Source of the DNA: Cladochytrium replicatum
Taxonomy: Eukaryota > Chytridiomycota > Chytridiomycetes > Cladochytriales > Cladochytriaceae
NCBI GenBank assembly: GCA_025526935.1
Contig: JAHLKD010000076.1
Location: 1-64,000 of the forward strand
DNA length: 64,000 nt
Reading direction: 5' to 3'
Shown here piece by piece: positions 1-64,000 of the stretch. Under the pieces are notes generated by a model, which did no database searches, was not told the DNA's origin, and worked only from the letters and a program-made list of their open reading frames with translations. The translations under genes and the position numbers were made by a program. Each line of letters begins with the position of its first letter. Position 1 is the stretch's first letter.

Positions 1-221
1 CCAAGCAGTCCAAGTCCCTAGCGTTTCAAACACGAAAACCTTCGGTACCTTCGGTATGGGCTTTTTTCTAATCATTCTGTCATGAAACCCATCTCTATTT
101 TTGACAAGCAGGAAGTTTCAATTTTCAACGTGCCTGGGAGTTGGGAAACATAAAGTACTCAAAAAAGGTACCCCCGGCAGACTTAAGCCGTCCAAGGAGT
201 GGTTACTGACATGTTGACTTC

Positions 222-1426
222 ATGAATATGCGCAGGCTTCCTGTCGATCCAAGTTTGAGCACCTTGCACATAAACTTGCAGTCGGACAACGTCGTTCCAG
301 CGATACCCAGGCAGTGCTTGCAGCCCCGAGTACCTCTGTATGGAACATACTTTCAGTATGTCCCCCTATTAACTGTTTTTGCATTTACTCAGATTGATGT
401 TGTTACCCCGGAACTGACCCCTGCACAACGACTCTTCTTCAGTATCCCCTCGGCAACTGACCTATCTGTTGAGCGGCGAGATGCTCTTCTGAAGGATGTA
501 CGTGAGAGAACCCTGGAATTGCGCTTCCGGTCAAGCTGCAGGACCTCGCTTCTAGACCTACAGCCAGACAACCCAACACACACCTGAAACCACAACTCAC
601 AGCGGAAGAGGCGTATTTGCTCGACCTTAAGGAGGCAGAGGACTACATTGATGTCACGTCGCGGATGGGGGATCACCGACCGCTTGCGCCTCTTCAGGGT
701 GTCGACTGCACGGGCCGTAGATTGTTCTTTTGGGTTCCGAACGCTGTTTCTGCTCTGGCACCGGGAATCACCAGCACCGTTGAAAAGTTCGTGGAAAAAT
801 ATCCGCCTGTTAAGTCAGCAAAGGACAATCGGCATGTCAATTGGGATCTGCAACCCACTCACAACGGCGTTTACCACCTTGGTGTGTGGCAGCCAACGGG
901 AGGTGCCCCTGGAGGTGACATCGGTACCTCCGCTGAAACATTCCCCGGCAGCAGCGGAAAAACAGATGCGGTTGTTGAGTTCTTACGCCACCAACATATT
1001 CTTGACCTCGCTGAGACTGTCCAGGCATTATTCAGGCGCCTTGACCCAGATATGGCGGGGCGGTACAGTGCGGCGATGGGGAGGCTGAACCCTAGCGGCA
1101 AATTACTCTGGGACAACCATACGAACAAGACTTTTGCAATGCTTGTGGTTGTTCTCAATCAATGGATAGTCCGACACCGGGATCTCAAGGACATTCCAGA
1201 TGGTTGGTGTGCGATGGTGTGCTTTGGCAGATTCAAGGGTGGGAGGACCGTGCTTCCTGATCTCGGAGTTAAGATTCCTTTCAAGAGTGGTGACATTCTT
1301 TTCATCAGATCATGCGCCCTTGAACATATGCTGGAGAAGTGGGGAACTAGCCCACGCGAATTCCGGGTGTGCCTTGTATTCAAAATGCACAAAGGTGTCT
1401 TTTTAAACACAGAAGAAAACACTTAG
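222..1426 (+). CDS. TET/JBP-like 2OG-Fe(II) oxygenase, probably frameshifted or spliced near 540-590
   Basis: The strong part is an open frame from about 542 to the TAG at 1424-1426. Numbering from the TTG at 617, it shows the double-stranded beta-helix signature: HRD (H187, D189) as the HxD metal pair, a second glycine-rich strand (FGRFKGGRTVLPDLG), PFKSGDILFIRS, a distal H237 in LEHML, and R250 in REFRVCLVF as the likely 2-oxoglutarate arginine. This order and spacing match the fungal TET/JBP-like family, which oxidises 5-methylcytosine in characterised members and is known to expand with transposons in fungi. The N-terminal ORF 222-587 is in another frame, so an intron or a frameshift lies around 540-590. 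No clean ATG joins the two parts. It converges tail to tail with the helicase pseudogene. Whether it is still functional is unknown; the family call is fairly sure, the gene model is not. Confidence 0.62.
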
Positions 1427-1586
1427 TTGTGGAGGCAGTTAAATATCGTGGACAATTTGCTTGGTCATTAAATACAGCTGTCTATATCTAACCTGATCCT
1501 CCTCTATTCTAAGCTTGTTATTGACATAGATCGCCACAGGGTAAATTACGATTTTGTTGAAATTCTACATTGCCACAGATAACAAT

Positions 1587-4500
1587 CTAACAGCCCTCCT
1601 CTGAAAGAAGTATATCGAACACCAGAACAAGTGCCCGACATATATTCCCACCAGCTATGTTGCACTTGTTGCTAAAATCGTGAATACTGTAGGTCTGGAT
1701 ACCCCACTCAACCCAACTGTCTAACTGCCTCAAAGCATCTACTACCTCTTGACTCCTATATCTCCGCTTCAGCCAGGACGAAACGTCATTACTCTTGGCG
1801 CTTTCGTAGTGGAGACGACAATAGCAGTGAAGAGCGGCTCGTTTATTGTCCGTGGTGCAGAACGGTTCGTTTGAGGAATGATGCTGTTGTGTCCGCCGCA
1901 GGAGACAGTAGATGCATAACTGGTTAGGTCGGAATTTTGCGAAGTTGTCTAACGCCTTCTTTGCAGCACAGTCAGACCGACGATGTCCCGGTTCTCCGCA
2001 GACCCAGCAACGATGGTCACGCCGTGTTGCTGAGGAACTTGCAACAGTCTGCACCGCATTCTGGCAACCACAGGGGAAACCTTGGAAAGTCTCACACACA
2101 ATACACCTACTATGGTTGAAGATGCTATGGTATAGAGCTGTGAAGTCTCTCTTAAGGTGTGGGATGACTGAAGCTGTGGAGACAGCAGGTAATGGGTTTG
2201 CAGATGGCCGAAAGACCTTAGGGTGTGGATTTTGCTGTGACAGTGACAAACCCATATCTACCTGGAAATCATTAGGTTTGTGTTCTGTAGTAAAGGTCCT
2301 CCACTTTGACTGGGTGCTCCCAACATCCGCTGGAAGCCACTGAACTGAACCATCCTCCGGGTGTGACCAAGACCAATCTGACTTAACAGAGGAGTGCTGA
2401 AGCAACTACTTGAAAGATGATCAGGCGAAGTATAACATACATGTCAAAACGGGGATCCAAACCTTTGGCCTTTTCAGAGACAGACCAGATGGATTCTCTT
2501 CATAATCCATCTGGTTCTTCATGGTGTATGAGCTAGAAGATGGACTCTCTTCATAATCCTTCTGGTTCTTCAAGGTGTATGAGCTGGAAGATGACCGTTG
2601 TTTGCCAAAATGATGGCCCGAGAATGAGTCTGAGTGCAAATTTTGCCAATAACCCTTAGTGGTTAACTTATTGTCTTTTCAACTAACACTTACCTGGAGA
2701 TATGTGCCCCCTATTAGGTATGGGTTTGATCAGGAAGGGTCTTTCGTGATAAGTCCCTAAAGGCTGCGTTGCACCAGGAGGCCCATATAGTGGAGTAGGT
2801 GAGTCCCAGTAGTTTGGAGTTTGTGTCCTGATGATCCTCGGAGTTTCTGGAACGCGCGATACGTCCGATTGCGTAGAGGTGGTTGTGGAGGATGTGCTGC
2901 TAAAGAGGGTACCGCTGTATTGCTGACCAGGTGGAGTCTCCTGTTGCTGCCCCAATTTTAGTTAAAGGTTGGACTGTCTGCCACAGTTTCCGCACAGCTT
3001 CGCACAGGAATTGCGACACTCGGGTGCATTGGGGTTTCCGTCCAAGAATGTGATCTTTGCTCTGCGCAAGCATGAACTGGTTTGCATGTACTCCAGTAGT
3101 GCAGCTCGGTCGGGAGATAGTTCTTCTTCGGTGCGTACATGCATAAACCCCTCATTCCGAATGAGGATCTCAATGCCAACTGAACCGTTTCTTGCAGCCC
3201 TCCCCCCCATCTGACTGAGCTCCATCATCCCAGAGCAACTGACAATAACTACAAGGCCAACGTCGTCCACATTCAGAGCTGCACCCAAACCACTGGTTGC
3301 TATCATCACCCTTGACATGTCCGCCATTGCAGCAATAGGGTCGCGCCCCTGATCTAGGCCTTCCCAGCCTAGCCATCGACACAGATCCACATTTCTGTCC
3401 AGTTCTGACATTTTCGATCCATGATGACAGCACGGGTGCATGTTTGTCGGAACTGCTTCTTTGGCGCTGGGTCCTCCCAGAAGCAAACTCTTGATCTGAG
3501 CCTGTTGTTCTTCGTTGGCAATATATATGATGGTGCGCTGGCATGTGGCCCGTACATACTCGCACACTTCCGCTAATGGCCAACTCTTAACAAAATATGC
3601 CAACTCGGGACGGTCGGTCGGAGACCTGCAAACGCTCAGCTCTCCACGGCCCAGGCCAACCTGTTGCTCGAATGCGGACTGGAGAACTACAGGCATGGTG
3701 GCTGTCATATACAAAAAGCGACAACTTCCGAGTGGTCGACTAGCATACTTTGACTTGTGTACAAATTCCCTGACGTTGGTCATGGCCTCACGGAAGTGAC
3801 GTTGGGTGAGGAGAATATGACATTCGTCCAGTATCACTGTCCCCAGCCTCCCGTTCTCCCATATTTGGACCAATTCTGTGGAAAGCAGGCCGGGATTGTC
3901 AAGTTGCTCTACTTGACATAGCAGTAGCCCCGGATGACCAGCTATTGCGTTCAGCTTGTTCTTGTGGGCTTTCACTTCACTCCACAGGTAACAAGGAATC
4001 CGCAGCTCTTCCAGTCGCTTTCTGATCTCCGCTGCAACAGCTCGTAGGGGAGATATCAGCACATGCAGAACTGCTGTGTTCAACGCTGCCAGGATGGCCG
4101 GTACCACGGTCTTTCCAGACCCAGTTGGTGACACCAGTAGAGTATGTTTTTCACTCTTGCAGATGGCCTCTCTGATGGAATCTGATCTGAAGTGTGCATA
4201 TCGGTTTCCAGTAAAAGTACGAAGTAGCTCCGTGGCTTGCAGAACAGTATTTGCCCTTGCTGCATCCTCCCCACTCGCTAGGAAATCTTCACGGAATGTG
4301 GCATGGACATTCACCGTCTCCAACACCTCCGACACAGTCAGGTCCCCAACACAGTCTCCGTCTCTGATACCTTTGCCGTATCTCTTACTGTCTCAGATAC
4401 ATTGGACCTGTCCCCTGATCGGAGAACTGCCTCTGGAGATGTCACTGCTGGGACCAGTTGCTCGTGTTCCTGATCTGCTATCCCGCAACGTTGGAACCAG

Positions 4501-4873
4501 TGCTCACATATCCTCAGCCGCTCCGCTGCAACTACATCCAGAAGCTGAGGGATGCTTGAACCTGTTCGGTTGTAGATTGCCTCTGCTGTGTGTGACGAAT
4601 GGCCCTCTCCAAGGTTCACCATGTCCCCTTTCCTTAGCAACGTGCTTACTTGTGCAGGCATTAGTCGGGAGTCAATCTGGGAAAAGTTGCTCGCAAATCT
4701 ACGGTACTCGGCATATGTCACGCGCACCCCAAGAATGCTCTGGAAAGTCTCTGTGAGGGTAGTAGACAAATCTGAACATTCCAATGTCCCGTTCTTTCCC
4801 AGGAACAAGGATCGCCTACATTCTTCGGGGAATGTCTTTTTCTGCACCCACTTGAATGTACTGAACAGCAACC
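1587..4873 (-). pseudogene. C-terminal part of OrsD/RecQ-type helicase gene: recombinase-like segment, helicase, zinc knuckle
   Basis: Reading leftwards. 4873-4338 encodes a segment ending LGVRVTYAEYRRF...GHSSHTAEAIY, reminiscent of a degenerate tyrosine-recombinase C-terminus. 4335-2962 encodes a superfamily 2 helicase: Walker A TGSGKT (residues 71-76), DECH box, TAT motif III, motif VI QMGGRAARNG, then a Cys cluster (CRNSCAKLCGNC) as in RecQ zinc regions. The frame continues past a stop (TAA, 2962-2964) into a Gln/Ser/Thr-rich tail. A GTAAGT donor at 2693 joins an acceptor before 2629, and the last exon (2405-1587) carries a CCHC zinc knuckle, CWVCGEPGHRRSDC. Helicases of this OrsD/RecQ type occur in fungal repeats and subtelomeres. 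Damage visible: a frame change at about 4337, the nonsense codon, and the LTR-bounded insertion upstream. The matching N-terminus lies at 7230-8097. Confidence 0.75.
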
Positions 4874-5350
4874 TGTTAAAAACTAGCATATCAGACTGTT
4901 TGCTATATGGGTTATCCTTTGGGTTGTCTTTTTTCTCTTTGACCTGAGAGTTTTTTTGTCAATCCCTCTTCATTCTTATTTATGGACTTGTATTTCATGT
5001 ATTTATATCCATGTTTGGCAGGTCCTGTGTGGAGTGATCTTGGCATTTAGTGGGGAATGTGGTGTGGCTTGGTCCTTTGAGTTGATGTGACCAATGTCTT
5101 TGACCACAGGTATGCCCACACGCACTGTTCACTTGAATATAGGAGTTGATGTGACCAATGTCTTTGACCACAGCATTCCCTGGTTGCCTGACCAGCTTGG
5201 GTGTAGTGTACAGCCTGTCGGAGTATTAGGCATATACACACCTGGGAGAACAGGTACTGGGCCAAGAGACGGAACCTGGAGCTGTTGTGCTAGCTACAGT
5301 ACAGCTAAAGACGCCCTACCGCTGCCAGGAGAAGCCCTTGGTTTTTAACA
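4874..5350 (+). repeat. Left 477 bp terminal repeat
   Basis: First copy of the TG...CA repeat. It has an internal duplication: the stretch GTTGATGTGACCAATGTC with its continuation through CTTTGACCACAG occurs at about 5085 and again at about 5142. No protein of known type is encoded; both strands contain only short open frames repeated identically in the right copy. Confidence 0.85.
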
Positions 5351-6752
5351 GGTGGTGGTTTCATCCAGGAACTATTACCTTCTTGTCTCAGTCGGTGTGG
5401 ACCGACACATGGAACTACAGATACGGAGGATTCTCAGGATCGATTCTCACCTCCTACGCGAACGGGTTTTGCTCCTTATGTATCTCGAGCATCCCTGGTG
5501 GTTTCAACCTTCTTTTTGCTCTGGGGACTCTGGCACACTTTTTTGAGAGGAATTCCGACAGACCATCGCTTTCCTCGCTTTCTGATGTTGCTATCTTTGC
5601 TCCTGAGCCTTTTGACCAACTTCACTACCTTTGGTCTGCTCCAGAGGTCTTCGATTTTTGATTTCGCCAATTCTTGTCTGATCGTCGCGAACAGTACCTC
5701 AGAAGAACCGTCTCATCAAGCCGGATTGATTGGTGCCCAGCTCGCGTCATTTGGCGGAGGATTCATGGAGCTACAGCATTTCGAAGCTTTCAGCTTTGAT
5801 CCGTCAGTTCTCGCTGGACCACGGCAAGTGCCTATCAAAACCATCGCCTACGCATTGCGAATCGATTCGTGTATTGCTCGCTTGGTTTCGTTGGCTGCCT
5901 GCAGAGTTATGGTGACATGTCTGTATGCATGCATCATGAACTTTTTTTCCTTCAACAACTCCATTGTTTCTTGAGATGGCACCTCCATTGCCTGTGGATG
6001 CATCGCGCGCAACGCGGATACATGAAGTTTGCTGGACTTTTCTGGCCTTGGAGATTGGGGTCTACTTCACGTTGACGAGTTTCCACCAAATTCGGGCATG
6101 TGGCGCAGCACGTGACGCGTTTTGTTTCCCACGGTTGTCTTTACATAGACATCACCTTGGTTTCTGGACACAGCATACCATGAAGAGGTTTCCTTTCGAT
6201 CTGTTACAGACCAACATGTGTCAACGGCTTTTGAAGAAACCACCTGCGCCAGTTGAATCTGGATTTTTTGTGTTATATACCCCTATCGTAGCTGGTGTTG
6301 CTAGTGCACAAGCTTCCACTCTTTTGTCTTTGGGTTTTGTCATGGAGGATCCCTGATTTTTGCATTCATCAGCTTGCACTCTCAGTTCCTTGACACTTAC
6401 CATTAGAACGTTGCTAGTTAGTCTCGTTCACCGCTTCTGCACTTGCATTGTTGTTTAGCTTTGCACCTGCGCTTTTGCTTGCGATTCCACCACACTGGGG
6501 TTTCGTATGTTATGGGCCCATTGTGGTCTACCTTGATCTTTGATCTAGAATGCCTGAAATGGTACGAGCAGAGTACTCTATCCCTTTGGTCCTTTCTAAA
6601 TTTCGAAGTCAGTCATATTGGATTGGGGGTTGTGTAAGTTTAGTTGTGAACTCCACACACATTCCTTCTGTTTCTCTATCGTATGTTTTCTTTTTTGTCT
6701 TTTTTGACGAGCGATACACGGTGACCCAGTGTATCGTCTTCGAGGCGGCATC
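5351..6752. other. Internal region of the repeat-bounded element, no recognisable gene
   Basis: The 1402 bp between the repeats is T-rich on the plus strand. It carries only short open frames on both strands (longest about 158 codons at 5498-5974, hydrophobic, no family recognised). The right end before the repeat (GAGGCGGCATC) is a poor polypurine tract. I also tested the idea that it is the missing middle of the helicase gene read on the minus strand; stops occur every 25-40 codons and no OrsD-like motif appeared. Confidence 0.5.
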
Positions 6753-7229
6753 TGTTAAAAACTAGCATATCAGACTGTTTGCTATATGGGTTATCCTTTG
6801 GGTTGTCTTTTTTCTCTTTGACCTGAGAGTTTTTTTGTCAATCCCTCTTCATTCTTATTTATGGACTTGTATTTCATGTATTTATATCCATGTTTGGCAG
6901 GTCCTGTGTGGAGTGATCTTGGCATTTAGTGGGGAATGTGGTGTGGCTTGGTCCTTTGAGTTGATGTGACCAATGTCTTTGACCACAGGTATGCCCACAC
7001 GCACTGTTCACTTGAATATAGGAGTTGATGTGACCAATGTCTTTGACCACAGCATTCCCTGGTTGCCTGACCAGCTTGGGTGTAGTGTACAGCCTGTCGG
7101 AGTATTAGGCATATACACACCTGGGAGAACAGGTACTGGGCCAAGAGACGGAACCTGGAGCTGTTGTGCTAGCTACAGTACAGCTAAAGACGCCCTACCG
7201 CTGCCAGGAGAAGCCCTTGGTTTTTAACA
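6753..7229 (+). repeat. Right 477 bp terminal repeat
   Basis: Second copy, offset exactly 1879 bp from the first and identical wherever I compared it, including the internal duplicated GTTGATGTGACC stretch. Confidence 0.85.
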
Positions 7230-8097
7230 GGTACCTCTTGCTGCTGGATTGGACTTGCAACAATGCTTTTGAAAGGTAGATAAGGTGCCACACACATAGC
7301 CGCAGCCTCGGCACTGAAAACCATCCTGTACACAGACTCCTGGGATTGGGGTAAATGAGGCAAGCTTGTTGTTGTCTCTGTCTATACGCTCCAGAATGAC
7401 CTTGTTGTTCCACAGCGGTGTAAGCTGGTTAACCACGTTTAGATTCAAAAGTGCTCTTGAAGCAATCAGGCGGGTGCTCCTGTCGACCTGACTGTGGTAC
7501 TTTTGGACATAGGCCCCGCATGAAGACGCGTCCACGAGAATGCCACAGCTGATACAAACCAGCACACCAAACTCTTCTGCTATGAAGAAATCCAAGGCTA
7601 TGCCTGGAGGATAGGAAATGATAGAGGTGAGATGCTTTCAGCAGTCCTGATGAAGGAAGCTTACGCCTAAGGTTTCCTGTAGCTATGGCGCTCTGAATCA
7701 GAGGGTTGTTCACAGGGTTCTCATTGTGAAGGGGTGCTACACGTACGTTGGCGAGGTCCTCTTCGTAACTGTCATTGTTGAGGCTGTTCTTATCTCTCTT
7801 GACAGTGCCTTGCAGAATGCGAAGAACCATGTCAACCCCTTCTTGGCCAGCAGCCGGGAGGCCCGCAACCTCGAACGCGTCGCGTAGGAACTCCTCTGTA
7901 TGAACTCTAGGATTGGTGCCCAACCCTTCCTTGGCGGGATGGGAAGCTCGACAATGCTTCCTCAAAGCATCTCTCTCCTTGTATTCCCTGTGGTCCTTGC
8001 CAGTGCAAAGCGTGCACACGAGCATGCCATCTTCCCTGGTGATCCACTCCATCCTGGGTTCCTTGATGCGGTTGCTCAGCTGGTCTAACATGGACAT
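7230..8097 (-). pseudogene. N-terminal OrsD-like (formerly DUF3505) zinc-finger part of the helicase gene, truncated by the insertion
   Basis: Exon 1 runs 8097-7665 from ATG, then a GTAAGC...CAG intron, then exon 2 from 7603 to the insertion junction at 7230. Exon 1 has a C2H2-like finger (LVCTLCTG...ALRKHCRASH). Exon 2 has the typical second module: LVCISCGILVD, then PIPGVCVQDGFQCRGCGYV and LSTFQKHCC. This two-part cysteine/histidine layout is the OrsD/DUF3505 architecture found at the N-terminus of fungal RecQ-type helicase proteins. The frame runs straight into the terminal repeat and stops. The several hundred residues expected between OrsD and the recombinase-like segment are absent from the window, so the gene cannot make a complete protein. 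Confidence 0.7.
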
Positions 8098-8434
8098 GAT
8101 CGAGATTGGCCCGGCTACTCAAAAAACATGAGCCCTTTAGTGAGAAAGGTCGAGATTGGGTATGTTCACATGTAGTGAGAAGCTCACCAGGGGCAGATTT
8201 AGGAGTGGTTTCAGTGATACCTGGTTGAACAAACTCATTGCAGTCCATTGCAGAAACATCACTGCTGCTAGATTGCATCTAACGGTAGGACCATGAGCAC
8301 CTAGTATATACTGTACCGTGTGAGAGCATACTTCAGATTGTTGACTAGCTTTGACGAGAGTGGAAGTTGCACTAATAGCAGCGGTAGAAGCTGTGGTATG
8401 GCCGGAGAGGAAGTTGAGATCCACTATCTATAGC
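8098..8434. other. 5' flank of the helicase gene, no gene recognised
   Basis: Only short open frames lie in this stretch. It presumably holds the promoter of the minus-strand helicase gene; I see no clear TATA box or other site I can defend. Confidence 0.4.
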
Positions 8435-9289
8435 AGGAAGACCCTGTGGCCAGGTCTTGCCCTGATAACCCCCGGGGTGGCAGAGAAGCTTGTTATCAAG
8501 GTGTATGGTTGGTGGAGATTTTGGACAAACAAATACAAAGAATCAGTTCTCTACACCAGTAGCATGCTCTAGCCCACGAAATCAAAGGAGTCTCTCCCAA
8601 CAGCATCATCGCCTAACCCATGAAATGAAAAGACTTAGTGAAAAATCCACCTACAAGAGAGATTGAGATAGCATGAATTACAGTTGAAGCAGAATAAATT
8701 GCATCTGGAAGGTCCGTCCATGGTTAATAAAAATGGGTTGGACGGTCCATCCGCGCCTAATAAAAACGCGTTGGACGGTCCGTCCGCGCCTAATAAAAAC
8801 GCGTTGGACGGTCCGTCCGTGGCTAATAAATTCGAGGTGGACGGTCCGTCCGCATTTAATAAATTTGCGTCAGACGGTCCGTCCGAATGTTATTAACATT
8901 CCGGCTTGGAATAACTGTTAGGAAGACCCTGTGGTCAGGTCTTGCCCTCTAGTTTCCTAAAAAGGATATCTCCTGTTGTCGCTGAGAAGCTTGTTATCAA
9001 GGTGTAAGGTTGGTGGAGATTTTGGACAATCAAAATACAAAGAATCAGTTCTCTACTCCAGTACCATGCTCTTGCCCACGAAATCAAAGGACTCTCGCCC
9101 AACAGCAGCATCGCTCGGCCCATGAAATGAAAAGACTTAGTGAAAAAACCGGCTACAAGAGAGATTGAGGTAGCATGAATTACAGTTGAAGCAGAATAAA
9201 TTGCATCTGGAAGGTCCGTCCATGGTTAATAAAAACGCACTGGACGGTCCGTCTGTGGCTAATAAATTCGAGGTGGACGGTCTGTCCGC
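8435..9289. repeat. Tandem duplication of a 485 bp unit ending in a 33 bp minisatellite
   Basis: AGGAAGACCCTGTGG begins at 8435 and again at 8920. The two units stay alignable (indels and perhaps 10% substitutions by eye) through AGAAGCTTGTTATCAAGG, CAGTTCTCTAC and ATGAAATGAAAAGACTTAG, up to a minisatellite in each (8711-8888 and 9213-9287). Each start contains an inverted AAGACC/GGTCTT pair that could form a hairpin. The block abuts the 5' side of the OrsD/RecQ gene. Confidence 0.85.
8711..8888. repeat. 33 bp minisatellite, six units, core GGTCCGTCC
   Basis: The core GGTCCGTCC (one GGTCCATCC) occurs at 8711, 8744, 8777, 8810, 8843 and 8876, exactly 33 bp apart. Units are CpG-rich (GGACGGTCCGTCC, GCGCC, AACGCG) with an A/T-rich TAATAAA spacer. 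Because 33 is divisible by 3 the array can be read as an 11-residue repeat (DGPSAPNKNAL), but nothing else suggests it is translated. A three-unit copy lies at 9213, 9246 and 9279. Confidence 0.9.
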
Positions 9290-9336
9290 ATTTATCTTTT
9301 GGTCATTATGTTAGCAGAACACAAACTCTAGGCCTC

Positions 9337-9555
9337 ACTTAACAAGAAAAGAAGAATTAATTCGGATCGGCCTGGTAAATTTATTGAATATAAAGTGCTC
9401 TCCTTTCATCAAAAGGTTAAGGGAATCAGGTATTCGAAGGTTGAAACTTAACAAGAAAAGAACAATTAATGCGGATAGGCGCTGGTAAATTTATTGAATA
9501 TAAAGTGCTCTCCTTTCATCAAAAGGTTAAGGGGATAAGGTATTTGAAGATTAAC
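9337..9555. repeat. 109 bp tandem repeat, two copies
   Basis: ACTTAACAAGAAAAGAA starts at 9337 and 9446. Both copies continue through GGTAAATTTATTGAATATAA and CTCTCCTTTCATCAAAAGG with a few substitutions. It ends just 3' of the tRNA-Ser gene. No coding potential is seen. Confidence 0.85.
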
Positions 9556-9568
9556 AAAAACAATCACT

Positions 9569-9650
9569 CGTCGGCGCTAGGACTTGAACCTAGGCGGGGA
9601 AACCCCATGTGATTTCTAGTCACACTCCTTAACCACTCGGACACACCGAC
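9569..9650 (-). tRNA. tRNA-Ser(AGA), copy 1
   Basis: 82 nt. It folds as a class II tRNA: acceptor GTCGGTG/CGCCGAC, D arm TCCGAGTGGTTAAGGA, anticodon stem TGTGA/TCACA with loop CTAGAAA (anticodon AGA), long variable arm GGGGTTTCCCC, T arm with GGTTCAAGTCC, no encoded CCA. A T5 run follows within 15 bp downstream. It is identical to the copies at 53636 and 56740. A SINE starts 8 bp upstream of its 5' end. Confidence 0.96.
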
Positions 9651-9658
9651 TTGCTTAG

Positions 9659-9958
9659 GACCTCATAGTGGCTCAGTCGGTACGAATGCGACTTTTCGAA
9701 GCTAAACTCCGCGGTTCGAATCCTATAGGGGACTGGATTCGAATTTCCTACGAAATATATCTCTCGCAATATCGTGTCACGTGCAAGTACCGCGCCACAC
9801 CTCCTTCGATTCGCCATTGCCTTCGCTCCTCTTTCCTACGGCTCGCACGGCTCCCCAAGTACTGAAGATTCCAAATCTTGGTTGAAGTACACGTGGGTGA
9901 CATGTACTGATTAAGCATTGTCAATACATGTTATAACATTCAAAAAAAAAAAAAAAAA
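9659..9958 (+). mobile_element. tRNA-derived SINE, copy 1
   Basis: About 300 bp. The head is tRNA-like, with pol III box A TGGCTCAGTCGG and box B GGTTCGAATCC and a partly pairing acceptor (CCTCATA/TATAGGG). An unrelated body follows. The last ~110 bp resemble the local LINE tail: CCTACGGCTCGCACGGCTCC, then GGGTGACATGTA and ATAACATTC before A17. It begins 8 bp upstream of the tRNA-Ser 5' end, oriented away from it. TTAG flanks its 5' end and recurs after the poly(A) of the next copy (10270-10273). Confidence 0.9.
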
Positions 9959-9959
9959 G

Positions 9960-10269
9960 GACCTCATAGTGGCTCAGTCGGTACGAATGCGACTTTTCGA
10001 AGCTAAACTCCGCGGTTCGAATCCTATAGGGGACTGGATTCGAATTTCCTACGAAATATATCTCTCGCAATATCGTGTCACGTGCAAGTACCGCGCCACA
10101 CCTCCTTCGATTCGCCATTGCCTTCGCTCCTCTTTCCTACGGCTCGCACGGCTCCCCAAGTACTGAAGATTCCAAATCTTGGTTGAAGTACACGTGGGTG
10201 ACATGTACTGATTAAGCATTGTCAATACATGTTATAACATTCAAAAAAAAAAAAAAAAAAAAAAAAAAA
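9960..10269 (+). mobile_element. tRNA-derived SINE, copy 2
   Basis: Head-to-tail duplicate of the neighbouring SINE at 301 bp offset, matching essentially base for base apart from a longer poly(A) (10243-10269). It starts directly after the poly(A) of copy 1, as expected when the newer element inserts between the tRNA and an older one. Confidence 0.9.
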
Positions 10270-11556
10270 TTAGAAAATTTGTAAGCGCAGTATATTAATA
10301 TTCACGCCATGATCATTGGTACCTCACCTCTGGTTTTCCATCGCAACTGTGAGCCGTGTACCCCTGCTGCCCTTCTTTTCACCTCTGCTCCTCTCTCCCT
10401 TAGCTCTCCATTGACCCTCTCACCTGCTTCTCTTCTGAGCAGTCTGCTCACTAGCAGGGGCTACTCCTCTGCTTATCCCTTATCTCTCTCACTTGCCTCT
10501 GCTCTGCCTTCTGACTTTGCAAGTTCCCTGACCTTCCTAAAGTGCTCTGCACTTCTATTGCGCTCCCTTTCTGCTCTCTCTCCCCTGCTACCCTCAACCC
10601 TGATCTGCTTCCAACCCTCAAGCTTCTCTACATTTACACCTAGCTGCTACCTCTGCCCTTGGTGCCACCAACACTGCCACCACTACTGCCCCTGGTGCCA
10701 CCCACACTGCCACCACCATTCTTGACAGTTCAGCCACTTGCTCAGCCCCATCTCCAGCCTCATTACCTGCCGCCAATGATTCCATGAATGAGCTTACTTG
10801 TTCGCACTTCCTCTTGGACGACCTGCCGACCTCGCATAGAAGCTTCAAATTTGTCAAAGAATGTGCCGAATCCTTCACTTCTCTCCGATTTTCTGGTTTT
10901 GCTCGTCGCCCAATCAGGGACCTTCGTGTGTTGCTTCGCAAAGACCTTCCGTATACCGCTTACCATGGCATCCGCTACATCTCATTTCTCAACTCTGATT
11001 CTGTTGAATTTCTTTGTCGTTCTTATGCTGCTGACCTGATCCGCAAACACTTACCTGGTCGAGAAATCACTGATTTGGATGTGTCCCCTCCTTCGCATAC
11101 TAACCGTTCCGACTCTCTGCAACGCTATGACTCTATGCTCCATCAAAGTGCCAAGGTGATTGCTACTACGTCTGAGCCAGCTGTTGCATTGTTCTACCGC
11201 AATCTTGTTGATCCGTCTCTCATCTTTCTACGCTGTTGCATCTCCCTCGATTGTATGCCCCTTCGATGACCTCAGCTTCTGACCTTCGTTTGACCCAGTG
11301 ATTTGCTCTTTGCTGTTTTTTTTCTTCGCATTGTTGAGTGTTCTTTCTTTTCTTTATCCCTCACCTGTATTTGACACCTGAGCAGAGCCTGATGGGTAGT
11401 GAGTTTTAAGATCTCTGATTTCTATTTCGCTTTGCCCTCCGACTTGGGCGCTTCCCTATGTGCTGGTCCATGACCAGCTTGTAAGGCACTTTAGGTGTTG
11501 TTTTTTGTTATGCATTGTATAGGGTTAGTTGTATGTGCAAATTTAATAAATAGTGT
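10270..11556 (+). mobile_element. Decayed ORF1-only LINE derivative
   Basis: Homologous from end to end to the element at 51781-53072. The ORF1 homology begins at 10309 (MIIGTSPLVFHRNCEPCTP), shifts frame around 10610, resumes at 10784 (MNELTCSHFLLDDLPTS... YHGIRYISF) and shifts again near 11215, so no complete protein can be made. The 3' region keeps TGTGCTGGTCCATGACCAGC and GTATGTGCAAATTTAATAAA but has lost a clear poly(A). No endonuclease or reverse transcriptase is present. Third in the stack upstream of tRNA-Ser copy 1. Confidence 0.8.
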
Positions 11557-12300
11557 TGCCAATTTGCCATGTTAAATATTTAGGCAGCTAGCCCAGATAC
11601 TTCTGCCTTGGGTAGCACCAGCCACTCCACTGCCCCATTTTCAGCCTAAGACACTGCCAGTGCCCCCAATGGCTTATCTCCGGACCCTGATTATGTCTTA
11701 ACTGAGGAGCTCATTTCTTCTCTGAATCTTAATGCCAGCCCTGCAGTTAGCTTGTCCGCTCCACCTACAATCCTACTTCTGGCTTCTCCTTCTGTATGTC
11801 CTGGCGATCAACCTGACTTTTCCCCAACCATTGATGCGGTAGCTTGCCGGACTTTGCTTGCCCCTGAGCTGCCCACCTATTCCAATATATCTTCCCTCCA
11901 CTTTGCAGAAACTCATTTATACCTGTTCGCTTATCTGGTTTTACCTGCCGTCCCATCTCTGCTTTTCCTGACTACCTCATTCTGCACTTGCCTTCTGGGG
12001 CTTACCACACCATTCGCTATAGTAGTTTCATTGGCCTATTATGCCCATGCTATGGCTTATTCTTCTGATCTTTTTGTTGTGTTGTGTTTCCGACTTCCTA
12101 TTGAGCCCAAGTTTTTACCTTCGATTCTTGATCTTGCCCTTTGGCTGGGTCAGGTAAGCATGGGCTATCTCTGCATTAGTTACCACCACTTGTGCTCCCA
12201 GTTTACGTGTTTGTACTAACACTTGTATTTTGGATTGTGCCCGAGCAGGTGATATGTATTGACTTTGAACGAGTTAATACATATTATGAAATTCAAAGAT
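11557..12300 (+). mobile_element. Old LINE-related fragment with recognisable LINE tail
   Basis: The last ~90 bp (CACTTGTATTTTGGATTGTG, GGTGATATGTATTGAC, ATACATATTATGAAATTCAAA) align with the 3' end of the active-looking LINE family. The preceding 600 bp are diverged, with an open frame at 11752-12219 that I could not assign. Orientation is the same as the other members, and it is the outermost and probably oldest insertion in array 1. Confidence 0.65.
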
Positions 12301-13220
12301 TAAGAAAAACATAATGAGTTCAACATTTACATCAATTACAAATTTCTTACTGTTTTTCAAACCAATAATTGAAATATTTGAGCAAGTATTCATGCCAACT
12401 GAAGCGAACAATTGTGTTCATGTGCTGTATTTGGCTACCGTGAAACAAAGTGCAATCTTCTTGGCGTCTGTGGGAAGATATACTCGCCTTGTTTCAGGTT
12501 CGAAGAAGTTTGTCCAAAAACGAAAACAATATAAAGTTCGCCACTTGATAATTGTAATCCACTTCGGAACTGTGAGACAGTCAGATGTACAGCGATATGA
12601 CATAGCATTGTGGGTTTAGTCGGAAAGGGAGAACAAGGTACCGAATCGTTTTCACGTTCGTTCTGTGTCAGGTTTTTCGCACAACTAGAAAGTTGGTTGA
12701 AAATGTATTTGATGTATAATGAATGCGAAATAATCGATCAGTCGTCGTATCCGATCGTCTTTGTCCGCGGCCCAGCAGGAACTATTTGGAAACAAGTTAC
12801 AATTAGAAATATTCAAAGCAGCAGGCTTTAGTCCCACTCACTCGGGTAGCTGCGAGGCTCGTCTACGGGGTATTTGTAGCCCATTTCACGACGAATGGGG
12901 TATCCAACCGCAAAGAATGCCGGACCTATTTTGCACAATTCAGACTGGAACTGTGGACAGGAACGAACATGGACAAATACCGCCGATAGCCAAGACGAAG
13001 GATGCGACGATGGTAGGGTGGTGGTACAGGTTGTATTTGAAGTACCGGTAGAAGCTAGAACGTGACGGTCAGCATCCATGCCCGGCAACCCCGGATCTCT
13101 TCTTCACCTGGCGACTCCCATTTTCAATGCTATCCCCGATCAGTGGCTTTGACATTTCGCATTTCTCGCAACTTTCCAGTGGCTTTGACATCTAAAATTC
13201 TTTCTTTCCTACTAGAGAAA
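12301..13220. other. Intergenic, no gene recognised
   Basis: Open frames of 60-100 codons exist on both strands (for example 12314-12619 and 12761-13051). None shows a familiar motif or splice-supported extension. The last 150 bp are the 5' flank of the uL11m gene. Confidence 0.4.
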
Positions 13221-13655
13221 ATGTCGACCCCCCGCTTCCACACTATCAGAATCAGGGTGCCCGCTGGCAAGGCGTCGCCGTCGCCACCAGTCGGTCCGGC
13301 TCTAGGTCAGCGTGGAATCAAGTCGATGGACTTTTGCAAATCATTCAACGACAAATCCGCAATCTACTCGCCCGGAATTCCACTCCAAGTCCGCATTAAG
13401 GTCAACGCTGACAAATCATACAACTACACCATCTCTTCTCCACCAACATCATGGCTCATCCTCCGCGCTGCCGGAATCGAAAAGGGCGCGGCGAAACCTG
13501 GCTCGGAAACCGTCGGGACACTTTCGCTTAAACATGTCTACGAACTCGCAAAGATCAAGCATAATGATCCTACGATGCAGCACATGCCACTCAGGAACGT
13601 TGCTGCGGAAATTGTCGGGCAGGCAAGGAGCATTGGAGTGACAATCGTACATTAG
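13221..13655 (+). CDS. MRPL19: Mitochondrial large-subunit ribosomal protein uL11m
   Basis: Single exon, 144 residues from ATG at 13221. It has the uL11 N-terminal domain (IRIRVPAGKASPSPPVGPAL, the GKA...PPVGPALGQRG rRNA/release-factor loop) and a C-terminal RNA-binding domain (AGIEKGAAKPGSETVG, KIKHNDPTMQ, IVGQARSIGVTI). A bacterial-type uL11 of this length in a nucleus is normally the mitochondrial protein (MRPL19 in yeast, MRPL11 in human). The frame is open upstream to 13062 but without another ATG. There is no obvious cleavable presequence, as in many mitochondrial L11 proteins. Confidence 0.93.
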   Translation: MSTPRFHTIRIRVPAGKASPSPPVGPALGQRGIKSMDFCKSFNDKSAIYSPGIPLQVRIKVNADKSYNYTISSPPTSWLILRAAGIEKGAAKPGSETVGTLSLKHVYELAKIKHNDPTMQHMPLRNVAAEIVGQARSIGVTIVH

Positions 13656-14756
13656 CGGATCACACACGACGATTCGTTCCGGTTCACCACAAATAGCGTT
13701 GCTGGAACTGTCGTTGCATTTCTTATTTATATGCTCGAATACGTTTGCTGTGATTCCACTCAGTTGAGCTGAAACAACGATGTCTTCTCGTTCCATGCAA
13801 TGCCGTTGTTCATCCGGCCCCTTATGAAAAAAAAAACGTTTTTGAAACGCAACTCGGTGATGCAGCTGCTACTTGAAAAACAGATCAATCTGCCGTACGA
13901 TCACGACCTTATAAATATCTTCTCGACAAGAAGAGTGAACAACAATGCCTTTCACAGAAGTTCGTTCCCACTGGTCACTCCGCTTGTTCTTTTATCTCTC
14001 CAGCACTAAAGTCCCCACTGCATCCTCGGTGCGGTCATACAGGGCGCTCTCACAAAAGTCTCTACCCCCGTTCTAAAAAAACAAGTTCCTTCCCATGTGG
14101 GATGCACACCTGTTTCTCGCCAGCTCGGCCATAAACATTCGTACGATCAACTATGCACCACCTCAGTCAACTCATCAACCGCATTTTTTTCTTCGTTGAC
14201 ATAACGTACTTGAGTACAATCACGATTGCACACTCCATTTGCTGGGTGGCCTCCCACGCGTAACATCACCTTCGCTGCATTCCACTGCTCCAAAACGGAA
14301 GCCTAGTCTGCACCAATCCGTCAGTCTCAACGAGGCCGTCGATGCGCTTCGATAACATCCTGTACGTCCAATCGGAAAGGATCTTGTAAACTGGGCTGTG
14401 GGAAGCGTTGGGTCGTTAGGGCGGTTGAGAATCACGACACGGATTGTGCGCTGAGCGTGCCGGTACACTTGCCAGAGTGGATGGCACGAGCTGTACTGGA
14501 TACGATTGGCGGGGTGCTTGTGCTTACGAACTTTCCTTTTCCAATGTCAAAAGTTGTAAGAAGGCGAGAGAACGTTCGAAGCTTTATCTTTTTCGACGAG
14601 AGCTTCAGAATGGCGAATGAAAGGCGAATGTGGGAATTCAAAGATATATTTTATGAGGAAGCCCAACCGGGGTCCGTAGAAAAGTAGATACATAAGCGGG
14701 GTGGGTTTCCGCAGAAAAGCAGATACATCAACCCAAAGAAATCTGCCGCATTCTAC
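13656..14756. other. Intergenic, no gene recognised
   Basis: Short open frames on both strands. The most protein-like is 14457-14687 plus (VPVHLPEWMARAVLDTIGGV...), which could be an eroded exon, but I could not extend it with splice sites or name a family. 14230-14470 minus is a shadow of the same stretch. Confidence 0.4.
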
Positions 14757-17700
14757 TTACAAATCCATCGGTACAACCCCGTTTGCATCTGCGCTCCTGA
14801 TAGGCCACATGCACTCGTTCGCTTCGTCCGCACCTCCTCCCGAGGTGCTCCCTTGCACCATACTGAACGCTCCCGCAATGCTAACTCCAGCACCAGCTAC
14901 ACCGCCCTGACCTCCCTGTTGCGCTTCCACCTCCCCAACCACGTTCCCATACGCCTCCACGACCGCACTCCAATCAACCCCATCCGCGCCTGCAGCACCA
15001 CCAACGCCTCTCACTTTCTTCACCAGCTCCTCAAACTTTGGCGCCGACACCACGAAACCAGAGCCTTCCGCGTTCAACCGCATGAGCACAACGATTGTTC
15101 GCACAACGCTCCGAACCAACTCGGCTCGCTTCTCGACTTCCTGCTTCACGGCGTTGCCTTTGAGTTTGACTGCGAGAGTGGCGACGAGAGGGTCAACGAC
15201 GTCGTCGAGCTTGTGTGCGACGGTGTTGGGTACGAGATAGGACACACGCTGAAGCATAAGGTGGGCGAGCTGCTGGATCTCCTGTGCGGGGTCCGCGAGA
15301 CCGTCGATGACACGTTGGAGGAAACCGTTGATCTCGATCCGTGAAAGGCACGTATCAAGAAGGGTGTACATGCACTCATATGCAGACTACAAAGATGTAT
15401 GTAAGATGCATTTTCTTGATTTAGCATCCATCTAACCTTGCGTGCTTCGAGACCATCGTCCACTCGGTGTTTGAAAGGACCCATCTCCACAAACCGAATC
15501 AAAGCTTGCTGTAATATAAATACGTCAGTTTATCCTTTCTCGATTGCATTTTTAACGTACGTTAACAACAGTCTCGGCATAAAGAAGGGGCAGAAGCTCA
15601 TCAAGCTTGTTCCGGATCAAGTTCGGCTTGTTGTGCGCTGCGGAATTGAGGGTCGCAAGCGACACCTTCCTAACATTCTAAACCCATTTCCTAAGCATGC
15701 AAATCAAAAATGACATAACATTTCTGGGACTCACCAAGTCCGAATCCGTCACCAAGGCCAAAAAGTCTCCGATGAGCGGCTCCAAAAGCTCATCGTAGCT
15801 CTTCGTCTCTCCATTTCCACTTCCAGCTGCAGCAGCCGCAGCCGCCGCTCCAGCAGCGCTATCCACAAATGTATACCGCACCGCTGCAACAACCGTAGCC
15901 CTCACAACCGCGTCCGAATCTTTGACCTTGGAAACCAACCCGGGCACAAACTTCCACGGGTCCAAGATCGCAAGCTTTCCAACACACTCCGCAATCACGT
16001 TCCTCGTACCCTCTTCCTCACCCGTAACTGTCTCCGCAACATTCACAAAGAGCAGGGTCCATAGCTCATCGCTGAAGAACTCGAGACCTCCGCGAGGGGA
16101 TGGCGACACAGGCGATCCCGTAGACTTTGCAAGGGCGGCTGCTTGGGTGATCTGCCGCGTAATGATTTCCTTGAGGGAGGTGAAGAGTAGGTAGCGAACT
16201 GGTTTGGTGCCGCTTCGGAGGTGCTGGATAATTCCGGGCATGTAGTGCGGGATGTTGCCCAGGGCGAGGTTGCCCAGGGTAAATGCAGCAGCGTGCTTGA
16301 GCTCCTCGGAGGGTGACTGGAAGAGTTCCAAAACGGTTTCGTCCAGTTTCGGGTGCGATACAGACAGATCACTGAAAAACGAGAAATTGGTTTCTTTTTT
16401 GCGTGCAAAGTTCTACATCACCACTCACATGCGACGTCCAATCTCACCGATTGTCAATAGGGCAAGATACTTTGAGCTCTCCACAGTGTTAGGATCGACA
16501 ACCTGCTCGAGGAACCTCGAGACCGTAAATGTAGCATCGCCTTCAGAGTGCAGCGCCAACACTGCAATCGACTGTGCAATCGTCCCAAATGCCTGGCAAA
16601 AAAAAATAGTAAGACAGAACTCACTGCTGTCTCTCTAATGTCCAACCTGCTTCGAAACACCGGAACTGAGGCCAGATGTCTTTCCCCGCGAACTAGGAGG
16701 AGTTCCCACGGCGCTCGCACGCTCAACGAGCATGCCAACCGTTTCTTTGTATACAACCTGTCCTCCCGCAGACACCAAAGCTCTCCAGAACGCAACAAGC
16801 GCTTCAAGTCCCGGCCCGCTTCCCACCAAATGGGGGGTCTCGACAATCAACCTAGCGAGCTGCGGCACCACATCTCCGCGGACATTATCGATGACCTCAG
16901 GCGCGCCGTTCGAGGCCGCAATGACTCCGATTACAAGCTGCATCGCAAGCGGGAAAATGTGGAGATCTGAGTCCAAAATGAGCGGCTTCACGTCTCCAAG
17001 CACCTCGACATACGAGCTCGCATGCAGCCGAGAGCCAAAGTACTTTACAAGAGTCTCGAGACACTGCAACGCAGCGACTCGGAGCTGACGCTGCGCTTTG
17101 CGGAGGTAGCTCGACAAATCGCTCACGACCGCAACGAGCACGCTCTCGTCAAACTCAATGTTTTTCCCCGCACCGTTCTCGTCGTCAAATAGCGCTGATT
17201 GCCCAATGTGCCGGATTACTTTGACCGTTGTGAGGCGGGTGAGTTCGTTGCGCATGCGCTCGACCAGAAGGGGATACACGACACCCGAGATCTTGGCACC
17301 GTCGACGAGGTCGCCGCACTGCGCGACAACTTTGCCTAGCGCGACGATCGAGCGTTCTTTGACTTCGAGGTCAACATCGGAGGCTTTGAGCCTGTCGATA
17401 GTCACGTCGAAAATCCTGTTGATGAATCGCTGGAACTCGGTCGAAACGCCCACAATGTGCAATTTTGCGCCCGGTGCGGGATTTTCGATGGGGCGGATTA
17501 CGCGCACGAGTTGGACGATCACGACGAGTGCGCCAGATACAATCTTGTAGTACTTGTCCGAAGTACACGCAACAACCGGCGGGACTATCCTGTCCATGTG
17601 CTTATGGAAGCATTCTGGTACGTGGGTCATGAAGAGCACTCGGAGGAATGTGAGAACTTCGATTTTCAGAGGAGGGTTCGTTGGAGCCGCTTTTGAGCCA

Positions 17701-19814
17701 CTTGGGGAAAGTGACGACTCGATCGGAGCAATCAAGAGGCCGATCTGGTTGCCCAGGCATCCGGGCATGACGACGATTAGCTCACGAAGGAGAGTGAATC
17801 CAGCTTGACGCGTCGGGATCGACTTGCTGTTGAGCTGTTTGCTAAGGTTGCGGCTCAGTTTAGGCACCAAAGCACGGAGCTGTTCGAGGGGGCTGAAGAA
17901 AAGATCGACAATTAGATCAACGTCCAAGAAACCTTCAGATTTCGCCTTACTTGAAGACACCAGGAAGGATCACTGGTTCTTTTGTAGTCTCAATCTTCAA
18001 TCCCTGGTTTGCCTTAGTTGTCACTCCAGCGACGATCCCAGTCTGTCGCACAAGCACCAAGAATGTCGATATGATCTCAACGCGCACTCCTTCGACACGC
18101 TCTTTGAACCTCTGGATCAACAGAGGTGCGACATCGGAGTACAAGTACTCTTGAACCTCTGAAGCTGTAATGATCGCTGTGATCAGCTTTGTCGATGCTC
18201 TCCTGACCTTCCACGACATGTCTTCGTCATCAGAGTAGTCTGCGTCATCTTCTCTGGAAAATAAAACGGGTCAGAAGACATTGACCGGGTGCAATGTTTT
18301 CATTATTACTCCTCTTCGTCCTCTTCCATTGCAGACCCTTCGCCATCGACATCCATTGCCTCGTCGTCATCCGCTTCCTCATCGTCCTGGTAGTTCGGGT
18401 CGTGCTTGACAAGCTCGGTTGCCACAGCTACGATTGCGGCCATGTGCGGGCCAACTTCAGTTGGGCATCGAAGGGTGAAAGTTTCGAGTGCCTGCAGACA
18501 GTATTCTCGGAGTTCGTCGTCGTCGAACTTGGTGTACTCCATTGTCAAAGTCAACAGTTCATTCATGAACGACGACAGCCGTTGTGCGCTGAAGCGGCTG
18601 CAATACATGTATGTGAGTGACTTGAGCAACCCTGTACTGCTCCCTCGACCTCCCTAACCAATAGCACATCTCACAATTTTCCATCGAATTTTTATCTTCG
18701 TCCTCTGCCAACAACTCCTCCCATAACTTCCACTCTGGTGTTCATCTCCTTACCTGATGGTTGAGATGCATCCGATGAGGGTTCTCAGCTTGTCAAAATC
18801 TCTCGCCTTCTCTTTCGCTTTCAGCTCCAAATACAATTGCGAGACAAGCTCATTGAACAGTTCGTCGCTGAGATGGATGACCAGCGAGCCAATGGCAGCG
18901 GTTGCACGCTTACGAACTGCGAGTCTGGTGTGGTTGAGGAGCGGAAGGAGTGCAGATTGGAGCGAAGACTGGAGTTGCGGGGAGGTTGAGAGGACTGGTC
19001 CGAAACGGGTGAGAACCTCGCACAGGATATCGAGAGTGGCGAGTGTGACTTCGTGCGAGTCCTAACAGAAACAACAATGAGAAACAAAAGATACCACAAA
19101 AACAACAACACCCGTCATGAATGATCGCACGACCTGTGAACATGAATGATCGTTTGATCCATTCACAGGTGATTGAATCTCTCTTTCTCTCTTTCCTATG
19201 CATTCTTCATTCTTCCGCTTGACCACCCCAAACTGCCTCCTTTATTTGCCCATTTTTTTATCATGTCTCCTCACCGGCTTGAGCTGGATGACGAGACGAG
19301 GAATCAAGAGTTTGATTGATGGTGCTGCACTTTGCGGCAACTCAGCAATGACCGCCTTGAGACCGACACCGGCAATGTCGCGCAGTTCTTCCTGTTTCTG
19401 AGCGAGCAGCAGGCACAATTTCTGCAAGATCTCTTCGAGCTGCGCGTCACGGACCCTCCTCGCCAGCGATGCGAGACTTATTAAATGCTCCATAATTAGA
19501 AATAAATTGAAAACGAAAACAGACTCTCCAAACGCTCACCATTTTGAAGCGATGTTCTGAACTTCGGCATTTTTATCTTCGAGCAGCTTTAGGACAGCGG
19601 CGACAATCTTTCGTTCGGTCGGCTCGTCGATTGAGACCGAGTCTTTTTGAAGTTCGGCCATCAGATCGTTTGCAGCCATGTACCTGAAGTCAGCATCACT
19701 GTTGGTCATCTGAATGAGACAGCAAGTAACGGTTAGTATTACAGACACAAGTAGTGATAGCACCAGTAGCAGTACCTTCTCCAACATGGTTGAGATCACG
19801 TAAGGATTGGACAT
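14757..19814 (-). CDS. CAND1: CAND1, cullin-associated NEDD8-dissociated protein (HEAT-repeat)
   Basis: Twelve exons: 19814-19776, 19709-19540, 19476-19275, 19061-18754, 18597-18310, 18253-17951, 17892-16647, 16592-16429, 16371-15735, 15677-15561, 15508-15437, 15386-14757. All have GT-AG borders and consistent phases, giving about 1391 residues (human CAND1 is 1230). Diagnostic stretches in order: [74 protein letters not shown], an acidic run before [104 protein letters not shown]1 wraps around unneddylated cullin-RBX1 and exchanges F-box modules, so it acts in the nucleus and cytosol on SCF ligases. No lesion seen. Confidence 0.94.
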
Positions 19815-20136
19815 TTTTAGTTTTTTTGGGGAAATCGACCAACACACAAGTCGAAGATTTCAAAGTTGCGGAGGTTGGGAAGTGGCTTGAGCACAGCGTG
19901 GGAGTGGAAGTTGGGAATCGATACTGGTTTGTATGGTAGGTGTATTGTGTTGGTTTGTATTGGTTTGTACTATAATTTATTGCTGTTGCAATACACTGTG
20001 TGTTGCATGCGTTGTTTGTTTTCACCACAATACATAAACCTGATATCTTGTGCACACTGCATTTATAAACTCTGCCCACCAGCGCTTCAAAGTGTGATAT
20101 GTACTATGATATGTGTTGCCAATCGTCCAACGTAAC
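19815..20136. other. Short intergenic region upstream of CAND1
   Basis: AT-rich, includes a TTGTATTGGTTTGTA imperfect repeat around 19950. It should contain the CAND1 promoter; no specific site can be called. Confidence 0.4.
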
Positions 20137-20517
20137 CACGAGTGCATCCGAATCATTCTGGGAAGCAGTCAAGGGGCCGCCGATCACTACCCGCCCTCGG
20201 CAACGATGTCGATGTTTCCGACAACAAGATCATCGAGCTCTTCAACAACGCCGTCCTCAACACCCCATCCGCTTTCAACTCTGGAACCAAGGGACGGAGG
20301 ACGAACAAAGTCACAGAACTGGTCGTGATCGTACGACGAGGCCGGCTGTCTGAGCAGATGCCTTCGCACGGACCGAGGGCCGCATTGCTGGCTTCAAAGG
20401 AGCGTAGGCAACCATGAGAACGACTATAATTCACCTTCCCCGCCTTCGAGCTTTGGACCCATGGACCGAAAGGAGTCGAAGCCCTTGGACGGCCGTGTGA
20501 TTGTCCACGGAAAGTGA
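20137..20517 (+). pseudogene. Truncated copy of the neighbouring nitroreductase-like gene
   Basis: Homologous to the intact gene at 22289-23023. The N-terminal part is clear (SESFWEAVK, then VDVSDNKIIELFNNAVLNTP, SAFNS), followed by an insertion and several frame changes. The middle exons are missing, and the C-terminal stretch reappears at about 20455-20517, ending VIVHGK-stop like the parent. It has kept the start and end but lost the centre, so it cannot encode a functional flavoprotein. It lies 1.8 kb upstream of the parent in the same orientation, with one divergent gene between, which fits a local duplication. Confidence 0.82.
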
Positions 20518-20604
20518 TATCGAGGATTCTAATACGGTCAGAAATGATACCTGCAATGATATGAATTAAACGTGGTCTGTGCGCAACAATACGAATCCTT
20601 CCAG

Positions 20605-21969
20605 CTACGCGACAACACGAATCCTTCCGGCCAATCTTTCACTCAATTGAGCGAGTACTTTTTCGCCAGCAGAGTCCACTTCGCAGCCCATCAGTACCAA
20701 TGTCCTCAAACCATGCAGCAAAATCACCAGATCGCTCAGCGTTGACCAAGACATCCTCCAACACGATATTCCCAGCACACGCAATCGTGAACACGCTGAC
20801 GCAGATCCTGCAACGTGCGGCGCGAAAACTGTCTCGAAATGCTCGCCATCAACCTGGCTCACATGCACTTCTGTCACCAGCGACCCTTCCCGAGCTACAA
20901 ACTCCCCCAACGCATCCACATCGTCGTAGTCCAGAAAGCATTCTTGGATCTTCACCGCTCGGATCGGGCAAGTTGTCAATGCGTTGAGCAGCGTCTTGAA
21001 TCCCCCCCCACAGCTGAAAAGCGTGAGCTCCGCAAGTCCATCGAATCCTGCATCGACGACCCAGTCAACAGCGATCGAGTCTCTCACACACAGCGTCCTC
21101 ACACCTTCGACCGCCTTTCTCGGAGCCCTGGGCAGCCGAGCTCCCTCTCGAAGATACCAACCCGCCAAAGCGATTTCCCGCACCGGCGTGTCTCTCTCCG
21201 CCAAAGCGTCCATAGTCCACTCCCACCCTCGTGCAATGACGCCTTCATCACTCGCATAAGCACAACCGATCTCGACTTTCTTCAGCTCTGAGCCCCTTCT
21301 CAAAATATCACCGATGACCCTCACCTCGTCCGTGTCCTCCTGCCCTCTAATCTCCCAAGCAAACTCCTCGAGCTCGTGTACCCTCGCAACCAGTCCCCGT
21401 CCAATCGCCTCCCACGCCTCCTCATCAAACTCTACGAGATTGTTGATGTCCATCTTCACCACTCGCACCCGCGTCCGCTCCAAACACTCCCTCAGCGCGT
21501 CCGCGACGTCCCACACCCCGCCGAACGAGAACTGCACCGAGATCTCCAGCGATCCGAGCTTGTTGTTATCCGACGCGCTTCGAAGGATCCTGCACACGGG
21601 TCCAGGATCGAACCTCTCCGCCGCGAAAAGGACGAGTCTGTCGCACGAGCGTGCGAGCCAGGACACTGTGGATTCGAGGGACGGCGTGATGGTGTGTGTG
21701 TGCTGGTGGACGAGCTCGAGGGTGCCGAAGGACGTCAGCGGGTCTGGGAATGCGGAGGCGAAATCCGCGATTTTGGACGGAACGGAGGTGTCGAAGGTGG
21801 CGCGAAGGGTCGAGAAGTGGAGGGCGAGGAATGAGCGGCGGAGGGAGCGGTTGGTCTGCGAGAGAGAGCGGAAGGGCGGCGGAGACGAGGGAGGGGAGTA
21901 GGGATCGAGAGCTGAGAGGAGGGACGAGATGGGACCAGTGAGAAGTTCAGGGGGAAGCTGGTCGAGCAT
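20605..21969 (-). CDS. F-box/LRR-like protein
   Basis: Single exon, 454 residues from the ATG at 21969 (MLDQLPPELLTGPISSLLSA). The frame is open further upstream, but that part contains no convincing extra sequence. The N-terminus resembles an F-box start (LPPELL...) followed by a Pro/Ser-rich loop and SLSQTNRSLRRSFLALHF. The rest consists of leucine-rich, strand-turn-helix-like blocks (LGSLEISVQF, VREIALAGWYL, VRTLCVRDSI, LAELTLFSCGG, LRVLGISCWRM, LRTLVLMGCEVD). Such proteins usually choose substrates for SCF ligases, which fits nearby CAND1 only by coincidence of theme. GC-rich codons like its neighbours. Confidence 0.6.
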   Translation of the reverse strand: MLDQLPPELLTGPISSLLSALDPYSPPSSPPPFRSLSQTNRSLRRSFLALHFSTLRATFDTSVPSKIADFASAFPDPLTSFGTLELVHQHTHTITPSLESTVSWLARSCDRLVLFAAERFDPGPVCRILRSASDNNKLGSLEISVQFSFGGVWDVADALRECLERTRVRVVKMDINNLVEFDEEAWEAIGRGLVARVHELEEFAWEIRGQEDTDEVRVIGDILRRGSELKKVEIGCAYASDEGVIARGWEWTMDALAERDTPVREIALAGWYLREGARLPRAPRKAVEGVRTLCVRDSIAVDWVVDAGFDGLAELTLFSCGGGFKTLLNALTTCPIRAVKIQECFLDYDDVDALGEFVAREGSLVTEVHVSQVDGEHFETVFAPHVAGSASACSRLRVLGISCWRMSWSTLSDLVILLHGLRTLVLMGCEVDSAGEKVLAQLSERLAGRIRVVA

Positions 21970-22288
21970 GGCGAAAGAACTGGAAATAATCCTCCAAACC
22001 AAAACGCAAATTGCAATCGGTCGAGAATTGATCGCCGGCCGTGAATGAAGCTGAGCAACAAATTTAGGAAGGCGCACAATAAAAAAGAAAGTGGAATTCG
22101 CATCAGGAAAAGAGACAAAACTGACCTTTTTCCTTAATCAAGTCCGCATGGACATTCTGCCCCTTTCTATTGTTGCAACGGGAAAATTTGAAGATTCCAC
22201 AATCGATATCGGTATGTTTGAAATCACCTCACCAAATCAGACTCATAAATCCGCCCGATCCCCGAATTCCCCTCTCCAACACAGAATA

Positions 22289-23023
22289 ATGCCATCTTCT
22301 GAAGCATTCTGGGAGGCTGTCGAGGCCCGCCGATCGCTCCATTGCCTCGGCAAGAATGTTGGGATATCGGACGACAAGATCATCGAGCTCGTCACCAAAA
22401 CCGTCCTCAACAGTCCATCCGCATTCAACTCTCAAACCAGCCGACTTGTCGTCCTGTTGAAAGACGAACACGACCAGCTCTGGGACTACGTGCTCGAGGT
22501 CTATCGACGTTTGGTGCCACCAGAGGCGTTCGCAAGGACTGAGGGCCGCGTAGCACTCTTCAAAGCAGCGTATGCAACGGTGAGTGTAACGGCAATGTGT
22601 TCATTTATTTATTTATTTTGCAAATCATCCTCTGCTCACGGTCAACCTTCCAGGTTCTCTTCTTCGAGGACACAACAATCGTCAAAGGACTTCAGCAGAA
22701 ATTTACTGCGATTTCCGACGATCTCCCGGTCTGGTCGCAGCACACAAGCGCAATACACCAGTACATTTTGTGGACCGCAATCGAAGCCGAAGGGCTTGGA
22801 GCAAACCTCCAACACGTAGGCTGATCTCCTTGTACTAAGCTGTGTTTCAGTTTGCTGATATTTCTTTTAGTACGTGGCCGTTGATGGCAAGGTGAAGGAG
22901 CACTGGAAAGTTCCCGAGGAATGGGAGCTCACTGCACAGCTCGTAATTGGCTCCCGCGTTACCGAACCAGGACCCAAAGTGCAGAAACCGCTGGAAGGGA
23001 GGGTTATTGTGCATGGCAAATAG
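22289..23023 (+). CDS. Type II nitroreductase-like flavoprotein (Frm2/Hbn1 family)
   Basis: Three exons: 22289-22579, 22654-22815, 22871-23023, giving 201 residues, typical for the family. Motifs: EAFWEAVEARRSLHCL (the RR-start of the FMN site), IIELVTKTVLNSPSAFNSQTSR, VLFFEDTTIV, HTSAIHQYILWTAIEAEGLG and ANLQHYVAVDG, WELTAQLVIGS. This matches fungal nitroreductase-like proteins related to yeast Frm2 and Hbn1, which act in oxidative or nitro-compound stress and lipid signalling; the natural substrate is not known. It is probably cytosolic: no signal peptide or targeting sequence is seen. A broken duplicate lies at 20137-20517. Confidence 0.88.
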
Positions 23024-23284
23024 CAATAAACGTAGCACGATGATGTGACATGAAACACGGCCACCAACCACAATCATAACGTCCCATAAAATTCTCTTCA
23101 GTATTTATCACGACTGTTCATATTCAAATTGTTTCACAAATTGCCCGCCACGTGACCCTTTGCGGCCTTCACGGCCACTCACTACGCCACACTGCACCCT
23201 GACCTGCCGCTCGTCCACAATTATTTAGGGTCCCCCGACTCCCCCCAAACTTTAGCCCCCGCGCAAAGAACCCCTGAAAACACA

Positions 23285-25086
23285 ATGTACGCTGCTCTCC
23301 CACTCGCCCTAGCTCTCGTCTTCCCCGCCATAGTCTCTGCTCGCTTCAACAACGAGCAGGTACGTCGTCTCACAACCATTCGGAGTGTTTTTCTGTGCTT
23401 ATACTTAAGTTTCATTTCACTTTTTTAGAAAGCTGCTCTTGGCACCAACCTCAACGCCGCCAACTGTGTGTCTTCATCCGGCCAGCGTCTCGCTGACCAG
23501 TTTTCTGGCCAGGAGATTTCAAAGCTGCTCGCTGCCGCTGGTGCCTGTGACAAACTCGTCCTTGCTGACCAGGTCGTCGCCAAAGGTCGTGAGTTTTGCG
23601 GAGACTCCGCTGCTTTCAACGGTGTCATCAAGGCTGCCTTGATCTTGGTTCAGGCCGAACACGTATGACGCTGAAAATTTGAGTCGACCGCTGCTCGTCG
23701 CTAAATTTCCCATCTTTTTTTGTAGAACTTCAACCCCTTCGTCACAACCCAAGACATTGTTTGCAATGACGCAGGCTTGCCCAAGGAAGAGGTTCTCCGT
23801 GGTATTGTCCAGCTCGTGGACCCTTCCGACGTATCTCCCAATAACGCCGACGCGGCCCGCACTGCTCGCGCAAAGAAGGTCAACGACGCCTCTGCCAGTG
23901 TCTTCGAAGCTGCCGTTGCCGCTAACAAGGGTCCCGGCTTCGCTGGTTCCATGGCTGAACTCGTCGTGAACAGCGGTCTCCAAGAGGCTGATATCAAGGA
24001 CTTCAAGGCCTCTGGTCAAAACGGTGGTGGAAACGGCGGCGGCAACAACGGCGGCAACAACGGTAACAATAACGGTAACAATAACGGTAACAATAACGGT
24101 AACAACAACGGTGGCAACAACGGTAACAACAACGGTGGCAACAACAATGGCGAGGTCATTGGCGCTGCCGACACCGCCAAACTCAAGGACCTTCTCTCCC
24201 AGGCTGTCACTCTCCTCAAGAACGCCCTCGGCAACGGTGCCGCTGCTGGTGGCAACGCTGGAAACGCTGCCGGTAACGCTGGTGCTGGAAACTCCCTTAC
24301 TGGAGGTCGCTGCAACGCCAAGGCAATCGAGTACATTGTACAGGGTAGCGAGCACCGCTTCGGTCTCGATGGCGCCCAGTAAGTCATTTTTGATAAACGA
24401 TCGTTTTTCACTCTAATCCCTTTTCCTTCAGGGTTGCCCTGAACCCCGCAATCCCTGCCCAGCGTGTCTGCGACGACCTCCGCAACAGGAAGGCATCCGC
24501 CGACTGTATCAGCACTTGCAACACTGCCTCGGCTGCTCTGGTTGGCAGCGGCGCCAAGGGCTTCTCCAATGGCAACAACGCCGCGAAGGACAACCAGAAC
24601 GCAAAGGCCGCCGATGAATTCAACAAGCGTTTGGGCATCAACACCAACTTTGCTGCTCGCTTCCCTGCTAACGGCGGTGGCAACAACGGGGGCAACAACG
24701 GTGGAAACAACGGCGGCAACAACGGTGGAAACAACGGCGGCAACAACGGTGGAAACAACGGCGGCAACAATGGTGGCAACAACGGCGGCAAATGCCAGAA
24801 CTTCAAGCCCCTCGAGTACATCGTCGTTGGCCGCGAGCACCGGTTCGGTTTTGACGGTCGCCAGGTTGCTCTCAACCCCGCCATCCCGATCCAGAACATC
24901 TGCCAGCAGATCTCCGCCAACTGCAGGGACGCCTGCACGGCTGCCGGTCAGCGAGTCACTTCTTCTGGGGCGCTCGGTTTTGCCGCTGACGGTGCGAACG
25001 CCGCAAAGGACAAGGCTAATGCTCTTGCTGCGGACAAGTTCAACACTGAACTAGGCACGAAGACAAACTTCGCGGGCAGGTTCTAA
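23285..25086 (+). CDS. Secreted Cys-patterned protein with Asn/Gly-rich linkers
   Basis: Four exons: 23285-23359, 23429-23662, 23726-24378, 24432-25086; 538 residues. The signal peptide (MYAALPLALALVFPAIVSA) is followed by module 1 (LNAANCVSSSGQRLADQFSG, ISKLLAAAGACDKLVLADQV). Next come an Asn/Gly-rich linker (NGGNNGNNNG type, about 24025-24152), module 2 (CNAKAIEYIVQGSEHRF...VALNPAIPAQRVCDDLRNRK), a second linker of GGNN repeats (about 24667-24791), and module 3, a clear repeat of module 2 (PLEYIVVGREHRF...VALNPAIPIQNICQQI). The paralogue at 25877 has one copy of the second module. It is probably an extracellular or cell-wall protein. I recognise the family pattern (secreted, evenly spaced Cys) but no function. 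Confidence 0.85.
24025..24152 (+). repeat. Asn/Gly codon minisatellite (linker 1)
   Basis: Runs of AACGGC, GGCAAC and GGTAACAATAAC units inside the secreted-protein gene. Because the units are multiples of 3 they leave an open frame on the opposite strand too, which is a shadow. Likely to vary in length between strains. Confidence 0.85.
24667..24791 (+). repeat. Asn/Gly codon minisatellite (linker 2)
   Basis: About nine GGNN units alternating AACGGTGGAAAC and AACGGCGGC. It separates the two homologous C-terminal modules and is more homogeneous than linker 1. Confidence 0.85.
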
Positions 25087-25876
25087 AGTGGTGGGCCAGA
25101 CAACGGCTCGCAATAAAACCTGAAGCACATACAGAGTATTTACCCGCACCGACCACACAATCTACACAGGCATCGTGGGCAGCAAGATCCCTTTTCACTT
25201 GCCTACACTCACATATTGATACATAGTTTTTTCGTTTTCGTTCTTTTTTTTGGGATTTGACTCGAAATGTCATGCGTTACTTACACACTCGAATATACTT
25301 TGTCGTCCTTGTATTCGATCTTCCATTAAGAACACGAACGATGTAAACTAAGCTGTGCGATGAACAACCCACAAAGGAATGTGACGGTGGGTTGGGCATT
25401 TATAGCGATGAGCTGCCTGCCTATCCATAGGCACCTACTCTATCAAGGTACCATTGGCAAACGATCCTAGGCATCTTTAAACGACCACCTGGGCATCGTG
25501 AAACTCAAGCGAAACAAAAAATTGTACTCTGACCTTTAGACAGCCAAACTCTTCTCCTCTAACACCAAACATGCTGGCTCGGGTCCAGCGTATTTGCCGT
25601 TGTTCAGCGCTCCTCCAGACCAACCAACCTAAACCATGAGTGCACTTACATCACCACCAACAAATTTTGGTTCCCCAGGGACCTTCGGACTTTTTCGCCT
25701 GGGAAATAAAATTATCGATCCGCCCATGCAACCCGATCTCGACGCCGCAAAAACACACCAACCAATCCCGTGCGGTGATTACTCGCTAACACATACAGCT
25801 GGCCGCCACAGTTTCGATTGCACCCTACTAAACTCCAGTCCCCTTCCCTCGCCCCTGATCCACAACCCTTCCAACC
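25087..25876. other. Intergenic between the two secreted-protein genes
   Basis: 3' flank of the first gene and promoter of the second. An open frame at 25636-26148 overlaps the second gene in another frame and is a shadow. No specific regulatory site can be defended. Confidence 0.4.
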
Positions 25877-27237
25877 ATGCACTCATCCCACTTTCTCGCG
25901 TTCCTCGTCCTCGCTTCCTCCGCGGCCGTGCACGCACGTTTCGGTCAGGAGCAGAAAGCACAGCTGGCTGCAAAGCTCAACACCGCCGGCTGTGTGGGCG
26001 CAGACGGCTCGAGGCTCGTGGACAAGTTCTCTGGCCAGGAAATTTCAAAGTTGCTCGCGGCTGCTGGTGCATGCGACAAGATTACACTTGCGGATCAGGT
26101 CGTTGCCGCTGGACGCGATCTGTGTGGGAGCAACGCCGACCAGTTTAACGGTGTCATCGACGCCGCTATCGACCTTGTGCAAGCGGAGCACGTGGGTTTA
26201 ATGCGAATGGTTCTTTCAAGAGACTTTACATGGCTAATGTTTGAGTTTGCGTTAGAACTTTAACCCGTTCGTGACACTCCAAGATATTGTGTGCACGGAC
26301 GCATCGCTCCCTTCCGAATCGGTCCTCCGCGGTATCGTGCAGATCGTCGACCCCTTCGACGCCGCACCCAACGACAACGACGCCGCACGCAAAGAGCGCG
26401 CTGCCAAAGTCAACGCTGCTTCGGCGTCCGTAGTTGCCGCCGCCAAGGCTGCTCACAGCGGTCCCGGGTTCACAGGATCCATGGCTGATCTGGTTGTTCA
26501 GAACGGCTTGCTTGCGGCGGATATCAAGGGAGGAGCTGCTGGAGGTGGAGATAATGGAGGAGGTGCTGCGGCTACCACTACCACCGTCACTGTTACAGTT
26601 ACCACCGACGCTGGCGCTGCACCGACTGGAGGAGCTGTAGTGTCTGGCTGCAACGCCAAGCAGATGCAATATATCGTCCAAGGCAACGAGCACCGTTTCG
26701 CTCTCGACGGCGCACAGTGCGTATCCTTTGTCCTTTCCTTCTTCGATCTGACTCTCCCCAATCCTCATTCATAGGGTCGCTTTGAACCCCGCCATTCCAG
26801 CCCAGCGCATCTGCGACAACCTTAGAAACAACAAAGCTTCCTCAGAATGCATCAGCGCGTGCGAAACAGCTTCGGCCGCGATCGTCGCTTCGGGCGCAAA
26901 AGGTTTCTCGAACGGCAATGACGCTGCAAAGGACAACGCCAACGCGAAAGCAGCTGATGATTTCAACCTGGCGTTGGGATCGACGACCAACTTTGCTGCA
27001 CAGTTCCCGGCCAACGGGCTGGTTGAGACCACGACAACGACGACGGAGGCAGCTGCTGAGCCCACGACGACCGAAGACGCAGTTGCTACTACAACGGACG
27101 CAGCAGGCGCTACGACAACAGACGCTGCTGCTGAGCCTACGACGACAGATGCAGCAAACGTGGACATTGACGTTGCAGCTCTTGCGAGCTTGCTCCAGCA
27201 AGCGGTTGACATCATCGCTACTGCCCTTGCTGCGTAG
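25877..27237 (+). CDS. Secreted Cys-patterned protein with Thr-rich tail (paralogue of 23285 gene)
   Basis: Three exons: 25877-26191, 26256-26716, 26775-27237; 412 residues. Signal peptide MHSSHFLAFLVLASSAAVHA, then the same module 1 (NTAGCVGADGSRLVDKFSG, GQEISKLLAAAGACDKITLA). A short Gly and Thr/Val linker replaces the Asn/Gly repeats, then one module 2 (CNAKQMQYIVQGNEHRF, VALNPAIPAQRICDNLRNNK). The Thr/Ala-rich tail (TTTTTEAAAEPTTT) ends in a hydrophobic C-terminus (LASLLQQAVDIIATALAA) that could be a GPI signal. Introns 2 and 3 match the paralogue; the first intron is absent. Tandem duplication followed by divergence of the linkers is evident. Confidence 0.85.
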
Positions 27238-27708
27238 TTTCGTCTACAGCACATACACTGCATTTGACTTGATGTTTTTGGATTGGATATATTTTTTGGG
27301 GAGATAAAGCGGGTTCGACGAGAAAGGATTCAGTGTTTCCTTGTCGATCGAGTATTAATACATAAATGTATTTTGGGACTCGGGAAGGTTTTTGGTTCTG
27401 ATACATTCTCCACGCACACATCTGAGGAGAATTAGAGAGATGTCGATGCTTTTGGACCACCATAAGATCAAATCAATGACAAGGAGTGACAAAGAGCGGA
27501 ACAATAAAATAGACGAGGGAGGGAAAATAGTCAAGAAAGGGAAAGGGCTAAAATTCTTCCCATTACAGCGGCCACAAGGAAACAGTCGGGTGTCTTCTGA
27601 GGGGCTCAAGACGAATCCTAATCTGGGTTTCCTTGGTTTTCCAGCATGCCGGTTTTGAACGAATGATCATGATCTTCGCTTCCACTCACAATGGTCAATT
27701 GGACTGAT
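27238..27708. other. Intergenic, no gene recognised
   Basis: Purine-rich, with short open frames on both strands only. 3' flank of the secreted-protein gene. Confidence 0.4.
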
Positions 27709-28055
27709 GACCTGCGAGTTTTCAAAACGTCAGCTCAGACTGGATCGTTCGTATCAGTATGACAAACAAAATGTCCACACAACTGAGAGCATCAGAGAGT
27801 CTTAACTGGGCATCCGTTGCGAAGTAGATCCGATACTAGTCAATTTTGTGCGAGAAAAAGTTGATAAAATAGCAAAATTCATGATGCCGAGCTTGCGGCT
27901 GCAATTATTAAAGAAATGATATCTAGACCACTGCGATCGCATCCTATAGAGCCGAAATCCCAGTGCTGTGCTTGCTGTTGATATCAGCGCTGTCGATAAC
28001 GAACTGATAATGAATGTGAGCTGTGTGATCGCCTTACCGTCGCCTCACCGTTAGG
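27709..28055 (-). pseudogene. Decayed, internally deleted copy of the 28843-30567 membrane-protein gene
   Basis: Two patches match the intact neighbour in order. 27709-27735 (GACCTGCGAGTTTTCAAAAC) equals the sequence at about 28997 near the gene's 3' end. About 27790-28045 (AGAGAGTCTTAACTGGGCATC, GAAATCCCAGTGCTG, ATAATGAATGTGA) matches the 5' coding end at 30418-30555 with many substitutions and indels. The 1.4 kb between is missing. No frame remains open. Confidence 0.6.
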
Positions 28056-28842
28056 ATAGACCAACCAAAGAGTTCTTGCTTAAAATAGAGCAAGCTGGCT
28101 CCCCTCTTTCTCAATAAATGTTATTGATTGATAGAATTTTATCGCTCTAAATAGATTGAAGGGGATATGGACAGAACAATTGCAGATCGTCAAGTTGTGC
28201 AAAGCAGAGCAGCAAATTAAGAGGTAACTTGGTTGAAAGGGCTTGGGGGTTTTCCGGAATGCTGAGCCTTTCGTGTGGTCAGTACGCAAATTGCACTAAC
28301 TCGGCGATAGCTTCGGGGATAGATTTGGAGAAACTGACTTCTGTTTCAAGCAACCAAAACGGAGTGGATCGGAAATTCAATAAGATGTCGACCTTTAGCG
28401 TTGGTCACTTGTGCTAAATCAAAAAGCAAAGAATGTTCAAACCTGATTCAGATCAAATTTCAAAGTTGGGCCTGTCCGGACATAAACTACCTTCCAGTGG
28501 TAGCGTGCTGGGAGGTCACAATGACACCCAAGATTCTAAAAGACAAGGCAAACCATTATCAATTTTGGAATCGCACGGTGCTCATCGAATGTGAAATGGC
28601 TGTTTAGGTGTGTTTGTCTTTTAGACCTATGTTGTGCTCGGTTTACCAAACATGCAATCTATCTGGACAATTGAGAGCAGAAAAAGTAGGTGACATATTT
28701 CAATGTGCATGTTTGCGAATTAAAAAAATAATACGAGTGCAAGCAGCAGATTCTCGCACCAAGCATCAACGAGGAATGCCAACTTTAAGAGAAAAGAAAC
28801 CTCAACCGAAAGCTGAAGGCAAACTGAAAAGTCTCTTAAACG
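28056..28842. other. Intergenic, no gene recognised
   Basis: AT-rich, with scattered open frames up to 110 codons (28608-28937) that lack any recognisable motif. Confidence 0.4.
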
Positions 28843-30567
28843 CTAAAATTGGATTGTCTTCCGTGAAACATGACTACTCTTTCTCTCTTTCATTGTACAT
28901 CGTTGGCGAAAATCCTCAGCTGCTCCTATTTCGGTGACACCTGCTAAACCTGTTTCGTGTTCTTCAAATCTGCTGACAATAGTCAAGTGCGCTCTTGACC
29001 TGCGAGTTTTCAAAACAGCCAATGAGCTGAATCCAAAATTGGCGGCGGATGCCGTGCAGACCAAGTCCTCCGCGTGACCACTCGTTGCAGCACTAGAATA
29101 CACCACGTCGATGATCCCGCTCCGCAGGACCAGTCTCGTCAACAGATCACCTCGCATGCTCTTAATAAGCCTTAGCAATGATGAGATTGCAAACAAGACC
29201 CCAACCACCGAAGTGAGTATAACGGCGGAGATGTTCAGCTGGTATACTGGCTGTTCATCGGTGACGTTCACGCAACCCAGGTACAGCTCAAACATGTCAC
29301 GTACAGCGGTGCTTCCAATCGATGGCGTAACGTAAGTCATCGATACCACACCATCGTCGCTCCTCCTCGTTTCTTCGAAGAAAAGTCCGGTGCCGTTCCC
29401 GACAGCCAACATCAATGAGCGCCCATTCGGCCTAACACCCGCTAGCAATTCCGGGGATGATTTTCTTGGTATCTCTCTCAGTACCAATATCGCACCGGAG
29501 CCACCAGCGAGATATCGCTCATCTACTGCCTGGATATCCGAACTGACCAGGACTGCGACCGTTGTTGCACCGTAGTCACAAACTTTTGCGTACACTCTAC
29601 CAGTCTCGATAACTCCTGTGCTGTTTCCTTGAGTCGGAACAACAACATCGTTCTGGAAAACGTAAGACGGACACCGGTTGTCGCTGTCAATCGCACTGAA
29701 CAGCTCCGCTCTCATTTTCGCCCCTTCCGATGCCCAAAACGTCGAACGGATGAGTTCTTCGGGAAGCGCCCTCATACTTTGCCAAACCGAGTAGCAACGG
29801 TCCTCCCCTTCTCTGCAGCTCACATCGATTTGGCTCCAAGCACTGGATCCGTTGTTTGAACTGCTCGAAGGAAACACTGATTGGTTGGCGGCGAATCTCC
29901 CTTGCTTTTTTCCGAGCAATATTTGACCAGTGTTTCTTGTGGGGCCTTCGGATGACATGCTTTTGCCAGCCCACAGCATTGCTCCGTTCTTCAGCTGGAG
30001 CACGTTCTTCACCACCACGGGCCTCTCTGGTACACCCACAGGTGTCCAATCTCTGCCCTTAGTTATCCGTGTTTTTCCATACACTAACTGACCTGGGCCC
30101 ACGTATCTCCCATTCACCGCATAACCCGTATTCGCTACTGCCCAGTCTGAAACGTTCACTCCCTCGTAAGCCAGGGGCGACTGATCACCACCACATAGCA
30201 CACCTCGAGAGGCCTGCATTACACCGGTGTCGACGAATAGACCCACTGCGACATCTCCCAAATTTGCAAGCGCGGTGGCAACCACGGCCAGAGCCAACGC
30301 CCAAATCCGAATGTTACCGCGTCCCTTAATTCTGCCAGTGGTGTATCCGCACACTTGTCTAGCCTCGCCGCCTAACGGGGTAAGTAGCCTGAGAAACATC
30401 CAACTCGGGGCAGCTGCAGAGAGTCTCAACTCGGCATCGGTTGGTAGACACACGTCTATTATTGCAACGAAAGTTGCTGACAGAAGAAATCCCAGTGCCG
30501 AACTCGCTGTTGAAATCAACGCAGTTGTTATCGGACTAATGGCAAATGTGAAAGGGCCAGGCGCCAT
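28843..30567 (-). CDS. Membrane protein of unknown family with large extracytoplasmic domain
   Basis: Single long frame, 574 residues from the ATG at 30567 (MAPGPFTFAISP; the frame continues upstream without another ATG). Hydrophobic segments near residues 10-38 (ITTALISTASSALGFLLSAT) and 85-112 (IWALALAVVATALANLGDVA), then a long region with sparse Cys and several N-glycosylation sites (NVSD, NQSV, NGSS, NSTG, NGTG, NVTD, NISA). A third membrane segment (AVILTSVVGVLFAISSLLRL) precedes a basic C-terminal tail. The topology suggests a plasma-membrane or vacuolar glycoprotein. I recognise no family and infer no function. A decayed copy lies just downstream. Confidence 0.7.
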   Translation of the reverse strand: MAPGPFTFAISPITTALISTASSALGFLLSATFVAIIDVCLPTDAELRLSAAAPSWMFLRLLTPLGGEARQVCGYTTGRIKGRGNIRIWALALAVVATALANLGDVAVGLFVDTGVMQASRGVLCGGDQSPLAYEGVNVSDWAVANTGYAVNGRYVGPGQLVYGKTRITKGRDWTPVGVPERPVVVKNVLQLKNGAMLWAGKSMSSEGPTRNTGQILLGKKQGRFAANQSVFPSSSSNNGSSAWSQIDVSCREGEDRCYSVWQSMRALPEELIRSTFWASEGAKMRAELFSAIDSDNRCPSYVFQNDVVVPTQGNSTGVIETGRVYAKVCDYGATTVAVLVSSDIQAVDERYLAGGSGAILVLREIPRKSSPELLAGVRPNGRSLMLAVGNGTGLFFEETRRSDDGVVSMTYVTPSIGSTAVRDMFELYLGCVNVTDEQPVYQLNISAVILTSVVGVLFAISSLLRLIKSMRGDLLTRLVLRSGIIDVVYSSAATSGHAEDLVCTASAANFGFSSLAVLKTRRSRAHLTIVSRFEEHETGLAGVTEIGAAEDFRQRCTMKERKSSHVSRKTIQF

Positions 30568-31063
30568 AGTGTGTGATCTGATTTCCAAAAAGAAATGGTT
30601 GAACAGAGAAGTATATCAGAGTTCGAAGATGGTCGAATAATGGTGAATAAATGGAACAGAAACTAGAGATCAGCAAATCCGCTTGTGGGAGGAAAGGGCT
30701 GGGTAGCTATTGCACGTTGGGGCGGAGGGGATTGTCGTTGCTTTGGATTTATATGCAGACGACAGCGATACGATCTGCAGGTACTCGCGCTGAACCTTCC
30801 AACAACGTCCATTTCGCAAGTTGCTTTGCTGGTGGAACCTCGCCACCACGGGTCCTGTGTTACAGAACCGAAATCACAGCGGATCTGGTTACCCTGCTTT
30901 GAAGATTTGCTACACAATGAGAAGACAGAAAACGGAAACGGGACGACCAGTATTATCACTTTTGAAGAACTAATTTGTTTTTGCAAAATTCTAGGCGCAG
31001 GTATGTTTCATCACTTATCCAGCACGCGGTCAATTATCAACATCAAGAGTCGAAGGTCCTAAA
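30568..31063. other. Divergent intergenic region
   Basis: Separates two divergently transcribed genes and should hold both promoters. An open frame at 30685-31062 shows nothing familiar. Confidence 0.4.
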
Positions 31064-33333
31064 ATGTGCCCAACCATCCCCACGGAGCACAGCTACGCTG
31101 ATCTTCCTTTCGAGGTTCTCCGCCGCATCTTTCAATACGTCGCCGCGATCGACGCTGCAGATGAATCGAACCTGGCCTCGAACGTCGACTTGGACGACAT
31201 CGTTCACTCTCACCTCGTCGACATGTGCGAGGGGACCTCGACAGTTGGACCCAATCTCAGGCAATATCCGGGAATTCTCAATGCTGAAACCGCTGAGGAC
31301 AGAGCAACGCTGCTCGAGAGTCAAAATGTGGCCCTTGCTTTTGGAGACCACACCCAGTACCTGGACGATGTCTTTTCCTTGCACACAGCGCAAGTTGCCG
31401 AACCCGTTTTTGGTTACAACTGGATGAGGTGGTCTACATCCAGAAGGCAGAAAAATTGGACTAAAGAGTAGGTCAAAATTTCAATACGACGATGCACAAC
31501 CCAACCAGCATAGTTACCAGGCTTGAAGAGGGCGAGAAAATGAATATTGATCAGGTGCATGCGTGGGCTACGGACATAGTGTACGACCGTCTGGACAACA
31601 CCCATCGAATAGAGGAGGATTCTCGGGAACGAATTGGTGGACGATGGCATTACCGCATCTTTATGGACACTGGCTTAATGCCTACTAGTGTGAAAGAAGT
31701 GGTTCCGCGAACTATAACGCTCGAAACATGCGGCTCAGTATGTACAGCATGGCGGGATGTCGCCCTGTCGCTACTGTTGGAATCCCAATACGTTGATGAG
31801 ACGATAGATGTTATGGATGAAGCCATGGATGGTCCACCGGGACATATCGATCTGCCCACTGTACCAAAAATACACCGGAGAGTTTCCAGCGACAACGCTG
31901 TGCTTTCTCTTGCATACTTGTCTAACAAGGGAGATTTCTCTGGGAACGTCTTTCTTACCAAATTGCCCCACTTCTTCGACCACTTCAAAGGCCTTACTGA
32001 GCTCGTGTGGGCGCCTTTCACACACACAGACAGACAGCTTGCGCTGCTTCTCATGCTCGTTCTCGACAGCAATATCACCAAACTCTACATCCGAGCGCGT
32101 GCATCGAACGACTCTGCTTTCGGCCCGGACTCAGAAAATATTGATCATTGGGAGCTCGCGCAGCTCTATGAAAGCCATAATCTCTATGATTCCTTCAATG
32201 CATCGGAGGCATTTGCTCGATTCAAGGACAAGCAGATAGCGTTGCGCTCACTGACCCTCCATATCAACGAAACCACATTTGCGTATGTTCCAGACGAAAC
32301 GGTTTCCATCATTTCGGCATTCCTCTCAGTCGTATCTCCATCGTTACGAACTCTACAAGTACAGGAAACCGTCTGGCTTGACACCGGCATCCCAATCGTG
32401 CGCTTGCGGAACGCGATCACATCCAACATCCTTAGCAGACTCACTCAGCTTCACTTCACATCCGTCCCGGATCTCATTGTGCCAGAAACCATTGGCGCAT
32501 TATGGGAAGCAGGAATCGCGCCGAACCTGGTTCAGCTTACGCTCGAGTCGCACAATGTGGCCGTACGTAAGAGTGTTGCGACGCCGATAGCTACAGCCAA
32601 CAGACTGGTGCTTCAGCCACCCTTCACGCACGCAAGCCCTGAAATTGCAGGGATCCGCATTCTGTTTGACAAGTTCCTCCCACAATGCGCGAGACTTGAG
32701 GTTCTCAGCCTTAGGGGTACTTTTGTGGGTCCACACGAGCTCGAACGTCTGGGTTCACCCACCTTGTGCCCCTCGCTGAGACACTTAAGATTGGAAAGCA
32801 CAAATGCGGGACGCTGGGACGATCTAGACTTACTTCATTCAGCGTGGGCCGCGGTCGCAAAGCGTGCGGTCAAGACGTTGTGGGAATGGCATCTATTCGA
32901 CTGCTGCGCGCACACCATCAACGTCATCGCTGCAGCAAAGCAAGCACTCGGCAGAGGCGGCCTTAAGGTGCTGCATGTACACAGTTGGAGCTGGCGCTGT
33001 TCGTTCCATTCAGATGCGATGCGGACGCTCGCGGAGAGTGTTCCGGTGGTGTGGTACGGTCGGGAGAAATCGACGTTGCAGAAGATTATCAGGGATTTCG
33101 ACGAGCGTGTGGGTGGAAGTGGAGAGAGTGAGGTCGAAGATATGGAGATGAGCGATGGCGGGGAGAGGTCGAAGACAGATGAAGAGGATTATGAAGACGA
33201 ATGGTTAAATGAAGCGGATGGGCCTGGAGGTTGGCCACCACCGTTCAACGTTGGAAGTCGGGGCAAAACACATGAATCGGACGAGAGTTCGGTGAACTCG
33301 GACACGTACAGTGCGAGTGATCTGGGAATGTAG
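31064..33333 (+). CDS. F-box-like protein with split F-box and acidic tail
   Basis: Two exons, 31064-31467 and 31521-33333, with a 53 nt GT-AG intron restoring the frame across an in-frame stop; 738 residues. The first F-box helix is at the N-terminus (YADLPFEVLRRIFQYVAAID), while a typical F-box end (CGSVCTAWRDVALSLLLESQ) comes only at about residue 205, so about 180 residues are inserted within the domain. LRR-like blocks follow (LTELVWAPF, LRTLQVQETVWL, LEVLSLRGTFV, LRHLRLESTN, LKVLHVHSW) and a strongly acidic Ser-rich tail (EVEDMEMSDGGE, DEEDYEDEW). Probably an SCF substrate receptor; this rests on the motif pattern only. Confidence 0.68.
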
Positions 33334-33595
33334 ATGTGTATCTGTCGATGGTTTGGTTCCAAGTCTTTCTGATCAGAATATAAAAAGCTATTGCATTCCC
33401 TCCAATGCATTTGTGCCTGCAAACTTCTTCGGATAGACTGGATGATCATACTTAAATTTCACCGGGAAACTGAACCGCCGGAGACCTTTATCGTCGGCAA
33501 ACTTTTCACGTTTGTATGAGGTATGTAAATGAAATAGCACCAGCACTTTCGGAAACACAAAAGAAAGGCAATGCCAATTCTCTTCAGCATAGAAA

Positions 33596-36500
33596 CTAAA
33601 CGAAAGTAACAGCTGGCAGTAACAGCTCCTGCTTGGCGTAAACCTTCGCGCTCTCATCAGATGCTCGGGAAAAGTAAAATCGGAACTTAACATGGTAGGT
33701 TTCATTTCTGCCGACAATCGAAGCGGATCCTGTTCGAGCGTCAACGTACGCACCATTCCAGGTTCCAAATAGAATGTAGAACGGCGCTGCGCTATTTGCA
33801 CTTCGCCCAATATCCGTGCCCGTAAACTCAGCAATGGTGCCAAGAACAATGTTCCTAGAATCCAACAATAACCCTTCCAGATTACCAGAGACCACTGTGC
33901 GGACAGCAGCGGAGAGCCCTGAGGTCGAAGCAAGATTGACTGTAATATTATCCGTGTACGACTGCCCATCAATCACCCACGCGGGAGACGGTGGTGAATT
34001 GGGACTGCCAACTGGAATGGTCTCGAAAGGAAGCAGATCCGAGCGGTCACCCACAAGACCGGTGTATGGGACGTTTATTTCGTTGGAACCATCGTCGTAC
34101 AGTGCTTTGATGTAACCCGAGACGAGAAACACGTCGTGGTTCGATTTCGCCTGGCTTAACGCTTCGACATCTGGAACGAACGTAACTGTGATATTTGCCG
34201 TTGCACCGGAGAGAATTTGAATTGGAAAGGATTCCGATGTTCCACTCCCGAAATTCGAACTACCAGTGGTGTTTGTGTATGCATAAGCGTTCGTGGTGAT
34301 CCGAACACTTGACGATCCAGAGTGACTTAAGATCACGCGAACCGGAACCTCGTCGTAGTTCTTCAGAGCCAGAATGTGTGTCTCAGGAGCATTGAAATTG
34401 GCTAGCGCAAACCGACTGGGTGAAGATGCCAAGCGTACCAAGAAAAGCCGATCCGCTTGAATGATCCCCGCTCCTTGGTGTACGTTCGAGTCAGGAATCT
34501 CAGCATTGTTTGAAATAGCAACAAGTGACTTTCCGGCGTTCATAATTCGGCCTTTTAGGTGCTCGGGATCGTCTTTAAACAATTCGGCGAGTAGATCATT
34601 CCCGGTTTGGCGCTTGAAATGTTCTCTGCGAGAAAAAGAATACTTCTTAAGCTGGTTTGAGTACTGCTTGTACAAAGCAAGAACACCCGCGAGCTGATCA
34701 TTAGAAGGAGAGCATGCATTCAGCGGAAGAATTGTGTGTTTTGCAATTGCAACAGACGTACATAAGGAGCTGACATCGAAGTTCCCTGAAGAATGGCAAA
34801 CCCACCTAGATCCAACGGATAGGTGGACAAAATTTTCGCACCAGGTGCAGCAATCTCTGGCTTGAAGTCAAGATCTGGACCAAGTCCCCACGAAGAGAAG
34901 TCAGTGATTCGCACTGGCACGGAAACGGACGTGCTATCCTCAGTGTCGAAGGCAATGGTGCTATTTCCTCCTGACTGCAATAAGAAGCTTGCAAGGGCAG
35001 CACCTTCTTCAGCTTGCATAACGTACAGTGGAATGGAAACATTCAGAGCAGGATCGACCAATCTGTTTCCCAACACTGGGAGTGCACTAATTCCATCTGA
35101 AGACGCTAATTTAGCCTTCCGTTACTTTTACATCATTATTCTCATGATACATACGGTTATAGACGATGATTGCAGTAGCTCCTGCGGCATTTGCCGCTTT
35201 GAGTTTGTCATCGAAAGGGCAAGTACCTCGTCGCACCAGCAGAATCTTCCCACGAGCGCCAACGTGCAGTCCTGGTGCATCTGGAGTATCAGGACAACCA
35301 TCTGCACCAGCTGGAGGGCCGACTGGTGGTGCAGCCATCAAGTTCAGAACGATCTCAGTGTTGTTGAGTGAGGAAAACACTGGAGTGTCATCATAAAGGA
35401 TGATGCTGTATCGGTTTCCGCCTACTGTAATTTCCCGCGTGCGAGTAGCGTCGACCAAAGTCGTTGCTGCAACCGATATCGCTCGCCGAGACACTGCTGG
35501 GCCGCCAACCTGCCAAATTCCTTCCGCTTCAAGATGACGTGAATATGATGGAAGAAAATTGTCGCTAAATATCTCAACTAACCTCCAGCGTTTCCGGCGG
35601 ATATTGCGAACACGATCTTGCCAGTTGAAATGAGCTTGCTGACCAGTTCTTCAGCTGGGCCATCTGGGAATCCAGAGTTTCCTGCCAAGCTCATGTTAAC
35701 GATGTCCATGCCATCGTCGTATGCTCTCTGAATGGCTTCCATGTATTGCGAGTAATAGCTCGCTCCGCGGCAAGGGAATATGCGGTAGGCTCCAAAAACA
35801 ACATCTGGAGCCACTCCCGTGAAGATTTTCCCAGAAGTCGAGTTTGCTCCAATGATACCAGCGACATGCGTTCCTAGGTTGAAAGTCAGAGAAAGTTTCC
35901 AATCTTGTTCTCTCGTCTCACCATGGCCACCGCATTTGTCCAGCGGATCAGGGTCTGCGTGATTCACTTACATTAGAAGATGACATCAAGGCAGCCTTAA
36001 CATTGCTCTCACCAGATATTCCGGCATCACCATCGTCACCAACAAAATCGTATCCATACGCAACTCTAGCACACGGAAAGCTTGTACAACCACCCAAAGC
36101 AGGATGGCGCCAGTCTACTCCAGAGTCAACAAATCCGACCTTGACGCCCTTTCCAGTCAACCCAAGCTGGTCTCGGACTTTGAAGACTCCTGTCAGTCTA
36201 TGCGAGCTGCTCATGTCGCCTTCGTGGTCATCCATCTCAAGTTCCGAGATTGCAGTTCCTTTCGGCGGTCGAGGAAGTTCCTTGTCTTCAAATACACCAA
36301 GCACACCAGCGGTTTTCGTCAGAGCATCAATCGCATCAACTGAATCAACTGTAGTCTTAAAATAGTTAATCATGGGCAAAACTTAGATGCCCGAAGACGT
36401 ACTATGGCGGCGCTAAAATCAACTTCAGGAATGTCGATCCACTTCATGGAAGCCCTTGATTTGCCCGACAATGGAAGAGCGACCCGTCCAGCCTTGTGTG

Positions 36501-36630
36501 CAGCTGAATCGACACGGACAATGATTCGTAATGATTGCCCAACAACTCTGGCCGCGCTAACTCCTGTCGCGACGTAGCCATAGTTTGTTATGACGACAAA
36601 AAGCAGAACAGCAGAAAGGTTGATGAGCAT
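33596..36630 (-). CDS. Secreted subtilisin-like serine protease (S8) with protease-associated domain
   Basis: Seven exons: 36630-36403, 36355-36013, 35954-35922, 35873-35583, 35526-35155, 35096-34762, 34693-33596. All are GT-AG with consistent phases; one exon is only 33 nt. About 899 residues. Signal peptide MLINLSAVLLFVVITNYG, then a propeptide-like region, catalytic Asp about 153 (VGFVDSGVDWRHPALGG), His about 204 (GGHGTHVAGIIGA), oxyanion Asn in FAISAGNAG, an inserted PA domain between His and Ser (RRGTCPFDDKLKAANAAGA), and Ser about 529 (QGTSMSAPY). A C-terminal ~365 residue Fn3-like region follows. This is the layout of Vpr/minor extracellular proteases used for extracellular protein degradation. 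All catalytic residues are present. Confidence 0.9.
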
Positions 36631-38084
36631 CCCGTCCACCGTTTGTGGGCAGTGGAAGTGGTTTAAATTTTCTCAAAGCAATCTTTTATCATTTCATGAG
36701 GCAGATTCGCCCCTATTTTTGCTGATCACATTATTATCAATTACTCCGATCCAGTTATGTATTTTGATATCTGCAAAGTGCATTCTGCCACGCTGTAGGT
36801 CGAACTAGCTTGTCCCGATATCATCATCTGCTTGTTCCTTTTGATTGCGGCGTCGAATGCCTTGACCACGATGTTGAATGTTATTTCGTTTCACTCCTTA
36901 AGACCTCAGATCTTTGCAACATTGACAAGTCCAGTTTTGTAACCTGCGCTCGACAAACAGGTTATTCAAGCTGTGAAAATGAAGAAACTGAATCACCAAG
37001 TGAAATGTCTCACCCTAAGTCAAGCTCCAAATCTGCATGGTTACCAAGAAACCAATCGCGGCAGCGACAAGTATGCTTCAAGCTCCCAAACACTGCAGTT
37101 AGCCCCACAGACGTTTTTTGTATATCTCTGATGTCATTGAAAAAGTCCAACTGTCAACGGGCTCAATATGTTCAGTTTCAAAGTTTGGGGCATGAAGAGT
37201 TAGTTTAGAGAACCATATGATTCCAGAGACAGAAACAATAGACAATTCCAAGACAGGGGAGGTCATCGGGTTGCCGAAAAAGGATCTGTTCCCTTCGCCA
37301 AACAAGAGAAAAATGATCTTTCCATGCCAAATTCTGGATTCATGTCCTCTGGTGAGGAAAGCGGAAATATTTGATACGGGATAATTTTTACTCCTTGACA
37401 TTCCGAAAGTGTGCAAGAGCTCTCCGATACTTTTGGAGCTTCCACTGTTGTTGATGACAGTACAGTGGTGCGGTCATCAAGGCCCATGATCAGCTTTAAA
37501 GTAATCCTGCCACCCGGAAACTTTCAGATCAAGAAGCTTCTTACAGAGTTACGACCAACAAGCAATTCGAAACTATTCGCGGTCCGCTTTGACCGGAAGC
37601 TTCTTGTTACTACAAATTTGCGTGAGTTAGATCTGAGAGTGAAACCTCAAACAGATGTTATCGAAAATTAGACCCCCTGATATCAGTGCCGGAAATGTTA
37701 TTGAAAGCCGGGAACGATTCTCAAAGCTCCAGTTGAATGGAAGCATGTCAGATCTACAGCTGTTCGATAATAGAAAGCAGTTTTCTTCGTCCAATCGCAA
37801 TATGATAGACGATCGCTCCTGAGCAACCATGTCGCTTAGGTGAGCACGTACAAACTTGTTCCAGGTTTTATTTCCTTTAGTGAGTTTGAAGGGGGTTGGC
37901 ATAACGCTTAGGTGAATGCGACGATTAAGAGTTCAAACTCAGTTTGTAAAGAGGAGGAGCAAACACAAAATGGATTGTTTGAGTGGCTCAGGTTGGGCGA
38001 GCCTCAATTGAAGGATTAGAAGCAATTGCTGTTGCAACGTGCTCGGCAGCTATCAGTTCGATTGTGAAGCCCGAAACAATTTGG
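36631..38084. other. Intergenic, 1.45 kb, no gene recognised
   Basis: Open frames up to about 130 codons on both strands (36810-37208 plus, 37099-37416 minus, 37411-37671 plus, 37627-37902 minus). None has splice-supported extensions or familiar motifs, and the base composition is more AT-rich than in the flanking genes. It may hold unrecognised remains. Confidence 0.35.
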
Positions 38085-40460
38085 TCATTGTATCTTATTC
38101 ACAAGCCCATTCAAGCAACTTGTTAATGCAGAAATGGGTGATTCAAACTTAGCTCCGTTCAGCGCATCCTTCCAGTACTCCCTCCCAATCTCCAGGTAGG
38201 TCTTCCTCGCCAACTCGACACTCCTCGACGACCTCGCGCTCTCAAGCCCCCTCCTCACCCTCTCCTTCAACGCCGCAAGCGTGCCCACGTTCTCTTCTAC
38301 CGCATCCAGCAGCTTCTGTTTGACTTCGCCCACATTGCTGCTCCCGAGCTCTGAGATCCATCGACGCACTTTCTCCACGACAAGCTTGACGTTGGAGTGT
38401 ACGAATACGTCGGGCTGCTGCTCCATGTAGTTGAACACGTACTCGTCGGCGTCGAGGAGCACAAAGCGGTGGCGGAAGATCTCGATCGTTGTGCCGACGA
38501 AGAGGTCTGGGGCGTCGTAGTAGGACGGTCCGTTGGGCGACGAGAGAGATGAGCCGGGCTTTGGGACACGGGTGCGCTCCATGAACTTCCCACCAAGTGT
38601 ACCAGCGTTGCTAAAACGAGTGTTCGTACTCTTGGTGTGTGAAAATTTAGGTGCGTTACATACCGTTGCGGTAGCTCGTAAATCGTCATCATATCATCAG
38701 CAAGCCGGTGACTGATAACAAATCTGCGATCCTTGTCTTCCTTGCGCTTTGATTCCTGCGATTTGAAAGTAAAGGCACTCAACCCGATAGTAATTCAAGC
38801 TCATATCATGCGAGCAACAAATCTGAGGACTTTGTGCTCGTTCTCCAACATCTTGATAAAGTCTTTCTTCGGCGGCTTCAGCACCAAGCACTTGCAACTT
38901 CCCAGCGAATCCTCAACCGAACCGAAGCCGTTGTAAGGTGGCATTTCCTGCATTTTGACGGATTTCCATTGTTTTTAGCATGGAAAACCAGATCTCCTCG
39001 CTTATCTTTTTTGTTTTGGTAATTCCATACATGCTCGTGAAAGCGGAACCATTCTTCTAATCCAACGGCATCTCGTTTGATATCCTTCATATTCAACCCA
39101 AGTCGCTCTTCGTAAAACGTTGCGGTGTACTCGTCGCAATCTCGACTGTGGAGAATGAGCAGTTAATGAAGCTCAATACTCCCAATGCCATCTCTACATC
39201 AGAAATTTTCGTCCGAGAACATTGATGACGCTCCCAATACGGAAATCCTTCCATGTGTACTTGGCGGTATCATTAATGGCTTTTAAAATAAGTACTGTGT
39301 GATGAAACGATTCTCGGTCTACCTGGTAAGTCTATAAAAGCCTTAGGTAGCTGCTGCCTTCGCAATAGAATGGGGAACGGGTCCCGGCCGTTGTTTGGCT
39401 TCTGGATCTCGCGAACCTCTACACAGTCATCGACAAGATAGTAATGCATAACCTAGACAATGAATTGATATTTTTAGCTGTTATATATGATCAGAGTTCT
39501 GCACCTACAAACTCTCTGACCTCTCCAAACATTGAGTCGCGATCGTCCCAAATACAATAGAACTCAAAACTTTCCGGTCGTTCTCCAAGAACTTCTTCAG
39601 CTTGTCGTCTTTCTCCGTCACAAGGTGGGGGTTGCCGGTTACGGTGAACCTGATATGGATCGGACGGCATTTTCTGCGGAGGATTGAGATTGATCCCCTC
39701 TGTTTCACGCATATAGTACTGAACCAAGGCCGGTTATAGAATCGATCAAGTCAACATAATTTCGTTTTGGAATACTGACCTCTGTAAACTTGTCACAACT
39801 GACATTGTGGAACGTTTTTCCGTAGAACGTAATCAGTATGTCCAGGTTAAGATCCTTCACGGTGTAGAGCTCTGTTGAATTCTTTGGCAATCGCTGTCGT
39901 TTGATCAGCGCTCCTTGTGGGATACAAGAATTTTCCACGGGCGACTCGACAACAGCGATCGAGTCATCTTCGACGTAGTAGTAGATTCTGACCTTACGAA
40001 GGTGGTGCTGCTCGGTAGATTCGTGGACAGTTTGCTTAAAGTACGCATCAAAACGAAGCACCTGCAAAGGAATCAAAGTTGGCAGACTGAAGCGGCACAG
40101 ACAAATCAGAATAGCACATACAACTTTATCGAATGCGACATGAGCCGGAACGAATCTAGGCTTCATGGGTTTTGTGTGAAACTGCTTGTCACCGTATGTG
40201 ATCCTCGGATCTTCTCCTGCAGCCTTAACCAATTGTTCGGGGCTGGGGAGTCTGGCATGTTCGATGAAGTCCAAACCGATACCCAGGGTGGGCTGAAACT
40301 GGACTGCGTACCCATTCAAGTAATTCAATGTGTGAGCCTTCCGATAGTCGGTTTTCTATCTCATCGTAAGAATGCGATACTGGTGAGGTTGGTAAGATCT
40401 CACCGTGACATCTGTGAATGTGTTGCCAGGCAAGAACGGAATTGTTTCGTGGATGAACAT
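38085..40460 (-). CDS. EFHC1: EFHC1/Rib72-type axonemal microtubule inner protein (three DM10 domains)
   Basis: Ten exons: 40460-40404, 40337-40122, 40061-39780, 39718-39509, 39452-39323, 39279-39198, 39145-39031, 38947-38819, 38755-38664, 38610-38085; about 612 residues (human EFHC1 640). Hallmarks: [189 protein letters not shown], and the third DM10 end [25 protein letters not shown]. The family binds inside the A-tubule of flagellar doublets, hence a zoosporic organism. Exon 4 reads in two frames unless a base is removed at G5 (39627-39631) and one added at A4 (39566-39569). The donor after exon 8 (GTTGCT) is weak. Confidence 0.92.
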
Positions 40461-40848
40461 CAGTGATCCGGGCTGGATCGAGTCATAGTCAACGGCTCCC
40501 GATCTCGAGTCCGCCTGATTCGCCGCACACTCAGAGGATGAAACTTAAATTTACGCTACAGATAACAGCTTGTCCTCTTTATCGTTTATTGCATTCCAAA
40601 GCGCTAGATAGATCTCTATCCACATTATTGATAACTTTTCTATTTTCTTTCCACTTTTCATGACTTATAAATTTCTTCATCCTTCCCACCACACCAACGA
40701 ACGTCAAAACCTTGTGATCTCAAACAAATTTCTATCAACTCATGGTGAGCGCTGCATTCTGGCTGAGGGCGAGGGGGGAGGTGTGGGGGTGAAATAACTA
40801 GATTTCGAACATACCGCCCACAACGACTTGTCTTTCTCTCAGACATCA
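40461..40848. other. Divergent intergenic region, EFHC1 / aspartyl aminopeptidase
   Basis: Bidirectional promoter region. ATGGTGAGCG at 40742 could be a 5' exon and donor for the aminopeptidase gene, with an acceptor at TTCTCTCAG just before 40842. This is not required for the model given. Confidence 0.4.
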
Positions 40849-43173
40849 ATGACTTCCTCTCGACTATTCACACTCATGTCCCACTTCTCTCCACATTCTT
40901 ATCCCGCATTCGCACCCATTCGCTTCGCTTCGATGTCGATTTCATCTCCGTTCTACAAGTCTGCTACAGACTTTCTCGATTTCGTGGATGCGTCTCCGAG
41001 CCCTTTCCACGCGGTCGAAGAGTCCCGAAGTGAGACTGGCCCCTATTCCATAATTTCGATCTGGCTGATGATGTTGTGAAACAAAGAGAGACTTCTGTCG
41101 GCTGGATTCACAGAGCTTCGTGAGCGCGATTCGTGGTCCCTCGTGCCCGGTGGAAAATACTTTTTCACCAGAAACAAGAGTTCGATCACTGCTTTTGCGG
41201 TTGGTGGGAAGTACGCCCACGGAAATGGATTCTCGATCGTTGGCGCGCATACCGACTCTCCTTGCTTGAAGGTGCCACGAACCGACCAGTTCACCATTTG
41301 AATTGATTATAATTTGTTCGAACAGGTGAAGCCCAGGTCGAAGAAGGAGAAGTCTGGATACCTCCAAGTCGGTGTCGAGCTCTACGGTGGCGGTCTCTGG
41401 AACACCTGGTTCGACCGTGATCTCGGGTAAAAACACTCATCTCAAATTAAGTGCTTGAATGATCTCATCCTGTTTCATTTAGTATCGCTGGCCGCGTCGT
41501 CATTCAAAACGGTGACAAGTTTGAGCACCGTCTCGTCCGCATCGATGAACCCATCCTCCGCATCCCGACTTTGGCGATCCACTTGGACCGCACTGTCATT
41601 TCGGATGGGTTCAAATTCAACACCGAAGTGCACCTCACGCCGATATTGTGTTCCTCTGCCAAGGCTGGGTGAGTCTTCAGCGTAATTGCGAGCGATCAGA
41701 AGTAACTCTGTAGTATCAGTTTGACTGGGGACGTTCCGAAGACAGAGGGGGCAGAAGAGAAACACCAGCCTTTGCTTCTCAAGGCTCTTGCAAAGGAGTT
41801 ATCGGTTAATGGTAATGAAAAGTGGGTATGACGCTGGCCTTTGATTCGACTGATGAAGAAATTCTTGTTTCACCAAGCTCTCGAGATCGGAGACTTTGAG
41901 CTCTGCCTCTTCGACACCCAGCCTTCCCGTATCGGCGGTCTTCTGAACGAGTACATCTTCTCACCCCGTTTGGACAACCTGAACTCCTCCTATTGTGCTC
42001 TGACCGTACGGGAGCGCCCACGTCCTTTCTCAGCAACAATTGATCGCTATTTGTCTAGGGCTTGATCAACGCTGGCGATCTGGAGAACGACACCAAGGTC
42101 CGCATGGTGTCGCTCTTTGACAACGAGGAAGTCGGTTCAGTCAGCGCTTACGGCGCAGACTCGGATCTCCTCTTGAAAGCCATCCGCCGCATCCAGGAGG
42201 AGGTTGCGGCACCAGGAAGTGCCAAGGTGAGTGAAATTTAGCCCAAGACAACCCCAATTCCAGTTTTCTTGGTGAAGATTTTGAAACTTGCGTTCTTCTT
42301 GCAAAAATTGTGCGGTTCTTCAAGACACCATGTCTGAGCTCTGACATTGAGCCCGAGTGGGTTATTGTATCCTCGGATCGTGCCACAGTTAGTTTTCCAT
42401 CCCGTTTAGTCTTCCTCACTCCCAGCAACGTACTAATCTCAATTTCCCTTTAGGCATCCTTCGAAAGGGCTCTTGCTCAGTCGTACTTGATCTCTGCAGG
42501 TGAGAGTCTGAATCCTTGCATTAAACCTCAATTTGCTTATGGGATGTTTCTTAAGATATGGCACACGCTGTTCACCCTAACTACGCCGAAAAGTTTGAAG
42601 AGGTAGGATCACCTTTTGTTCTCCTTCATTGAATGTTATTTATCTTGAACTTTTAATTTTAGAACCACCGGCCGCAGATGAACAAGGGCGTGGTCATCAA
42701 GCAGAACGCAAACCAGAGGTATGCGACGACTGCGGTGACCACGTTCCTTCTTCGCGAGGTGGCGAAAGTCCGCAACGTCCCTCTCCAAGAGTTTGTGGTA
42801 TGCTGGTCATATCTCTTTTGTCATTGAGCTCAATCAACGCCTTCTAATCCAGGTTCGTAACGACTCTCCTTGTGGAAGCACGATTGGACCGATGCTTTCC
42901 GCAAAGTTGGGCATTCGCACCATTGGTATGGTGTCGAATGGGCAACAAATTGGAAATTCGCTGAATTCTTTGTTAGATGTGGGCAACCCCCAGTTAAGCA
43001 TGCACTCCATCCGTGAAACATGCGGAACAGACGACGTCAAGCACGCGACAGACTTGTTCCAGGTATCTTATAGTCGAAGCGACATACATTTTGCCAAAAC
43101 TGATACACAATTACTTACATAGTCCTTCTTCGAGCACTTCCACACCATCGATGCCAAACTTTCGGTTGATTAA
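40849..43173 (+). CDS. DNPEP: M18 aspartyl aminopeptidase
   Basis: Thirteen short exons: 40849-41029, 41087-41271, 41326-41426, 41483-41668, 41714-41811, 41878-42005, 42059-42226, 42454-42499, 42556-42602, 42663-42797, 42853-42925, 42977-43062, 43123-43173; about 494 residues, the usual size. Motifs: [35 protein letters not shown] (first zinc His), [59 protein letters not shown] (catalytic Glu pair and bridging Asp), [35 protein letters not shown] (last His). It removes N-terminal Asp/Glu from peptides; related yeast enzymes are cytosolic or vacuolar. The first ~35 residues are Ser/Phe-rich and could be a targeting sequence. All metal ligands are present. Confidence 0.93.
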
Positions 43174-44314
43174 GAGGGGGAGAGTTCAGGACATTTCAAT
43201 CGATCATCGCACTTTCCTCATGAAAGCCATGGATTTGCAGGCGGCACTGGTTTTACAAAAGAAAATATCAACATTTGAGATAGACACTTTTTGTGTATAT
43301 TACTGTGGTCCATTCCCTTCAAGGACCTTCCGGTCCGATCCTGCCATTCCGTCAAGCGCTACGAATTCTTACCGGTCGGTGTTTCTGGATCTAGCGGTAA
43401 AGATTGATAGTCTAAACTGCTTCCAAGTCGTTCCTGCACGAAAGTGAGTAGTCACCTTTTGGAGAACTTGTAAACTGGACATGGGGTTTGACGTATTTAA
43501 AAATGTTGATTGCACAGGGACGGGAATTGAAAACGAGTTTGCAAAATTTGAAACTACACCTCCAGAATGATACTTCTGGCTGATATCCGAAATTTTTTTC
43601 CTTGTTAAATCATCGTCTCGCTACCCAGGATCATGACGAAAACTAATTTTCGATATCCCCGTCTATGTCTTTGTGGGCCAAGTCAATGACCACACTTTGA
43701 TCCGCACATTCAGGCTCGCACTTCAAAAGAATTGCACAAGCGCTTGTTCACCATCGCTTTGATGGGTTTTTGCCGATTACAAGTACAAATTACCAAGCAC
43801 TCTCTAACACACCAGCACCTGGCTGCATGTGTTTGCGACATGACGACAGTTTACGGCACTTCGGTGATTTCGGTAGTTGTCATGCGGCGGGGATAATACA
43901 GCATCGTCAAGTCACACAAAGAAGATTGTTTGTTGATTTTAGACGATTGATTCCCACAAATATTGATTGTTGGTGTAATCTTGCTGTCAATATTCATGTT
44001 ATTAAACCGTTGGTAAGTGTAACCGCCGAGAAATTTGTGTTTGGTGGTGTTAAAGGAACCACCAAACAAGGTTCTACCAAAAAAAACAAAATACGAAAAC
44101 TAGGCGTGGTGTTAAAGGAACACCACCAAACAAGGTTCTACCAAAAAAAAACAAAATACGAAAACTAGGCGTAAGAAGAATGCAATGCCGAAAAGGAACG
44201 ATTGCTTGAACATGTCAATACAAGCGCAATTGTCTTCAAGAACTGTCTCAAAAAATACAAAGGCAAAACCAGCTTCGGTCAATCCAACAGCAAAAGCAGA
44301 TTCCGGTTTCCTTT
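43174..44314. other. Intergenic with a two-copy tandem repeat
   Basis: No gene recognised. 44050-44172 holds a ~62 bp tandem duplication (AAAGGAACCACCAAACAAGG, TTCTACC, A8, AAATACGAAAACTAGGCG, then again). Open frames at 43013-43447 and 43770-44168 lack familiar motifs. Confidence 0.5.
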
Positions 44315-45976
44315 TTACCACTCATCATCTTTTGGCGCACCGCTCCTACGCCTAGAGTCAAACGAATCATCTGTCTCCTCCGTACTCCTCGTCGCCGTCG
44401 ATCCACGACCACCCCTCGGCATACTACTCCAATACGGGCTCCCTGCGCCGTCGCCATTCCGCCCGAAACTATCCCGTCCCGTCCTGTCGAGCGTGCTCCT
44501 CGACAAGCTGCTCCAATATGAGCTCACTTCATCAACGTCGTCGTCTGCACTACGCCGTCGTGGCGTTATCGACTCCTGGTCTCCCGTCGACACCTTCGTC
44601 GCGCGAGGCGAGTCGTCCTGGTAGTAAAAGCTCAGTCGCGGCGACGACACAGCGGATCTCTGCTGGTTCAGCCTCTCTTCGCTCCTGATCACCGAGACGC
44701 GGTTCTGCCTCGCCTCTCCGCTCCGCGCCGTTTCTCCCGAGCTTTGTTGCGCAAGCGTTCGCGGCGTGCGGCCGGCGGAGGTGTAAATCGACGGGTAGCG
44801 CGTCGGGGCGTGGTTGGCGTACTCGGCGAGCGGGGAGAGTGAGGATGTTTGGTTCGAGTCGTTGCGGATGTGCGAGGTCGAATTTGTTTCGACGCTGCTC
44901 GCTTTCGGGATCACCTCGACGCTCATCCGGTCGTATAGCCTCTGCGCCGATCGGTTCGGAGTTCGGTTTGCGGAGTTCGGCGGTTGAGGTGGCCAGGATG
45001 CGGTTGGCATTGGGATGGGCGCGGGTGCGAGTTGGACCGGATACGGAATGGCGTAGGCTGACGCAGATGCGCTGTCTGGGGTTCTGGTGAATGCTGGGAA
45101 AGTGATGGGAACAAACGCAATGCTGTCGGTCCAGACAAGGCCGGGCGGGGTGGGATTGGCAACGTAGTTGACTGGGGTGTAACCCCTCGCAACGTAAGAA
45201 GAAGAAGTTCCAGTCATCTCGCTAGGCGACGATCTTCGAAGCAGACTCTTTTCGGATATGCTCATGGGACGGGTGCGCGCACTTGCCGGAACGGCCGGAT
45301 GTTTCTTGGACCATACTGCGAAGAAGGCGACGATGAGGACAACGGCGACAGCAGCGACGCCGATGGAGATGAAGCCGGCGAGTTGGCCCGAGTTTGTGAG
45401 CAATCCTCTCCCGTTCTGTTCAGCATCGACTGATGACGTGGTCGTTGACGCAGGAAGGGTCGGGAAGGAGGGGCCGAATCCTGCTATTGAATGGGCTGGG
45501 GATTCAGAGGATGTTGGCGGAGGGATGTCGAGAGAAACAAGGGCCAGGTGCTCGGTCGTTGTTGTGCTCGATTGTGGAGAGGTGGTTGTGATGGAGGTGA
45601 TGATTGCTGCAGATGTTGTAGTGGTAGTGATAGTCGTTGTTGTTGTGGATGAAGTGGTTCGCGTTGTTGATGACGGAGGTACTATACTTGTCAACGTTGC
45701 AGATGATATGGAAAGAATTGCCGAGGGGGCTCGAATGGATGATATTACAGCACCTGGAAGGGGTCCGGTTTCTTGCAGCACCGGCAAAGTCTCCCTCGAA
45801 TTTACAGTAGAGCGGCTGGCAAGTGTCGTGGAGCTGTCAGCAGCAATCTTCACAATCTTTTTGTCCTCAACTTCGGCAACTACGGCAGCAATAAATTCCA
45901 TCGAGTTTTCAAGAGCGGCAGCAGCATTTTTCGCCGTTTTGGGGTGTGGTTTCTTCTTTTGGCGCTTGGTGCCCAT
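44315..45976 (-). CDS. Mucin-like single-pass membrane protein
   Basis: Single exon, 553 residues from the ATG at 45976. A basic start (MGTKRQKKKPHPKTAKN) precedes a Ser/Thr-rich stalk of about 120 residues (SSTTRTTSSTTTTTITTTTT, TSPQSSTTTTEH), probably O-glycosylated. One membrane helix follows (FISIGVAAVAVVLIVAFFAV) with stop-transfer WSKKHP, then a long cytoplasmic tail rich in Ser, Pro and Arg with many potential phosphorylation sites (SISEKSLLRRSSPSEM, RRRSADDDVDEVSSYWSSLS). There is no obvious cleavable signal peptide, so a type III or reverse signal-anchor topology is possible. It resembles fungal Wsc/Mid-type surface sensors in layout but lacks a WSC domain; no family assigned. Confidence 0.65.
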   Translation of the reverse strand: MGTKRQKKKPHPKTAKNAAAALENSMEFIAAVVAEVEDKKIVKIAADSSTTLASRSTVNSRETLPVLQETGPLPGAVISSIRAPSAILSISSATLTSIVPPSSTTRTTSSTTTTTITTTTTSAAIITSITTTSPQSSTTTTEHLALVSLDIPPPTSSESPAHSIAGFGPSFPTLPASTTTSSVDAEQNGRGLLTNSGQLAGFISIGVAAVAVVLIVAFFAVWSKKHPAVPASARTRPMSISEKSLLRRSSPSEMTGTSSSYVARGYTPVNYVANPTPPGLVWTDSIAFVPITFPAFTRTPDSASASAYAIPYPVQLAPAPIPMPTASWPPQPPNSANRTPNRSAQRLYDRMSVEVIPKASSVETNSTSHIRNDSNQTSSLSPLAEYANHAPTRYPSIYTSAGRTPRTLAQQSSGETARSGEARQNRVSVIRSEERLNQQRSAVSSPRLSFYYQDDSPRATKVSTGDQESITPRRRSADDDVDEVSSYWSSLSRSTLDRTGRDSFGRNGDGAGSPYWSSMPRGGRGSTATRSTEETDDSFDSRRRSGAPKDDEW

Positions 45977-46335
45977 GACGATGTATCGAGAGTGCAGACG
46001 ATGGTTGCAACAATGCAATCTGAGCCCAGCAGGTGGAATTCAATGAGGACAGTCGCTGTGATACTAATACAGAACTTGCTCTCTCCAAGTTGTTCCAAGT
46101 TTAGAAGCGCAAACCAATGAATCAACAACGCAACAACGCTAAAATTAATTTGTTGCACCGCTGTGCACAAAGTGAGTGAGTTCGTGGCGTGGGAACGGGA
46201 CGCCGGTGGCTGTGTGGGACCCTTATTTTATGAGATTCACCTTCAGTATAACAAAATAGCAAGAATAAGAAAGAACCAATGGGCCCAAAAATGGTCTTGC
46301 TTTTCTTTTTATATTTATATACTGTAACTATTTTT
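45977..46335. other. Intergenic
   Basis: 5' flank of the mucin-like gene and the distal edge of retroelement array 2. No feature recognised. Confidence 0.4.
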
Positions 46336-46740
46336 GATTTGTTTTGAGCTTCATAATATTCATTCTTCAATCATAAACTGGTGCAAAATCCAAACACAAG
46401 TGTAAACGAATACACGTAAATTGGCAGCAAATGGGGAGCCATGCGCAAATCAACAAAAGCAGACACTATAGAATCACGAGCAGGAGACAAAACTAGCTCC
46501 ACCCAGACAGTTTGACGAAATGTGGTTCGTGTACAAAGAACAAGAACCCATTGGGAAAAGCAGGCAAAGGATTCTAGCACACATGTCTAAACACACTGGG
46601 ATATGGGCACATACTTCAGGGCCAGCATAACACTTCCTACAATGAGGCTGGGGGCTCAGAAACGAGCAGCCAAGCTGAAAAAGCAGGAGTAAACAAAGAT
46701 TGACTAATGTTGTAGTGAATCAGCATTGTGGGAGCAGGGT
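46336..46740 (-). mobile_element. Old LINE 3' remnant, outermost member of array 2
   Basis: The minus strand reads a decayed ORF2 C-terminus (FSQWVLVL, then VELVLSPARDSIVSAFVDLR, matching FSQWVLVLRALNRIWSN and VLSPAPDCILSAFVDLD of the intact LINE), followed by the LINE tail (AATTTACGTGTA, CACTTGTGTTTGGATTTTGC). Many substitutions and no clear poly(A). Same orientation as the rest of the array. Confidence 0.75.
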
Positions 46741-47081
46741 AAACTCCGTTACCTTGTGGTTGAGTAGAGTTGATCCTGAGACTCAGACACAACATTCAAC
46801 CATCCAGCATTTCATTTATACAGATACGGTTCGATTACTAAACTATTGTTCCCAATAAGTATATATTACTGCAATAGAGTCTTGTAACAATGAACTGAAT
46901 AATAATTTTTTTGATTGAAGAAAATTTTCTTTTTTTTTGAACTTCATAATATGTATTTATTGTCCAACCAATACATATCACCCGCTGGTGCAAGATCCAA
47001 ATACAAGTGTAAAAATACACGCAAATTGGCAGCACATGGGGAGCCGTGCGAGCCGTTGGAAAAGTAAAATGTTTCAAAACA

Positions 47082-50000
47082 CTAAGGCATATCCAAATCA
47101 ACAAAAGCAGACAAGATACAATCAGGAGCTGGAGACAAAACAAACTCATAACCAAGACAGTTTGACCAAATGCGGTTAAGTGCACGAAGAACAAGAACCC
47201 ACTGGGAAAAAGCAGGCGAAGGATAAAAAGGCTGTGGTGAAAGCATATCAATTGCAATGTCAAGAGGTAGGCGGGGATCGTCAGGCGGGCCTAGATCAAA
47301 ACTAGCAGACAAACTAGCACGCAAATGTAGACACACAGAGACATGGGCACGCGACACTTCAGGGGCATCATGACAGTTCCTACAACAAGATCGGGGGTTT
47401 GGAAACAGGCAGCCAAGCCGATATAGCAGGAACAAACGAAGACATACTGTTGGGAGATGTTGGTGTGGGGGTAGCAACAAAGGGTGACGAAGTTTCAAAT
47501 TGCAGACAGGGGCAAACGAAACTGCAATTGGTCCATTATGCGCAACAGCTAAAGACTGAAAATGCAACATCAACGGATGAAGTGGGGGCACAACAGGCAT
47601 AGGAACAATGAGATCATTGTGACAAGCGGAAAAATAAGGAGATGAACCATAACCAACTGGATATGACCGATAGAATTGCAACACAGCAGCTGGTAACAGA
47701 GGGCTGGAATCACTAGACCAGCGAGCAAACATACGTGCCTGAAGGTACTTCAGCCTGAACTCAAAAGTAGGAATTTGCGCAAACAGCAACAAACCAACAC
47801 GCGAAGTGGTATGGGCTAGCGAAAACAGACGACACAGTGCATGATAACAAAAACGCTCGAGTACCTGAAGCTGAGCAGTGGAAGGCCGAATAAGTGCTAA
47901 ACCAAACTCAAGTGAAGGTCTAATGAAAGACAAAAACAACAACCTTGCAACACGAGGAGCAGACCCACCAAAGTACGAGACATAAGGTGCAAAAAGATGC
48001 AATGAGGCACGAGCTTTCTCTAAGCGATGATCAATAGTTGCAGCAAGATCAAACCCTGCAATAGTAAAATAGTGACCAAGGTATCTAAATGAAACCTCGA
48101 CAGGGAGGGCAGAGCCATGAAGCTTCAAGGGGGTGGGTAACCATTGAGAAGATAACACAGCACACTTTGAAGCTGAAAACATAAAATGAGAAGCTAAAGC
48201 AAAATCTTCACAAATTTTCAATGCACGTTGGGCTTGCTCAGGGGTGGCAGAAAACAAAGCTATGTCATCAGCAAAAAATAATGAATTGAAAACAGGAGTG
48301 TTATAAGAAAACCTAGCAAGATGAGAAGATTCACAACGAAGGAGCTGTGCTAAAGGATTGATGAAAACTGAGTACAAGAACGGAGACAAAACAGAACCTT
48401 GAAAAAGACCTCGTGGAAGCAAAAACAAATCAGAAGCACGATTCTCTATAACAACCTGAGAAGAACAACGATCAAACATACTCATCAAAACAGAGATCAA
48501 ACGGTTTGGAATTCTGGGAAATTGACAAAGACGTTCCCACAAAAGAGGCCTATGCACAGTATATCATACGCTGCTTTAATATCTAAGAAAGTAACACAAT
48601 AAGGAAGAGCAGTGCAGGAAGCTCGTCGAAGGGTAGCATCTAATGCAAAAACACACTCAACACCTGAACGATTGGCCTGGAAACCAGCTTGGGCGGGATC
48701 AAGTTTACCAACATGAGCTACAAGCATAGGAAGCAGGGTACGCTCAAAGATTTTTCTATCAACATTGGTTAAAGTAATGGGGCGGTACTGACTAATATCA
48801 CCTATGGAACCCTTATTCTTCCAAACAGGTAACAACAAGCCAGCATTCCAGGCAGAGGGCGACAAACCTGAACGGAAAATAGCGTTTGAAAGTTGAACAA
48901 AAAGGATAGCAACATCAGAAGCTAACGGCTTAAATAACTCAGCTGGAATATGGTTTGGGCCAGGAGCAGAGTTGTTTGGGGAAGAACGAATAGCACAAAC
49001 AAAGTCACTAACACTAACTGACACAGAATCATTCAGCGCATGTAGACGAACGTGTTCTGCACTGGCAGAGGATTGTGCAAACTGAGTCTGATAAACAGAG
49101 GCAAAGTGATTGCGATAATGAGATAAAGAGGCAGGATCAGACAATAAACCACTTGCAGCTGAGCGCCGTTGATGACACCTACGCGCTGTGGAAAGAACTT
49201 TGCTAACCTCAGTTAAAGAACTAGGAGAAGAACTATACATATTGTTGCCAGGAGAAGAACTATACATATTGTTGCCAGAAGCCTCTCGAGCTCGCTGAGA
49301 AAGAGACCAAGAACGAAAAGCTTTGACACGCTCACGCGATAGCCGGTCACGCTCCAAGCGGCAATACTCAAGTAAAACAGGATCAGGATCATCACAGGAA
49401 GAAACAGCTAAATAGTGCTTATGAGCAAGTAAGTAGCTCTGTCGCAAGGCCACTAAATGCGGCGGCAACAATGGCAGGGCAGGGCGACGACGAACTAAAC
49501 TGGGGGGTCCAATGACACAAGCAGCACACAAAGTATTAAAGGACAAAATGATATCCAATGCAGAGTCAATACATCCCTGTGCAACATCCACAGACATTTG
49601 GGCAAAGGCGGGAGCTTCTAAAATTGGACTGAGCGCAGCATTGACATCAGCAAGGGTGGGATCAAAAGAAAAAACAGCTGTAACCGGAAAATGGTCAGAA
49701 GCCCAAGGCATAAACTCGCCGTCGGCTAGACGACTATGAACTATGTAAGAAATAGGATCACATTGAAGCAGAGGATTGACAAACAACAAATCGATAATGG
49801 AGTCACCATTGCGAGAAGAAAATGTGAGGTTATGACAGGAAGGGTGCTTAACTAGAGAGAAACTAGCGGCAGAAATAAATTGCTCAAACAACCTACCCCT
49901 ACGATTTGAAGAATGATCACCAGTAGCTAAAAAACGGGCATTGAAATTGCCCAAAAAAAGAACAGAGCACGGAGACGACGGGACATGTTGAGGAAGTGAA

Positions 50001-50374
50001 GCAATAAACTCTTCAAGGAAGGGGTCCTGAGCAATACCACACGGAGGCAAATAATACCCTCCAACCAAAAGCCCACGAAATGTAAACCATAGAGAGGTGC
50101 CACCATAACTAGAAACGAGACGGAAATCAGAAGCTCTACAAAGACTGCGATTGATAAAGACTCCCACACCAGCCCGTCGTGTACCCGATGACCCAGGAGA
50201 AAAACGAGGGTCAAAAATCAAATCTGGAGAAGGCAGCGGGTCTAAAGGAAAAAGGTGTGTTTCAGTCAGGAGCAGAAAAACAATGTGATTTGCGCGCATA
50301 AAACGAAACAGTGAATCAAGAACTCCAAAGCTCAAATTGCGACAATTGAAGGTACCAACTCGAACACTAATCAT
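47082..50374 (-). pseudogene. LINE ORF2 (APE endonuclease, reverse transcriptase), frameshifted
   Basis: Endonuclease motifs: VGTFNCRNLSF, LLTETHLF, FLGNFNARF, GDSIIDLLF, WASDHFPVTAVF. RT motifs in order: APGPNHIPAELFKPL, QYRPITLTNVDRKIFER, DPAQAGFQANRSGVECVFAL, FLDIKAAYD, RGLFQGSVLSPFLYSV, FFADDIALF, FRYLGHYFT. The C-terminal cysteine motif is CCRNCHD...HVSVC. The frame breaks inside FLDIKAAYD: an extra TA (GATATACTG against GATACTG at 58335 in the other copy) puts 48557-47082 in another frame. A 27 bp in-frame duplication (NNMYSSSPG repeated) and a 39-residue deletion after AVFSF distinguish it from the intact copy. Confidence 0.92.
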
Positions 50375-51474
50375 TGATGAAGATGGGTTGAGCGAGGCTG
50401 ACGTGCAATCCCGCGGGCACTGTCCAGCACAGTTTCCTGGGCATCCATGGGGAGCTGACCACGGACATACAGGAAAATAGCAGGATCAGTAACTGAACTG
50501 AGGATAGGTGCATATCTCTTGTGGACAACTTCCCTGACCGCAGCCTCCCGCTGCTCCAAAGGCAGAGTAGAGGCTCGGCGAAGAAAGTCAGGGTTTGATT
50601 CGTCAGTGGAAGCTTCCTGGGTGGAGAAGTGCGCACGGAGAGCAATTGCGGTTGAGCGAATACAGATAAAGGAAGCAATGTTGCGACCAACGAAACTGAT
50701 GTGGCGGATACCACGCACCACCTCATCGCCCAAGAGAGCCCTCAGCATGGTCCGCACAAAGCCGAGCCGCTGTCTCATGATGTCCTTGATGTACACAGTG
50801 GTCAAATCATCCACACGGGCCTGAAGATCAGCAGGTGGGGAGACCAGCAGCGGAGAGGTCGGAGGATAGAATACGACAGGCCGAGGGCCACGAAGGCTGA
50901 CATTCGAAGTGGGGTCACGACCAGCAAGGGCAGTCCTGAGAGCTTCTGTACGAGATTCAGCACTCAGTGTGGGGAGACTCTCAAGCACACGGGCACGGGC
51001 ATTGGCAGCAGCAGCGGCATAAGTGCGTGGACCACGATGTCCACGTGGGGCAGGTCGACTAGACGGGGGGCGAGGGCCAGGAGCACCAGAGTTCCCAAGA
51101 TCGTCCTGAATTGGAGGATTATCATGCAGTTGTCTAGGGGGAAGGCACACAGGCGCATCCACATCATCATGGCGGGAGACAGGGGCAACCGGAGGTGAAG
51201 GCGAAGGCAGCGGCCTCCCAAAGCGACCCACCAGATCCTCGGCCATATCACGACAAACACTAAAAAATTCAGCAGGAGTGTCCCTCGGCAAGTGTGCAAG
51301 CATAGGATCCAGCATCGCCAACGGATCAAAGGTTGCACAAACAGATCGCATCTGAGTGAGAACGACACAGAGATCGGCCAGAGATGCAACACTCGAGGGA
51401 GCAGCCACAGCAGCAAGAACCCGGACACCCGGCAGATGTGATCGGGAACGAGAACGGGAGCGACCACGGGGCAA
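50371..51474 (-). CDS. LINE ORF1 protein
   Basis: 367 residues: an RS-dipeptide start (MPRGRSRSRSRSHLPG), a Pro-rich middle, then a conserved C-terminal domain (LRALLGDEVVRGIRHISFVG, SFICIRSTAIALRAHFSTQ, PAIFLYVRGQLP). The GIRxISF block also occurs in the ORF1-only elements (YHGIRYISFLGS), showing a shared ORF1 fold. ORF1 proteins of this kind bind the element RNA and act as chaperones; no CCHC knuckle is present here. It ends TGA overlapping the ORF2 ATG. Confidence 0.8.
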   Translation of the reverse strand: MPRGRSRSRSRSHLPGVRVLAAVAAPSSVASLADLCVVLTQMRSVCATFDPLAMLDPMLAHLPRDTPAEFFSVCRDMAEDLVGRFGRPLPSPSPPVAPVSRHDDVDAPVCLPPRQLHDNPPIQDDLGNSGAPGPRPPSSRPAPRGHRGPRTYAAAAANARARVLESLPTLSAESRTEALRTALAGRDPTSNVSLRGPRPVVFYPPTSPLLVSPPADLQARVDDLTTVYIKDIMRQRLGFVRTMLRALLGDEVVRGIRHISFVGRNIASFICIRSTAIALRAHFSTQEASTDESNPDFLRRASTLPLEQREAAVREVVHKRYAPILSSVTDPAIFLYVRGQLPMDAQETVLDSARGIARQPRSTHLHQ

Positions 51475-51591
51475 TTCATGTTCAGCAGGTCTTTTGGCGT
51501 GTCGGTCACGTGATCGGAAGTCACGTGCAGCGCGGCATGCGGCGCATCAGGCAGCTGCGCATGCGGAGCGCTGGGAGGCGGCATTGATTTT

Positions 51592-51592
<1 letters not shown>

Positions 51593-51647
<55 letters not shown>
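51593..51647. repeat. (GA)n microsatellite at the LINE 5' junction
   Basis: About 27 GA dinucleotides lie exactly between the 5' end of the near full-length LINE and the poly(T) of the next element. The AGAG expected at this junction (see array 2) could have seeded the expansion. Confidence 0.9.
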
Positions 51648-51652
<5 letters not shown>

Positions 51653-51780
51653 TTTTTTTTGAACTTCATAATATGTATTTATTGTCCAACCAATACATAT
51701 CACCCGCTGGTGCAAAATCCAAATACAAGTGTAAAAATACACGTAAATTGGCAGCACATGGGGAGCCGTGCGAGCCGTAG
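51648..51780 (-). mobile_element. Severely 5'-truncated LINE (133 bp, 3' UTR only)
   Basis: T13 (poly(A) on the minus strand) followed by the LINE tail up to GAGCCGTAG, the same tail as the full copy. Fourth member of array 2 counted from the tRNA. Confidence 0.9.
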
Positions 51781-53072
51781 TTTTTTTTTTTTTTTTTTTT
51801 TTGAACAATATTATTTATTTATTTGCACATACAATGCATAACAATAAACAACACCCAAAGTGCCTTACAAGGTGGTCGTGGACCAGCACATAGGGAAGCG
51901 CGCAAGTCGGAGGGCAAAGCGAAATAGAAATCAGAGATCTTAAAAACTCATTCCTGTGACTACCCGTCAGGCTCTGCTCAGGTGTCAAATACAGGTGAGG
52001 GATAAAGAAAAGAAAGAACACTCAACATTGTGAAGAATATAACAGCAAAGAGCAAATCACTGGGTCAAACAAAGGTCAGAAGCTGAGGTCATCGAAGGGG
52101 CATATAATCGAGCGAGATGCAACAGCGTAGAAAGATGAGACGGATCAACAAGATTGCGGTAGAACAATGCAACAGCTGGCTCAGACGTAGTAGCAATCGC
52201 CTTGGCACTTCGATGGAGCAGAGAGTCATAGCGTTGCAGAGAGTCGGAACTGTCAGAATACGAAGGAGGGGACACATCCAAATCAGTGATTTCTCGACCA
52301 GGTATGTGTTTGCGGATCAGATCAGCAGCATAAGAACGACAAAGAAATTCAACAGAATCAGAGCCGAGAAATGAGATGTAGCGGATGCCATGGTAAGCGG
52401 TATACGGAAGATCTTTGCGAAGCAACACACGAAGGTCCCTGATTGGGCGACGAGTAAAACCAGAAAATCGGAGAGTAGTGAAGGATTCGGCACATTCTTT
52501 GACAAATTTGAAGCTTCTATGCGAGGTCGGCAGGTCGTCCAAGAGGAAGTGCGAACAAGTAAGCTCATTCATGGAATCATTGGTGGCAGGTGATGAGGCT
52601 GGAGATGGGGCTGAGCAGGTGGCTGAACTGTCAAGAGTGGTGGTGGCAGTGTGGGTGGCACCAGGGGCAGTGCTGGTGGCAGTGTTGGTGGCACCAAGGG
52701 CACAGGTGGCAGCGACGTGTAAATGTGGAGGAGAAGCAGGGAGAGTTGGAAGCAGATCAGGGTTGAGGGTAGCAGGGGAGAGAGCAGAAAGGGAGCGCAA
52801 TAGAAGTGCAGAGCACTTTAGGAAGGTCAGGGAACTTGCAAAGTCAGAAGGCAGAGCAGAGGCAAGTGAGAGAGATAAGGGATGAGCAGAGGAGTAGCCC
52901 CTGCTAGTCAGCAGACTGCTCAGAAGAGAAGCAGGTGAGAGGGTCAATGGAGAGCTAAGGGAGAGAGGAGCAGAGGTGAAAAGAAGGGCAGCAGGGGTAC
53001 AAGGCTCACAGTTGCGATGGATAACCGGAGGTGAGGTGCAAATGATCATGGCAGAGAATCATTCAGATCCGT
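51781..53072 (-). mobile_element. ORF1-only LINE derivative, intact copy
   Basis: About 1.3 kb: a 22 nt poly(A) (T run 51781-51802), a distinct 3' UTR ending ATATTGTTCA before the A run, and one complete ORF1 (52057-53049). No endonuclease or RT sequence. A decayed homologue covers 10270-11556 in array 1, so it is a real repeated family rather than one truncated LINE. Truncated LINEs here lose their 5' end, whereas this one keeps ORF1 and its own tail. Confidence 0.85.
52057..53049 (-). CDS. ORF1 protein of the non-autonomous ORF1-only element
   Basis: 330 residues, apparently undamaged. Ser/Leu-rich N-terminus (SAPLSLSSPLTLSPASLLSS), an Ala/Thr-rich linker (GATNTATSTAPGATHTATTT), then a conserved domain: DLPTSHRSFKFVKECAESF, RDLRVLLRKDLPYTAYHGIR, YISFLGSDSVEFLCRSYAAD, ATTSEPAVALFYRNLVDPS. 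It shares the GIRxISF block with the LINE ORF1. It presumably binds its own RNA and borrows the LINE ORF2 enzyme. Confidence 0.75.
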   Translation of the reverse strand: MIICTSPPVIHRNCEPCTPAALLFTSAPLSLSSPLTLSPASLLSSLLTSRGYSSAHPLSLSLASALPSDFASSLTFLKCSALLLRSLSALSPATLNPDLLPTLPASPPHLHVAATCALGATNTATSTAPGATHTATTTLDSSATCSAPSPASSPATNDSMNELTCSHFLLDDLPTSHRSFKFVKECAESFTTLRFSGFTRRPIRDLRVLLRKDLPYTAYHGIRYISFLGSDSVEFLCRSYAADLIRKHIPGREITDLDVSPPSYSDSSDSLQRYDSLLHRSAKAIATTSEPAVALFYRNLVDPSHLSTLLHLARLYAPSMTSASDLCLTQ

Positions 53073-53076
53073 AGAG

Positions 53077-53323
53077 TTTTTTTTTTTTTTTTGAACTTCA
53101 TAATATGTATTTATTGTCCAACCAATACATATCACCCGCTGGTGCAAAATCCAAATACAAGTGTAAAAATACACGTAAATTGGCAGCACATGGGGAGCCG
53201 TGCGAGCCGTAGGAAAAGTAAAATGTTTCAAAACACTAAGGCATATCCAAATCAACAAAAGCAGACAAGATACAATCAGGAGCTGGAGACAAAACTAACT
53301 CATAAGCAAGACAGTTTGACCAA
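53077..53323 (-). mobile_element. 5'-truncated LINE (about 250 bp)
   Basis: Poly(T) 53077-53092, the LINE 3' UTR and the last ~35 codons of ORF2 (ending AFVDLDMP-stop). AGAG stands on both sides (53073-53076 and 53324-53327), a 4 bp target duplication. Confidence 0.9.
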
Positions 53324-53327
53324 AGAG

Positions 53328-53627
53328 TTTTTTTTTTTTTTTTTGAATGTTATAACATGTATTGACAATGCTTAATCAGTACATGTCACCCACGTGTACT
53401 TCAACCAAGATTTGGAATCTTCAGTACTTGGGGAGCCGTGCGAGCCGTAGGAAAGAGGAGCGAAGGCAATGGCGAATCGAAGGAGGTGTGGCGCGGTACT
53501 TGCACGTGACACGATATTGCGAGAGATATATTTCGTAGGAAATTCGAATCCAGTCCCCTATAGGATTCGAACCGCGGAGTTTAGCTTCGAAAAGTCGCAT
53601 TCGTACCGACTGAGCCACTATGAGGTC
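53328..53627 (-). mobile_element. tRNA-derived SINE, copy 3
   Basis: Same 300 bp family as 9659-10269, minus strand, poly(T) 53328-53344. Box A and box B are intact. It is flanked by AGAG on both sides (53324-53327, 53628-53631), and its 5' end lies 8 bp upstream of tRNA-Ser copy 2, the same distance as copy 1. Confidence 0.92.
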
Positions 53628-53635
53628 AGAGACAA

Positions 53636-53717
53636 GTCGGTGTGTCCGAGTGGTTAAGGAGTGTGACTAGAAATCACATGGGGTTTCCCCGCCTAGGTTC
53701 AAGTCCTAGCGCCGACG
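53636..53717 (+). tRNA. tRNA-Ser(AGA), copy 2
   Basis: 82 nt, identical to the copies at 9569 and 56740; anticodon loop CTAGAAA. A T4 run (CGTTTTC) appears about 30 bp downstream. It is preceded by the six-element array 2. Confidence 0.96.
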
Positions 53718-53884
53718 ATTAATCTCCTTTCGAGAAAATCGTTTTCTTTTGCTCAGTGGTTCAACCTATAGCGATGGTGCTTGTGGTAGAAAATTGCTAT
53801 TCCTCTTAACCGCTCAATATTACTCACAGCTTTGAATTCCTTTTTCTCCTATGTTCTAAAACATTTCTTTCCGTTTCCCACCCT

Positions 53885-55904
53885 CAAGATTCCTGGTTCG
53901 TGGAAAGGAACGGGCAACGAAAATCCAGCTCCGGGATCCGCTGCTCAACGGCGTAGCACGTGCTAGCGGACGCTCGCAGGGAAGGAGTATCTACTCGTCG
54001 AAACTTTCAGTAAGTATCTGCGAAAGTGGTCACCAATTCTGTGATCACACTTCACTCGATAAAAGTCACCGTTGAGAGGGAAGTTTATTGTATTAAATCC
54101 TCAAGCGTTTGTTTCACTTTCTACAGCAACGACGCTTGTTTTCGACTGGTGAAGCAGGAGATGCATCTGAAAGTACGTCACGCAATTTCGGCAGAACTCT
54201 AAGGCGAACACTTTACACCACCGTCTCCCTCGGTGCCGGCGCTTACGTCGGTGGTGCATACTACACTCTTCATGAACCCGACCCGGCCGCATCTGCTCCA
54301 CTCACACCGACTTTCCGCAAATTCTGCATCGAAAACGTTCCCCTTTGCTCAACAATCCGTGGATTTCGTAAAGAAAGCCGAAGGGACCGATTACCAGAAG
54401 CTTTTATGAGGACTGGAAGAAACAGGTCGAAACAGTTCAGCAGACCACGTTAGATGCAGCTAAGAACACCTACGAAACGTTCAACAGTTCCGTGGAAACT
54501 GCGAAAAAGAGTTACGATTACGCGCGACAGCGGGTGGAAAAGACGAGTAGCTTGATCATGGAGGGATTTTAATGCGAAGAAAACCACAACCGAAACATGC
54601 GATCGTGCGGTTCAATTCTATTAGACTGGGAAAGCACATATGAGTTCCGGTGTGGATATGGCAAAGGAAAAGGTCGAATCTCTTCAGCATAGCTTTTGAA
54701 ACTTTGAAAAGCAAAGTGATGGGAGCACCTCCGCCTCCACCAATAACAAAGTCTGATAAGGAAACCACGAAAGAGGACATTGAAACGCTCCCCAAGCAAC
54801 TCGCGGACCTCATTGCTGCGATTCGATCGACCGTGATCCCCGATCAGCAGGATGGAACACCATACCACGTTGTCGCAGCCTCCGAAAACCTCACCCTTTC
54901 TCTTCTCACCTTAACCGCCGGAGACGCGGAAAAGGGTATCCCGTACATTGTGCAATCGCTCTCCCATCTCCAAAAACATCTCGCCCAGCTCGACGACATC
55001 AAGCGCGCAGCTATCGACGCAGCACTCGCAAAGCAAACCACCGAGCTCGAAGCAGGAACCCAAACCCGGCTCGCCATGCTAGCCGGCGAACTGCCCCTCG
55101 AGCGATCTGAAGCCCTGTCCGCTCAACAACTCAAGCTGCGCAAAGAGTTTGAGCGGGAGATCAGAGCACGGCTGGACACCGAGCGCCAGGGCCGCCTTGC
55201 CAAGCTGAACCAACTCGAGCTGAAGCTCAAAAATCTCGAATCCCTGGCCATCCACGCTGGCGACGCCGTCCGCTCCTCGACGTCCGTACACAAACTCTGG
55301 GCCGCGTTCGACGCCGCCCGGCTCTCAGTCCACGCCGATCCGACACAGAGGCAGCTCAACCTGACATTCAAATCCCTCGTCCAAATCGGACAAGCGGACC
55401 CCGTCGTCTCTACCGTCCTGTCCGCTCTGGACCTCGACACACTCGGCACTCATCCCGGCACCGGCGTCCCATCGCACACGGACCTTCTGGAACGCTTCCA
55501 CACTGTCGCGCGCGCAGTCCGTAGAATCCAGCTGATGCCTGTCGACGGCGGACCTCTTTCGTACGCTATCTCTCGCGCGCTGAGTCTGGCGGTCATCAGG
55601 AAGCGAGGGATCGTTGTAGGCGACGATGTCGAAGCTGTGCTTGCGAGGGCGGAGCATCGTTTGGAGGAAGGGGATGTGATGGGTGCGACGAGGGAGGTAG
55701 TGGGCGGTTTGAAGGGCTGGCAGGCCATGGTGGCGCGCGATTGGATTGAGGAGGCCAAACGGCATTTGGAAATCAAACAGGCGCTCAAGGTAAGAGCTGT
55801 TATCGTGCTTTTTGATAAAAGTGGACTGATTTTGGCGGGACGGTTTGTTTTAGGCCATTGAAACTCGTCTGGTGTTGTTGCGATTAGCAAGCATCCCGGA
55901 ATAG
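53885..55904 (+). CDS. MIC60: MICOS subunit MIC60 (mitofilin), with several apparent homopolymer frameshifts
   Basis: Main exon 54127-55789 and last exon 55854-55904 (ends LASIPE-stop). An upstream exon ending 54009 (SSKLS, then GTAAGT) is likely; the start codon was not found. A basic N-terminus leads to an inner-membrane helix (LYTTVSLGAGAYVGGAYYTL) with HEPD after it, then coiled coil (WKKQVETVQQTTLDAAKNTY), and a mitofilin domain (ESLAIHAGDAVRSS, HKLWAAFDAARLSV, ARAEHRLEEGDVMGATREVV, LKGWQAMVARDWIEEAKRHL). MIC60 forms crista junctions in the mitochondrial inner membrane. Between 54340 and 54697 the frame holds only if one base is dropped at C4 (54340-54343) and at three T4 runs (54402, 54568, 54694); a TAG at 54622 is also unexplained. 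From 54710 the frame is clean. Confidence 0.85.
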
Positions 55905-56739
55905 ATTGTACCTTGCTTCGTTTGATCATTTCTGAAAACGATAGCGCTGTTGCATGCAAGCACCCAAACAGTATAAACCACCTCTCACCCATTGCCTTGC
56001 AAATCTTCGGTGTGGCAGCAGCCTGTTATCACGCTGGAGCGGTTGGGAACAGATGGAAATGGTGCTTCAGTTGGAAGATTTGCAAGGCAATGGTGCTTCA
56101 GTTGGGAGCTTGCTGAATCAAAGATTGTTTTGAAACTGGGTAATTCTTTAGGAGATTGACCAGCTCAGAAAATGATTGGAAAGACATTCTTGAGCGATCC
56201 GCTTAAATCACAATTCATCATACTGAAGAACAGTTTCTTCTCTGATATTGGCAGACAGACTTCGGCACTTTTGTAGAGAGTCGGTTTAAATAGCGCTGAA
56301 TTTCCACAGCCCGTGCAAGGTCGCAAACATCCTCAATTTGCTCATCAATCTCCTCAACTTTTTCTTCCAGCGTTTATACTCATTCACATCTCTATCATTC
56401 ATGCTGCCACTCAATTCCAGCTTCAGATAATCGCTTGCTGAGAGCAGGTCTCAGCAAGCAGGTCTGTATGGACTTCATGCATTTCATTGTAGAACTCCTG
56501 AAACCCATCCTCACCCCCAACATGTTCATGTGTTTGTTTGAGAGCCCTAATTGGGGTTGGGCTCTCAACTACACAAAATTGGCGTCGAAATATATTTAAA
56601 CACGTCTGCAAACTGTGTGTAGTGCCCTCATATCTCAGTTTCAGTAAAGGCACTCGAGTTGCAATGCTATTCTTTTCATTTATGATTCATGAACCGATAC
56701 CTGTTGCACTAACGTGCGAGGTGAAATTAGGTGTTCAAT
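55905..56739. other. Intergenic between MIC60 and tRNA-Ser copy 3
   Basis: No gene. A small duplicated ATGGTGCTTCAGTTGG motif lies near 56058 and 56091, and open frames are under 80 codons. Confidence 0.45.
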
Positions 56740-56821
56740 CGTCGGCGCTAGGACTTGAACCTAGGCGGGGAAACCCCATGTGATTTCTAGTCACACTCCT
56801 TAACCACTCGGACACACCGAC
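56740..56821 (-). tRNA. tRNA-Ser(AGA), copy 3
   Basis: 82 nt, identical to the other two. A LINE begins 11 bp upstream of its 5' end. Downstream there is only a T3 in the first 20 bp, so termination may be less efficient. Confidence 0.96.
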
Positions 56822-56832
56822 TTATTGCATTT

Positions 56833-59815
56833 GTCTCCGTGCCTTGTTCTTTTTTTGGGCAATTTCAATGCCCGTTTTTTAGCTACTGGTGATCATTCTT
56901 CAAATCGTAGGGGTAGGTTGTTTGAGCAATTTATTTCTGCCGCTAGTTTCTCTCTAGTTAAGCACCCTTCCTGTCATAACCTCACATTTTCTTCTCGCAA
57001 TGGTGACTCCATTATCGATTTGTTGTTTGTCAATCCTCTGCTTCAATGTGATCCTATTTCTTACATAGTTCATAGTCGTCTAGCCGACGGCGAGTTTATG
57101 CCTTGGGCTTCTGACCATTTTCCGGTTACAGCTGTTTTTTCTTTTGCTCCTCCCAATGCCAGCACTCCCTCTGCTGCACCCCCCCACAAGCGCTGGGCTG
57201 CTCATCTGTTGCGTGAACCTGCTGTCTTTCAAGCAATGGATGATGTGGGACATTTGTTTTTTGATCCCACCCTTGCTGATGTCAATGCTGCGCTCAGTCC
57301 AATTTTAGAAGCTCCCGCCTTTGCCCAAATGTCTGTGGATGTTGCACAGGGATTTATTGACTCTGCATTGGATATCATTTTGTCCTTTGTTACTTTGTGT
57401 GCTGCTTGTGTCATTGGACCCCCCAGTTTAGTTCGCCGTCGCCCTGCCCTGCCATTGTTGCCGCCGCATTTAGTGGCCTTGCGACGGAGCTACTTACTTG
57501 CTCATAAGCACTATTTAGCTGTTTCTTCCTGTGATGATCCTGATCCTGGTTTAGTTGAGTATTGCCGCTTGGAGCGTGACCGGCTATCGCGTGAGCGTGT
57601 CAAAGCTTTTCGTACTTGGTCTCTTTCTCAGCGAGCTCGAGAGGCTTCTGGCGACAATATGTTTAGTTCTTCTCCTAGTTCTTTAACCGAGGTTAGCAAA
57701 GTTCTTTCTACCACGCGTAGGTGTCATCAACGGCGCTCAGCTGCAAGTGGTTTATTGTCTGATCCTGCCTCTTTATCTCATTATCGCAATCACTTTGCCT
57801 CCGTTTATCAGACTCAGTTTGCACAATCCTCTGCCAGAGCAGAACACGTTCGTCTACATGCGCTGAATGATTCTGTGTCAGTTAGTGTTAGTGACTTTGT
57901 TTGTGCTATTCGTTCTTCCCCAAACAACTCTGCTCCTGGCCCAAACCATATTCCAGCTGAGTTATTTAAGCCGTTAGCTTCTGATGTTGCTATCCTTTTT
58001 GTTCAACTTTCAAACGCTATTTTCCGTTCAGGTTTGTCGCCCTCTGCCTGGAATGCTGGCTTGTTGTTACCTGTTTGGAAGAATAAGGGTTCCATAGGTG
58101 ATATTAGTCAGTACCGCCCCATTACTTTAACCAATGTTGATAGAAAAATCTTTGAGCGTACCCTGCTTCCTATGCTTGTAGCTCATGTTGGTAAACTTGA
58201 TCCCGCCCAAGCTGGTTTCCAGGCCAATCGTTCAGGTGTTGAGTGTGTTTTTGCATTAGATGCTACCCTTCGACGGGCTCCCCGCACTGCTCTGCCTTAT
58301 TGTGTTACTTTCTTAGATATTAAAGCAGCGTATGATACTGTGCATAGGCCTCTTTTGTGGGAACATCTTCGTCAATTTCCCAGAATTCCAAACCGTTTGA
58401 TCTCTGTTTTGATGAGTATGTTTGATCGTTGTTCTTCTCAGGTTGTTATAGAGAATCGTTCTTCTGATTTGTTTTCGCTTCCACGAGGTCTTTTTCAAGG
58501 TTCTGTTTTGTCTCCGTTCTTGTACTCAGTTTTCATCAATCCTTTAGCACAGCTCCTTCGTCGTGAATCTTCTCATCTTGCTAGGTTTTCTTATAACACT
58601 CCTGTTTTCAATTCGTTGTTTTTTGCTGATGACATAGCTTTGTTTTCTGCCACCCCTGAGCAAGCCCAACGTGCATTGAAAATTTGTGAAGATTTTGCTT
58701 TAGCTTCTCATTTTGTGTTTTCACCTTCAAAGTGTGCTGTGTTATCTTCTCAACGGTTACCCACCCCCTTGAAGCTTCATGGCTCTGCCCTCCCTGTAGA
58801 GGTTTCATTTAGATACCTTGGTCACTATTTTACTATTGAAGGGTTTGATCTTGCTGCAACTATTGATCATCGCTTAGAGAAAGCTCGTGCCTCATTGTAT
58901 CTTTTTGCACCTTATGTCTCGTACTTTGGTGGGTCTGCTCCTCGTGTTGCAAGGTTGTTGTTTTTGTCTTTTATTAGACCTTCACTTGAGTTTGGTTTAG
59001 CACTTATTCGGCCTTCCACTGCTCAGCTTCAGGTACTCGAGCGTTTTTGCTATCATGCACTGTGTCGTCTGTTTTCGCTAGCCCATACCACTTCGCGTGT
59101 TGGTTTGTTGCTGTTAGCGCAAATTCCTACTTTTGAGTTCAGGCTGAAATACCTTCAGGCACGTATGTTTGCTCGCTGGTCTAGTGATTCCAGCCCTCTG
59201 TTACCAGCTGCTGTGTTGCAATTCTATCGGTCATCTCCAGTCGGTTATGGTTCATCTCCTTATTTTTCCGCTTGTCACAATGATCTCATTGTTCCTATGC
59301 CTGCTGTGCTCCCACTTCATCCGTTGATGTTGCATTTTCAGTCTTTAGCTGTTGCGCATAATGGACCAATTGCAGTTTCGTTTGCCCCTGTCTGCAATTT
59401 GAAACTTCGTCACCCTTTGTTGCTACCCCCACACCAACATCTCCCAACAGTATGTCTTCGTTTGTTCCTGCTATATCGGCTTGGCTGCCTGTTTCCAAAC
59501 CCCCGATCTTGTTGTAGGAACTGTCATGATGCCCCTGAAGTGTCGCGTGCCCATGTCTCTGTGTGTCTACATTTGCGTGCTAGTTTGTCTGCTAGTTTTG
59601 ATTTAGGCCCGCCTGACGATCCCCGCTTACCTCTTGACATTGCAATTGATATGCTTTCACCACGGCCTTTTTATCCTTCCCCTGCTTTTTCCCAGTGGGT
59701 TCTTGTTCTTCGTGCACTTAACCGCATTTGGTCAAACTGTCTTGGTTATGAGTTAGTTTTGTCTCCAGCTCCTGATTGTATCTTGTCTGCTTTTGTTGAT
59801 TTGGATATGCCTTAG
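56833..59815 (+). CDS. LINE ORF2, 5'-truncated but otherwise open
   Basis: About 993 codons in one frame. The N-terminal ~160 residues of the endonuclease are missing (starts just before FLGNFNARF); the remaining endonuclease motifs (GDSIIDLLF, ASDHFPVTAVF), all RT motifs (including RGLFQGSVLSPFLYSV and FFADDIALF) and the C-terminal CCRNCHD...HVSVC are present without stops. It has the 39-residue segment (APPNASTPSAAPPHKRWAAH onward) that the other copy lost. Transcription of a promoter-less truncated copy is doubtful, but the intact RT suggests recent insertion from an active source elsewhere. Confidence 0.92.
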
Positions 59816-59966
59816 TGTTTTGAAACATTTTACTTTTCCTACGGCTCGCACGGCTCCCCATGTGCTGCCAATTTACGTGTATTTTTACACTTGTATTTGG
59901 ATTTTGCACCAGCGGGTGATATGTATTGGTTGGACAATAAATACATATTATGAAGTTCAAAAAAAA
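56833..59966 (+). mobile_element. 5'-truncated LINE with undamaged reverse transcriptase
   Basis: Homology to the near full-length copy starts at GTCTCCGTGC (56833), inside the endonuclease domain, and runs to a short poly(A) at 59959-59966. The orientation is again 5' end toward the tRNA-Ser. No target duplication is obvious (CATTT before, CGCTT after). Confidence 0.92.
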
Positions 59967-61720
59967 CGCTTCACTTCTTCCTTTTTTTACAGGTCACTCA
60001 CTTTCATTGGTTGTCCCAGCTTCTTCTTCAGCTCGTCGCCCAACTTTTCGTTCCCACTTAGGGAGTTCAATTATTGATTTGTTTTTTGCTTCTACTTATG
60101 TGACAGCTTCCTCTTATTTAGTGCATGATCAACCCCAGTCTATGGCTCCCCATCCTTCAGACCATTTTGCAGTGACCTGTTCATTTTCTTTAGCTGGCCC
60201 AGATCCTCAGGCCACTGTGCCTCCTCCTCTACCTTCTTGGAATCTCCCATTGTTAAAGGATGAAGTTATTCGTAAGTCGCACAGAGAAACTGCTAAGATT
60301 CTGCTTCCTCCAACATCAGAGGCGCTAACAGCAGCATTGGAACCACTTCAGGTCCCTGTGGGGACTTCTCTTTCTCGTGCAGTGGCCCAGGGAGCAATTG
60401 ATTCTGCATTTCAAATTATAGTTGATTTTGTTGAGGCAACAGCAGTTCTGACATTGGGACCACCAACACCTCGTCGTAGAGCACCAGCGACCACTCCTTT
60501 GCCCCCTGAGATTGCTTTGTTGCATAGTAAGGCTCGTTCAGCATTCCGTGACTATTATTCCCTCTTTCACCACAATTCTTCTGACCTCTTCTTCCTTTTC
60601 TAAGAACTCGCCAACGTGATAGTCACAAAGCATTCAAATCAGCTCTGAGATCACACAGGCGTAAGACAAAAGCAATTTTTTTTGATGACCCTAGTTCTTC
60701 ATCAGTGCCTTCTCTTCTGAAACATGTGTCTCATGCTCGGCGCTGTGCTAACTTTCGTACTTCAGCTAATGGTTTAGATTTTGATCCTCAGTCTTTAGCC
60801 AAATATTCTGATCATTTTGCTAGTGTCTACAATGCTCAAGCTGCTGACCCAGTTTCACCTTCAATTGTTCTGTGTGATTTTCAGCTGCCATTGGATGTTG
60901 AAGCTTTTGTTCTAGCTATTAGGGACTGCCCTTTGGAGTCTGCCCCGGGTCATGATCGTCTGCCTGCAGAACTTTATCGCCCAATTTCAGCTATTCTTGC
61001 TCCATTGTTCTTGCAACTTTCTCAGTCCATTTTTCGCAGTAGTCTTACACCCACTTCATGGAATCTTGGGCTTTTGCACCCAGTTTGGAAGCAACGTGGT
61101 ACGCTTGGTGACATTACTAATTATCGCCCCATTACTTTTTCGTGTGTTGCCCAGAAAATTTTTGAGCGAGCTTTGTTGCCACATCATTACTCTGCTATCA
61201 TGCTGCCCAAGCTGGATTTCAGTCAACGCTCGGGAATGGAATGTGTTTTTGGTCTTCAGGCATGTATCTCACATGCGTCTAATGCCAAGGTTCCTTGGGT
61301 TGCTGGTTTTTTAGATATTCAAGCAGCTTATGACACCACAAATCGTGCAATTCTTTGGGCTGAGCTTCTTCTAGGGGAGTACCGCTGCCATTTGTTTTTG
61401 TTTTGAAGTCTCTGTTTGAATTTTGTTCTTCCAGAGTGGTTGTTGCAAATTGTTTTTCAGATGCTTTTGATTTGTTTAGACGTTTGTTTCAATTTCTGTT
61501 CTCAGTCCACTTCTCTATATCACTTTTCTTGATCATCTACCAAGGCTCCTCCGACCATTTGCCCACCTATAACACTCTTTCATCCTGCCAAACCACAATA
61601 TAATTCTTTTTCATTTGCAGATGATTTGGCCTTGTTTGCACTTACTTTGGATGCTATGCAGGTTCTTCTCTCTGTTTGTGAACAGTTCACCCAAGCTCGT
61701 TACTTGCCCATAACCATCCC
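59967..61720 (+). pseudogene. Diverged second LINE family member, decayed, 5'- and 3'-truncated
   Basis: Starts directly after the poly(A) of the previous LINE and is again homologous from inside the endonuclease (GSSIIDLFFASTYVTASSY, HPSDHFAVTCSFSLAG). RT motifs follow in two or more frames: APGHDRLPAELYRPIS, NYRPITFSCVAQKIFERALL, GMECVFGLQACIS, FLDIQAAYDTTNRAILWAEL, then FADDLALFALTLDAMQ near 61615, where recognisable similarity ends. Protein identity to the first LINE is low enough to be a separate subfamily. Same orientation, deeper in the stack, hence older. Confidence 0.85.
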
Positions 61721-62897
61721 CAGTCTCTTCGGCAGAAGTGGAGATCTACTAATCTCATTCAACCATTCCCATTGCGTTGTTCCACCTCCAAACAATTGTC
61801 TGAGTAAGCCTTCCAGTCTTAGTCAGAACAACATCAGACACAAGGATTATCTTGAACGGACGATCTTCAACAAGTCATGGCCCTCCGGTCTTTTGTTTTG
61901 ATCTGGGAGCTGGGTGTAGATGTAAAGGAGTTTATGGGTCCTACATCAACACCGCCACATTCCCTCTTGTTGGTAACTCCACCTTGAGAGGCTTGTGTTT
62001 CCTCTCCCTGAGCATCAACTGCCAGACTTATTCTTTGGAACACCTCTTCTATCACTGAGTGTGTGTTCCCAGAGAACTTTTTGAGCAGTCTGCAAAAATT
62101 TATCCAGGTTGAGAGTTTGTTTGGCGTAGCTCGTTGCACTCAAGATCATCTTTTCGATTCTCGATGGGGGTAGATTGTTTCCGGTGACTTGGCGGAAGTT
62201 TAGGACCTTCTCTTCCTGTCTTCCTGCCTTATTGCTTCCGCCCCTGTCGCCGTCCTTGTTTCTGTGATGGTCCAGTCCTCTAAGCGTGGCATACCTGATC
62301 AGGTCTGTCAATGTTGAACTTTGAGGGATAGTGCTCTTCATCTGTTCCATGGTAGAAAACGTTCACACTCAACCTTCCTCTGAAAATGCTTCGGCGCATT
62401 GGAAGATCAGGCGTGTCTGCTTTGTGAACGACGAGATTCACTTTCTGCACTCTTGCAAACGCCACAAGCTGAGCACTGTTACGTGAGATTCACACAAGAG
62501 AATCACAGATATACGACAATGTTTGCGGCCATAGACGCTGTCTTTCCTCATACAATTGCAGTACTTTCCGAACGTCTCATCGGTAATGAATGGCTTATAG
62601 TCGTCTCTGTTGTCAAAGATATCTGCAGACATAGAAATTGACCGTTCAACTATCAAAGGTCATTTTTATATCTTAGTATGCTTTGTCGAAGATCGAAAGA
62701 AAGGTTTCCGATCGCGTTCAATTGTGTCAGTGAGACTTCGGGACAGACAATTCTTTGAGCAGGAAGGTGCTTTTCTCACATACAAAGCCACTGCCAATCC
62801 TGTCAGATTCTCCAATTTTGCTGAGCTTTTTTTAAAGTGAGTTTTGGTTGCCGAGAAACCTTCATTGACTGAAGCGTTCGTCGTGCATGCTCTAGAA
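61721..62897. other. No gene recognised; possible eroded retroelement tail and unassigned short frames
   Basis: Frames at 62015-62350 minus and 62399-62641 plus are modestly protein-like, but I could neither extend them nor name a family. No LINE tail or poly(A) was found here. Confidence 0.35.
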
Positions 62898-63589
62898 ATG
62901 TCGCTTCCTGCTGACGTGTCCTCCATTTGGCTCTACGCTGGCCCAGATTACGACTTGAACGCTCTCAATGTATTCATCGAACTCACAACAGTCGACTGTC
63001 AATGTTTTCATAACCCATTGCATCGCAGGAATTGTTGTCACGAGGCGTCGATCCAAACATCCAGGACCCTAACGGCTATACCCCGCTTCACGCCGCATCG
63101 AGTTACGGACAACTCGACTCGATCCGACTTCTGGTAGTTCAGTATGGTGCGAACGTGAACATTACGGATCATGATGGGGACACGCCTTTGCATTTCGCTG
63201 AAGCGCCGGAGGTTGCGGAACTGCTGATTTCGTTGGGCGCCAATCCGACAGTGCGCAATTCAGAAGGGTTGTTGGTATGTTGAGGGAACCTGGTGCTGCT
63301 TGCCTTTCCGGTTTTGATATCTTTGTGCGGCGTTTTAAAGCCGATAGAGAAGGCGGACGAGGATGAACACGATACTCTGGTCCAGTATCTATCGCGTAAG
63401 GAAGCCGGTGTTGATTGTTTTAAGGGTTTGGCTCACAGTGACTTTGTTATATTGTTAGAATTCACACCTGAGTATCGGCCCGCAGAGCGACACCATGAGA
63501 CGCCCAACGTTGACCTATCTTATCTTCTGCAGACACCAGATTTTCAAGAATACCTTCGCGCCAATGGTGCAAACGGATTTGGAAACTGA
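62898..63589 (+). CDS. Small ankyrin-repeat protein
   Basis: Four exons: 62898-62969, 63029-63274, 63341-63395, 63459-63589; 167 residues. The N-terminus is MSLPADVSSIWLYAGPDYDL. Ankyrin repeats follow: LLSRGVDPNIQDPNGYTPLH, AASSYGQLDSIRLLVVQYGA, NVNITDHDGDTPLHFAEAPE, VAELLISLGANPTVRNSEG. A short C-terminal part ends DLSYLLQTPDFQEYLRANGA. Size and layout resemble the cytosolic two-to-three-repeat ankyrin proteins of fungi (Yar1-like), but a specific partner cannot be inferred. All introns are GT-AG and phases agree. Confidence 0.82.
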
Positions 63590-63673
63590 ACCAGCGTTAA
63601 GCAACTTGTGTTCGATTTATTAGACTCTGCACAATTCATTCCAAGAGAGTCCCTTCTTTTGCTTCAGTTTCTC

Positions 63674-64000
63674 TCACACCACGACATCATCCGTCCTCCT
63701 TCCCCTACCCTTTTTCCCGGCGTCCAATCCTTTCTCACCAACTAAAGTCCTCGCAACCACGCGATCCATTTTCGTGATAGCCCCAAAATCAAGGTGTCTG
63801 AGCTGCGGTAGTGCGGCGATCACAAACTTTCGGTACGTGCCCCCGTTCGAGATCTTTGCGGCCGCGGCCTCGAGGAGCAGGTTTCCGTGGAGGGTGAGGG
63901 TGCGGAGGTGGGAGAGCGCGACGAGTTTGGGGATGTCTGCGAGGGTTGAGAGGTTGTTTGCGTGGAGGTAAATGCCACGTAGGTTTGGGAGGGATAGTAG
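63674..64000 (-). CDS. C-terminal end of a leucine-rich-repeat protein (LRRC51-like), cut by the window edge
   Basis: 109 codons open to the window edge, stop at 63674-63676. Reads LSLPNLRGIYLHANNLSTLA, DIPKLVALSHLRTLTLHGN, then an LRR cap (YRKFVIAALPQLRHLDFGAI, TKMDRVVARTLV) and a basic tail. LRR followed by YR..V...LPQL..LD....T..DR is the C-terminal pattern of small ciliary LRR proteins such as LRRC51; with one repeat visible this is a suggestion. If right, it is a second flagellum-associated gene in the window. Confidence 0.65.
   Translation of the reverse strand, partial: LLSLPNLRGIYLHANNLSTLADIPKLVALSHLRTLTLHGNLLLEAAAAKISNGGTYRKFVIAALPQLRHLDFGAITKMDRVVARTLVGEKGLDAGKKGRGRRTDDVVV

Follow-up and report, generated by a model that had tools for sequence, protein, structure and literature searches.

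LINEs and a SINE occupy the upstream flanks of tRNA genes in a fungal genome

What leads retrotransposons to the same side of the same kind of gene again and again? The question is raised by a 64-kb stretch of DNA (here called the window; positions 1-64000 of contig C76), part of a 50.5 Mb assembly of 198 contigs, in which ARAGORN and Rfam cmscan place three tRNA-Ser(AGA) genes at the positions and on the strands that an initial annotation had given, each with a stack of retroelements on its 5' side. In that annotation, the three genes were taken as the targets of a serine-specific system that carries four, six and two elements, respectively, all of them with the element 5' end toward the tRNA and the poly(A) pointing away. 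A BLAST comparison of the window with the elements cut out of it, by which the stacks are defined here, reproduced both the element numbers and the common orientation in all three stacks, and it found the element families confined to these stacks within the 64 kb (E<=1e-5).

In stack A, the target tRNA gene lies at 9569..9650 on the minus strand (cmscan 54.7 bits), and the elements follow on the plus strand. From the tRNA outward, these are a SINE (9658..9957; recognized by BLAST, repeat D4 and reading), a second SINE behind it (9959..10257) with 299 identical bases, a copy of the ORF1-only element LINE-B (10270..11600), and a decayed LINE-type unit (11601..12310). Stack B belongs to the tRNA gene at 53636..53717 on the plus strand, and its six elements lie on the minus strand. 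The innermost element is a SINE (53330..53627), for which a duplication search found a 4-bp target duplication, CTCT, and then come a 5'-truncated LINE-A fragment (53091..53324), a LINE-B of 1.29 kb without a reverse transcriptase (RT) according to ORFs, Pfam and BLAST (51783..53070), a 5'-truncated LINE-A tail of about 122 bp (51659..51780), a LINE-A copy with a (CT)n 5' end (46940..51650), and a decayed LINE-A-like 3' part (46340..46910). In the ORF listing, the LINE-B of this stack encodes an ORF1-like protein of 333 aa (52060-53058), and the LINE-A copy has its ORF1 at 50374-51546 and an ORF2 that is split over two frames (48500-50485 and 47085-48563). In stack C, a 5'-truncated LINE-A (56833..59966, plus strand; ORFs, Pfam, PDB match and BLAST) is the first element next to the tRNA gene at 56740..56821 on the minus strand. 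Its ORF2 is open and covers the C-terminal part of the endonuclease, the RT, and a Cys/His motif near the end that was recognized by eye. Behind it lies LINE-D (59968..61720, plus strand), a decayed relative identified by Pfam and RT comparison, with 61720 as a provisional outer limit. The gaps between tRNA and nearest element are 7 bp in stack A (9651-9657), 8 bp in stack B (53628-53635) and 11 bp in stack C (56822-56832), so that two of the distances given earlier stand and the first, given as 8 bp, is corrected by one base pair.

The window already suggests an order of insertion. In stacks A and B, the outermost unit is only 79-81% and 71-72% identical, respectively, to the 3' region of LINE-A (in stack A, this refers to the tail), the two LINE-B copies are 94.5% identical to each other, and the inner LINE-A pieces show 97-100% identity. 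The earlier observation that outer elements are more decayed therefore holds in the window. Could the three loci nevertheless be copies of one ancestral segment, or, more generally, could the pattern go back to a few founder loci, each consisting of a tRNA gene with its stack, that were multiplied by segmental duplication or gene conversion? Shared flanks do exist in the assembly, namely in the locus pairs L022/L023, L142/L139 and L153/L152. For the bulk of the loci, however, such an origin is refuted by the fact that they differ in tRNA type, in their junctions and truncation points and in the order of the stacks, and the three window loci share, apart from the elements, only some 89-95 bp that comprise the tRNA and a few bases, while their tRNA 3' flanks as well as the order and content of their stacks are unlike one another. 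Duplication can thus practically be dismissed as a general explanation.

As to the nature of the elements, the ORF2 of LINE-A matches the Pfam families Exo_endo_phos_2 (2e-10) and then RVT_1 (7e-30), its best PDB matches are the L1 ORF2-type chains 8c8j and 8sxt (E 3e-23 to 4e-23), and a Cys/His motif can be seen by eye near its C-terminus. Having both an endonuclease and an RT, LINE-A can, judged from its sequence, be assigned to the APE-type non-LTR retrotransposons. RNase H is absent from the 1003-aa ORF2 frame (Pfam, E<=0.1), and ORF1 matches neither a Pfam family nor, at E<=1, a PDB chain. The 3' end is a poly(A), and 5' truncation is frequent, as there are 276 LINE-A tails in the assembly versus 181 5' ends (numbers that were obtained with different patterns and mismatch limits); 5'-truncated LINE-A copies are also present at tRNAs. 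The RT of LINE-D shares 43% identity with that of LINE-A. LINE-B encodes only an ORF1-related protein, the 333-aa protein being 26% identical to LINE-A ORF1 over 136 aa (E 6e-8), and it therefore looks like an ORF1-only derivative. The SINE has a length of about 300 bp. Its stretch 175-207 matches the LINE-A 3' region at 91-94%, and its tail is 88% identical to a LINE-A tail. In the SINE head, A-box- and B-box-like motifs are visible by eye, and cmscan reports no tRNA there even at E<=0.1 (L009).

If serine tRNA genes were the specific target, as was initially proposed, this should be seen at the other copies in the assembly. The SINE head pattern has 109 matches at <=3 mismatches, and the reversed pattern, which served as control, has none. 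The 5' flanks of 96 distinct copies out of these 109 were analyzed (100 were listed, flanks of identical sequence entered the count only once, and a small number of copies without retrieval or too near a locus end were left out). For 37 of the 96 SINEs, the neighbor in head-to-head position is a tRNA gene recognized by ARAGORN, and these genes represent 25 anticodon types. The distance has a median of 5 bp and is 2-19 bp in 35 cases; the remaining two SINEs lie 55 and 60 bp away, behind a short tail. In another 50 cases, the SINE begins at a poly(A) tail that belongs to a LINE-B (29), a LINE-A (11) or a further SINE (10). Inspection by eye added two SINEs that face tRNA-like genes missed by ARAGORN (L062, L093) and three that abut a tRNA-like unit of a dispersed repeat (L019, L102, L115), so that 92 of the 96 are found at tRNA-type genes or in stacks. 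The four exceptions (L022, L025, L088, L035) are head to head with the 5' region or body of a LINE-A, with no tRNA within the bases read.

The LINEs behave alike. Twenty of the 181 LINE-A 5' ends were examined, picked by position from 100 listed ones such that loci already taken were avoided, and therefore not strictly at random; seven of them were sorted by eye. All 20 are located at a tRNA or tRNA-like gene or at an element tail: genes of the former kind account for 5 and tails for 13, and the other 2 are at a tail with a fragment from the 5' part of a tRNA after it. From the 39 LINE-B 5' ends, 20 were picked by position in the same manner, and 10 of these are at tRNA or tRNA-like genes and 10 after tails, although the 5' end is blurred in this family, in which the conserved start motif follows the tRNA or tail at a distance of as much as some 70 bases. 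Nine of the former are near ARAGORN tRNAs, one of them with a piece of the repeated tRNA-like unit in between (L195), and one is at a degenerate tRNA-Phe-like sequence (L188). When SINE, LINE-A and LINE-B sites are pooled, all 20 amino-acid types are targeted, the Tyr site being that of a LINE-B (L184) and the Cys sites being 27-30 bp away (L002, L003). The core of the initial annotation, a LINE and SINE system that targets tRNA genes, is thereby upheld for the whole genome. Its restriction to serine isoacceptors is understandable, since all three tRNAs of the window are Ser(AGA), and yet it is refuted by the genome-wide count, which leaves it practically no probability. The finding is hence broader than first described and general for tRNA-type Pol III genes.

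The view from the tRNA side leads to the same result. Here, 62 tRNA genes were taken from Rfam and Ser-pattern searches irrespective of elements. As the Rfam search scores best candidates only, the assembly has at least 62 tRNA matches; 13 Rfam places (9 inside SINE loci, 4 without retrieval) and one partial match were left out, L142 and L153 were dropped because their flanks are the same as those of other loci, and two extra tRNAs inside loci were added. An element in the expected direction was found within 350 bp at 56 of the 62 genes, and the first match lies at <=18 bp in 39 of these flanks and at 21-284 bp in the other 17. Chance cannot account for this occupancy. The six remaining flanks gave no nucleotide match. 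In two of them, the coding sequence of a diverged LINE ORF2 was recognized (E 3e-13 and 1e-9), L004 and L046 seem to be empty, and L137 and L156 are ambiguous. At 23 tRNA genes, both sides were read to 1.2 kb, and 21 of them have an upstream element that starts at 1-174 bp (19 within 62 bp), whereas only three have a downstream element, at 65-710 bp and always reversed.

Other Pol III genes give a different picture. No upstream element was found at six 5S genes (one of which, L053, has just 235 bp upstream before the contig ends; two further 5S matches were left out), and none was found at two U6 genes, which differs clearly from the 56 of 62 at tRNA genes (Fisher P=3e-7). On the downstream side, the 5S loci L053 and L057 have an element at distances of about 0.8 and 1.4 kb. 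The element-free upstream regions suggest that a promoter with A-box and B-box (TFIIIC-type) matters, or that selection removes insertions at 5S and U6 genes.

Selection has to be considered also in a more radical form, in which insertion is random and elements are lost everywhere except upstream of tRNA genes, where they are harmless. The promoters of tRNA genes are internal, upstream insertions are tolerable for this reason, and the element-free 5S and U6 genes would fit such a selective retention as well. Selection alone is nevertheless insufficient to explain a distance peak at 2-10 bp, a single orientation, and the many sequence-identical young SINEs at tRNA sites or in stacks, nor would it predict that downstream elements are so rare (3 of 23 flanks) and all reversed. 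We therefore regard it as very improbable that the pattern arose in this way. The young age of many insertions is evident from the SINEs: 17 of the 37 tRNA-adjacent copies are exactly the majority sequence over 255 compared positions, which points to recent SINE activity. The median divergence is 0.39% for tRNA-adjacent copies (n=37) versus 0.78% for stacked ones (n=46; one-sided Mann-Whitney P=0.0014), with 46 of the 50 stacked SINEs used, four being too short, and one copy at 33.7%, probably misaligned, kept in the test. Together with the decay gradient in the window, this is in accordance with the earlier suggestion that new insertions enter between the tRNA and its previous neighbor.

What do the insertion sites themselves reveal? 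Among 91 SINEs, 23 are flanked by repeats of 2-4 bp, and one has a 52-bp target duplication that includes 44 bp of a tRNA-Gly. In total, 24 of 91 have target duplications of at least 2 bp, whereas shuffled pairings show a repeat of any kind in about 8.5%; A-rich duplications would hide in the poly(A) tail. The tRNA-like repeat unit is especially informative. In this non-tRNA unit, A- and B-box-like motifs are visible by eye, and of 20 further copies, 18 are uninterrupted and thus represent empty sites, and two have a LINE-A near the same place (L207 and L208, by eye). Three independent SINEs in such units have duplications of 4 bp (L102), 3 bp (L115) and 0-1 bp (L019), and by eye, the A-box-like motif follows their junctions at 12-16 bases, which is the distance expected in a tRNA gene for a gap of 5-9 bp and an acceptor strand of 7 bases. 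The distance to the internal promoter, rather than the identity of the tRNA, therefore seems to determine where an element inserts.

How could an internal promoter set this position? In principle, the endonuclease or ORF1 could read the DNA directly, for example at the A or B box, without any Pol III factors. The feature common to the targets is indeed the tRNA-like A/B-box region, which by eye includes the non-tRNA repeat unit, but the spacers at the cut site vary among tRNAs and show no motif by eye, and a direct recognition of sequence therefore seems rather unlikely to us. About equally doubtful is a passive mechanism, in which an unspecific endonuclease takes advantage of DNA that is open, nucleosome-poor or melted at the starts of highly transcribed tRNA genes. 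Such a mechanism would agree with cuts near the expected Pol III start and with the short duplications, which suggest that both nicks are made in a small region. However, it is difficult to reconcile with the empty upstream regions of all six 5S and both U6 genes and with the 92 of 96 SINEs at tRNA-type genes or in stacks, and the strict orientation requires an asymmetric guide.

The guide is very probably the Pol III complex, via which LINE-A, LINE-D and relatives, LINE-B and the SINE would insert upstream of tRNA-type genes. The sites are mostly 2-20 bp upstream of genes with this A-box/B-box promoter type, near the expected Pol III start. Mechanistically, the retrotransposon RNP would dock on the assembled complex of TFIIIC and TFIIIB, the ORF2 endonuclease would nick near the Pol III start site, and the poly(A) RNA would be copied by target-primed reverse transcription. 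Contact would presumably be made with tRNA-gene chromatin or with TFIIIB. As each insertion would spare the promoter, the next one could land at the same place and thereby push the older element outward. 5S genes of known fungi also use TFIIIC and TFIIIB. A plain TFIIIB docking would consequently not predict element-free 5S genes, which could be explained by selection.

In such a constellation, the specificity would reside in the LINE machinery and be available in trans, because the SINE shares the tRNA targeting. The tRNA-Lys stack of C66 contains, flanked by LINE-B and LINE-A, a U6 retropseudogene with an A tail, which indicates that it is the machinery, rather than the template, that defines the target. 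Within the L034 stack, there is a tRNA-Cys 3' fragment that is followed by an A run.

The closest known systems are found in dictyostelids. TRE5 (TRE5-A) of Dictyostelium discoideum is a non-LTR element with ORF1 and an APE/RT ORF2 that inserts upstream of tRNA genes in opposite orientation (PMC5911963), and in these respects it resembles the elements described here. It inserts 44-54 bp upstream, however, and also targets 5S genes (PMC5911963), whereas our SINE has a median distance of 5 bp (n=37), the first match is at <=18 bp in 39 of the 56 occupied flanks, and the upstream regions of the six 5S genes are free of elements. Moreover, the present system has a SINE and an ORF1-only partner, unlike TRE5, and resides in a fungal-type host. 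The ORF1 of TRE5 contacts TFIIIB (PMC5911963, PMC5006619), and 61% of the tRNA genes in D. discoideum carry any TRE (PMC5006619), as compared to 56 of 62 here. NLTR-A of Dictyostelium purpureum inserts 2-6 bp upstream of the mature tRNA (PMC5006619), which is nearly the same position as here (median 5 bp, with a tail to 10 bp and beyond), and the site of about 8 bp, which had been considered new, thus has a precedent. NLTR-A encodes an RNase H after the RT (PMC5006619), a domain that LINE-A lacks at E<=0.1, and a SINE or stacks are not mentioned for it in the parts of PMC5006619 drawn on here. The system works like TRE5 and NLTR-A, and yet it belongs to neither on the features tested, as the distance and 5S targeting of TRE5 and the RNase H of NLTR-A are not found. 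Beyond LINEs, Ty3 of budding yeast uses contact with TFIIIB to insert at tRNA genes no more than a few bp away from the Pol III start (PMC5006619, PMC5911963), which is similar in position, but Ty3 is an LTR element with an integrase, whereas the elements described here are LINEs with poly(A) that probably use target-primed insertion. The Dada DNA transposons of fish also target tRNA genes, together with other small RNA genes, but they insert inside the genes, and their groups are named after the mainly targeted tRNA type (PMC8869645), whereas LINEs and SINE are located upstream here.

The chitin synthase family is large, with 73 matches in the assembly, and although the same model also matches 4 of 14 prokaryotic controls, this abundance supports a fungal host, for which the initial annotation had surmised a chytrid-type. 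The literature searched (few subscription papers, no bioRxiv preprints) describes no fungal LINE or SINE with tRNA targeting in the parts covered, which include parts of PMC5014426, PMC6875170 and PMC10085805. In the portions of the articles used, the non-LTR entries in the table of PMC5911963 are from dictyostelids only, tRNA preference in yeasts is given for LTR elements only (PMC7175516), and for the Yarrowia LINE Ylli, tRNA-gene copies made by the LINE are speculated upon and tRNA targeting is not stated (PMC5014426). As far as this literature goes, we therefore have a first fungal case of tRNA-targeted LINEs, and the first with a SINE partner.

Taken as a whole, it is likely, though less certain than the involvement of the Pol III complex itself, that a fungal LINE lineage, together with its SINE, LINE-B and retrocopies of U6 and tRNA, now lives almost exclusively in the Pol III start region of tRNA-type genes. 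Nearly all tRNA genes would be occupied, the promoter complex and not the tRNA identity would be read, and the stacks would be ordered in time, which would constitute a precise and reusable safe-harbour system of target-primed insertion with an evolutionary origin separate from that of the dictyostelid systems. tRNA targeting by LINE-type elements extends, as far as the literature was searched, beyond the social amoebae, and the targeting of the SINE places the specificity in a LINE machinery that acts in trans. With its length of about 300 bp, its young age and its nearly invariant sequence, the SINE is a ready-made reporter for the question of what directs an APE-type LINE to a Pol III complex. 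Each stack is a natural stratigraphic column in which retrotransposon activity can be dated, and insertion within a few bp and in one orientation beside a gene with an internal promoter offers a model for site-directed target-primed insertion.

Retrocopies of small RNAs occur within the stacks of retroelements that lie 5' of tRNA genes. Inside a tRNA-Lys(TTT) stack, a U6-like retropseudogene with an A tail (L181, G000:C66:265138-265226; 34.5 bits, a score below the Rfam cut-off) is flanked by LINE-A, the APE-type LINE, and by its ORF1-only derivative LINE-B, and at another locus (L034) the tail of a LINE-A is followed first by a 3' fragment of tRNA-Cys of about 30 bases with an A run, and then by a SINE. 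A different arrangement is seen at four exceptional loci among the 96 SINEs, as the SINE meets the 5' region of LINE-A head to head in L022, L025 and L088 and the LINE-A body head to head in L035, with no tRNA gene in the bases read at any of the four.

In the window, the stacks at the second and third tRNA-Ser(AGA) genes (stacks B and C) are separated by a Mitofilin (Mic60) coding sequence (54644-55858; E 6e-52). A DEAD/DEAH-box helicase is encoded close to the contig start (2965-4392, minus strand; E 7.5e-15), and a Tet_JBP-like oxygenase domain at 506-1423 (E 2e-8) falls just short of the Pfam cut-off. Some 275 bp separate the 3' end of the first tRNA-Ser gene from two blocks (8673-9294) in which a 33-bp unit with the palindromic core GGACGGTCCGTCC is repeated in tandem. 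Two blocks of 12-base tandem repeats (24002-24821) are located in a repeated gene region (family D1).

Of the eight 5S rRNA matches (L053-L057 among them), five have a contig end within about 2.3 kb, and their position is perhaps subtelomeric.

A dispersed repeat (L019, L102, L115, L204-L223), for which the best 40 of 120 candidate matches were scored, includes a unit of about 100 bases whose motifs resemble an A box and a B box; a T run follows this unit. Among the matches listed, several copies (contigs C15, C61 and C197) share the same direction and a spacing of about 4.8 kb, as would be expected of LTRs or of tandem copies. The repeat recalls the LTRs of Helenus, which are derived from small-RNA genes (PMC10886601).
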